Of a stretch of 64,000 nucleotides of DNA, positions 1 to 64,000 are shown piece by piece. The position numbers were made by a program, and so were the translations under genes. The stretch comes from Anisus vortex. Taxonomy: Eukaryota; Mollusca; Gastropoda; Planorbidae. Under the pieces are notes generated by a model. The model made no database searches, was not told the origin of the DNA, and worked only from the letters and a program-made list of their open reading frames with translations. The number at the start of each line of letters is the position of its first letter. The stretch's first letter is position 1. The DNA is taken from the NCBI GenBank assembly GCA_949126835.1, contig OX421495.1, positions 25,837,329-25,901,328 of the forward strand, read 5' to 3'.

Positions 1-869
1 CAAGTGCACTAAACATAATTTACCTTTCTAAACTTGTCTAAATCTAATAGTTTGATTTCTTTCTTATTGTTATCACAATATTAAGTGATTTTTTTATGTT
101 TGTTTTAGAAATTATTGATTTGCATATTGTTACTCTGCTGTTTTTTTTTTCTTTTGCTTTTTGTACTTTTGTCAATATGTGTATGTGTGATAACTTGTTT
201 ATTATATTGCACTAACATTTCTCTACTTCAATTCACCATAAATCATTTTATGATTAGCTGGAATCAATTATTAACAATTTCCACTGAAATATACATGCTA
301 AGAAAGATGCTGTAACAATTATTGTGCAGTAAACAATCCTTGTAAATAATATTATCACTTAAAAAACTTCTAAATAGAAATAATAAGTAGATCATTTGAT
401 AAAAGACACTTTTTATGTCATGAATTAATCTTTTTAAATTATTCTTTGCTCTGTTTTAATGAAGAATTTTGATTTTTGGAATAGTTATAATGAAAACTCT
501 AAAGTTTGTTTTGAACATTTTAAATTCTTATTTCCATATTTATTTCTCTTTCATAATTTGAAGATATTTTCCTTTTATCTGTCTGTTGAAAGCTTTTCCA
601 TTTCATTTAGAAGATTTTTATTATTTTTTCTACATTGCAACAACTTTGACAATTGCAAAAGATACAAACAAGAATTTTAAGTTTTAGTCTATAAATTGAA
701 TAAAAATCTAGCTTACCATTAAATGATTGTTTAAAAAAATAAATAACTTATTAATAATAATAAAATAAAAATCATATCAGTTTATCTTTTATTTATAAAT
801 ATATTATATATTCTCATGCAAAATGTTGTTCAATAAAAATTAATATCAATATTTTTTTTTAATTTTCAG

Positions 870-983
870 AAAGTTCCAGGCCCAGGTATGTATGCCAGGA
901 CATTTCAACACCCAATGCCAAAGACAATCTCCCAGTTGGGACGGCAGCATGGACTCTTCTTTACCAGTGAATTTCAAATCTAG
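870..983 (+). CDS. 3'-terminal coding exon of an unidentified gene (37 residues)
   Basis: A pyrimidine-rich tract ending TTTTCAG directly precedes an open frame that begins KVPGPGMYARTF and ends GLFFTSEFQI before TAG at 981-983. The exon looks like real coding sequence: it is more GC-rich than its surroundings, has a good 3' splice site, and is followed by AT-rich DNA full of stops. The PGPGxY motif resembles proline-glycine motifs of ciliary and sperm-tail microtubule-associated proteins, but I cannot name the family. The rest of the gene lies left of the window or in exons I did not recognise between 1 and 869. The reading phase is assumed to be 0 at the splice site. It runs convergently toward TTC7. 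Confidence 0.6.
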   Translation, partial: KVPGPGMYARTFQHPMPKTISQLGRQHGLFFTSEFQI

Positions 984-2065
984 CAAAATGAGGCTTGATG
1001 AAATGGTTTTTGCACTGTCAGTATTAAAATTATAAGCTGCAGCTATATTTACATTCTAAAACTTTCACTTTTAACTCTTTGTGGCACTTATACATACATA
1101 GCCAGTAAACATTGTTTTTTTTGTATAAGAAATTAAATGTTTTGCTGTTTTTCTAAACACTCTTAAAAGATCTTGCTTTTTTAAAGAATATCACTGTAAT
1201 TATAATTAATGTACACTGAAGTTTTTGTTTGCAGTGTTGAATTTGATACCTTTTTAGTGTGATTATTGTTTGTTTTTAAAAATGATATGTTTTAGAATGT
1301 CAAGTTTATATCTAGTAAAATTGTATTACAAATTTAAAAAGTTGTCTGTACAGACATCTCAGCTTAGATTAAAATTGCTCTGACTGTAGTTAGTCATTTA
1401 CAGGCAAAGGGTTACAGGTTTATAAATTCAGTAATAGCTCAATAACTTCCTTGTGAAATATACAAAATGTTAATGTTTGAACCTGTGGTCAAGTAGTTCT
1501 CAAACATGTGATGTTTAGTAGTTTATCTGTGATATGGTTAAGTGATTTCATTAAGCAGATCAACCTATGCAGTTTTTCTAAATAACATTTTACTAGTTTT
1601 TCTACATATCAACATTATGCTATGTTTTTTACTTTTTGTAAGTTCACAGTATTCCTGTTGTTTTTTTGTCTTTCAAAATTCTTGCCCTTGATATTGTCAT
1701 GTATACATGTTTTACACAGCAGTATTTGGAAATTGGAATATATATTTATTTATATTCATAATTGAGTTTATTGAAATTGTCTTAAAGCCTGACGTGGTTT
1801 ATTATCTTCATGTTTTACACTACAGTATTTTATATATTATAATTATAGCCTTTGTACACAGACTTTTATTTTCTCAATCATGTTTGAGTTAAAGATTACA
1901 ATACATTGTTTTATTTATAAGTTTGATTTATTAAGATGTGTTGATGATGCATCCTTTTTTTTTTGTTACTGATGTTTGTATAAAACATCCATTCACTTTT
2001 GTGCTTTTACAATTAATTTTAACACATTTTCTTCCAAAAGAAATAAAACTTTGAGACAATTTGTA
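984..2065 (+). other. probable 3'UTR of the left-edge gene
   Basis: The stretch after the TAG at 981 is AT-rich, has stops in all frames and no splice-like coding segment. AATAAA at 2042-2047 is a plausible polyadenylation signal and would give a 3'UTR of about 1.1 kb. Other A/T-rich hexamers occur, so the true end is uncertain. Confidence 0.3.
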
Positions 2066-5000
2066 TCTAATGACTAGTGTTTTAAAAGAAGTATATTGAT
2101 TTTTTTAAATTAATTGTTAGACTTATGTTCACATAGTATTATAAATATTGTCAGACTGCTTCTACTGTATAGAATTGCATAGGGAAAGCTGCATCTATTA
2201 TATCCCATATTGGTCAATTATAATTGTGAATTTTTTAAAAATATTTTAAACAAACTTTTACATTTGTTATTATGTATTTCAGTATTATTTTTTTCTGAAG
2301 TATTAAATGAAAAAAAAAAGCCATTTTTGTAATATGAATAAAAAAAATGAAACGAATGAATTAAATAGATCACCATTTATTGAAATCTTTGTTCAACTTC
2401 TTAAATCTCTAGTTTATCTCACTGTATCTTGAAATGTTTAATAAAAAAAGGGGAAATATTGTAATAAAACATTCTAAATTACATCACATTTTATAGATAC
2501 ATTTTATAACAGCCCAACAAACTTCAGTTCCATAATTTGATTTATACCATAGCATTAAAACAAAACATTCAATAAAAACTTTTCAACACTCAAAAAGGTA
2601 GTTACAATTAACATCATTGGTACTTATATCTTCAAGTAATACAAAACATAACCCTTCCATTACCAAAACAATTTGTGTTACTGTATATAGCACACCTATT
2701 GGTTTTTATTTACCAATTAGTTGTTTGTTTGACAACTAGAGTTTTCCAGAAAAAATATTTTTTTGTTGATTTGCAAAGCAAAACCAACTTTATAAAATTA
2801 ACATACAGCTGCAAAAGGCTACACTCTTTATCTTTATTTTATGTGGATACTCTTTGTATGAAACATGTATTTGCTAGGATAGCTGTGTAAAATCTTTTGA
2901 TAGAAAATACACACGCTTGGCTTATATGAGTAAAATTAAGTAATAGTGATGCAATAGGTTTAGTACTGAAAGGGTTAACCGGTTCTGGAGGACTTGACAA
3001 ACAAACACTAGAGACACTTCTCTATAAACATTATTATTTCTTTAATACTGCTTTCTTAAACAAATAGTTGATTTACACATACTTATATTCTAATTAATAT
3101 TGTCAAAACAATTTTTACAATTTGATTTCTGTAATATTCATTTCATAAAATTTTCTACAATTGTTTTGTAACTTGATGTAACCAATAAATAAAAATAGGC
3201 AGGTCTTTTTAAAAGACAAAAATATATTTAGTTTACAAAGACTTAAAATTAAATACAAAATGCTGATAAATTCTTAATAATCATTATTTTGTTTGTCTAC
3301 AGTCTTGTTTCTAAAATCACTTAATCACAACCATGAAACTTATCAATTTTAGTTTTCATAAAGACTTTTACACATATTTACACTAGTTTCACCTAAACAT
3401 AAAGCAAACAAATGCCAACTTAAAAAAACATAGTTAAAGAACCAAAAGACAAATTAGTCAGCTCAAAAGTAAGACACTTTAACAGTTTTCATGTTATCAC
3501 AGTCACCAGAAAGCTCAATCAACTCAATACATTTTTCTCAGGCTGTAACTCTAAATGCTGGTCAACATTGTTAGGTATAACATGAAATATAACTTGTCCA
3601 ATGTTTCATATAAACACAGTGTGAGTGCTGTTTGTGTCCCATCTAACATTAAGCATCTGAATCAGAACTTCCTACAGAGTATATGGCTACAAACCTTTTG
3701 AAAAAAACAACAACTGTGAACTGCTGATGAATAATTTATAGGCCTCTAAAACTAACAATTTTAAAAGTGTACAATGATTCATGCATTATAAAAAGAATAT
3801 TTTTTTTTACAAACATTGCCATATTATGGCATTTGTCTATTTACCACACATTGACTTGAACACAAGTCACAATGGCAATTCTTTACCAGATTTTAAGCTT
3901 TACAAAAAATGGAACTTAAAAAAAAAATCAAGAACTACAGTCTCTACTCTACCAATAGCCAAGAACAATTTTTCAATATCTCTATAGGTCTAATATGATC
4001 CTCTATATCTCAGGGAAAGATTTTCAATTTCAGTGTTAATGTGCTTAATGCACTTTATACATTCTAATGTCCATGTGAACAATATATTGCCCATGTGATG
4101 TGAAAGGTTAAGCATCATGTACATATATTATTGCTCTTACTAGGAATTTTATGTTTTTATATGCAGTTCTGGAATGACCACAGGTACAAAGTATTCAATC
4201 CAATGCAATTAAGCTGTTTATCACAGGGTATTCAAGAACTCATGTGAGGATGGACATTGATAGTTCAAATATAATGACTATAACATTCACAATATTAGAA
4301 AGCATGTAATAGTTCTATGTACAACCTACGACAGAGCCTATTGTGCGGCCTACACCTTTTCTGGAATTTTCCACATAATTGACAATTGACTGAATTGAAT
4401 TTTACTTACAATATGCCAGTGATGCCTGTTAGATTCATTTCAATTCAATTAACTACAATGTTTTGCATTCTGAATTTTTTTAAAATCTAAAATTAATGTT
4501 TTTACCAGCAGATGTGAGCGGAAAGTAGAGGCATCATTTGCTGTAAAATTGATATTGTTGCATAGGAATATCCAATGTAGTAGGTAAAAGGTCAAAGTGA
4601 TACTAATGGGAAGCAAAATTATGCAGAAGTAGGAATTCCAGACTTCTACAAAGTTCTTTCACTAAGGCTTCTGAGGTTACGCCTTGCAGCTTAAAAAAAT
4701 TATTGCAATGTTTGGAAACATACCAAAATACCTTCCTAATTCAGTAATTACATCCAAGTTACACATTAGTTTGAATCAACCAATTAAAATCTAATTAATT
4801 TTTATCTTTTAAAAAATGAAATCTAATATATAATCCGATATCCAGCCATTTCAAGAGTATTCATGCGGCCCTCTGTGCAATTTAAGTTGGAGACCCTAAC
4901 CTACATCTAAATAATATTTATAATATAATATTATATTATGCTCATTGTTACTCAATAGCTACCATGGCATTTTCCCCCGTATGGCCATCCCGTTTTCATG

Positions 5001-6807
5001 ACCTTGCTTTTTTACATAGGCCCAACGCAATCAAAGCTCTTTTTACAGCTTTATTATGAATGAAGCCCTAAGTGTTACATATCAAAATAAGCAGAAATAA
5101 AAGCGTATCTACAATATACCAATAGAACATTTTTAAACTCTAGAATAAGTGTGAAAGTAATGTGAAAGTAAGAATGTTGTTTTAGAAACAAAGACATACA
5201 AATAAGAAATATTCAACTTACAGTCTAATATCTCCGAAAATAATAATCCGAATAAAAAAGAAATTTTGCGATCCTATTTAGAATTCTATTGAAAACACTC
5301 GCTTCAAATTTCATTAATTTTTGTTCACAAATAACAAAGATACACACAAAAAACTAAACACAAGTACAGTAAGAATACTGAAAGAAAAAAATGGAAAATT
5401 AAACAAGACATCGCAAAAAAATCTCTTTTAAACACAAAAAAGATGTTTTCCAGTTAATATTTACCTTTGAAAAAAAACAAATACGGAAGTAGACGATTCA
5501 AAACAAGGACGTTAGTTTATAATTTGGACAAAATAAATATATAAGGGTTTCTGAGCCGCAAAATGCGGCTCATGGTAGTTAAAGAGTTTTAAAAAAAATA
5601 AAAAAATATAAACATTTGATCATAAACCATTCAATCAAAAAAACAAAAGCTCATACATATTTTTGAGCATTTTTTGCACAATTAACAAATTGGTGTTTAA
5701 TATATTAAGCTAATTCGATGGTTTGCTCTAATGAAACAAGAACAGGCATTCATTGACCTATGACTCTTAAACATTTTTACAACTTTTCAAATGCACAGTT
5801 TATAACATCCATTTTGAGATTGGCGATGACATTTGTTTAATATAACTTTACACTTCTATAACATGATTGTTAGATGGCTATTTAAAAAATGGTATAGGGA
5901 AAAAAACATCAACTAACAAATAGGCTATATAATAGAACATGTTAATGAAATGAATACAATGTAATTCAATAGGCTAGATATTTTGAAAGTATTAACACAG
6001 GGTATGAAATAACACAATTGTTATATAAACATTCATTGTAGCAGGAGAGCAGAAAAAGTTATTAACATGAGGGTGCATAATTTAGATATATATCACAGTT
6101 TTTACTATTGCACTCAGGACAAAAAAAAAACCAGCTCTCATGACAAAAAACCCAGAATGACACTCAGATAATACATGTAAACAAGTAAATCCACACAATT
6201 TAACCCTCTCACAAAAAAACACAGCAACAATTATCTGCTGTGTTAATCACATTTCTAGTTCTTGTGCTTTTCATCTGAATTTTTATTCAAGATTGATTAA
6301 CCTTTATGATTGATGGATTCACCTTGAAGACTATACATTTCACAATAGCAATACCAAAAAAACAAAAAAAAAAAAACAATTAAAACTCACAAAAAATCAG
6401 CTAAAGTGCATAGCTGCCAACTTGACAGGATTTTAAACATGGGACTTTTCTAGCTCAAACCCATGTTTTTAAAGAGTCTGGCAATTAAACTTTACCAGAC
6501 AAATGCCTTTTAAAAATTGGGCTAATGACCAAATACTTGATATTAATATTTTAAGTACATTTAAATTGATTATAAAATAAAAAAAATGTCAAGTTTAAAC
6601 AAGAAAAAGAGAAACACTTTGCTTTGACCTAGACAGTTGACAGTATGTAGATAATATTTCCAAAATAAAATCAATCAAGTTTATCACAATGTTTCAGTTG
6701 CAACATTCTGGTTAGCCGCTACACGATTCTGGTTTAAAAGCAAGAAAAAATCAAAAGCTTTAAATTATTCTTTTCAGAAATAATTGTTTAATTTCACTTT
6801 TTTTTAA
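2066..6807. other. gene-free AT-rich intergenic DNA
   Basis: No coding exon with splice sites, no RNA gene and no long tandem array was found. Short open frames here are low-complexity. The only structure seen is the possible degenerate TTAA element listed separately (about 4944-5583), ending in a perfect short hairpin. Confidence 0.5.
4944..5583. mobile_element. possible degenerate TTAA-type DNA element
   Basis: The left side reads AGCTACCATGGCATTTTCCC and the right side, read in reverse complement, reads TTAACTACCATGAGCCGCAT. The shared core CTACCATG plus a GC-rich block suggests diverged inverted termini. The right end carries a perfect hairpin, GAGCCGCA-AAA-TGCGGCTC, at 5553-5571. The left TTAA is not preserved, so the call is tentative. 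The interior has no coding potential. Confidence 0.25.
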
Positions 6808-6811
6808 TTAA

Positions 6812-7483
6812 CTCTTTCTCTCCGAATTGACAATACCAGCGTCGATTTTAAAACGGCCATTTTGCCGGATCGACGATGCCAGCGTCCATTTGTTAAAATG
6901 CGTTTATTTCGTTTATTTTCAGCGCTATTCTTTTTATTTAACTTTTACATAAATCTAGAATGATTTCCCTTTGAATAACATCTGGATTTGTGTTTACATT
7001 GTGATTTTTATTGAAAAAAAATGCATTTTTATGTATCTGTTTTTCGCCCGTGTAGGGCCGTGTATGGTGGGTAGTGATCATAAATGATAGAAACGGGCTT
7101 TATATTTATATTTTTAAAGAAATATTTCTTTTTAATAATGAAAAAGGGTATATATTTTAGGAAAACAATGTAGTAAATTAATTTGGGAATGTATTTATTT
7201 TTGGTGTGAGCCTTGGAATTTGTGTTGTGTAAGACTTTAGTGAGTAATTTTTTTTTTATATTTTTGTTTTAAAGATTATTTTTTAAATATAAGTTACACA
7301 CGATTTTATATTCTCTGTAAGGAGCTTTTAGTTTCCCTTTAATTCAATCCCAAATATGATATTGTCTGATTAAAACCAATTTGAATGGAGTTATTAAGAT
7401 TTAAAGATAGCAATAGTAATGACAAAATTAAAAAAAAAGGATAATTCCGTCAGAATAGGGAAAATAATTCCGGAAAGAAAGAG
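6812..7483. mobile_element. TTAA-flanked non-autonomous transposon (piggyBac-like MITE)
   Basis: The ends are inverted: CTCTTTCTCTCCGAATT on the left and, reversed, CTCTTTCTTTCCGGAATT on the right. Each is flanked directly by TTAA (6808-6811 and 7484-7487). TTAA target duplication is characteristic of piggyBac-type transposition. The 672-bp interior encodes no transposase. It has a short GC-richer block near 6840-6900 with two GCCAGCGTC-like motifs. I infer a non-autonomous element; the superfamily assignment rests on the target site alone. Confidence 0.6.
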
Positions 7484-7487
7484 TTAA

Positions 7488-8978
7488 TAAACTCTCATTT
7501 TTTGTCACGTGTGTATAAATTATTATTATTAAAATATATGTTTGGAATTCAAAATAAGTCTAAAGTTATTTGTACATTCTATGAATTTGACTGACATATT
7601 TTTAGAGAAGATTAAAAAAAAAAAAAAAACTAGCCAGACATTGCCAAAGGAATAAATATAAATTGATTAATTTGTTCATTGAAATCTTCAAAAATTAAGT
7701 TTGAAATTTAAAGCTCATGGAATATGGCTATTCAGGACTAAGCTAAATATTTTAAAATGTGAATAATTGTGCGCTTTTAAAAAGACTGCTGCCTTTAAAC
7801 ATTTATTCTTCAAAATTATGCTTATTAGATCATTTGCTTATAACCTATAAAATACTTTGTAAAAAAAAAAAAACAGTATATAAAAGACTATATTCCTATT
7901 TTATAAAAACCCTGCTCCAGGCGACGAAAAATCATTAACAGATTAATGTATTTTGTACAGCAGAGAAGTTGTTTTATGTTGTATTTGTGCGGAGGAGGGT
8001 ATGGCTAATTGTGCAGCACGAGTAGAAAATGAGTTAACATTAACACAGCACACTCATGATTATCTGGGTGCAGATCATCTTTTTTAGCAGATTATCTATG
8101 ATTAAAATGAATTTTAAAAATTAAAAATTAAAAATTTATTCTTTTTTTTTAAAATGAGAATATGCATCTGTTTGGACATTTAAAACAAAATGTACAATGC
8201 AGTTTGTGTTTTTCCTTTAGATTTAGGGATTCTCAAAAGAAAACAAGAATAACAGATTTTGTTAATAATATAATTGAATAAATGATAATTGCATTAATAA
8301 TATTGTTACATTCATTCATTTGTATTTGTAAACCAAATAAAATGTAATAGTTCAGATTATCCAGAGTTATTCAATTATCCAATTCAAATTCTTATCTTCT
8401 GCAGCAGGCGTCAGGCAATTGAGAGTACATTGTATTTATTTAAGATTATTCATTGTTGGACTAAGGGACACATTTTTTGTATAGATCATTAAAGTAAGGG
8501 CTACAATTATTTATCTATTTATCTAGTAATGCTAAATACAAACTTTGAATTATAATTCCTAAGAGTCACAATTCACAATATTAACCATTTCATTTGATCT
8601 ATAAAATACACATAATTGTCATTTTCAACTAGTGACTAAAGAAATTATTGCTTTTCTAATTCTAATTTAAATCTAATCTAATTTAAGTTATAAAAACTGA
8701 AAACTCAAAAGTATCAGTAGTCAGAACAAAATATCCTTATATGATTCAAACAAATGTAAAAATATTCAACATAAACAACCACACAACAATTCCAGATACT
8801 GGCCACAAAATGTTTTTAAATAGCCATTAGACCAATGAAAACGCTGATGACAAATCTGAAGTAACTGTTGAGATATATCTGCTTTGTCCCAAGCATGGAA
8901 TGTTTTAACTGACCGTTGGTGTAAACAATCGCAACATCCTCCTTTTTCCACGCAGGTCACGGGTGAAGAAGGGATGTC
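7488..8978. other. intergenic DNA / possible TTC7 3'UTR (minus strand)
   Basis: AT-rich sequence between the TTAA element and the TTC7 stop codon. Any TTC7 3'UTR would run leftward from 8978. No convincing coding exon was seen; a 64-codon open frame at 8766-8960 overlaps the end of the gene's last exon only by proximity and does not resemble TTC7 in that frame. Confidence 0.4.
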
Positions 8979-11900
8979 TCATGTCATGACCCTCTGAATG
9001 ACATTGAACGGTGCCACTGGGCATGTTGCCTCCAAGCTTGTGCCAGTCATATGGCAATGGCTGGCATCCTCAGGATGACCAATGGCTTCAAGTACAATCC
9101 CAAGTACAAACCTGGGTTTAAGAAAGTAAAAAACATCTCACTAAAAAATGATTTCACAAAACATTTAAACACAAAGTATCTTGGCATTATCTTATCAGTA
9201 TCTTGACCTATGGATCAGTTCGGTCCGACGGGTACTTTACTTATCTTGGCATTATTTTGACATAACTTCCTAACATATTCATTGGTGAGGAAATATTGAA
9301 ACTGTGAAATACTTACCAAGCTTTATGGAAACATGGATCTAAATTGACTGCATCTCGTAAAACTTTTTCTGCTAATCTGTTGTCACCAAGTTTATGCAAA
9401 ACTATTCCCTGAAAACATTTTGAAAAACTGATTTTAAATCCCATCATTGTAACGTTTTAATTGTTGGACAAAATATATTTAGATTAAAGACATTACAAAA
9501 CAAAATGAGCTTAAAATAGATTCCAAATTTAATATTTTAAAACTTGCCCTTGGATAAATTAAATTGTTTAATATACCAAACTCACTAAATGATAAAGTGA
9601 CTTTGTGTGTGTCGGGTTGACAGAGATGGCATTCTCGTAACATGCCCTGGCTTCATTCAAAGAGCCCTTGTGTTCATAGACAAGTCCCCTCTGCATAGAT
9701 TAAAGTAAATATTAATTTGTATCATACTGCTAATAACTATAGTGTGGTGATAAAACTTTAGACTTGACTTCAGTAACAGAACAAATTATCATTCTTTAGT
9801 GGTTTTAAATGGTCCTTATACAAGTTTTGCTATGGACAAAAAAAAATAATAAAAAAGTCAGGAAAACCCATAAGCCTATTCAAGGAATAAGGAGAAAAAA
9901 AACCTAGGTAAATTAACTCTAGGTTACTTTTTGAGTCGCAATTTATAATGATTGCATTTTTATAAAGTTTATATCTATGTGCAAGAATATGGCACAGTTG
10001 TTTTTTTTAACCAACAAATTCAGAAGCAGATTTGGTTTGTAATTTTTTTTAAATGCTTTTATTTTCTTGGTATCTTTAGGTAAATTTTCCTAATTTTTGT
10101 CCTGGTCTATAAAAAAGCCAAGGAATCCATAGCAAACCGACAAACATGTGTATAAAAAAAATCATGGAATTACTATGTGAAGATTAATGGACATTTTTCA
10201 GCAGCTGAGTTTTTAAGATCAAACTTTGCATTAAAACAACAACAACTTACCATAAAAAACACATAAACAGAATGTGGGAAGAGTTGGAATGTTTCCTGAA
10301 CACAGCTTTGAGCTTCTTGAACCTGATTTAGATTCAGGTAAAGTTCAGCTAAAAGTAAAACATTTAGAATGTTCAAAAATTAAAATCATGACAGTAAATA
10401 TTGACTTAAATTGACAAGTTGGATGTGCCATGCACAAAAAAATGCATCATTTACCTATGTTTAGATTATAAAATAACATACAATTTAATCTATCATGATA
10501 ACATTTTAATAAGACCCACATAAAGACTTATGCACTACAAATGCTACAAAAACAAAGAGTTGATGTTGTCTATTAGTATAAAAATGCTCAAAGGGTCTAT
10601 TTATTTTCACTTCAAGAATTCAAATGAGCAACAAAGTCAAAATAAAATGAGTTATCAGCATGAAAAAGTCCAATAATTAATTTCCAAGAAATGTTAGCAG
10701 TTCAGCCCAATGCATTAAAATTGACTTTCTAGGGCAAGCCTGACAAAGAACTTAAACAATTGCTGAACTGTGAATACAAAACAAGAATTAAGAGACTGAC
10801 CTAAATTCAGCCAGATTTGGGCTTGTATAAACCAAGATCTCTGTACTGACCTAAATTCAGCCAGATTTGGGCTTGTATAAACCAAGATCTCTGTACTGAC
10901 CTAAATTCAGCCAGATTTGGGCTTGTATAAACCAAGATCTCTGTACTGACCTAAATTCAGCCAGATTTGGGCTTGTATAAACCAAGATCTCTGTGGCCCA
11001 GCCCTGGGTTGAAAACTGCTGTTCATGGAAGAAGCTAAATCTGAAAGGGCCTTTTCCATTCGGGATGCTGCATATGATTCTGCTCGGATGGAGCCTTTGA
11101 AAACAAACAAAAAATATATTTTTTATTCTAACAATTGAATTCTGAAACAAAAAAATGCAGAAAACAAATAGTATTGTTAAATTTTTTTATTTTTTTTTAC
11201 CTGAGCCTCTCTCACTAAATTCATTCAGAGTTATCTGTGCCAAACTTCTTTTATCCCATGGATTTCTTTCCCTTGCCTTAGACTTGCTGTCTGATCCACT
11301 ACTATAAAAAAAAATGTTTTCAGGCAATATTATATTTATAAGTACACATATAATGCAGAATGTTTTTTTAATTAAAAAGAAATGTTAAAATTGTACCATT
11401 TGTTCACTACAATAAAGCAAAGAAAGAATGTGGCCATACATAAAATGGGATATTGACTATAAGAGGAACTGGGCATGTCTTAAGAAAGGAATGACCTACT
11501 CATCAGCAATGTCCAACTCATGCATGTCTTTCCACAACTTAAGCATTTTCTGATATGTACTGAGAGCTTCTTCTGGTCCTAGAACTATTTTCTCAAGTTT
11601 GGCTTTGGTCATCAGCAAACTGAAACATAAAAATGCTCAGCATTCAAATTATTCCCTTTTTAACAGAATGGATTTTACAATACATACAAATATTAACAAC
11701 ACAAACAGTTATGAATGAAGAAAGATTATAACCTAAACAAAAATGATTATGGGAAAAGAATATATACAATTTTATTATAGTTTTTTTTTAAATTGCTTAA
11801 AGTCATAAATTATTCCAGATTATTCATATTAATGTATAACAAGCCATAACAAAGTCTAGAGCTGATAAATCCAGTTATGAACAAACCTAAGGTTGTCAGG

Positions 11901-14900
11901 ATACTCTTCTAAAGCTGTCTGTATTAATGTCATGGCTTCTTCATGTTGTTTAAGAGCTGATAGGAGAAGTGTTAGCAAATGTAGAGAGTGAATAAAGTCA
12001 CTTCTGAATTCTAGAGACTTTTTGGTATACTCAATGGCAATATTTATCTACAAGGAGAAGAAAAAAACTAAATTTCACAAATGAAATATTTAATTTATGC
12101 AGCTTTAAACTTAACAGGGACAATGTCAATTAAATAAAGCTAAATAGTTTGTTTTACTTTTAATATAATTTTTTTTATTTCTTAAAGATGTAGATTTAAC
12201 TGAAAAATAAAAGTTCATTAAACATTGATTGTTGTAATCAAATTTTATCATTCTTTCTTTTATTTGGATTTCTATTAATTTTTTAGAACATTGTTTCTAT
12301 TATTCACCATTTTTCCAAACTCAGCACTTGACTAAAGATGGTAATACTGAAGTACTAAAAGCATATATGTGATGCAACCCCACAAACCGGTACGGATGTC
12401 GGTAAAATTGTTTTTTTAATAAATGCAAAATAATGTGTAAAATGGGTCCTAGGTCATTTTAAAGATTATTATTGATTTGTAATGTTGAATGCCTTAACTT
12501 ATAGCTGTAATTTTTTCAAACTAAAATTCTTTTTGCAAGTTTTATAAAAATGTGTTTTTATGCAGCTTTTGTATAAAATCAAATGAAATATCTTCTAAAG
12601 ATAAAATTGTTTATAAATCAACTAAATATTTTTTTAAATCTTTAAAACTTTTACAGCTTGTGTATTGACTCATTATGAAAGTATTTGCCTAATTTCTTGG
12701 TGATTGGTTAATATTTGTTTATCCTGGTAATATTAATTTTCTGTTATAATGCTAAACTGTTAAAAATCGGTCGTATTTTATTTTTCATTTTTCTCCAAAA
12801 CGACTTTCTTTACCTTTACCTATATAATTTTGAATAACTTTTGAACTAATTAATCGATTTTAGAAATTTTTTCTCCACTGTATAGATGAATGAATTAGCT
12901 TTTATTAAATACATTAAACTAAATATGTCATTTTGCCAACTTCAGTACCATTCCGTGGGGTTGCATCACATATATACTTGGTCAATAATAAAAACCAATT
13001 AAGAACTCTACAAAATAATTTTGTATGGGGTGTGGTGGCCAAGCGGAAGCGCGACTGAAGTCCTGGGTTCGATTCCTGATGAAGGCTAGGATTTGTTTTC
13101 AAATCTGGAGGGTGTCCCTGAGTCTACCCAGCTCTGATGGCTACCTGACCTTACATGGGGTAAAGTGAAGGTGGCTGTGCATTGTGCTGGCAACACAATC
13201 ACCCAGTATGCCGTGGCCACAGAAACTGGTGAACGCTGCTTCACTGGCCCTATGGACCAATTTGGTCTGACTGGTAATTTACTTTACTTTAAGCTTAATT
13301 GTATCAATAAAACATTAACAAGAAAGCTTGGTCAAACAAAGAAATATGCTAATTTTTCTAGGATTTTAATGACATTCAGATATAAACAGTTCTTACATAA
13401 AGAATGCAGTGATTCAGATAAAAACTTTGTATTACCTTTCTAAGATTTGCATATTGTAGAGCTAAATGAAATGCACATAAATAATCAGAAGGATCCAGTT
13501 CTTGGGCCCTGAAACAATTAGTGATTGTCAAGTTATGTTCAAATAACAATAAAATTTGCTATTACAATGCATGAACTGTATGCGCTTAGGTCTATAAGTA
13601 AAGCCAGTCTATGTTTAAATATTAATGTGGGAAGAAATGAGGATTTTAAATACATTATACTCTAACTTTAGAGTTTAATATGAAGGAAATATTGCTTAAA
13701 AAGTAAAGGAACAAATTAGTTTTAGAAAACCCAAATAACATAGAAACATTTATCATTTAATGGATCCTTTTAAATTGCTCAAACAATTACAATAAAACAA
13801 ATGTGTTAATCTCATGTCAAAAATCGGCTTGATATGAGCCTTTAAAAACTGTTAAATTAACTTTGAAAATAATTTTCGGGCATAAATCTTTTATCATTGG
13901 TAACTGGATTACATACGTCTTGAATGCTTCCAAAGCGCTCTGGTTTAAATTCTGCCTTTCTGCATGCAGCCGAGAGTCTTTGGCCACCAGACAGAGTCCT
14001 ATGCCTAGGGCCATGAATGCTCTGGCTGAGAAATGTTTGGGCACTTGGCACTGGATGGCCTTCTGGGACCACTCCACCCCTTGCTGGTTCAGCTGGAGGT
14101 GTTCATAGCACAGCTGGGCTGCCTGTAGGCAGACTGTCACATTCTGGGGTGCCAGGCGGTGGCATTCTGACAAAACTGGAAGGGCTTGAGAATACTGAAA
14201 TATAGCATATTCAGCATGTTGAGACAAGGTGACAGAGCTTACACACCTTACACCTTAATATCAATGCTAATAAAATAATAAAGTTTACAAATTACTTATT
14301 ACAAACATTATCATTAAATTAAAACATTATACTAGACTAAACAATTTAACTTAGTAATTCAATAAAATAAAAAAAAGCTAATATTAAAAAGCTGGGATGC
14401 TTGATTGTAAGTTACAGTTCATTAAATTAGTTAATATTATCAATTTCACAATAAATGGAGAAAGTCCTACCTTTGATGATGATATTAGTGAATTGGCAAA
14501 CTGGTACCAGATGTGGAACTCTTGAAATGAAAACCTCATTGCCTTTTCAAATGACTAAATACACAAAGAAAAAAATCCATAGTATTTTTAAAAATATTCC
14601 TGCTAGTAACTGGCCCATTTTTCTAATTGTTCTAAGGCATAGTTAGATGAAGGTATCAAGTATTTCTTTCAGTCATAGTCACACTTATAGGACACCATCA
14701 TTAAATATAAATAAGTTGTGATGCATTATTCAGTAGCATTGTTTTGAAGACTCCAGTCAATGAACAACTGTTAACTAAACAGGTAGGAATGGAATTGTCA
14801 AATAATTTTTAGAGTCTTTAAACAGCTAGGAATGGAATTATGAAATTATTATTAAAGTAAGTCCCTACCTCCGTCAGTCGACCAAACTGTGCCCTCTTTA

Positions 14901-17900
14901 CAAGAATAAGAGCTAACAAATCATAAATGGCCGTAATATTTTTCAAGGTCATCTCGTGGGTTTCCTCATTTCGCTCTAGAACAGCTTCTCTGGTCGCCTT
15001 TAAATATGACATTAAGCAATAGTTTATATTTAAAAATAAAACTTATGACATTAAACAATAGTTTATATTTAAAAATAAAACTTATGACATTAAACAATAG
15101 TTTATATTTAAAAATAAAACTTATGACATTAAACAATAGTTTATATTTAAAAATAAAACTTATGACATTAAACAATAGTTTACATTTAAAAATAAAACTT
15201 ATGACATTAAACAATAGTTTACATTTAAAAATAAAACTTATGACATTAAACAATAGTTTACATTTAAAAATAAATCTTATGACATTAAACAATAGTTTAC
15301 ATTTAAAAATAAAACTTATGACATTAAACAATAGTTTACATTTAAAAATAAAACTTATGACATTAAACAATAGTTTATATTTAAAAATAAAACTTATGAC
15401 ATTAAACAATAGTTTACATTTTTAAAAAAAATGACATTAAACAATAGTTTACATTTAAAAATAAAACTTATGACATTAAACAATAGTTTACATTTAAAAA
15501 TAAAACTTATGAAATTAAACAATAGTTTACATTTAAAAATAAAACTTATGACATTAAAAAAAAGTTTACATTTAAAAATCAAACAAACACAAAGCCAATA
15601 CACTAACATTAAAAAGATATTTTTTCATTAAGTTGTTCAACAGCTAATAAATGAGCCTACCACAGCCTCCGCAATCAACAACAGCAACAAGACTTCTTCA
15701 TCAAGAGTTTTAGGCACAAACAATCTGACAATAGAAAATACATTAACTAAGTGACTGGCTACCAGCAATTTGATGTTGCTTTCATCACATTAAAAAAAGA
15801 ACAAAAAAAGTCACACTTACTTGTCAGGACAGTACATCATCGGCTTAGGAGCTTTGTTGTTCAGACCTTTTGCATTTAGATCAATGGACTTGTAAGAGGA
15901 ACTGCTGGCTGAACGTAAAAGTAACTGAGCAAGTTCTAAGGCCAGCGTCTGGAAGAAAAAGACAAAGACTTGTTTAAAAAAAAAATAATAATTAACAGAA
16001 ACAAACTTTTCCATAACAAATGAACATTTTTTTGGTTAGCGTTGAGCTTGAGATGAGGTAATTAACTAATTTAAAACACAAGTTACAGGGTTTGAAGATT
16101 TTGTGGATAAACGTGAGAGGACTAAAAAGTTTTATAAATACACAACAGCTTATATTTGTATAAATACACAACAGCTTATAAACAGTTTCATACCAATACA
16201 TAAATTTTTTTATTTTTTTTTACCTTTCTAATATCATGGGCGAACCTTGATTCTACAGCTCGCAGCATTTCTCTGTATCGATTTATGCATTTTACTTTAT
16301 CTCTGTTAAAGTAAATGTTAAGAGGTTACAAAATCCATACAGAAGACAAAAACAATAAAAATTTAAAACAAGGAAAGATTTTAAGATACTAATGCAAGAT
16401 ACTAATAATTGTTATTTTTTAATACTTTGATATACATAGAAATACAAAGTGAAATAAAGTATCCTATTCAGACTTTATTGGTGAGTGGGGATAGTGAAGG
16501 AGTGTTCAACAGTTTCCGTGGCCTTGACATCCAAAGGGTATTGTGTGGCCATCACAAAGCTCATTATCATATACTCTCTCTCCCACTAATGTCAGGTACT
16601 CATCAAACTAGAACTCCCATTGTACTGGATGGAATTATTCAGCCCCTGGAGATCTGTATATAAACTTTACATTTACGTGTAGCGCATAGAGATCAATGAA
16701 GGGTGGGTGCCCAGACTCAACCCATCTAAAACTGGCAAGTCAGTGGTGGCAATGCTGCAATGATATGCTTCTACACCCGCACTGTTAACCAGCGTAATAG
16801 AAAATGAAAAGGTGCTCTCACCCTCTCATTAAATACATCACCGGCACTTGCTTGATGGCCATCTCTATGAGAGACGTAATGATAAAGTTGTTCAGCTCAG
16901 GACTCTGGGCCACAGACTGCGGTGTGGTGGGTCTCCTGTCCCTCTGTTGCAGGCAGAGAAATGCCAGGTCACCTGCAATCTCATAGCACGTGATGATCTC
17001 CTCTTCCCTCTCTGCTAGTTTATACTTTGATTTCAGGCTTGACTTTGTCTTATCTAAACATTTGCCTGAAATCAATTACAGAACTTAAGAAAAGGAATGA
17101 ACTGAAACGTAATGGTAGATTTATAAGCTAGTAAATGCTTATGTTTATATATAACTTAAGTCTTCCTATTACAACTTTATTACATCTTTTCAGGGAAGAT
17201 ATGTTTAATTAGCTAGGTTTTCTATTGAAGAGGCAGAGCAGTGCTCACAAGTTTCTAAGGCTATGGCATATATTGGTACTATATGCCTATTATATTCCCC
17301 CCTCCAACTAATGGATGTCATAGGCTCCTGGCATATAAAAAATATTGAAATGTAATATTGCAGGACTAACTGGCCTTTTATGGTTGGTTTGGCACTGTTT
17401 TCAACTGCTCACTTCATAGTTATTGTGATTGTGTATTATGAAATAATGTTCCACAACCCTGCCAACTAAATGAAATTCAAAATAAACTTAATAAAGATAC
17501 CACCCATTTAAATTTTTAAAATTTTAACGAGTTTTTAATTTCTTTTCAAAACTAAGGATGTCCCTTGAAATGCAGACAAGTAAAGGCTAACATGTGAAAC
17601 AATAGTACCTCCAATAAAATATTTAGTTTTAAACACAACATGGCTAATACTCTTCAGTTTAAGGTCAAGCTAGTGGAAGTTTCCAACCTTGCCCGGTAAC
17701 AACCAATATTGATAAAGTTTTGCACCCCGCGTTGTCTGTGAAGTCACGCTGGTGATAATTTTTTTCGCCCGCTCATATCAGTTCTTGTCTGTGCATTGTA
17801 GTAACTGGATCGTTTGTTTATTTGCTTTAAAAAATTCATTACTTATCTACTATTGGACACAGTCTAATCATTTAGTCTCCAATATGTCTTTCTTGTTAAA

Positions 17901-20900
17901 TTTCAAGTATCATTTTTGTAAAGCCTGCTTTGATTTAAAATCCATATACATATTGTTCACAACAAATCACTTTATTATTTCTTGTGGATTGAAAGTAGAG
18001 AGAGTGCAGTTTGATTATTTAATAAAAATTGCAATTAGAAACTTCACCTGATAACCAAAAAAGTAATTAATTTTATGAATCGTTAAAGATGACGTGGATT
18101 GAATCAGCAGACTAAAATCCATGGTAAAATCTATAAATAATTATTCACTTAATCTACTGCTATCTTTGGAAGCACAACATAGAAAATTGCCACCATATTG
18201 AATTATAATGAGCGTCATGATTGGCATAAGTAACAGTACTGTAACAATTGTCAATTGATAACATTAATTTTAAATGTTAATTTTTTTTCTTTATATAAAT
18301 TTAAAAGTAAATATCTTTTAATGTTTCATATGATTAAATGTGAATGTTGTCAATATTGCTTATATATTGCTAAAGATGAATATAAACACACATTTTTCCA
18401 AGGCTTGAATTAAACTAAACAATTAGACGTTACTTAAATGAGATTTTTCAAATCAAACTAAAAAAACAAACACTAACAAATATATATAGAAAAAACACAG
18501 TTTTATAGAAAACCAACACTAACCAACTGCTTTATTAAAATTTGAGGCCTATATCAGCTATAAAATTAAATGCATCTTATTCATATAAAATATTAATTGA
18601 ATCTTATGTTATTTGACAAACATATAACTTTTCTATTTAGATTACAACAAAGGAGAAGAAAACTAATTTCTCAGCTGTTACCTTTTATAGCATAGCACTC
18701 TGCTACCATGTACAACAATCTGGTATTTTTATAAGCATTTCCTTCACTCTCACGTAAAGCTATTGATATCAAATCAATTTTCTCCAATGTGTCTAAGCAA
18801 ACTTGATAGAAGCCTTCGCAAAACTTAAGTTTGGCCAAGAGCAGAAGGGCTTGTTCCTTAAACTGTTAAATATTTACATTCAACATAATTATGAGAAGCC
18901 TTAATAAGTTAATTTAATGTTCTAATCTTAAGTAGTAAAAAATGTATATGAGATATTATTGAATTAGTAAAGATTAAGAAGGTTTGTAAATAAACAAAAA
19001 TTAACCTATCTTTACACATATATAAACTATTTGTATCTGTGTTTAGAAATGATAATTTTTGAATGAGCTGGGAATTTCCAACTTTATGTGTAAAAAAAAT
19101 ATCTAAGTAAAAAAAACAACACAATTTCATCGTGATGGATACGAGAACAGAACTCTTTCAGGCTGTTAGAGAACATTACAAAAAACTATTATTCCCATTA
19201 TTACTTCAATGGGCTACATCTCAGATATGTAGGGAAATCCTGGCTGTAATTTGCTATCCGGGTGTTAGCGAGAGGAACTTGTAAATGCAAACAATTGACT
19301 CTGGTAGAGTGAAGTCAAAACTAATGAGGCCAAAACAAAGCAGCCTTGACGGACATTGAGGGAGAGTTGTCTGTTTAACTGACCAGGACACTCACACTAA
19401 TGCACTTTCAGACATTCATAATTGACTTACCTGTGAATTACCTTCAGCTAGTTTGACCAATGCATCATCTGCTTCGGCTAAAGCTTGTCGGGCGGTTAAA
19501 GCATTGGCTTCATTTGTTGGGTCATGAGCTTCAATGAACTCTTCTAAAGCCAATTCACTCTGTAATAGGTTTACTACTGAGGCTAAGGGGAGAGAGTAAA
19601 ATTGTAGACAGCTAGGAGAGAAGAACCAAGACCCTTGTCTAATATGTAGAGTCAATGGCAAGTTAAAAATATCATTAAAATGCAAACCAAACACAAGACA
19701 TTTTCTTTTACCCCTCAGCATTTAACAATATGAGGGAGTAAGTGCCTTAAGGGTTGGGGAGCCAGTAGAAACCTATTTTGTTATTTGTACACACATCATG
19801 ATCATTTTTAGTATAAAGATAGTACAAACAGGCCCGAGTAAGTATACGGCAAAAAAAATATTTTCTGATGGTTGCGATGGAAATGGCGGTCATTTTGGAT
19901 TTTTTAGTTAACGATTTACCACGCAAAAAAAAATGTATTAACTTGATTATTTATCAAGATAATGTATTGCAACTTGGCAGAAATATTTATAAGCTATATC
20001 TTTATAAAATTTGCTGATGAATTTTGGTTAAATTGATAAATAACATTTCTATGAATTTTTTTGTAGGACATAGGAAAAAAAATAATTTAATAGCTAAAAA
20101 TTGAAATTAAAATTTAATTTAAGGAAAACTATAACTCGTATCAAAAATTCATCAGGTATATTTGATTATTTACATGTCATAAATGTATGTACAAAATTTC
20201 ATAAAGATTTGTTCATAAATAAGGAAGTTAATACAAAAAGAAGAAGAAAAAGTAGTATTTTGAGAAAAAACTCAAAAACTGACAATTCTAGAAAAAAAAT
20301 AATTTGGGGAGTTGAATTGAAAAAATTAAATTTTCTCATCTACTTCTTATTGATTTGTTGTAAGATTTTTCCCCCACAAAGACAAGATGTTAACCTTTAA
20401 TTTCATGTATATTAATATATAATTTAACTCATTTTTTATATTACTGTAGTGTAAATATGTTTAAAAAAAAAAAAAAATTCCAATGTATACCCATTTCAAA
20501 AGCAATTTTTGCATTAAAATAATGTTACTAAAATTTTCGAACTAAATGTTTTAGATCCAGGAATAGTAAAAGTATACAACTTAGGCAAAAGCTTACAAAT
20601 TGAATATTCTGACATTAAGATCAATTTCACTGCCGTCGCTACCCTTAATAAGTCCTTAAATTTACACAAACTTAAAGGTCTTCTTGACAACTATTTAAGG
20701 TTCTATAATCACAGCCAATGACCTTCCCAAATATATAATAGTTTGACGAAAGCCTCATTTCATTATTGAGTAATACTGGGATTCATTTGGGTTTATCTTC
20801 AGCTAGATAAAATTTACTATAGCCAACTCTTCCAGTTTAAGAATGTAAGCTGTTTTCATCTGTTAATGCTGTTCAAACTTCAAACCTTTGTCAATGTTGA

Positions 20901-23599
20901 CATGATCTTAAGATTAACTGGGATTTATGTCAACATTGTTTCACTTTCAGACTTACAATGTCAGTTAATTAACTGGGATTTATGTCAACATTGTTTCACT
21001 TTCAGACTTCACAATGTCAGTAAATTAACTGGGATTTATGTCAACATTGTTTCACTTTCAGACTTTACAATATCAGTAAATTAACTGGGATTTATGTCAA
21101 CATTGTTTCACTTTCAGACTTCACAATGTCAGTAAATTAACTGGGATTTATGTCAACATTGTTTCACTTTCAGACTTCACAATGTGAGTAAATTAACTGG
21201 CTTTTATGTCAACATTGTTTCACTTTCTGACTTCACAATGTCAGTAAATTCTGTAAGGCAATTTTTTTAATGCAAATATGCAAAACTTCATTCCATAAAA
21301 TTAAAGTTATATAGAGCGCAACTGTTGAAGGCTGATTTATATGGAAATTGAAGAGATAGTCAAAGGGGTATAACTTAGAGAATATTGAGGTATCAAGGAA
21401 GATAGGCAGGAGTTTTAAGACCAACAATTATTACTAGAACATTCTATTTACATTATGAACTGAGCTCACTGAACTCGAGGTAACATGAACACAGGGGGTG
21501 AAATGGTCAGGGGATCTTGGCTGTAAAAGTCAGTGAGAGCCAAGATATAGGAGTAGAAGGTTGTATGAGAAAGGAGCCTATATTTTATAATACTATACTA
21601 GTGACATGAACTTGGTTTTTTGGGGATTTCACATGTATCTTGGATGTACTGGACATTTTTGTATCTATTCTTTAAAATGTGATTAGTAATAAAATATATG
21701 TGTATTGCTGCAAGAATCGACTTATTGATTATTGTTGTGTAGAACTGTTAAGAAATAATGAAGATGCAAGAGGAAAGAGGTAACTCAATAATACCAGTCA
21801 GTCTTAGCAACAGACTACGACCATAGGTATTAACAGCAACTAAGATTAGTTTTTACACAAGATAGGATGTAGGGCTCATCTCAACATCAACGAAATTAAT
21901 AGTTTTGTTGCTTTGAACAATTGAATATTTTTCAGTTTTTTTTTAGATGAACTGGAAAGTTGTATTTATTAAATGCAATGTTTTGATTCTCCTATTCAAA
22001 GACCTTCTTAACCATAAATACAACTCCAAATTTTCAACAAAAATACTCCCCTGAGGCCCATTTCCAGAGAACGGGTCACATATTTACTAATTACTAATAC
22101 ACTGTGATAGAAGACAAACAAAAAATAAAGAATTGCATAATTAAGCATAGGCATAGCATATTGCATTACTTTACTTGTATTAACTCTTTAAAAAAATAAA
22201 AACACAAAGTTATTTGATTCAAAAATAATAATAAAAAACAAAAAAGTGAAAATTCATTAATAAATAATAATTTTAAAAAAATTTCTCAAAAATAAATTTT
22301 ATTTTGATTTATTCTAATGTATGCATATTGAACTTGAAGAAAAATATAACTTTTTTTTTAATGATCCTTTAAGCTAGGGCTAGGGATGTTGTCACTGTCA
22401 TTATCAGACAAATCTGTCTAGTTTTATGTCAAAGGTATGTTTTAATTTAATGGTTTCTTAAGCTTGATACAATTTTATAAATATTCAGTAATTTCATTTT
22501 TTAATTAAATGTAAAATGTATTCATATTAGTATCCGAACAATCTATTTTAAATAAACTGATCTCATAAGCCTTTTTTGTCCACAGGTATCCCCAATGCCA
22601 TCTTTCTTATGAAATGGAGGTGGTCACATGACATGGCTTTGTGGCTTTGTTACAGCAGTCACAAGTATTGGTCACCGGACAAATATCTCGTGCACTATTA
22701 ATCCGGTCGCCAGATGCGTAGACACTTTGTAGGCCTATTATAAAAGTCATATAATAGGCCTATGATATAAGACGATATATTTATACTATTCAATTGGGCT
22801 AATTGGGCCTTTAATATAATGTAGCCTCTTAGGGCCTAGTTATAATTATAAAGTTATTAAAATTAGTAGGCCTAGACTCTAGACCTAATAAAAATATCCT
22901 AATAATTTTGATAGTGTTTAATTTATAACATATGCCTAGTGATGCCTAGCTAACTCACTTCACTGAAAATAAATATTGAAATATAGGCTAATATAAAAGG
23001 CGTAGGCGCCGCGTAGGCCTATAAAATATATTCATAGGCCTACTATTATACGTAATAATTATTATTAATTAATAACTTGAGGACATGACTTGTCTAACAA
23101 GTAAAATTAAGTATAGTCTAGCCCTTATTATTATTGCAACTAAAACTTAAACTTTGACTTAAAGTTAGCATATATTTTTGTCCTAAGAGACGTTAGCTGT
23201 TAACTGTTAGCTTCAACTTCAATCCAAGTCATCACAAGACAAGACTAGACTCAAACTGTCCTAGGCCTAAACAGTGCCTAAACTCAACTAAACTGAACAG
23301 AACTGGAGAGTCAAAACTTAAGTTAAAGTTATAAGTTATAACTATTATATTATAAGTTACTTAAACATCAGAATTGAATTATATATATATAATATTGTCA
23401 ATATTGATGAATATGTTAGGCCAGGCTAATTATTGAAAAATTAAAATAGTCTAAGAAGACTAAGACCTAAGCCAATACCAATATCTGTAGATTTCAACGC
23501 CCCTTGCTTGGCCAACTCGACGGCTTTTTTCCAATTGCATTCTACGCGACATTTATCTATTTCGGATTCAAGGCGATATGTTTTCGTTTTGGAGGCCAT
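8979..23599 (-). CDS. TTC7: Tetratricopeptide repeat protein 7 (TTC7), complete, 19 exons, 828 aa
   Basis: Exons, 5' to 3': 23599-23479, 19582-19431, 18862-18682, 17065-16822, 16302-16224, 15948-15821, 15724-15661, 14997-14869, 14554-14471, 14194-13917, 13508-13436, 12047-11887, 11619-11500, 11301-11201, 11094-10951, 10348-10251, 9690-9586, 9408-9317, 9111-8979. All have AG/GT borders and joining phases; they sum to 2,487 nt. The start MASKTKTYRLESEIDKCR and the end SLEATCPVAPFNVIQRVMT align with recalled vertebrate TTC7A/B (about 843 aa). Other anchors are ITCYEIAGDLAFLCLQ, FSFQEFHIWYQFANSL, AASRMEKALSDLASS and GDNRLAEKVLRDAV. TPR helices fill the C-terminal half. In other animals TTC7 binds EFR3, FAM126 and PI4KA to hold the PI4P-making kinase at the plasma membrane. 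The A/B split is vertebrate-specific, so no paralogue letter is given. The longest intron is intron 1 (3.9 kb). A Met lies 13 codons upstream in frame, but the chosen Met matches the family start. Confidence 0.93.
9203..9245 (+). repeat. SINE 3'-end fragment
   Basis: The segment reading CCTATGGATCAGTTCGGTCC and ending GGGTACTTTACTT matches the 3' end of the SINE at 13026-13290 (CCTATGGACCAATTTGGTC...). Only the tail is present, in TTC7 intron 18. Confidence 0.5.
10796..10994 (-). repeat. four 50-bp tandem copies of the TTC7 exon-15 end and its 5' splice site
   Basis: The 50-bp unit runs from GACCTAAATTCAGCC to TCTCTGTACT on the plus strand. It occurs almost without change four times. On the minus strand each copy contains coding sequence for RSWFIQAQIWLNLG followed by the donor TTTAG|GTCAGT. 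The possible exon ends are therefore 10951, 10901, 10851 and 10801. The first (10951) keeps the frame into the next exon (G+CT, then ELYLNL). Reading past it hits a stop in the second copy, because 50 is not a multiple of three. Confidence 0.9.
13026..13290 (+). mobile_element. tRNA-derived SINE
   Basis: The head GGGGTGTGGTGGCCAAGCGG resembles a class-II tRNA with an A box (TGGCCAAGCGG). About 25 bp later comes a canonical B box, GGTTCGATTCC. A unique body follows (CAGCTCTGATGGCTACCTGA and onward) and the copy ends TTTGGTCTGACTGG...TTTACTTTA. Related copies occur at 49637-49911 (reverse), 16470-16625 (reverse, degraded) and 9203-9245 (tail only), so this is a dispersed family. It lies in TTC7 intron 11. 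Confidence 0.8.
15004..15582. repeat. 39-bp minisatellite, about 15 copies, TTC7 intron 7
   Basis: The unit is roughly AAACAATAGTTTACATTTAA followed by AAATAAAACTTATGACATT. Copies differ by T/C at one site and a few slips near 15420 and 15565. The array begins within about ten bases of the 3' splice site of TTC7 exon 8 (exon starts 14997). Open frames on both strands here are products of the period being a multiple of three, not genes. Confidence 0.9.
16470..16625 (-). mobile_element. degraded SINE copy, reverse orientation
   Basis: Segments such as GTTCAACAGTTTCCGTGGCC and CCACTAATGTCAGGTACTCA match the SINE body at 49637-49911 in the same orientation. The tRNA-like head is missing or too diverged to see. 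It lies in TTC7 intron 4. Confidence 0.5.
20912..21246. repeat. 56-bp minisatellite, about 6 copies, TTC7 intron 1
   Basis: The unit begins TTAACTGGGATTTATGTCAA, continues through TTGTTTCACTTTCAGACTTC and ends ACAATGTCAGTAAA. Copies are nearly identical, with a few substitutions in the last one. No coding role is seen. Confidence 0.9.
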
Positions 23600-23981
23600 G
23601 ACTGCGACAACAGACCAGTTTACTGACAGAGCTGACAATGGGATTTTTCACACTGATCTATATTTTCACTATATTTATTATTTTTTTTGAGTCCCCAGAC
23701 GATGGTCCCAAAATAAACACAGACACCCAAGAAATAACGAACCAAAACATATTGAAGATAAAATTTATTTTTATTGATCCAGAATGAAAAGGTGTCTTGA
23801 TTTCATTGATGTCAATTAAAACAAGAAAAACATTCCACACACAAGCACAACAACCAAAACAGATACAATGTTACACACTCGCACATGTGCACACACACAC
23901 CCTAGCCCTAGTCATCTTTAAGTCTGCAAAACACAAACATCTGGCCCTTGATTAGCCATGGCAGCCTATCATGGCCTAAGG
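23600..23981. other. TTC7 5' flank
   Basis: Immediately upstream of the TTC7 start on the minus strand. It holds no recognisable TATA box. The sequence turns AT-rich after about 23640, then has a CA-rich run near 23886-23900. No other gene is visible. Confidence 0.35.
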
Positions 23982-24185
23982 CAGGCGACGGCAACCTACG
24001 GCACGCGTATCAGTCTTGGCAAGTCGAGCCATTTTCAATGGCACGCGCAAGACTCCGAAAAATAAAATTAAGAGTATCTTCTACAATAAAAGAATGGGTT
24101 AACAATTAGGGCTGTTAACACGCTGAATGAATTAGAAATCATACTTTGGCATACCATGCCATTATCAAAAGGTTGCCGACAACTG
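23982..24185. mobile_element. hAT-type MITE with 8-bp target duplication
   Basis: The left end CAGGCGACGGCAACCTA and the right end GGTTGCCGACAACTG are inverted termini of the CAGGGGTCGGCAACC type used by many hAT elements. The flanks are GCCTAAGG (23974-23981) and GCCTATGG (24186-24193), an 8-bp target-site duplication with one mismatch. At 204 bp it has no coding capacity. A larger relative lies at 52265-53587. Confidence 0.75.
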
Positions 24186-24470
24186 GCCTATGGGCCATGG
24201 CATATGCTTTACAGTCAAGGAACAGCGTAGGCCTATGTACAGTCTCACAGAGTATAAGAAACAAACGAGTTCTTGTACCGTTCAGTTCGTGCTCTAATTG
24301 ACAGAAGTCGGCCACTATAGCCTACATGTCAATTTGACAAAGTATGTTGTGAAGTCCTGACTAGATGCATTTAGCCGATTAGGCTACATAATATGTAATC
24401 AGAGCCTTTACAAGCATATTTTATCTTATTTTATACATTACAGACGCTCCTTCTATAAAGAAGATTACTG

Positions 24471-24646
24471 CGTCCTACGCTCATCCGTGGTCCGAGTCTA
24501 GTCTTGCATTTTTATTAATGTTTTAAATGATGTTAATTTAATTAAGTTACTGGATTTCCTGTTTTGTTCAGGCAACCCACTCCATGCCCGAATACCACTC
24601 GGGAAGAAAGAGTACTTAAAATTATATGCATTTGTTCTCGCATAAG
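24471..24646. repeat. left copy of a 170-bp direct repeat bracketing the retroelement nest
   Basis: It starts CGTCCTACGCTCATCCGTGG and ends TTTGTTCTCGCATAAG. A second copy in the same orientation at 30112-30280 shares most bases, with small indels near the middle and end. Internal landmarks are TTGTTCAGGCAACCCA and CCACTCGGGAAGAAAGAG. The family is not recognised. Confidence 0.75.
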
Positions 24647-25597
24647 CTTTGTTTGTATCCTATTATTTCTTCAGTTTAGATCTTTACTACATTTTTAATT
24701 ACATCCCAATGTTTGTTAATGTTGTTGTTCATGTCCTCATTTTCGGTCATTCCTTCTGTAAATTTTTGTTTTAGTAGAGGTTTAAATTTTTCTGCTATTA
24801 GTAGATCTTTGATCAGTTTTTGTCTGACATAGTGTTTCTGTCTCCTATTCGGGCTGTTGTAGCTAGTTTGTATTCTTTGCTTATAACTTATTTGATTTTG
24901 ACTAGCATGTGGTCTGAGTCAGCATCTGCTCCCCTATAGCTTCTAATATCCAGTAGGCCTATGTCCGACCCATGTCTTATATCTATAGGCTTAAGCACAT
25001 GGTCGATCTGATATTTAGTATTACCATCAGGTGATGTCCATGTTATTTTGTGGATGTTGTTGTGAGGAAATTGTGTGCTGCTAATGCTCATGCTTTTTCC
25101 TGTGGCAAAGTCTATCAGTCTGATTCCATTGTTATTGCTATCCTCATGCAGGCTTTCTTTTCCTATAGTTGGTCTAAATGCTTTTTCTTTTCCAATTTTG
25201 GCATTGAAGTCTCCTAGTACTATTTTCACATCATGACGTGGGGCATCGTCATATAATTTTTATAATTTTTCATAAAAGCTGTCTTTGTCGCTATCTTTTG
25301 TTGGGGTGTGTGCATTAATGAGGGTTATGTTGAACATCTTGCTTTTTATTCGAATGGAGCAGAGTCTTTCATTTTCCGGTCTGAAGCCTATGAACTTATC
25401 TACTATCTTCCTACTGACTGCGAATCCAGTCCCCAATGCGTTTTTCTCCTCCTTACCACTGTAAAAAATTGTGTACTCTTGTTATTGGAGTATCAGAGTT
25501 TTTCCACCTAGTTTCTTGTAGGGCAGCTATCATGATGTTATATTTTGCAAGGTCTTCCACGAGGCGGGCAAATAGGACTACTCCGGCCCTATAGGGG
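24647..25597 (-). pseudogene. APE-type endonuclease of a non-LTR retrotransposon (3' part, broken)
   Basis: Read on the minus strand, the fragment contains ALQETRW, NAHTPTKDSDKDSFYEKL, VLGDFNAKIG, IHKITWTSPDG, YQIDHVL and SDHMLVKIK. These are the hallmark blocks of the AP-endonuclease domain (Glu of QETRW, GDFNA, SDH), of the kind often annotated craniofacial development protein 2-like. After the domain comes a helical tail, RQKLIKDLLIAEKFKPLLKQ. In-frame stops occur, for example after FYEKL and before TEEIIGYKQ, so it is a pseudogene. No reverse transcriptase follows; the direct repeat begins instead. Its N-terminal part was displaced to 29360-29900 by the LTR element. Confidence 0.8.
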
Positions 25598-25598
25598 C

Positions 25599-26101
25599 TG
25601 TTACGTGTTCATATTTCTTGAGGTTCTAATTTCGTGCCACTTTCACACACAAATGAATTGAACTCCAAAGCTTGTGTAACACATATCAAATTTAATATGA
25701 ATATATATGAATGACATAATAAGTTACATTGCTGACTGCACTCTACAATATGAAAGCTTACTATCTTGCTCAACATCTACACTACTATCAGCTATCTATA
25801 CATCTATATCTGTGACTAGTCTCTACCTAACTCTAACACAAGTGGACACCTCGATAGCCAAATCTATACTCTATCTAACATACGCTGTTTAACTCTACAC
25901 CCTGTCCGCTCAACACTCCGGACCATCCCTCTCTCGAACTGATACGTTCTCTAATTAAAAAGTGTCACCCCGTGTATAAAGACAAAGGCAATTTTAAGCC
26001 AGCAGGGAATGTATCTAGGTTATAACAACAAACCGTGGTAGGCTGTTGAACAAAATATTTCCACTCACGACCTCAATTTTAACTTTCCCTATCTTTCAGC
26101 A
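25599..26101 (-). mobile_element. 3' LTR (503 bp) of a minus-strand LTR retrotransposon
   Basis: The 503-bp sequence TGTTACGTG...CTTTCAGCA is repeated at 28846-29358. On the element's own strand it runs 5'-TGCTGAAAG...CACGTAACA-3', the usual TG...CA ends. The copies look almost identical apart from a 10-bp internal duplication in the other LTR, implying a fairly recent insertion. Confidence 0.9.
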
Positions 26102-26130
26102 TTCTTCTCTCAACATTCCTCCCTTCCAAA
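26102..26130 (-). promoter_or_regulatory. polypurine tract of the LTR element
   Basis: On the minus strand GGAAGGGAGGAATG, then GAGAGAAGAA, lies directly against the 3' LTR start TGCTGAAAG. This is where the plus-strand primer for reverse transcription is expected. Confidence 0.6.
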
Positions 26131-26670
26131 TGAAAATGACGTATGTCATTTTAAAAGACTTTCCTAACAAGTTCACAAAAGATGTACAAAACATTTTTTT
26201 TCCCAAACCAACAAAAGAAAATATACTAGTACAGTTTATAAGCATTGCAAAAGAAAAGAAACTTCAAGTAGGTTACATTACTATCGTATTCGAGAGAAAA
26301 TTAAAAAATCAGCAAAATTACTTCGTAGAAAATTGTAACATTCAGATACATCTCTAGCATGCAGTTAAAAAAATAGCATTGGTACATGATAACATCATTA
26401 CAGACTTGCGTCGAAAAAATGTAAAGTACAAAATTACATTACAACACAAAGAAATATAAGTATCGACAAGGTACATAATCGAAAAAGACGATGATAATAA
26501 TTATGTGATCTATTTGAAAATAAAGACCAATCTATCTTATCTCAAATATACTGGGACAGATCATGTAAATAGACCAATTACTGCCAATAACAACATTAAG
26601 TTCAACTTTTTCCATATTATTAATACAAGTCAATGAGCCATAGTCCACATTTAGTTCTATCTATCCCCGT

Positions 26671-27780
26671 CTACACTACACCCCTATCTCGCCACGGCAA
26701 ATCTAAATTCCGCCTTTCATTAATAAAATTATACCTGCCTTTGTGAAAATATGGCCTATCAAATTTGTAGCTCCACAGCCCTTCATTATGTCTATTTCTG
26801 CCTAATTCAGGATTATATCCAGCCAGTTTCATGTTAACCCTATGTAAGTCTCTAAAGAATTGATCCCTTATTCTACCTATATGCGGATCAAATTTCCCCC
26901 AGTGTTGTTTCATCGAATAATTTGATCTTGCCATGCTATTAACACACTCTGATCCCTTTCTCTCACTAGCTCTATCTTTTTTCACAATAACGATAACTCT
27001 AGGCTCCTTCTCTTTGTTGGATTTCCAGTTTTGTTTAACTGTAAATCTATTTCTACTTTCCTTCAGTTCATGAGTGAATTCTCTACAGCTACTCATCTTA
27101 TGTCCCACCTTTACACAACGATAGCACACCACACTTTTCATACGTTTCTTATAAATCTTATGGCAATTTTTCAATTTGTGACCAACCCTCCTGCAGTAAC
27201 TACAATAAGCTTCCTTTAGTTTTGGCTCCCTATTTTGTTTCTTATGCAACATTCCTACTTTTCCCCTTACATCCTTTATATCCTCTGTACATGTCTCTAT
27301 AATGGGCATATTCCTACTTGAATGGAGTTCATTATCAGTGAATGATAACAGTGGTGCACCGTTCATGTCACCCCTCTTGTTGACAATTTCCACCAATCTA
27401 TCTACTGTCTCCTGAAGAACCCCAAGTTTGGCATAAAGTATATCTATGTTGGTCGCATTACTGACAGCGTTAACAGTCCTAGCACCTACAAGCTGATAAT
27501 GAGCTAAAGATATCCTGGGAAAGGTATTTAAGTCATACTTCAGAACACTCTCGTCTCTACCTTCTCTTTCTACTCTCTCCCTCTCGTCTCTAGCTTCTCT
27601 TACTACTCTCTCTCTCTCGTCTCTACCTTCTCTTTCTACTCTCTTCCTTACACCTTCTTCCATTTTTCTCCCTACCCACGCTTTGCCTTGGAGGCCCATT
27701 TCTCTTCCCGCTTCAAAAAGATCCGTCAGATCATACTCATCCATTTTCAAGAATGTGCACACAATAAAGTACAACGCCAC
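26671..27780 (-). CDS. gag-like protein with two CCHC zinc knuckles, 369 aa
   Basis: The only long open frame of the LTR element. After a variable start it has DLTDLFEAGREMGLQGKAW and then a charged run built from (V)EREGRDERER-type units at about residues 45-78. Two retroviral-type zinc knuckles follow near residues 190-225: CSYCRRVGHKLKNC and CYRCVKVGHKMSSC (both CX2CX4HX4C). The C-terminus is basic and tyrosine-rich. Charged N-termini and paired knuckles are typical of Ty3/gypsy Gag. No protease, reverse transcriptase, RNase H or integrase lies between the LTRs, so the element must depend on enzymes from elsewhere. The first Met could also be the MDEYDL Met twelve codons later. Confidence 0.75.
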   Translation of the reverse strand: MALYFIVCTFLKMDEYDLTDLFEAGREMGLQGKAWVGRKMEEGVRKRVEREGRDERERVVREARDERERVEREGRDESVLKYDLNTFPRISLAHYQLVGARTVNAVSNATNIDILYAKLGVLQETVDRLVEIVNKRGDMNGAPLLSFTDNELHSSRNMPIIETCTEDIKDVRGKVGMLHKKQNREPKLKEAYCSYCRRVGHKLKNCHKIYKKRMKSVVCYRCVKVGHKMSSCREFTHELKESRNRFTVKQNWKSNKEKEPRVIVIVKKDRASERKGSECVNSMARSNYSMKQHWGKFDPHIGRIRDQFFRDLHRVNMKLAGYNPELGRNRHNEGLWSYKFDRPYFHKGRYNFINERRNLDLPWRDRGVV

Positions 27781-28825
27781 TATCTACTAATGATATAATA
27801 TAATATCTAAAGAAAGTAACAAAACAAACAACTTATAACTGTCCAACAACGCAACGGATAAAAATGTAGTTTATGAAACAGCTTACAGACAAAAACAGAA
27901 TGGTTTATACAACAATCTGTTTTGGTTGCTACAAACAGACCCTATTTTAACATCCACTGTAATGTTTAAAATAAAACCATACAGAAACTCTGACAAGTAG
28001 CAACGAACAAAACCTACATATATGTAAAATATAGCATTAAGTCCTAAAAAAGACTACAACAAAAAACACCAAACTAACAAAAAATTAACTTATCTTTGTA
28101 TCCAACTGTAACTAAACTCGACTCCCTCACCACAACAAGAAATAATCAGTAAATCAAAGGACAAATAAAGCAAAACACTGAGTCAATATCTTGAACCTGG
28201 AATTGCGTCAGGTACTTCAATCTTGATACACTAGGCTATAACATTGACTTGGAAAAGTCACAACAATATAATCCGTAGAAAACACATCGACACAGGATCT
28301 CAGTAGCACCACAGCACCCAGCTGATACAGCTAAAACTCACAACAGTATTTCAACACAACGACAACACTTTCGACGGCTTCCCAGCTCACTCGATGGCGT
28401 CACAGGTTAATTGCGTCACGGCACAAAGTCATTAGAGTTCCAATAACGGCGTTACAAATAACACAGCGTTAAGTCCGCTTCACATGTCCAATAATAATTT
28501 ATCAACTGCAGCGCAGCGTCTACACAATATTCAAATAACAGTCAGCATGCTTAAACCAACGTTACAATCCAGTATAACGTTACAATCCAGTAACTTCTTA
28601 AATCAGCAATTACTTAAGATAAGCTTACAACAAGACAGCATTCAACAAAACAGCGTCACAGTTCATAATAATCGTATCCACATAATCAATATGCAAGGTA
28701 AACCTCTATAGCATTATTCATCAAAACAACGTCATAGTTCAGTTGCTATTAAATCAGCACAGCATCCACAATGGCAGAGTAGTGTAACAATCAAAAAAGT
28801 ATAATAGTAGTAAATCAGAGTCAGC

Positions 28826-28843
28826 TTACGTCGGGGGTCGCCA
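28826..28843 (-). promoter_or_regulatory. tRNA primer-binding site of the LTR element
   Basis: Two bases inside the 5' LTR, on the minus strand, the sequence TGGCGACCCCCGACG begins with TGG, complementary to the CCA end of a tRNA. This fixes the minus-strand orientation of the element. The priming tRNA was not identified. Confidence 0.65.
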
Positions 28844-28845
28844 AA

Positions 28846-29358
28846 TGTTACGTGTTCATATTTCTTGAGGTTCTAATTTCGTGCCACTTTCACACACAAA
28901 TGAATTGAACTCCAAAGCTTGTGTAACACATATCAAATTTAATATGAATATATATGAATGACATAATAAGTTACATTGCTGACTGCACTCTACAATATGA
29001 AAGCTTACTATCTTGCTCAACATCTACACTACTATCAGCTATCTATACATCTATATCTGTGACTAGTCTCTACCTAACTCTAACACAAGTGGACACCTCG
29101 ATAGCCAAATCTATACTCTATCTAACATACGCTGTTTAACTCTACACCCTGTCCGCTCAACACTCCGGACCATCCCTCTCTCGAACTGATACGTTCTCTA
29201 ATTAAAAAGTGTCACCCCGTGTATAAAGACAAAGGCAATTTTAAGCCAGCAGGGAATGTATCTAGGTTATAACAACAAACCGTGGTAGGCTGTTGAACAA
29301 AATATTTCCACTCACGACCTCAATTTTAACTTTCCCTATCTTTCCCTATCTTTCAGCA
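28846..29358 (-). mobile_element. 5' LTR (513 bp) of the minus-strand LTR retrotransposon
   Basis: Direct repeat of 25599-26101 with an extra 10 bp from duplication of CTTTCCCTAT near its promoter-proximal end. The flanking bases (GGGGC at the left, TTCTT at the right) do not form a target-site duplication. Either it has decayed, or the copy has recombined within the local tandem repeat into which it was inserted. Confidence 0.9.
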
Positions 29359-29359
29359 T

Positions 29360-29900
29360 TCTTCCATGTCTATCACAGTCTATGGCTTGCAAGTACTCCG
29401 GCTCTATAGAGGCTAAGTATATATTATTCCATGTCTATGGCGGGCAAGTGCCCCGGCTCTATAGAGGCTAAGTGTATTCCATGTCTATGGCGGGCAAGTA
29501 CTCCGGCTCTATAGAGACTAAGTATATTCCATGTCACAATCCATAAATATTGTCCGTGTTCAGGGCATTAAGATCTGTCCGTTTGTTTAGAAGTGATTTA
29601 GCTTTCGTAACAGTGTGTTTTTGGGTGGCTGGGTTGTTAGCCATGGGGCTGGGGCTGTCCCTTACAGCTCTTGGGATAACTGCCTCTTTATTCGGGTGAG
29701 GTTCCCTAGCCTTTGTGGATTCCTCCACTAACTGCAAGGCAGCAGTTGCTGATTTTGGTGCGCCCCGGGTAGGCTATTTTATTTCCCCGGTATCCGCCAT
29801 ATCTGATGGGCATTCCCCTATCCGCCACCTGGGGAGGCGCCCGATGGGAGTTCAGCAACTCCTCACGAGAAAACAGTTTCGCCAGGCTATATTATATTAT
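29360..29900 (-). pseudogene. non-LTR retrotransposon endonuclease ORF, 5' part with short tandem duplications
   Basis: On the minus strand the region gives FSREELLNSHRAPPQ, then GGYRGNKIAYPGRTK, then after breaks TWNTLSLYRAGALA. The last resembles the GTWNVRSLYRAG motif that opens AP-endonucleases of CFDP2-like elements. This motif is repeated three to four times in units of about 60 bp at 29365-29540, each with GCCGG(A/G)G and CCATAGACATGGAAT. Frames are broken. The ORF resumes across the LTR insertion at 25597 as a diverged copy of the same motif followed by FARLVEDLAKYNIM. Confidence 0.65.
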
Positions 29901-30111
29901 AGTGCATGAGCCACACAATGATGTTGGGTGTTGGGCTTGGTTGCCAGTGGCTATATAAAGAGGCTATCAGAGACGCATGCCATTATAAGGAGAATTTTGT
30001 AGCTGCAGTGGGAGCTTAACGGATCGCCATTGACATTCACGGCTTGTTGGCAAGATGAACGAAAACTATCGTCGGCGACTATACTAGAATAGTATGTTCT
30101 TATTAAATATT

Positions 30112-30280
30112 CGTCCTACGCTCATCCGTGGTCCGAATCTAGTCTTGCATTTTTATTAATGTTTTAAATGATGTTAAGTTACTGGTTTTCCTGGTTTGTT
30201 CAGGCAACCCATTCCATGCCCAAATGCCACTCGGGAAGAAAGAGTACATGTAGGCCTACTTGCATTTGTTCTCGCATAAG
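30112..30280. repeat. right copy of the 170-bp direct repeat
   Basis: Partner of 24471-24646 in the same orientation. It shares CGTCCTACGCTCATCCGTGG, a central TTGTTCAGGCAACCCA and the end TTTGTTCTCGCATAAG. It differs by an 8-bp deletion near 30177 and a short substitution near 30250. Confidence 0.75.
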
Positions 30281-30741
30281 GGACAAGGAGAGTGTTTTTG
30301 TCTTTATGTTTATCTAAACTTTGCAATAGGTTGTTATTGGGGGGCCTACAATATAGGCTATGTGTCTAATAATTTGATTTACGACATCGCATGATGTGTC
30401 TATACTTTCTTTTTACATGAATATGGTGTATATTACACTTTATATCGCACCCCTTCTTTTAGGTCATTGGGAACCACTGGCCTAGTAACAGGATCTAAAT
30501 TTAGATCAGAGGTCATGGGTTACTACTTGTCTGCTTACTCTCGTTTCTTATTATTTGTAACTATATTGTTAGATTTTCATTTTAATAATAATTTTGAAAA
30601 TGTAATTAATTTGAGAGTAAATAAAAACTGACTCTACTTTCATAAATTATTAGATGAGTAATTATTGCATTTCACATATTTATAATACGTGTTAACTAGT
30701 TGATGTTGAGAGTTTTTAGGAAATTGACATGCGTTATAGGT
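30281..30741. other. RPS27A upstream region
   Basis: AT-rich DNA between the retroelement nest and the RPS27A first exon. No TATA box at the usual distance is evident, as is common for ribosomal protein genes. No other gene is seen. Confidence 0.35.
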
Positions 30742-30772
30742 CCTTTCCGGTTTCGCCATTGCTCGAAGAGTG
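30742..30772 (+). promoter_or_regulatory. RPS27A: RPS27A non-coding first exon with 5'TOP-like start
   Basis: The string CCTTTCCGGTTTCGCC followed by AGAGTG|GTAAGT fits a short untranslated first exon of a ribosomal protein gene. A 5' terminal oligopyrimidine start (C then pyrimidines) is the mark of growth-controlled translation. The start site and the link to exon 2 at 31741 are inferred from pattern only. Confidence 0.5.
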
Positions 30773-31748
30773 GTAAGTTTTTTCTGCTCGCTTGGTCTAA
30801 AGTCATTAAATGTCATATTATTTTATTTTATTCCGAACGAATTTCGACTCAGATTAAAACAAATTTTTATCCATTTTGTGAACATATATTTTCCAGTTAC
30901 TCAATATATATGTTTATATCTCTAAAGCATAAATAGTACATAACAAAAAAAGGCATGGCCACCGCCATGATTATTGTTCTGGGCTAAGCTAAGCTAAAAC
31001 GTGCCTAACACATCATTTCTGTAAAAAATATAGCATTTAAACACCTGTAAGTTTTTTTTTTGTAACTTTACTAAATAAAATGTTAACATGATTAAAAATA
31101 CTAAAATGAGTAAAGTTTTATTGCTTTCATTCATTTCATTATTTTACACGTGATTCCTTGTGCCAGTGTGGTGTTGAAACAGTGTTTTCCTGATAAAAAC
31201 GTTGGTTATATCATGTGCGTGTTTTATGTCTATAGTCTATGTACATTTGTTACGTGTTGTCAAGTAGGGGAACAAGTATTACTTTTTTTTTGCAAATTTG
31301 ATCTGATTCGAATTTATCAAATTGCATAGGCTATACACTGCAACTTAAATATATTTTCAAATGCACCACAATAAAACAAATGTGCAAACACACTGCACCA
31401 AATTTTTCTCAATAAATTCATGACATAAAAATCTGAAATTCACATAGATCTAGAGGCCTACCTGTAATACTAGTCTGTGTTGTAGGGCAATTATTGCTTA
31501 ACATCTATCTTAATCAAGGAACTTTGGCTTGGGTTAACAATTAACAACCAAGATATTTGATTCATGCACAGCTGTGACCACTTTCATTAGTGAAAGTCTG
31601 AAAAGGACATGCGATAAACAAAAACTGCTTCTATAAAATTTTATGGCAGTTGTCTTCTAGCCTGCTGTAAATACTGATGCATAGATGCCAATTTTTTTTT
31701 TCTTCTTTACTTTTATAATGTGTAACTTGTTTAATTGCAGGTGGCAAA

Positions 31749-35044
<3,296 letters not shown>

Positions 35045-36966
35045 ACAGTTCTTGTATTATTGAATATTAAATATGAAAAAGTATCCTGTTTTCTTTTTCT
35101 TTTCATAATATAATGTGATTGTGTGTGAAGGTAATACATTTATCCAGTGTATTGTCAGGGCTTGTGGTTTTGCTAAAAAATGAACAGAGCAAATATTTAA
35201 TAATGTTGAGCACCAACATACACCACCAACCATAAAGATTTTTAAGACTTGCATGTAGTTAATTTGTGTAAGAGTTTTAAATTTAAACTGAATTAAGAAT
35301 AAGAGCCAAGATGGGACCAGGTATGGCAGAATAATGCATACAATTAAGTTTCTAACACCATTATGATTATAAATAGTATAGCCGAACAAGAATATATTAA
35401 ATAGAATTCTGTAAGCAATGCTTAGCACTCTGGAGTATTGTAATTGCTAACAAATTATTGGTGTAATTTTTCAGTTTTTGGCAAAACTTTATATGATTTC
35501 AATACTTACCAAACGGCCTGAAGGTAAAACTATAAACTTAGAAATTAGCTTTTGTAATCCTAATTATGTTAACTCCTACCATATTTTCAGTATGAACAGT
35601 GCTAAATATTAATTGAAATACTTGGGCTGAGGTAGTGTCAATAAGAGATTAATGGGAGGGGGCAACTTAAATTTCATGTTCCATTCAAACTGTCAGTGGT
35701 ATGTTCAATTATATGACCTGGTGAAGAAAGTTCTATTCACATGTTGCACTTAGCTCAATTGCTATAAATTACAAACTAGCCAAATTCTTTTGTGCAACTT
35801 AATTGAATCCAATGTATTACAATATTTGGTTATAATTAATAACTTAGACAGCTTATAACCTAAATGCTGATCACTAAAATTTAGTAATGCATTGTTGGAA
35901 AACAATATTAATCTACTATATGACACTGAATAAAATCTTTAATAATGTTTATAACTTGAATAAGGTAAATGTGAATTTTGCTTGTGATCTAACTATAATA
36001 TGGGAGGTAATATTAGATTTATGTTCTACTATACCAATGCCTACTAGTACTAGTGAAAAGTCAGGATGGGTTAAAGTTAAACAGTTCCTCTATCACTCAA
36101 CAAATTTTACACTAGTTAAAAGTTAATTATATGCCTTGCTAAATACAACAAATTCCATCTTACAAATCAGTTTTACTGTAATTGACAGAATAAATGCTAA
36201 GGACACCCAGTTGTGTGCTGATTTTCTTTTTTTTTAATCAAAATGATAAAATATGCAAATAAATTTTGATATGTAAATAAATCAAAATAAAAGAAAAAAA
36301 CTTTAAATGTACAAAATAATTATGGAAGAACAACACTTCAGGATTAGATTCATTAATTCAAAAATACCGGTATACAATTTGCTTAAAATTATCAGAAGTG
36401 AAAGTGATACCAGTGTAATAAATGTAGAAACTAGTTCTAGAGAATTGTGTAAATATATAAATAATTAATAGTTTTACATACATATTAGGCACATTTGGGA
36501 ATAGTTCACGACAAAGTCAGCAGTATGCAATAATACTTTAAAATAATTACAATTTTATTTCATGGGCGAACAAATATTTCAAAGCATTGTTATAATATAA
36601 TAATGTACATCATAATTAAGACATCTGTTAAAATAAAGATTATAATAAAAGGAAAGCAAAAGTATCACAGACAAATTGAATTATTTACATTATACTTATT
36701 TTGTAAACACAATAGAAGGGAATATAAATAATATAGCATTCTTGGTTTGCAACAACATGAATTCTTACTCTTACATACAAAAATGTATGAAATCTATACA
36801 ACTATACAGTTATAAATATAACATTAAAAGAATTAAATTTTCATTAAAAGAATTAAATTTTGCTTTTGTTAATGAATGTTTCTAAACTTGTTTTCAGCTA
36901 TCTTGTCACACTATTTTTCTTCAAAGTGTTCAAAATCTGAAAAGATGATTATTTATTATCTCTAGT
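35045..36966. other. convergent intergenic region between RPS27A and the annexin gene
   Basis: Holds the short RPS27A 3'UTR and, on the minus strand, presumably the 3'UTR of the annexin gene. It is AT-rich with no splice-supported exon or RNA gene. A 123-codon minus-strand open frame at 35057-35428 is hydrophobic, low-complexity and unsupported. Confidence 0.45.
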
Positions 36967-39640
36967 TTATTTCTTTTTTTCTGGTTCACTTTTTGCAGGA
37001 GTTTTCTCCACATTTCCGCCCCATGCGAAAATGATGCTCAGCAGAGTTACTTGATAGTCTCCACTAGTATCACTTTCCACATCAGATTTCAGGGTGTGTC
37101 CATATTTTGCCTCGTACTTGCTTGTGATAGCTGGTAAATCCACCTTTAAAATGAAAAATTGTAAAAAAAATATTAAATTGCAGCTAAAGAGATGCAACAA
37201 TTTTAATATCTTTTTGACTCCACAAATTGATTTGGAAACATCTAAAGCAAACAGGTGTAAATATAATTTACTGGTAGATTTTAGATAATAATCTGTGAAA
37301 TCTATTAATTACGCTAATTATCTGCAAAGTGTATGATAAAAAATAATGAAATTCAAAGGCTATTGACAAGATAAAAAAATAACTACTTACCTCTGAGCGT
37401 GAAACTAGAATTCTGATTAGTTGCTTGTCATTGGTTCCTAAGCCTTTCATTGACTCGTGTATTCTTTCTGTGAAGAAACTGGTTGGGTCCTGAAGAGATT
37501 TCACTGAAAAAAACATAACATTTGAGGTATAATTCTATTTTTATAAATAATAAATGACGTGATTGAATGCAATGATAAAAAAATTTTTTACGGATATAAA
37601 TAGTGTGGTGATGGAGTATATAAAATGTAAAGAAAATGTATATATATTTTGACGTAATCTAGTGTAGATTATGTATATAGTTTGCACAGACCTAGTGCTA
37701 AGTAGGCATCTTCTGTGTCTCCATGGCTAGCTTTCTTGATGGAATCCATCATACTTTCATTGAATAGCTGTCAATTAGAAATATAAGTACACATTTTTTT
37801 TTTCAGTAGAAACAAATTGAACATGGATTAATGATGTTCTTTAATGTGAGACCTTTTCAAGTAAAATAAAGTATTGCTTCCACTAAAAAGAAAATAAGTT
37901 TAATTCAATGGTTTAATTTAATGAATAAATTACTTTTTCATGCGCTTCTCCTGTAGCAATAACTTGTTCCTGACTGTTGTTGACCAAGATTCTTCTTAAA
38001 GTCTCAGCACTGGGTCTCTGGGATTAAAAAATATATATATATGGCTTTAGTTCATCTGAATTCAATGAATGTATTCCTTGAGTTTTATTTAAACTTTTCT
38101 ACTGTTTTATGTTTATTTCATGTCAGGTGAAGTACCTCATGGATAAGTTTAGCATCCTCCTCTGCCTTAGACTTGTTGACCAATGTATTTTGTTCTCTTT
38201 GTCCACTGACAAGCTGCAACAGCAATTCTCTGAAATCTCCACTGGTATCCTTGACAATTTCCAATTCTAGGTCTTTTTTGTAATCTAGCAAATAAAGTAA
38301 CCATAATGCTCAATTAGCTAGTCTATACAACTTCTGCGGAACAATTTATATATGGCAGTTGAATAAGTGGGAAAGGAAATGCGTGTGTGCAGGACAGTAG
38401 CTTAGCTATAGGGGGCAGCCACTTCAGGCATAAAGGTTTTCATAGATGCCAAAATAAAACTTAAGAAAAATATTTGAAGAGAAAAATCAGCTGACAACAA
38501 TTTGTTATCAACTAAAATTTCAATTCGAGAACAACAATTTTACTACACTATTACACATACCTTCCTTCCTGTTAGTTTATTAATTAATACAATTTAAGAT
38601 TCTAGCTAGATGCTAAGTTTCAGTCTTGCCCCCGAGTTACCCCATTGTGAATGCTATTACCATAATTATTATATCTTTAACTAACTATTCTGTAATATAG
38701 TGTGTGTGGGAAGCAAAATAACTTCACAACCTTGAAAGAACTTGATAATATTTTTTGTTATTGTTATAGATATTTTGATATATTTAGTAAGTATAAGTAT
38801 GCATATTCAGTTATTAAAGACTATGCTGGTTACATTTTTAAATGATGTTGCTAAAAATAAGTGATATTTTCAAAGTGATTTATTAACCAAGAAATTAATT
38901 TGTTTAAGTATCTTACTTCTGTTCTAGAAACAAAACAAATCACTTACTTTGCTTGTATACTTCTTTAATAGCAAGCATTTCATCATTATTCTTGGTGCAG
39001 ATAATTCCAATTAGAGTAGTTTTGTCAGTGTTTAAACCTTTCATTGCTTCATATAAACAGTAAGCATCATATTCCACAGATGTCATCATCATGGCCAGAA
39101 TGGTGTCTTCAAAATCACCACTGAGCTCAGATCTCAAATCTTTCATCAAATCCTGACATTTTTAGGGAAAAACAAAATGGAAAAACATTATATTAAAAAA
39201 ACACAGAAATTTTTTTCTAATTATTCATTTTTACACCTTGATTATGTGTTAACTAAATGTAAAAAAAATCATTTTGTTTCAATGTTTAGTTTTTTTTCCA
39301 AATCTCAAAAATAATTATTATGTTTGATTCAAAAGTAAAAAAAAAACTCATTTTAAACAAACTTTGCTTCATCTAATAGCTTAACATACCGATACATGCA
39401 TTTGCTTTTGTTTGGGAAATCAAAATAAGCTGTGCAACCTAAAATTTGTTTAACAAGTACTGTGCAATAAAAAAAACAAATTACCTGCTTATATAATTCT
39501 TGGTACCTTGCTTTTAGCTTTTGCCTGTTAGCATTGGAGTTTTTGGAAACTATTCTGATAATTGTGTTTTCATCTGTTCCTACTCTGTGCATAGCTTTAT
39601 AAAGCTGTTTAGCATCTTCCTCTTCTTCTATTACAGACTT
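36967..39640 (-). other. Annexin core 7 (C-terminal core)
   Basis: Exons: 39778-39485 (end of core 6, a linker of about ten residues, repeat 1), 39152-38948, 38284-38136, 38017-37934, 37767-37692, 37503-37391 and 37143-36967. It is the most divergent core. Repeat 1 has MHRVGTDEN in place of MKGLGT, and repeat 2 has MKGLNTDK, so two calcium loops are altered. Repeat 4 keeps MKGLGTND and [10 protein letters not shown]. The 84-nt exon is one codon longer than in cores 1-5. After repeat 4 the chain ends in a short lysine-rich tail. Confidence 0.9.
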
Positions 39641-42600
39641 GTCCTCTACCTCTCCAACTTTGTCAATAATCTTGAGAAGAGTCTTCCCATAGTCACCACT
39701 GGTGTCACTCTCAACATCCTGTCTGAGAGGGTGTTCATACACTTTGCGATATCTTCCTTTTATAACTGGCAGGTCCAACTGTCCAAATATAAAACAAAAG
39801 TATTTTTATTTCTTCAACAATGTACCATTTGTTTTCATTTTTTTTAGTTATTGAAAACTTAATCTAAGACAAGATATTTTGGCATTATCAGCTATTCTTA
39901 ACAATCATTAAACTATGTTTTATTATGTTATGCCTAGATTTATTTAAAATATAATTATTTTAGTTATGTCATAACTTAAACCCGATGATTGCATATATTA
40001 TATAGTAGGGTTATTGAATGTGAGGACAAACAATGAATCAATAACTTTATAGGCAAGTATGAGTACCGGTATACAATAAAACAAGGATCATTACCTCAGA
40101 TCTTGAGACCAATATTCTAATTAATTGAGTGTCTTTTGTTCCTAACCCTTTGATAGCATCATTTAGTCTTTCAGTGAAATAATGACTCTGATTTACTAGA
40201 GAATTCACTTTCAAAAGAAAACAAAAAAATTATGTTATGAATCTAATAGTATAGATTAGGAGTAATAGAAAAATATATCTTGAGGATAATGCTTAGCCTC
40301 TTTAAATGATTACTATTAGATTAGTTATAATTGACAAAAGTTAGGCCTACCAAGTGCCAAATAGGCTTTCTCTATATCTCCAGAACTTGCTTTTTTAATG
40401 GATTCCGATAAATCTTCACCATACAGCTAGACAGATACAAATTACAAATGTAGATTAAAAATACATATTCTAAAAGATATACTATAGTTGTGGTTAATGT
40501 TGTTCCAGACATCAAATGTAAGTTAAATTCAACTTGAAAAACTTAGACTACCTTTTTATGTGCAGCTGCAGTTGCCATAATTTGTTCTGGACTGCTCTTA
40601 TTGAATATTTTCTTTAAATTATCCTCTGATGGTTTCTGAGAAGTGAAATTGTGTGAAGGTATTTGTATAATTTTGTTTTCAGGGCTTGTGTTTAATTGAT
40701 TTAGACTAATTCTAATAGGTTTACATGAAAATGCCCTTACAGTATTTTAAAACTATGAACTATTATTAGTTCTTCTTTTTAAACTAGTGTAATATATAAT
40801 ACTATACAATGATTTTGCACTGGATGAATATTTAAATATTTAAAAAAACTACTTCAAATAGTGTTTTTGCATCCTCATCTGCTCTCTTGTCATTGGGTTT
40901 ATCTCCCTTTTCCTTCTTGCTGGATAAAAGCTGAACTAGTAAATCTTCTAACTTCCCTTTAGTTTCTTTTTTTACTTCTGCTTCCAAATCTTTGTTGAAT
41001 ACTGGAATAAAATTATAATAAAGTTAGGAAACAAATTATGTATTTAGAAGAAATCATTAGTCACTGGTACAGGATTGGGAGATTAAAAAAGAAACATTTT
41101 ATTTCTTTAAGTTGCCATCTGACTTGATTCCCAGGAGGAAATTAAGGATAACACACTATACATCCTGTTGAATGAGACATTCTGACATTCAAATGGAGTG
41201 TATAGTGTAGTTAAGGTTCAAGTTCTGTGGCATTTCACTATCAAAATTCTAACAGAGAACAATGACAGAAATTCAAAAACCTCTTTGGTTGGCAATCAAT
41301 GAACTGTAGGAACATGCGGTCCTGTTTCTTTATCAATACAGTTAAAATAACATTATTTACAGGAGCTAATAAGATTATATTTATCTAAATGGTCTATGTG
41401 ATCTTACTTTACTTCAGTTTTGAACCTAGCTATATTTGGACAAAGCCCTAGAAGTTTTTTCTATGTTAGCAATTCTAAGCTATTAGCAAGCTACACTGGT
41501 TCACTAGATAGTATACCAGATTGTATAGGCTACAATTTAAAAGGCCGTGGCAACATCCATGATAGAAAACATTTAGCATTTCATATATAAATAATTTATC
41601 AGTCTCTTCAACTTCAATTATAGTTATATTGTAAACATCGACAAGCAACAATGTCATTTGACAGGTTGTGACTGTCCTATAAACAACATAATATAGGCCT
41701 ACATTCAAAATATTGTTCATAAACATTTGATAGCAAGTTTCTTTCTCTTGTCAATGTGTAAAGAAAGAAACTAGAAATTATATCCATTCATGTATAGGTA
41801 GATAACCTTATTGCCATACTAACATTTTTTGTACTCCTTTTTAACATCCTCTAATTCATGTCCAGATCTGGTACAAATAATATCAATTAGAGTGGCTTCA
41901 TCACAGCCTATTCCCTGCATGGCTTTGTTCAGGCAGTTGGCATCAAATTCAGCTGGACTCATCATCAGTGCCAAGATGGTTTCCTTTAAGTCTCCACTCA
42001 ATTCTGATTCTAAATCTTTCACTAAATCCTTAATGGAATAAAATAATGTGAAAAAAAATCAGTAAAAAATATATATATAATTGAATTGTTTAATTAAAGA
42101 ACCATTTTTTTAAAGTACCGGTAGCCTAAATTAACTATGAATCTTTGTGTACTAACTAAGAAAACATTGTGCAAAAGAAATAACTTTAGAGAGAACGACA
42201 CGACAGCTATTAAGAAAAAGGTGCAAATTAAATAAAAGCAAAGTTAGATGAAAGTTTTTCTTTATTTTTGTTGTTGTGATGATAAATTGATGTTTTTAGA
42301 TCATCATATACAGTCTGACGAAATCACAAAATGGTAGATCGAACAAATTAAAAGGAAAACTTAGGCAGGTAAACCCTTCCATAGAAGCAACATTTGGGAA
42401 CAGAAAATTGCTAAAAACATTAGTTGTGAACAATTCAAGATACTAATTAATTTTGTTTCACTAAAGTTTTAAAAAAAAATTCTGACATTAATATTTGTTT
42501 AGATACGAAATTAGATATTATAGTGCCCATTAAAACACAACAAACCTTTTTTGCATGTTATAGTAAAAAAAAAAAAGCAACAAAAAAATCAATTTATAAA

Positions 42601-45600
42601 AAGACTTAGAAACAAATTCCTTTATAAACTTGCCACTTGCCTGTACATACTTTAAAAAAAAAGACTTAAAATTTTAATACTATAGACTAATATTTTTCTT
42701 TCTATTTTATTACAACCACAAGTGTATGTATTTAGTATGCTACAAAATTGTTTCTGTATTTATATGAGTATGAGTGGTTGTCTAAAGTTGACTATCAATT
42801 TAAATCCACCACACTGTTAATTTTATCTATTGATAAAACACATGAAGAAATGCTTTAAAAAAAGTCTGTGTTTGAAAATAACTTACTTTAGAGTAAAGTT
42901 CATTATATCTTTTCTTAAGAGTTTGTCTTTGAGAGTTGGAGTTCCTGACAATGACCTCAATAATCACATCTTCTTTGGTTCCTAGTCCTTTCATGGCTTT
43001 GTACAATTTGACAGCATCCTCATCATTCTCATTGATTTTATCATCATCCTTCTTTTCTTCCTTTTTCTCTTCTTTCTTCTCTTCTTTTTTCTCCTCCTTC
43101 TTCTCTTCTTTCTTTTCTCCTTTAGCATGCTCTCCTCCAGATTTCTCATCTTTGTCTTTAGTCAATTCTTTCTTCTTCTCTGGTGGCTTCTCCTCACCAA
43201 CTTTATCAATGATCTTGACCAGAGTTTTCTTGTAGTCTCCGCTGGTGTCACTTTCAACATCAGACTTCAAAGAGTGACCATAAAGTTGCTGGTAGTGACC
43301 TTTAATAGCTGGCAGATCCGACTACAAGAGTAAAAAACATTTTCATAAGTAACAACATTTGTTAAGATCACAATTATTTTTCAGCACATTGTACACACTT
43401 ATTAAACCAAGCAAATTAAATTGCTTGCATTATTAGAAATTTTTTTTTCAAGGCTGTAAAATATGGTGAAGTTTCTTCAGGTTCACAAATTAAGAATCTG
43501 TAAACTTGTTCATAATTTACAGTAGCTAAAAAGTCTATAATATTCAAAAGGTTTGGCAAGACATTAGATTTTTTTAAAAGTGTTTATTAAAAATGCAAGT
43601 CCTAAGCAGGTCTACATTATTTACCTCTGAATGGGCTACAATAACGCTGGTCAGTAAAGTCTCTTTTGTTCCAAGCCCTTTCATTGAAGCATTTAGAGTT
43701 TCAGCAAAGAATTCTGATTTATTTTGAGGAGATTTTGCTGAAATAAAAATAAAACATACATTTATTTTTGTAATACCCAAATGTAATTAATTAATTTTTA
43801 ACTTTATATTGAATATTACTGAAACCAAAATAAATATATATATACAATTAATACATATATATAAAAGAGTAAAATATTAGTCATGTCATTTATTATCATA
43901 ATAATGAAAAGTAATTAGAACACATTGTACAAACCTATTGCAATGTATGCCCCCTCAGAATCCCCACAGCCAGCTTTCTTGATAGACACTGCTATGTTTT
44001 CGTCAAACATCTAATTGGAAGAATAAATGATTTTTTAATATGAAACAAAGAGTGAATTACTAAATCTGGTTATTACAAATACTATTTGAGTTGTATTTCT
44101 TTAAAACTTTATGGGGATATTTATTGCTATGATTTTATAAAAAAAATTATTATTATCTTACTAAAAAAACAACAACACCTAAATATATATTACATACTTT
44201 GATGTGATAAACTAATACCTTTTAACCTGTTAAAAAAAAGCATCTTCATAGTAATTAAAATACATCTTAAATTAATTTCAAAGCTTGCAGTGAGAGCTTC
44301 ATTCTCTAATAAAAAGGGAAATAGCCTCAGTGCATCATTCTCTGCATCCCCTTTCATGTTTCTTTTTAAATTCTACAGTCTACACAGCCAAGTGAGAAAA
44401 GTTTCTGTATCCACATCATTAGCGGTAAGGCATGCACAATCAAATGTTAGGCCCAAGACATCAACTTTTAGCAGTAGCCTATCTATTTATGTTTTAATCC
44501 CTGACACCTCTGACAGGCAGGGAAATCAGATAGGCATGCCCTCCAGTCCACGCTATTCTATGCCAGAACTTAAGATTAGTATATTTTATTCTGAGCCAGA
44601 ACTTAAGATTAGTATATTTTATTCTGAGCCAGAACTTAAGATTAGTATATTTTATTCTGAGCCAGAACTTAAGATTAGTATATTTTATTCTGAGCCAGAA
44701 CTTAAGATTAGTATATTTTATTCTGAGCCAGAACTTAAGATTAGTATATTTTATTCTGAGCCAGAACTTAAGATTAGTATATTTTATTCTGAGCCAGAAC
44801 TTAAGATTAGTATATTTTATTCTGAGCCAGAACTTAAGATTAGTATATTTTATTCTGAGCCAGAACTTAAGATTAGTATATTTTATTCTGAGCCAGAACT
44901 TAAGATTAGTATATTTTATTCTGAGCCAGAACTTAAGATTAGTATATTTTATTCTGAGCCAGAACTTAAGATTAGTATATTTTATTCTGAGCCAGAACTT
45001 AAGATTAGTAGATTTTAGTATGTGCCAGAACTTTAGTAGGCCTATACCATATTCTATTCTGGTGAGATGTTAACATAGATTAGTAGATTTTAGTATGTGC
45101 CAGAACTTTAGTATACCATATTCTATTCTAGTGAGATGTTAACATAGTCTACCTTTTCATAAATGTCTGCTGTAGTCCTAATCTGTGCAAAATTGCCTTT
45201 AAAGATCTCTTTGGCCAAGTCTGCTGATGGATTCTGTTAAAATTTCAAACATCTTTAGCTGCTTTCACTGAAGCAAGATTTACACCAAAGAACATTACTA
45301 GTTAAAGAAGTTGATAAAAACAAAATAAACAAAAAAATATGTGATCAAACCTCATGTAAAACTTTAGCATTCTGTTCAGCCAGTGATTGGTCAGATTTGG
45401 CTTCTTTGTCTTTGCTTCCATCTAGAATTTGAACCAATAGATCTTTGTAGTCTCCACTGGTCTCACTTTTTACTTCAGATTTTAAATCTTCTTTGTAGGC
45501 TGATTGATACACAATATTTTAAAACGTGAGCAAATTATGACTTTCATTTTAAAAAAATACTCAATTTTTGCAAAAACACAAAATGTACTATAAAACATTG

Positions 45601-48600
45601 TTTTCTCTAATTTTATCATCTTAAATTATTGATATTTATTTTAAAAGCCAGTTTCTTATACAATGTGGATTAATTTATTAGTGTCAACATGTCTGAATGT
45701 GTGCGAACTGTTCAGTAATTAAACTTCAGTTGATATTTTGTGAATGGCTAAATGAAAATAGAAAGGACTATTAGAGAGTATTTAAGGGGAGGAATTTAAC
45801 ATGTAGTGGACTTTTTAATGCATAGACCTTTGACCTTATGAGCTTCAGAATGTGATTGTACATGTGGACTCAAATAGTTGTAGACTAATGTTATAAAGAG
45901 GTTATTGTGTATGGATAGCTGATAGGCTTCTGTTTGCTGAGATAATAGTTTACTGAAACTTTCCAATGAATGCATTTCATCTTTTTAATATCTACATCTG
46001 GTTTTCTTATTAATTAAAGTTTTAATACGATTGCCAAAGAACTCGATTTATTTTTGTGTGCACCAGCCTATTAATGTTTAAGATTGAACTATAATATTTA
46101 AAATATAAATAAATTTATTTTTTCAATTTTATACATAAATGGACTTTCAGTTTTTTTTAAAAACGGAAAATCTTTATACCACAACTTTAAAACGGAAAAT
46201 TTTTTTCTTACCATTTTTGTAAGCTTTGCTAATGTCATTGAGTTCTGCTGTTGTCTTGGTACAGATGAAAGTATTCAGTACTGCTTCATCAGTCCCCACA
46301 CCTTTCATTGCCTTGTTTAAAACGTAGGAATCATACTCTACAGGTGGCATCATCAATCCCAGAATTACTTCTTTGAAGTCACCACTCAGTTCCGAGTCTA
46401 AGTCTTTTACTAAATCCTGAAGAATGGAGAAATGAAATGCTTTCATGTAAATATAGTCATAGAAATTATTTCATTAAATCCCAAAGAATTGAGAATTGAA
46501 ATAATCATAATTATAATCATAGTACAATATTTTTTCTTTAAGCTATTATCTACAATTGGATACTTTTTAACATTTGTGTTTTCTGTAATGATTGATAACT
46601 AAATTGTATACCTTTTTATAAAGCTCATTGTATCTTTTCTTAAGAGTTTGTCTTTGAGAGTTAGAGTTCCTGACAATGACCTCAATAATCACATCTTCTT
46701 TGGTTCCTAGTCCTTTCATGGCTTTGTACAATTTGACAGCATCTTCATCATTCTCATTGATTTTATCATCATCCTTCTTTTCTTCTTTCTTCTCTTCTTT
46801 CTTCACATCTTTCTTTTCTTCTTTCTTCTCTTCTTTTTTCTGTTCTTTCTTTTCTTCCTTCTTTGCTTCTGTTTTAGCATGAACAACTTGAGATTTTTCA
46901 GCTTGTACAGGTTGTGCCTCTGTACTTGTCTGTGCTGGTTTTTCTTTCTTTCCTTCCTTCTTCTTCTCTGGTGGCTTCTCCTCACCAACTTTATCAATGA
47001 TCTTGACCAAAGTTTTCTTGTAGTCTCCACTGGTGTCACTTTCAACATCTTTCTTCAAGGAATGACCATACAGTTGTTGGTAATGACCTTTGATAGCTGG
47101 CAGATCCAACTGGAAAGATACAACTTTTGGCATCAGCATATCGCTCTGATTTATTTAGAAACATTACAATGCAAATGGTGATAAAAATTTTTTTACATAC
47201 TCTTATTTTTATTTAACACATATTTGTCACACACTTGTTCACTTTTGTAGATTTTTAGCCATCCAGTTATTTTAATACCTCCACCATGTGACCCATCAAA
47301 TTATAACCAGCCTAAAAATAACTTATAACTGATATGAATTTCCATACAATTTTCAAAGGATTGTGCCTAAAATTGGGTTCAAATATTAAAAAAAAGTCAG
47401 TTTGGCTGGCAGAATAGAGTTATAGTTATATGGCTGGTATAGTTATATGGCTAGTATAGTTATATGGCTGGTATAGTTATATGGCTGATATAGTTATACG
47501 GCTGGTATAGTTATATGGCTGGTGTATTTATATGGCTAGTATAGTTATATAGCTGGTATAGTTATATGGCTGGTATAGTTATATGGCTGGTATAGTTATA
47601 TGGCTGGTATAGTTATATGGCTAGTATAGTTATATGGCTAGTATAGTTATACGGCTAGTATAGTTATATGGCTACTATAGTTATATGGCTGGTATAGTTA
47701 TATGGCTAGTATAGTTATATGGCTGGTATAGTTATATGGCTAGTATAGTTATATGGCTAGTATAGTTATATGGCTGGTATAGTTATATGGCTGGTATAGT
47801 TATATGGCTGGTATAGTTATATGGCTGGTATAGTTATATGGCTAGTATAGTTATATGGCTAGTATAGTTATATGGCTAGTATAGTTATATGGCTAGTATA
47901 GTTATATGGCTAGAATAGTTATATGGTTAGTCTAGTTTTATGTCTAGTATAGTTATATGGCTGGTATAGTTATATGGCTAGTATAGTTATATGGCTAGTA
48001 TAGTTATATGGCTGGTATAGTTATATGGCTAGTATGCTTACAACACAATAATCTGATTTAAGTTTAGAACATTCCTTTTTTGCCATTCAGTAGTTTTGCT
48101 GGGACCAATTCATGACCCGGCATTTGGGAAACACTCAAAGATTATAGCTTGCAATGTACAGCAGTGTATATTTGAATGTTGTGTACAATAAACATAAGTA
48201 ATTTAATTCCTCATGACATATGTTGCTATCATGGATTTATTCATGAAAAAAGAAATTGTTTCTTTGTTCTTTCTTTTTCAAAATCATGACTTAGCTAAAA
48301 ACTGCTTTAGCTTAGTTTTCAGTTCAATTTTGATGATAATTTATAGTTTTGCATGACTCACCTCTGATCTAGATATAATGATGCTGGTCAGTAAAGTGTC
48401 TTTTGTTCCAAGACCTTTCATTGAAGCATTTAGAGTTTCAGCAAAGAATTCTGATTTGTTTTGAGGAGATTTTACTGCAACCAAAAAAACAAAATTACTC
48501 CTGAATAATAACTGTTTCTCTGGTTTGTTATATTAAAAATATTTCAACATTATTAGAGCCAAACAAACACTAAAAAATTATGTGTAAAAAAAAAGAAATT

Positions 48601-51600
48601 TCATTTAACCCCTTAGTTACCATGCGTCATAGATGTCATGGGTTCCATATACTCATTACCCAAGCCATAACAATAGAGCCATAAAATTGAAAGAAATTGT
48701 AAACATATGCAAAGCCAGCAATTATTTTTTATTAAAAACCTGCGTCAGATAAAGGGTTAATAAATACAAAGATAACAATGTGCTTCGTTTCAAATTTTAA
48801 AGATTCAACCAACCTAGTGCAATATATGCTCCCTCAGCATCACCACAACCAGCCTTCTTTATGGACACTGATATATTCTCATCATACAACTGGAACAAAC
48901 ATGAAGATTTAACAAATAAATTGAAATAATATTGATAAAAAGAAGTCTCATTTTAAAACAATACCAACATTATGGAGCAATATTACTGACATCTATTTAA
49001 TCATTTTACTGAATTACCATTAACAAAATCCCTTGTTAAAATGTGTAAAAAAAATCAGGTCAATTAAAGAACATTTCCCAACTATTTTGTGTTTATTCCT
49101 CCAGATATGTAAAGCACATAAATACTGCATTAGTAAATATTTCTAAAACCATTTATTGATATTGGCAACAACAGCATCACCAGGATATACAATTCAAACA
49201 ATAATAATCATGACATAGAATACAACAACTATATCTACACATTTAAACAGTCTTATAGCTGTCTGACCGCAGCAATGTTTTATTCTTTGTTTAAGATTTC
49301 TTTTTCAAAAGATGTCAATTGTTCCTTTTTATTCCTAATTATTCCAAATTGTTCTTTTTAAAATGAAATCTTTATGAAATGCCATAAATTAATATTTTTG
49401 GTGCATACAAAGATAATTTTCTAAATTCTAAAATGAATATTAAAAAAATGAGAAATATGAAATGACTGACATCTTCATAAGCATCAGCTGTTGATTTGAT
49501 CTCCGCCAGGCTACCTTTAAAAATGTCTTTTACAACTTCTGCTGATGGTTTCTGTAAAAAAAAAAAAATAACGTTAAATATCAAAGAAAAAAGTGTACTC
49601 AATCAGACATTAATGCCTAGATGATAATAAAATAAGTAAGTAAATAAAGTACCCTTCGGACCAAACTGATCATAGGGCTGTTGAAGCAGCGTTCAACAGT
49701 TTCTGTGGCCACGGCATACTAGGGGATGTGGGGCCAGCACAATGCCCAGCCGCCTTTACTTTACCCCAACTAATGTCAGGTACCCATCAGAGCTGGATAG
49801 ACTCAGGGACACCCTCAAGTCCTGGTAAAAAATCCTAGCCTCTATCAGGAATTAAACTCAGGACCTTCATATCACCAGTCGAACACGATGCCGCTTGGCT
49901 ACCGTGCCCCATAATAAAATAAAGCAATATGTGAATATGTGTACTAAATATATAGCAACAACAATGAACCTCATGTAAAGTTTTGGCATTTGCTTCAGCC
50001 TTGGACTGGTCAGTTTTAGCTCCCTTGTCTTTCTTCCCACCTAGAATCGGGACTAATAAATCTTTATAATCACCGCTGGTTTCACTCTTTACTGCAGATT
50101 CCAGATCTTTCTTATAGGCTAGTTGAGAGAAATAAAAAAGAACAAGGATACAGACATAGATAAACATGTCATCCCCTCAGTATTATCTTGTTCAAGGTCA
50201 TTAGACAATAGTTTTCAGAAAAATGCATCTGAAGTTTTTAAAAGACTGAAAGATTGTAGTTACAACAAAGACAAACTGAAATATTGTTGAAAAAGCAGAG
50301 AAGATATTAATATGTAGATAAGTTAAAATGGAGATAGAAAATAATGTTTTTTTTTTCCATATAAAAATGGTTTTTGGAAAACATGAAAATTTGTAGTTAG
50401 AACTGAGTGGATAATATGTTAAAGCAGAAATATTATTAGATTATAATATTTAAATGTAAAAAATTTCAGAAAGCTCTTTGTTATAATTCAAATCTTAACA
50501 TTTACCATTTTTGTAAGCTTTACTAATGTCATTGAGCTCTGCTGTTGTCTTGGTACAGATGAAAGTATTCAGAACTGCTTCATCAGTCCCCACACCTTTC
50601 ATTGCCTTGTTCAAAATGTAGGCATCATACTCTACAGGTGGCATCATCAATCCCAGTATGACTTCTTTGAAGTCACCACTCAGTTCCGAGTCTAAGTCTT
50701 TCACTAAATCCTGAAAAATGGAGAATTAAAATATTTTAATGTAAATATAGTCATAGAATTTATTTATTCTTTAAGCTTTTGTATACGATTGGATACATTT
50801 TAACCTTATACCTTTTTATAGAGTTCATTGTATCTTTTCTTAAGAGTTTGTCTTTGAGAGTTAGAGTTCCTGACAATGACCTCAATAATCACATCTTCTT
50901 TGGTTCCTAGTCCTTTCATGGCTTTGTACAATTTGACAGCGTCCTCATCATTCTCATTGATTTTATCATCATCTTTCTTTTCTTCTTTCTTCTCTTCTTT
51001 CTTTTCATCTTTTTTCTCTTCCTTTTTAATCTCTTTCTTTTCATCTTTTTTCTCTTCCTTTTTAATCTCTTTCTTTTCTTCTTTTTTCTCTTCCTTTTTA
51101 ATCTCTTTCTTTTCTTCTTTCTTCTCTTCTTTCTTTACATCTTTCTTTTCTTCTTTTTTCTCTTCTTTCTTTACATCTTTCTTTTCTTCTTTTTTCTCTT
51201 CTTTCTTTTCTTCTTTTTTCACTTCTTTCTTTTCTTCTTTTGCCTTACTGTGCACTTCAGCTGCCTTAACAGCCACTGTTGCAGTTTTGGCTGGGCTCTG
51301 CTGAACTTTTGCCTTTTCAGGCTCTTTGGCTTTAGCAGGCGGTTTGACTTCACCAACTTTATCAATGATCTTGACCAAAGTTTTCTTGTAGTCTCCGCTG
51401 GTGTCACTTTCAACATCTTTCTTCAAGGAATGACCATACAGTTGCTGGTAGTGACCTTTGATGGCTGGGAGGTCAAACTAAAATATCAAAACAAATGTAC
51501 AATAAATGTATATATAGTAGGTTCAAGAAACAGAAAATAAACAGTAAAAATAAGATAATATGATTGCTAGAGTAGTCTATATCAAATGTTAAAAGCTTGC

Positions 51601-54600
51601 AACTGATTCAAGATATATATATACAAAGAACAACAAATTGTTTACTTCTGCTCTTGAGATCAAAATGCTCATCAGTTGTGTATCTTTGGTGCCCAATCCT
51701 TTCATTGCATTATTTAAACTTTCAGCATAGAAAATTGGTTTGTCTTGAGATTTTACTGAAACATAATTGTAAATATTTGTTGAAGACAGTATTATTGAAC
51801 TTTTCCACAAGTTGTAACGTTACAACCATAATAATTGAATATTATTTTATTAAAGATAATAATTCTTTGGTACATTTATTTTAAATCTGTTAAAACACAT
51901 TCCTAGTTTAAACATCTTTCTTTGTCAACAGTTCCAAGTAATTGAAAACTGTATAAATCAACAATCAATAAAGTCAAATGATCTTTTCAATAAAATCTTT
52001 TCTGATTTCATACTTGTATCAATTTTAATAAAGCTCTAATTTTCTCCTATATAATATATAATGCCATATAATGACACGCATACCATTAGCTTATCATTAG
52101 TGAAAGTAACCAATCTTTCAAAGACTATGCACCACTGGAGCTTATAGAGAATTGAATCCCCTTAAAGAATGTAATATTAGTATTATTATTATGAATACAA
52201 TAAAGCCAAAATTGCAAAATTGTTGAAAATCATAGATTATGTCCCCTTGTAGAATATCACAGGACAGGGGTCGGCAACCTAAAGCACGCATGCCAAACTT
52301 GGCATGCAGAGAAATTTTCAATGGCACGCGAGAGAACTATAAGAGGTGTTTTTTATTGATGAAAAAGACAACAACAACATTTTCCGGTTCTGAATGAGGA
52401 AAACTGATTGTTGAAGCCGATGTTTCTGAATGACATAACGACACATTTCAGTGAGTTGAACTTGCATTTACAAGGACCACTGGAATAAATTTGCATTGAA
52501 ACTGGACATATCTTGGCGTGAAATCAAGTTCAAAACATTTACATACCTATATTACATTCCTATATTAAAGCAAATATTAAGATGGATAGTTGGGCATTTT
52601 CAGAAATACTTCAAAGCCCTCAAAGCGGACTTTTAAAACAATTTTTTTTTCATACTACATCAAGCCAAATTGGTTTGATCTTACTACAAACTTCTTAGAT
52701 GTAGATTGTTTTTTTTAAGTGTAGGGATACTGGCGATTTTAAAATGCAGCAAGTTGAATTTTAAATATCTAAAAAAATGGGCGTCCAAATGTGCCCATTT
52801 GTGGAAAAGATCTGGAAGGAGGCTGCTTAGGAAAGTCATCTGCTATTCGCAACTGCTAGGCATTTGCTCTTTTACTTTCAGCTATTTAACTTACACATTT
52901 ACAACAACAGATTTTATCGCACATGAAAGCTGTTTTTAGCATATAAAGAGATCATCTACACTTAAACACCCAGGAGCGACTAAATATGTATCTTATATTA
53001 TACAATTAGCGAAGAGCATTCAAAACAAGGCGCTCATTAATAGATGCAGACTGATCACATTGAAAAGAGTTTTTGTGCTCATCTTCTTTAATTAAACATA
53101 AATATAAGTAATTCTAAAACAAATTTTATTTGTATTATTATTTTAATAAATAAAAGATACCTATTTAATAGCACTATATTATGTAATTTCTGTAATTATT
53201 AATGTTTAAGAGATAAACTTCTTAAATGGACAAACAATTAATGCAGGGGGGGTGTGTTAGATCCTCACCTTGACAACCAAATGATAATGTTTAGACAATA
53301 ATTACCATTAATGTGAAAGTTTATTAATAAAATATTGTGTTTGATATAAATGCAAATAAAAAGGATGATAATCACAAACAAATTAATTCAGTATTATATA
53401 TAAAACGCTTTAACGATTTTCTTAATAAATTTCCTTTGCTTTTGGTCTTTGTCTTGCTACGGATTTAAATTAATTTTCCTATAAAAAATAAATTTAAAAA
53501 GTATAATAGAGCAGGCCGTTGGCACGCTGAATGATTTAGAAAACCTAGTTTGACACACTATTAGTAAAAGGTTGCCGACCTTACCTTACGGATATGAACC
53601 CCAGTAAATTAACACAGGTTATGCACAATTGAAGCTTATTACAGATTATGTCCCCTTGTATAATATGATTGGATATCTATAATCCCAGTAGCTTAACACA
53701 GGTTGTGCATAACTGTTTGAAATCTTAGGATATGTACAATATTAAACTTGTCATATTTACATGTAGAATATATTGTATAGTTATAGTATTATAGTTCAGT
53801 AAATCTTGGCATAAGCTTAACTGAAGAGATTTCAGGTATCTTCATCATGAACAGTTATGTTGTTTGATGGTATCTATCTCAAATTTAAAAAAAAATTCAA
53901 ATGTACATGTCCAATAGCAATGAAACAAATCTAAGTCTCACAAAGTAACTTACACAGAGCTAAGTAAGCACCCTCTGCATCTTTAGCATTCGCTTTTTTG
54001 ATAGACACGGACATATCTTCATTGAACAGCTAAGAAAGAAAAATCAAGTTCATTCACCACCTTGTAAGTAAAAAATTTTAATATCAAACCAAAGACAACC
54101 AATAATTTTCATCTATTTATTTTAGCATTATTAGAATTATAAGGAAATAATTCAATTTAACTATGATTAGTTTGGCATCTGTTCTATTTTTAATACAGTA
54201 TTCCAATAGTCTTACAGTTTTGTGAGCAGACGCTGTGGCATTTATTTGCTCAAATGTTCCCTTGAAGATTTCTTTAGCAGTTGAGGCTGATGGTTGCTTT
54301 AAACAACAACAACAATTAGGTTGTGAAAATATCAAGATTAGATTTGTAAATTGCTTTTTAAGAATTCAACAAATCTTTTTATACTCAAGAAACAAAGCTA
54401 ATACTGATAAAATATTTCATGAAATTTTTGTGAACTTAATATTACTGCAGCTTATGTTATTAATGTTACAATTCATATAATGTTCTCAAAATAAAAAAAT
54501 GATACAAATCAATTCAATTAGGAAATTGAAAAATTACATCATGAATAGCCTTTGCGTCTGCTTCTGCTTTAGCTTGATCAAGCTTAGCTCCCTTATCTTT

Positions 54601-57600
54601 CTTTCCTCCTAAAATCTGGAGCAGAAGATCTTTGTAGTCACCACTTGTCTCTTTCTTTATTTCTGATTCAAGATCTTTCTTGTAAGCTAAAAAAAAAAAA
54701 AAAAAAAAAAAGACCAAAATTTATATTTTCAAATTTCAGTCACAAAAAATATATATAAAAAATTATAACAAATTTTCTACACTATAAAATTTGTGTAAAA
54801 ACCTTTTTTATAGACTTTATTGATTTCCTGAAGTTCTGCTGTAGTCTTAGAACAAATGACTGTTGTTAAAACAGACTCATCAGTGCCAATGCCTTTCATG
54901 GCCTTGTTTAAAATGTAAGCATCAAAGTCCACAGGCTCCATCATGAGGCCAAGTATAGTTTCCTTAAATTCTCCACTTAGTTCAGAATCCAAATCTTTTA
55001 CCAGATCCTGACAGACAAATGTTTTCAATAGAATACATTCAAAATTTAAAACAACTTCTGCATTAAAAATGTTAACAAAAAGCAATAGTAGATCATAGTA
55101 ACTTTTCCATATAAAGTTCTTAACAAAAATATAAGAGCTAGTTACCTTTTTATAAAGTTCATTATATCTCTTTTTAAGAGTTTGTCTTTGAGAGTTAGAG
55201 TTTCTGACAATGACCTCAATAGTCACATCTTCTTTGGTGCCTAGTCCTTTCATGGCTTTAAATAGTTTCACAGCATCTTCATCATTCTCATTGATTTTAT
55301 CATCATCCTTCTTTTCTTCTTTTTTCTCTTCTTTCTTCACTTCTTTTTTCTCTTCCTTCTTTTCTTCTTTCTTCACTTCTTTTTTCTCATCCTTCTTCTC
55401 TGCAGTCTTTACCTCTTTTTTCTCTTCTTTCATCACTTCTTTTTTCTCTTCTTTCTTCACTTCTTTCTTCTGTTCACTTTTAGCATGAACCTCTTTAGTT
55501 TTTTCAACCTTTACAGCTTGAGCCTCCGCTTTCTTCTGTGCTGGTTTTTCTTTCTTTCCTTCTTTCTTCTTCTCTGGTGGCTTCTCCTCACCAACTTTAT
55601 CAATGATCTTGACCAAAGTTTTCTTGTAGTCTCCACTGGTGTCACTTTCAACATCTTTCTTCAAGGAATGACCATACAGTTGTTGGTAGTGACCCTTGAT
55701 GGCTGGGAGAGTGGACTGTAAAAAAAATTGTTTACAAAATAAACCATGAGGAAAAAAATGAATTTTTATACCCTAACAGCTAACTTATATTTTCTTATAT
55801 AGGTATCATGTACAGATTCCTATACTAATGTCATTAAATTCTGTTAAATATTTATTAGTTACTTATGAATATTTTTGTTTGTAAATGGAAGTGGGTAATA
55901 TTTATGTTTATGAATTACTTACACATTGCCTGAACTAGACAGGTTAACTCAACAATCTTACAACTAACATTAACTAATACCCTTATCAAAATGCAAGATT
56001 AGACTCAAAATCAAAACAAGCATAGGATGCAGATGACTTCGGGAAAGAATGAGCGTCTGTCACAGATAAGACAAGATAATTCTGATAATCCTGAGACTGA
56101 ATTTACCTCTGATGTTGCAACTAATAGTCTAATTAGCTGTGTGTCTTTTGTACCAAGTCCTTTCATGCTACTGTTTAGTCTTTCAGCTAAATATTCTGAC
56201 TGGTTCTCTTGGGACTTCACTAAAATACAAACACAATGGAATGTAAATTAAACTTTAACCTTGAACTAGGACTAACAACAGTCATTCGTACAATGATTTC
56301 CATTTTGCTCAATGGCTCACCAGTTACATGGCATTGTGTAGCCAGCACAAACAACAAAAATATTTTCTCTTAATTGAATTGTTTTTTTCCCCATTAACAT
56401 TTAGTTTGCTACTAGAAATGACCAAATATTTATTTCTAACAAATCTATTACTAAAACAACAAATGAAGATAACAACACAGATATTGTCAACATTCTTTAC
56501 AAATAAAATGCAACTCATAATGTAATATTTAAGTGATGTAGGTTGACATAAACATATATTGCATCATATGCTCTAGGTTTATATAAAAATTATAAACATA
56601 TGTATATATATATATATAATGTTAGTATCAAAATTTAATTAGATTTGGCTCACAAAGTGCAATGTATGCTGATTCAGCTTCTCCACATTGGGCCTTCTTT
56701 ATAGATTCTTCTATTCCCTGGTCAAACATCTAAACAAAAACAAAAATCCACCATTTACTAAGATAAAGATCATTATTACACAAAGACTTTATTATGATGT
56801 TATTTTAAAGGTCATTGAAATAACGTCTTTGATTGAATCCATGTTTGTTCCCCCCAAAAATCTAAATGCACTCGTTAATTCTTCATTCAAATTTTATTAA
56901 ATAAGACTAATAAAGTAAAATTCTAAAATTTAGCTTTAAAAATGTACCTGTAAATGGGCATTGGCAGTGGCTGTAATCTGAGCTGGACTACTTTTAAATA
57001 ATTCTTTTACAGTTGCAGCTTGGGGTGTCTGAAATAGATCCACATTGTCTTTGAATAAACTTTGATTTTTTAGTTTGTTTAATATGATTATGTCAATGTT
57101 TATATATATAATATATATATCTGGGCCTACAAATACAGATCAGTCTCCGCCTACAAACCTCATGGAGAACTTTGGCCAGATTTTCTGCTTTTGTCTGATC
57201 AATTTTTGAGTCTTTTTCTTGCTTGCCATTTAGTTTTAGAAGCAGCAAGTCCTTGAGATCTCCACTTGTTTCTTTTTTGATAGCAGACTCCAAGTCATTT
57301 TTATACTCTGGAAATATTCAAGTAAATTTAATGTAGCTAAATGTACCGTGTCAAAATATTGTGCTCTTTTTTTAAGAAACAATTTTTCATTTTTGTTAAA
57401 TCCAGTATCATAATGAGATTTTAATAAGTATTTTTTTAAGAAACAATTTTTCATTTTTGTTAAATCAAGTATCATAATGAGATTGTAATAAGTATTTTTT
57501 TAAGAAACAATTTTTCATTTTTGTTAAATCAAGTATCATAATGAGATTTTAATAAGTATTTTTTTAAGAAACAATTTTTCATTTTTGTTAAATCAAGTAT

Positions 57601-60600
57601 CATAATGAGATTTTAATAAGTATTTTTTTAAGAAACAATTTTTCATTTTTGTTAAATCAAGTATCATAATGAGATTGTAATAAGTATTTTTTTAAGAAAC
57701 AATTTTTCATTTTTGTTAAATCAAGTATCATAATGAGATTTTAATAAGTATTTTTTTAAGAAACAATTTTTCATTTTTGTTAAATCAAGTATCATAATGA
57801 GATTTTAATAAGTATTTTTTTAAGAAACAATTTTTCATTTTTGTTAAATCAAGTATCATAATGAGATTTTAATAAGTATTTTTTTAAAAAACAATTTTTC
57901 ATTTTTGTTAAATCAAGTATCATAATGAGATTGTAATAAGTATTTTTTTAAGAAACAATTTTTCATTTTTGTTAAATCAAGTATCATAATGAGATTTTAA
58001 TAAGTATTTTTTTAAGAAACAATTTTTCATTTTTGTTAAATCAAGTATCATAATGAGATTTTAATAAGTATTTTTTTAAGAAACAATTTTTCATTTTTGT
58101 TAAATCAAGTATCATAATGAGATTTTAATAAGTATTTTTTTAAGAAACAATTTTTCATTTTTGTTAAATCAAGTATCATATTGAGATTTTAATAAGTATT
58201 TTTTTAAGAAACAATTTTTCATTTTTGTTAAATCAAGTATCATAATGAGATTTTAATAAGTATTTTTTTAAGAAACAATTTTTCATTTTTGGTAAATCAA
58301 GTATCATAATGAGATTTTAATAAGTATTTTTTTAAGAAACAATTTTTCATTTTTGTTAAATCAAGTATCATAATGAGATTTTAATAAGTATTTTTTTAAG
58401 AAACAATTTTTCATTTTTGTTAAATCAAGTATCATAATGAGATTGTAATAAGTATTTTTTTAAGAAACAATTTTTCATTTTTGTTAAATCAAGTATCATA
58501 ATGAGATTTTAATAAGTATTTTTTTAAGAAACAATTTTTAATTTTTGTTAAATCAAGTATCATAATGAGATTGTAATAAGTATTTTTTTAAGAAACAATT
58601 TTTCATTTTTGTTAAATCAAGTATCATAATGAGATTTTAATAAGTACTGTTATTAATTTCATTTTCTTAAAACATTCAACTTTGACCTACCTTTCTTATA
58701 AATTTTGGAGATTTCTTTTAATTCTTCATTGTTCTTAGAACAAATAATATCAATGAGAGTTGCTTCATCAGTTCCAAGACCTTTCATGGCCTTGCTTAGA
58801 TAGTAGGCGTCAAAATCAACAGGGGACATCATCAGAGCTAAAATTGTCTCTTTGAAATCCCCACTAAGTTCCGAGTCCAAATCTTTCACTAGATCCTGTG
58901 TGTTGCAAGTAATATCTTACCAATATGAAACTAAAAATACTTGTACAATTTTAGTATAGGCCCTTTTCTTATTAAAGAAAGTGAAGAGCTTTGCAATAAT
59001 AGATAACAAATATTTAGCTTTTTAAAGTTTCTAATAAAAAATCTGACAAATGTTTCTCATACAGTTTTGTACAAAATATTTAGTTTGAAGATTTTTTTTA
59101 AATTTATAAAAAAACTTATAAATAACTTATTATAAAGCACATTTTCTTTGTTTATTCTTGTTTTACCTACCTTTTTATAAAGCTCATTGTATCTTTTCTT
59201 AAGAGTTTGTCTTTGAGAGTTAGAGTTCCTGACAATGACCTCAATAATCACATCTTCTTTGGTTCCTAGTCCTTTCATGGCTTTGTACAATTTGACAGCA
59301 TCCTCATCATTCTCATTGATTTTATCATCATCCTTCTTTTCTTCTTTCTTATCTTCTTTCTTCACATCTTTCTTTTCTTCCTTTTTCTCTTCTTTCTTTA
59401 CCTCTTTCTTTTCTTCTTTTTTCTCTTCTTTCTTCACATCTTTCTTTTCTTCCTTTTTCTCTTCTTTCTTTACCTCTTTCTTTTCTTCTTTTTTCTCTTC
59501 TTTCTTCACATCTTTCTTTTCTTCCTTTTTCTCTTCTTTCTTTACCTCTTTCTTTTCTTCTTTTTTCTCTTCTTTCTTTACATCTTTCTTTTCTTCTTTC
59601 TTCTCCTCCTTCTTGTCTTCTTTCTTTACATCTTTTTTATCTTCTTTCTTTTTTTCGGTGTGGTCATTCTTCTCAGGTTTAGCTTGTGCCACAGTCACCT
59701 TTTCTTCTTTCACAACTGGCTTTTCTTCCTTTTTCTTCTCCTTCTTGCCTTGAACATCTTTGGACTTTTCCATAATCAAAACACCCTTGGCTGGACTGGG
59801 AGACCTGGCCTTTTCCTTAGCTGGTGATTTGACTTTTGGCTTCTCCTCACCAACTTTATCAATGATCTTGACCAAAGTTTTCTTGTAGTCTCCACTGGTG
59901 TCACTTTCAACATCTTTCTTCAAGGAATGACCATACAGTTGCTGGTAGTGACCTTTGATGGCTGGGAGGTCAAGCTGATGATTGTATATAAATGTTTTGA
60001 TAAATGTCTTATATCATAACATGATATTCTAAACGAGACTAGAATGTTTATGAATTTAAATTAATTTTTTAAAATGTACCTCAGATCTGGAAACCAGAAT
60101 CCAGATAAGTTGAGAATCATCAGTTCCTAAGCCTTTCATAGATTTGTTAAGACATTCAGCAAAATGAGCAGATGGCTCTTCATGGGATTTCACTAGGGAA
60201 AAACAACAAGACCAATTCTACAGCCTTAGCTTTATGTTCAGAATAAGGATGCAAAAGATGCAAATAAACTTGTCAACAAAAAAGCAACAAAGCAACTGTT
60301 TTTTATATATATATTTCTTTTAAAATATTGAAAATAGTATAGTCTAATTGAAAATAAAGAAAGATTTTTTAAAAATTACAACAAAAATTTACATTTTGTA
60401 ATTTAAAAAAAAAGAATTTTATTCAACTAATAATTCTCATTGTTTTTATTTTACAAAGGATTTGATCATATGTATGCATGCATGGAACAACGTAAATATG
60501 GATCAGTAAGATAATAAATCTATTAGAGATATAAACCTAGACTTACTTAGTGCCAGATAGGCTGATTCTGAATCACCAGCACAAGCTTTCTTAATTGACT

Positions 60601-63235
60601 CAGACATGTCTTCATTGAAAAGCTACAAAATATTTTATAAAAATTAATTTCATGTAGAAAAATGATATATATATCCTTCAAAATTATTATTTTTTTATCT
60701 ACTGTAAATAGAAACTTATGCACCGAATGTATAATTAACTTTTTAACCAAAGGGAAACATTTTACCTGTCTATGAGCATCAGCAGTAGCTTTATAATGAG
60801 AAGGACCTCCTTTGAAAATAGATTTCACAACAGCGGCAGATAAATTCTGAAGACATAAAAAAATCATATTGAACATTTTTTTTAACACCCTCATGATCAA
60901 TGAGTTCTTACAAAAATTTTCTTTGAAACTATTTTTTTGTGTATTGGCTACATATTTAAAATTAGTTGTGAATGGGCTTGTTAATGAAAATATTACTTCA
61001 TGTAAAAGTTTTGCATCTTTTTCTGCTTTCTCTTTGTCTGATCCTGAGCTTTTGTCTACTTTCCCACTCAGGAGCTGCAACAAAATTTCTTGAAAGTCTC
61101 CGCTTGTTTCTTTCTTTACCATGGAGTCCAGATCTTTTTTGTATTCTGATTGAACAAAAGGAAATGTCAGGTTACATGACCATGTCAAATAGTTTGAAAA
61201 AAATTAACCAAAATCACTGAATTTAATATTCTATCATGAACTAATTTAGTTTTTTTACAGTATGGGACTTAGAGCAAATGAGATGTCAAAAACTTGTAGT
61301 ACAGTATGGGACTTAGAGCCAATAAGATGTCAAAAACTTGTAGTACAGTATGGGACTTAGAGCCAATGAGATGTCAAAAACTTGTAGTACAGTATGGGAC
61401 TTAGAGCCAATGAGATGTCAAATACTTGCAGTACATTATGGGACTTAGAGCCAATGAGATGTCAAAAACTTGTAGTACAGTATGGGACTTAGAGCCAATG
61501 AGATGTCAAAAACTTGTAGTACAGTATGGAACTTAGAGCCAATGAGATGTCAAAAACTTGTATGAAAACCTTGTTTCATAGTCGTAGTTAAGTATTTTAC
61601 AGAAGTATGAAATTCCATCAGATTTAGAATTTTAGCTTCTTGATATCAGGTATATCAGTTACACATTTTTTTATCCTATGCAACTTGAGACATTTTTTCA
61701 AATGTACCGTATATACTTGCGTATAAGTCACACTTTTTTTAAAGAAAAATTTGACAAAAAGTAGGGGTGCGACTTATACACCCGACACTGTTTTTGAAAA
61801 GTTCGTAAAACATCACAACTCTGTTATACAGTTTCCTACATAACCCCTATAGTTGATTGGAGTTATGTATAATTATTAGGATATGCTTTTATTTTATTAT
61901 GTTTGCCTTATGCACGATTAAAACAATTTTTTAAGGAAAGTTTCCAAATTAGGGTGAATATTTAGTCACTTTTATGTTTAAAAGGTATGCATTTTTGAGA
62001 TATTAAAAGGCAGTGTAACCCGGGAAGTCGGGGTGCGACTTATGCACGGGTCAATGACAACGTATAAGGAAAAAAATCTTAAACTAGGGGTGCGACTTAT
62101 ACATCGGTGCGACTTATACGCGAGTATATACGGTAATCTATTTACAATAAAACTATATACTAATGTTTAACACAAAGTAAATATCTCAAAACCTTTTTTG
62201 TATATTTTCTTGATTTCTTCTAAGTCAGCTGTTGACTTGGTACAAAGTATACTGACTAGAAGGTCTTCATCAGTGCCTAAGCCTTTCATTGCCTTGTGCA
62301 GAGTGTAAGCATCAAGCTCAGCAGGTGGCATCATCAGGGTTAGAATTGTTTCCTTGAAATCACCACTGAGTTCTGATTCTAGATCTTTCACCAGTTCCTG
62401 TTTGTAAATACAACAATGTTCAAGCTTGGATTGAAACAATATTTCAAAAGAAAAGGGAAGGAAAAACAACTTTTTAAAAGGCTGTCAGGGTTCTGTATTA
62501 AAAATATAAAGAGTCACACTTTAAATCATATTATTCTGGACAATAAATTATTACTAAAAACTGTGTCTTAGCTGTCATTAGATTTTAATTTTTACTTTTC
62601 TAACACTATTATTATATGAAGAATATAGAATAACAATATTTTATATTAACCTTTTTATAGAGTTCATTGTATCTTTTCTTAAGAGTTTGTCTTTGAGAGT
62701 TAGAGTTCCTGACAATGACCTCAATAATCTCATCTGCTTTGGTTCCTAGTCCTTTCATGGCTTTGTACAATTTGACAGCATCCTCATCATTCTCATTGAT
62801 TTTATCATCATCTTTCTTTTCTTCTTTCTTCTCTTCTTTCTTCACATCTTTCTTTTCATCTTTTTTCTCTTCTTTCTTCACATCTTTCTTTTCATCTTTA
62901 TTCTCTTCTTTCTTCACATCTTTCTTTTCTTCTATCTTTACATCTTTTTCTTCTTTTTTATCTACTTTTTTATCATCTTTCTCCTTAAACTGGACATTTT
63001 TAGTTTTTAAATCAACAGTCTTTTCCTCTTTAACAGCAGGTTTCTCTTGACTTTTTTCTTTTGCCTTTTCCTTTGGCGTCTCCTGTTTTTTAGGCTTGGG
63101 TTTTTCTTCACCAACTTTATCAATGATCTTGACCAGAGTTTTCTTGTAGTCTCCACTGGTGTCACTTTCAACATCTTTCTTCAAGGAATGACCATACAGT
63201 TGCTGGTAGTGACCTTTGATGGCTGGGAGGTCAAG
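36967..63235 (-). CDS. Giant poly-annexin, C-terminal 2,799 residues: seven complete four-repeat cores plus part of an eighth
   Basis: Forty-three exons with AG/GT borders join in phase to 8,400 nt ending in TAA (36969-36967); the 5' end lies beyond the window. Each core uses six exons with constant lengths: a variable exon (end of repeat 4, linker, start of repeat 1), then 205, 149, 81 or 84, 76 and 113 nt (110 in core 3). The variable exon both starts and ends in phase 0, so core and linker are one polypeptide, not neighbouring genes. Annexin hallmarks recur: [24 protein letters not shown] and [15 protein letters not shown]. Annexins bind acidic membranes through calcium held by GxGT loops plus an acidic residue about 40 positions on. 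Repeats 1, 2 and 4 keep this arrangement; repeat 3 does not. No signal peptide or membrane segment is seen in this part. The C-terminus is [11 protein letters not shown]. Exact splice choices are predictions; the overall architecture is strongly supported. Confidence 0.93.
39650..43035 (-). other. Annexin core 6
   Basis: Exons: 43321-42887, 42028-41824, 41001-40853, 40635-40552, 40426-40351, 40207-40095, then the start of 39778-39485. Repeat 1 is the standard [16 protein letters not shown]. Repeat 2 reads MQGIGCDEA, with threonine of the GxGT loop replaced by cysteine. Repeat 4 reads IKGLGTKD. It shares the 84-nt exon with core 7, so cores 6 and 7 group together. The linker to core 7 lacks the Lys/Glu repeat altogether ([14 protein letters not shown]). 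Confidence 0.9.
43190..46765 (-). other. Annexin core 5
   Basis: Exons: 47109-46612, 46416-46212, 45499-45351, 45233-45153, 44010-43935, 43737-43625, then the start of 43321-42887. Its repeat-2 exon encodes almost the same protein as core 4 (SDYS for YDAYI-type changes only), pointing to a recent duplication. Loops: [27 protein letters not shown]. The Lys/Glu linker after it is about 50 residues. Confidence 0.9.
44562..45018. repeat. 33-bp minisatellite, about 14 copies, annexin intron
   Basis: The unit is GAGCCAGAACTTAAGATTAG plus TATATTTTATTCT, nearly invariant. It is followed to about 45150 by two larger diverged units containing TATGTGCCAGAACTTTAGTA and GTGAGATGTTAACATAG. Because 33 is a multiple of three, the plus strand shows a 242-codon open frame; it is antisense within an intron and has no splice or start support. 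Confidence 0.9.
47421..48034. repeat. 17-bp minisatellite, about 36 copies, annexin intron
   Basis: The unit is TATAGTTATATGGCTGG with G/A variation in the last bases; occasional units differ by one base. It lies in the intron between the repeat-4 exon of core 4 and the following linker exon. Confidence 0.95.
48609..48756. mobile_element. short TTAA-flanked MITE, annexin intron
   Basis: The left end CCCCTTAGTTACCATGCGTC and the right end (reversed) CCCTTTATCTGACGCA are related inverted termini, with TTAA at 48605-48608 and 48757-48760. The CCC start and TTAA duplication fit piggyBac-type elements. At 148 bp there is no coding capacity. Confidence 0.55.
49637..49911 (-). mobile_element. tRNA-derived SINE, reverse orientation, annexin intron
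   Basis: Read on the minus strand it begins GGGGCACGGTAGCCAAGCGG, a tRNA-like head with an A box. A decayed B box follows (GAGTTTAATTCC), then a body shared with the copy at 13026-13290, including the CCTGACATTAGTTGGGGTAA region. It ends with CAGTTTGGTCCGAAGGGTAC. A plus-strand TA-rich tail AAATAAAGTAAGTAAAT-like sequence adjoins. Confidence 0.8.
52265..53587. mobile_element. larger hAT-type element, no transposase, annexin intron
   Basis: The left end CAGGGGTCGGCAACCTA and the right end AAAAGGTTGCCGACCTTA are inverted. Subterminal blocks (TTTTCAATGGCACGCG on the left, CACGCTGAATGATTTAGAAA on the right) match the 204-bp MITE at 23982-24185, so they are one family. The 1.3-kb interior has no recognisable transposase. 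It has landed in a local repeat containing AGATTATGTCCCCTTGTA, found on both sides. The right boundary and target duplication are blurred. Confidence 0.6.
55008..55145 (-). other. 138-bp annexin intron open in frame
   Basis: The intron between the linker exon of core 3 and its repeat-2 exon is 46 codons long, keeps the frame and contains no stop. If retained it would add a hydrophobic stretch (for example [12 protein letters not shown]). Donor GTAACT and acceptor GTCAG are present, so it is probably normally removed. Confidence 0.6.
55590..59320 (-). other. Annexin core 2
   Basis: Exons: 59974-59171, 58895-58691, 57307-57159, 57028-56948, 56729-56654, 56219-56107, then the start of 55715-55146. 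Loops: [27 protein letters not shown]. The preceding linker exon is the longest in the window, with about 170 residues between cores. A 64-bp satellite of about 20 copies fills the intron between 58691 and 57307. Confidence 0.9.
57372..58646. repeat. 64-bp satellite-like array, about 20 copies, annexin intron
   Basis: Unit landmarks are AAGAAACAATTTTTCATTTT, GTTAAATCAAGTATCATAAT and GAGATTTTAATAAGTATT. Copies are almost identical, with a recurrent T/G change in GAGATT(T/G)TAA. The array ends about 45 bp from the 5' splice site of the repeat-2 exon of core 2 (exon ends 58691). Confidence 0.95.
61261..61562. repeat. 44-bp minisatellite, about 7 copies, annexin intron
   Basis: The unit runs TATGGGACTTAGAGCCAATG, AGATGTCAAAAACTTGTAGT, ACAG. 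Copies vary by single bases. No coding or structural role is evident. Confidence 0.9.
61707..62133. mobile_element. TA-flanked DNA transposon derivative
   Basis: The left end CCGTATATACTTGCGTATAA and the right end (reversed) CCGTATATACTCGCGTATAA are near-perfect inverted repeats flanked by TA (61705-61706, 62134-62135). Internal GGGGTGCGACTTATAC motifs recur near both ends. TA duplication suggests a Tc1/mariner/pogo-type element. At 427 bp it is non-autonomous. Confidence 0.75.
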
Positions 63236-64000
63236 CTGAAGAAACGAGTAAGTTAAAATACTTTAAACTATTTTTTTTTAAAGTTTTAAACAGTAATATA
63301 ATTTTTGGTTCTTGTTAAAAGCAAATGGTTTTGTCATATATTAAATGGCCTATTTGTTATTAAGTGAGTTTAGGATTTCATGTTCTTATTTAGTTTGAGC
63401 ATTCAGACAGTTCATTTAAATGTCAAGGAATAATTGAAAATAAAATTTTGAGTTTACATCATTTCAATTTGTAGACCCAAAACAATTTTTTGTTCTCACA
63501 CACATTCTTAGAATTCAGAACAAATATAATATAATGGCTGTGTAGTTGTCTACACTGCTTCATGGAATGAACAATCTATAATATCACAGTTCAGAACTGG
63601 CCATTGCCACACCAGAGCATACTTAGCCATGTTCATGGCCTAACTTTGGGAGTGTTGAGGAGACAATGGGCCATATCCCTTTATGTTTGCCATTTTGTTT
63701 TTACAAGTCAGGGAGCCCACGTTTCATTGATTTATTTGAAGACAACAAATTACACAAAACCTAAGGGCCCTAAGGAAAAATAATCCAAGCTCTCTGTATA
63801 ATCAGAATTCTAGTCTAATGATTGTAGTGTGGTTTAGTCATTAAAAAAAGTGTGTTTAACCTTTGTCTAGATAAAAGAAAGACTCTTTTATTTTTCAATG
63901 TGACCTATAAACAATATAAAGTACTTGATTTAATAGAAACTGTGAGCAAAATAATTTATTCCATATAGGATCAAACAAAATGCATGTTAGTGCAAAGTAT
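63236..64000 (-). other. partial annexin intron at the right edge
   Basis: Upstream of the exon starting at 63235 the next expected exon is the 113-nt repeat-4 exon of the preceding core. It is not present in these 765 bp, so the intron runs off the window. No other feature is seen. Confidence 0.6.

Follow-up and report, generated by a model that had tools for sequence, protein, structure and literature searches.

Annexins are textbook proteins of one core, in one case of two, and a locus of Anisus vortex in which annexin repeats follow one another far beyond that number raises the question of whether they all belong to one gene, how such a gene could have arisen, and what its product could do. 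The window, that is, the whole stretch of 64,000 nucleotides analysed (C4:25,837,329-25,901,328), lies on a contig of 55.7 Mb in a genome of 863 Mb and 159 contigs, and the gene runs out of it into the sequence upstream. As regards gene structure, repeats and motifs, a nine-core annexin gene is real in this genome; the single protein that it would encode is a prediction.

Structure and extent of the gene

The exon model was built from conserved reading frames and from the splice sites common to the units. On the minus strand, from 63,235 down to 36,967, the window contains 43 exons with 2,800 codons including the stop, that is, 2,799 residues, which comprise seven cores of six exons each and a C-terminal exon, or, counted in repeats, 28 whole ones in cores 2-8 and the closing part of core 1; the exon, residue and repeat counts of the original prediction were thus reproduced to the base. 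Its figure of at least seven and a half cores held as a minimum but was understated, because the upstream sequence completes core 1 and adds a further core, here called core 0, so that the whole gene has nine cores (eight of them canonical), 36 repeats and 57 exons. All 56 introns have GT-AG ends, and the predicted gene model is a single open frame of at least 3,931 residues with one terminal stop and no frame break across the 57 exons, its product having a mass of about 445 kDa and a pI of 8.8.

Each core is made up of six exons, E1 to E6, of which E1 carries the end of repeat 4 of the preceding core, then the linker, and then the opening part of repeat 1. As had been claimed, the end of a core shares an exon with the beginning of its successor in seven cases, namely in E1 of cores 2-8, and none of the seven has an in-frame stop; together with the one open frame through 56 introns, these shared linker exons support the earlier reading of the locus as one multi-core gene. 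The junction phases are identical over cores 1-8, each six-exon module running from phase 0 to phase 0, and the exon lengths are nearly constant over the same eight cores: 205 nt for E2 and 76 nt for E5 in all of them, 149 nt for E3 in seven (191 in core 1), 81 nt for E4 in six and 84 nt in two, and 113 nt for E6 in seven (110 in core 4). Every core exon is open, compared with 1-14% of the exon-length windows taken from the introns of this gene.

Table 1. Features of the locus, of its upstream sequence and of ordinary annexin genes. Plain positions are those of the window; L001 (C4:25901329-25911328) and L002 (C4:25911329-25921328) are same-genome sequences upstream of the window part of the gene; C2, C3, C9 and C17 belong to the same genome.
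Feature	Position	Strand	Remarks
First AATAAA past the stop codon	36952..36957	-	possible poly(A) signal; weak evidence, AT-rich surroundings
C-terminal exon	36967..37143	-	core 8 repeat 4 end, short Lys/Glu tail, stop codon
Core 8 body	37391..39152	-	exons 38948-39152, 38136-38284, 37934-38017, 37692-37767, 37391-37503; PF00191 249.7 bits
E1 linker exon of core 8	39485..39778	-	linker of just 8 aa
Core 7 body	40095..42028	-	exons 41824-42028, 40853-41001, 40552-40635, 40351-40426, 40095-40207; PF00191 249.7 bits
E1 linker exon of core 7	42887..43321	-	56-aa linker
Core 6 body	43625..46416	-	exons 46212-46416, 45351-45499, 45153-45233, 43935-44010, 43625-43737; PF00191 231.3 bits
E1 linker exon of core 6	46612..47109	-	77-aa linker
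Core 5 body	48362..50710	-	exons 50506-50710, 49970-50118, 49471-49551, 48814-48889, 48362-48474; PF00191 242.6 bits
E1 linker exon of core 5	50812..51477	-	133-aa linker
Core 4 body	51646..55007	-	exons 54803-55007, 54538-54686, 54216-54296, 53954-54029, 51646-51755; PF00191 228.6 bits; has solved relatives
E1 linker exon of core 4	55146..55715	-	101-aa linker
Core 3 body	56107..58895	-	exons 58691-58895, 57159-57307, 56948-57028, 56654-56729, 56107-56219; PF00191 238.3 bits
E1 linker exon of core 3	59171..59974	-	179-aa linker, longest in the window; 36-bp minisatellite coding 12-residue Lys/Glu-rich units
Core 2 body	60080..62397	-	exons 62193-62397, 60997-61145, 60766-60846, 60547-60622, 60080-60192; PF00191 249.7 bits
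E1 linker exon of core 2	62651..63235	-	core 1 repeat 4 end, 106-aa Lys/Glu-rich linker, core 2 repeat 1 start
Intron between cores 1 and 2	63236..64000	-	runs off the window; gene continues upstream in the same genome
Core 1 body exons	L001:13-125, 686-761, 1020-1100, 1623-1813, 2147-2351	-	upstream genome sequence
600-residue exon	L001:3059-4858	-	Ser/Asp/Lys-rich stretch and core 1 start; upstream genome sequence
Degenerate core 0 exons	L001:5284-5421, 6362-6465, 7477-7669, 7893-8038, 8887-8971; L002:15-128, 531-625, 1110-1164	-	upstream genome sequence
Ordinary annexin loci	C9:1120188-1123119, C9:1129698-1133818		side by side
Ordinary annexin locus	C17:24253446-24261029
Ordinary annexin locus	C2:39626125-39631372
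Ordinary annexin loci	C3:44973685-44979283; C3:45390150-45397070

In the upstream part, core 1 starts within an exon of 600 residues, of which 554 form a stretch where Ser/Asp runs alternate with Lys-rich blocks; an acceptor marks the start of this exon, in which the first Met does not come until residue 385. Core 0 consists of eight exons with matching phases and 310 residues, in which PF00191 finds four stretches (105.6 bits in all), and most of its length can be matched to solved annexins. The donor that closes core 0 and the acceptor that opens the 600-residue exon share phase 0, and the join between them is predicted. Two core 0 exons have splice acceptors with low scores (2.7 and 3.1), and the core may be a remnant in decay. 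The exon scan of this upstream strand kept seven exons with a top score of 46.4, while the control, run on the opposite strand of that region, retained four with a top score of 76.9, some of which may be real coding sequence or transposon pieces; since the control scored higher, the scan by itself proves nothing, and core 0 is supported instead by its matches in Pfam and the PDB. A first coding exon with an ATG was not found upstream of core 0, where the scan for ATG exons with usable donors returned weak, competing candidates, one of which (rc 23341-23455) may belong to the gene upstream. Other weak HMM matches upstream and downstream of the gene look like chance (E 0.66-4.6).

That same-strand upstream neighbour (L003:4051 down to L002:6546, minus) is a hand-joined exon chain that matches Hmw_CFAP97 (PF13879, 61.4 bits), a family linked to the cilium or flagellum. 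About 5 kb separate its last exons from core 0, and because the last two found look to be in phase 0 at both ends, a transcript joining the CFAP97-like gene to the annexin is possible. Elsewhere on the minus strand of the window, an ORF of 370 residues with a zinc-knuckle-like stretch (26674-27783; PF14392 at 17.1 bits, below its cut-off of 27) is perhaps a retroelement gag, and one of 145 residues (13820-14254), with no Pfam match, reads to us like a TPR protein, presumably of the TTC7 kind. Four introns of the annexin gene each contain a minisatellite: 44554-45033 (33 bp x 14.5), 47421-48035 (17 bp x 36), 57367-58646 (64 bp x 20) and 61256-61562 (44 bp x 7).

Annexin identity and candidate calcium sites

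PF00191 describes annexin repeats, each some 66-70 residues long, and all nine spliced cores score above its curated cut-off of 25 bits, cores 1-8 at 229-257 bits, and the bodies of these eight align end to end. The profile is found by hmmscan in four stretches in seven of the nine cores and in three in cores 4 and 5, where the missed repeat is probably repeat 3. A search of the whole genome with the same profile, which ignores introns and hence gives counts that are lower bounds, returned at least 53 exon-level matches, all above the cut-off, of which 30 fall on this stretch (28 in the window and two just beyond). Cores 4 and 0, the two that were compared with solved structures, match annexins among the rows shown.

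Each of cores 1-8 has three candidate type II calcium sites, situated in repeats 1, 2 and 4, which makes 24 in all. The search pattern was written to include three altered loops, found in cores 7 and 8, and GxGT is strict in 21 of the 24; in all 24 the residue at +42 from the first motif position is Asp or Glu, the spacing of G30 and E72 in the annexin A5 site. The fit is to position 42: within 37-41 past the motif, an acidic residue occurs in 17 of 21 only. All eight of these cores are without the AB-loop type II site in repeat 3, where the loop is shortened, and GxGT is absent from core 0. Losses of some sites are common in the family, amounting to about one third of annexin domains, plus repeat 3 in the second half of annexin A6, whose C-terminal tetrad likewise is without a type II site in its third repeat (PMC3588008). 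The description of the product as a multivalent calcium-dependent membrane binder, offered in the original prediction, is a fair inference from the 24 candidate sites.

Annexin A6 is the obvious comparison, in that it too has more than one four-repeat core per chain with a linker between them, although it has two cores and eight repeats as against nine cores and 36 repeats here; it is not known to have long Lys/Glu linkers or a Ser/Asp/Lys stretch. When whole sequences are scored, it also ranks first among solved chains, with E 1.5e-107 on core 4 and E 3.2e-40 on core 0, but only because both of its cores are summed. By the best single stretch it is not the nearest relative of either: on core 4, annexin A7 (8w5s) reaches 203.9 bits and outscores either A6 core (198.8 at best), and on core 0, annexin VI gives 76.0 bits versus 103.2 for a chain named ‘Annexin’ (6b3i). 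Annexins A7 and A11 resemble the present gene in having a low-complexity region attached to an annexin core, but theirs is described as a proline-rich, disordered N-terminal region ahead of one core, while here charged tracts lie between many cores.

According to two reviews, mainly on vertebrates, annexins have four repeats, and eight in annexin A6 only (PMC10882027, PMC3588008). No annexin with more than eight repeats appears in the titles and abstract openings of the open-licence annexin papers listed; an apparent many-repeat match goes back to the wording ‘one or more annexin repeats’ (PMC2909932), and a tapeworm survey reports proteins of 125-419 residues (PMC11195529). The statement in the original prediction that no annexin with this many cores is known agrees with these mainly vertebrate accounts and with that sample of the literature. 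An already annotated orthologue in another species is quite possible.

Origin of the array and exchange between its exons

Six ordinary annexin loci were recognised in the same genome from exon-level PF00191 matches (one each on C2 and C17, two each on C3 and C9; Table 1). Like cores 1-8, they have GT-type AB loops, and their matches are interrupted ahead of the ‘DL’ of repeat 1, where cores 1-8 have the E1/E2 junction (a position taken from match ends, not from splice sites). Unlike the giant gene, each of them has one core, as judged from the same exon-level matches, and the two that were aligned are 34-41% identical to cores 1-8; five of the six show repeat 3 with a GTDE loop in one stretch, which was not seen in the sixth. 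Their introns also differ: an intron with GT/AG ends directly before the GxGT of repeat 2, or its remnant, is found in all six and in core 0, and in none of cores 1-8, and repeat 3, which is split by an intron in cores 1-8, is undivided in core 0 and in five of the six. In a tree of core bodies, which took two of the six ordinary annexins, stitched from tblastn pieces so that branch lengths are rough, cores 1-8 are separate from core 0 and those two (ultrafast bootstrap 96%, FastTree 0.966); core 0 groups with the ordinary annexins on a very long branch, its exact position being unsafe.

The simplest history consistent with these patterns would be that a single core was altered first and was then multiplied to eight. 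Core 0 would have retained the intron pattern of the ordinary annexins, while one sister core with the altered pattern would have been multiplied as a six-exon module running from phase 0 to phase 0; the cores would have diverged afterwards, with the linker exons kept alike by gene conversion or some similar exchange.

Judged by the divergence between its copies, the array is old. Among cores 2-7, the mean proportion of synonymous sites that differ (pS) is 0.70 for E2 (15 pairs), 0.80 for E3 (15), 0.71 for E4 (10), 0.78 for E5 (15) and 0.64 for E6 (10), after the exclusion of pairs of unequal exon length (which left 21 of 28 pairs for E3, 16 of 28 for E4 and 21 of 28 for E6, and inner sets of 15, 10 and 10), and non-synonymous differences (pN) in the same core bodies are well below this, at 0.18-0.34. 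By this comparison of pS with pN, the core bodies are old copies under purifying selection. E1 is quite different: over the same cores (15 pairs each), its mean pS is only 0.25 in the first 43 codons and 0.21 in the last 50, and its nucleotide identity is 93-94%, amid near-saturated exons and mostly unrelated introns. In global alignments of the 100-bp intron flanks of the linker exons, mean identity is 62% before and 66% after, versus 62% for shuffled sequence (one shuffled flank per pair), with a range by pair of 56 to 68% before, and of 56 to 80% after, where cores 5/6 reach 80%, cores 2/6 reach 73%, and the remaining 13 pairs do not exceed 69%. This homogeneity would be best explained by gene conversion or unequal exchange confined to the exon; a possible alternative is that the DNA sequence as such is under strong selection. 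The exception seen among the core bodies is E2 of cores 5 and 6 (96% identity, pS 0.16), whose likeness extends into the intron after E1, while their E3 is 76% alike; we read it as another probable exchange tract, and a partial younger copy is also possible.

These same data bear on whether the locus could be an artefact of assembly, or else a series of annexin genes that are separate or dead, a reading that we find hardly credible. Tandem units of 2.6-5.6 kb, the size found here, commonly cause misassembly; however, the introns that flank the linkers are mostly at or near the shuffle level, with clear likeness for cores 5 and 6 only, synonymous sites in the core bodies are close to saturation, pN staying well under pS, and the contig is long. 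Likeness limited to the linker exons, between old core bodies and mostly unrelated introns, thus disfavours an artefact, and the collapse of units in assembly, which the original prediction had itself named as a danger to its claim, is contradicted by the near-saturated cores and the mostly differing introns. Assembly duplication is rejected on the same grounds. Against separate or dead genes stand the intact frame through all 57 exons and the exons shared by adjoining cores, and a row of separate genes is rejected in view of these stop-free linker exons, five of seven of which have no Met in the linker.

The linkers and the predicted protein

The linkers before cores 2-8, their ends being set by fixed motifs, have the lengths given in Table 1, and the six Lys/Glu-rich ones (cores 2-7; 56-179 aa) are 64-77% charged, with a net charge near zero. 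Four residues apart, like charges far outnumber opposite ones in these six (29-100 pairs versus 1-6; z -4.3 to -9.7 against shuffles), while three apart opposite pairs are slightly more frequent than like ones, inside the shuffle range (z 0.6 to 1.2); in other words, the repeating EEKK pattern sets like charges four apart, the reverse of the classic salt-bridge pattern of single alpha-helices. Several linker exons contain 36-bp minisatellites, with nine copies at 59,329-59,651 and further arrays from 46,770, 50,972, 55,308 and 62,809, from which it would be expected that linker length differs between individuals.

It could be supposed that these linkers are rigid single alpha-helices that fix the distances between the cores, in which case the protein would serve as a molecular ruler and not as a loose tether. 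The AlphaFold2 model of the core 3 linker exon has a 77-residue helix at residues 125-201, preceded by a disordered stretch, its confidence being middling (10-residue mean pLDDT about 46-84) in a model that is poor overall (mean pLDDT 61, pTM 0.24). Peptides of the E2K2 type are reportedly non-helical. According to excerpts of the literature, highly charged regions are often helical (PMC10602382), the scoring of single alpha-helices uses both i+3 and i+4 charge pairs (PMC5812594), and in Glu/Lys block peptides the measured helicity is strongly order-dependent, with 65% for (E4K4)2 and 22% for (K4E4)2 (PMC9281390). The charge pattern of linkers 2-7 is opposite to that of E4K4-type helices at i+4 and within the shuffle range at i+3, and we regard the ruler as somewhat doubtful. 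We lean, without being sure, towards a tether that is flexible or has weak helicity; the linkers may bend instead of forming rigid spacers.

What the locus would encode, and this we consider probable, is one giant annexin with nine four-repeat cores in a row, acting as a calcium-switched, multivalent membrane tether; the one transcript, the binding, the avidity and the bridging are all predictions from the sequence. From the N-terminus it would have the degenerate core 0 without GxGT, the 554-residue Ser/Asp-Lys stretch, and cores 1-8 with their linkers. On a rise in cytosolic calcium, the convex membrane face of each of cores 1-8, which would share the five-helix repeat fold of the family, would dock on acidic phospholipid through repeats 1, 2 and 4; with many cores per chain, weak and reversible contacts would add up to a steep, high-avidity switch, and the charged linkers would allow either a string of beads on one membrane or the bridging of neighbouring membranes or vesicles. 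There is a precedent for bridging in annexin A6: when calcium is low, its two cores lie coplanar on a single membrane, and when calcium is high, they attach to two membranes (PMC3588008). A part in secretory, shell- or mucus-forming cells, as the original prediction proposed, would be speculative.

Two other products of the same gene have to be weighed. The gene, one in the DNA, could give rise to several shorter proteins through alternative promoters, the skipping of phase-0 modules, or intronic poly(A), with the full-length form being rare, and this we judge unlikely. Any six-exon module could be skipped in frame, as it has phase 0 at both ends, and two in-window linker exons (cores 3 and 4) have an in-frame Met within the linker; however, none of the seven has a stop, and in the other five (cores 2, 5, 6, 7 and 8) there is no Met except that of the first repeat itself, so that a conventional start there would need another location. 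It is quite improbable that the chain is a polyprotein cut at its linkers to release single annexins. A 10-residue motif with KKDDDK, which to us resembles an enterokinase-type site, stands directly before the first repeat in each of cores 1-7, but it is missing in core 8, and the end of E1 where it lies is homogenised between the cores (by the low pS given above), which accounts for its identity without selection for cleavage; moreover, the protein has no known signal peptide, and a protein of the cytosol would have no contact with a protease of this kind. The motif was more probably carried along by exon homogenisation, and only possibly serves as a processing site.

Returning to the single giant annexin, a bolder version of it may be put forward tentatively, the balance tipping slightly against it. 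The gene would be a modular ‘annexin polymer’, the longest annexin described, that grows by in-frame six-exon modules; its linker exons, with 36-bp minisatellites between near-identical half-repeats, would be exchange hot spots that keep the linkers alike while the cores diverge, and its product would be a calcium-triggered, ultra-avid tether of several membranes, whose reach varies between individuals through the number of linker repeats.

A chain of nine cores shifts the question from how a single disc binds a membrane to the abilities of many discs strung together under calcium control, among which could be steep cooperativity, the bridging of several membranes, or the building of a lattice. 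At the same time, eight old sister cores together with homogenised linker exons would make a clean case for concerted evolution confined to an exon.
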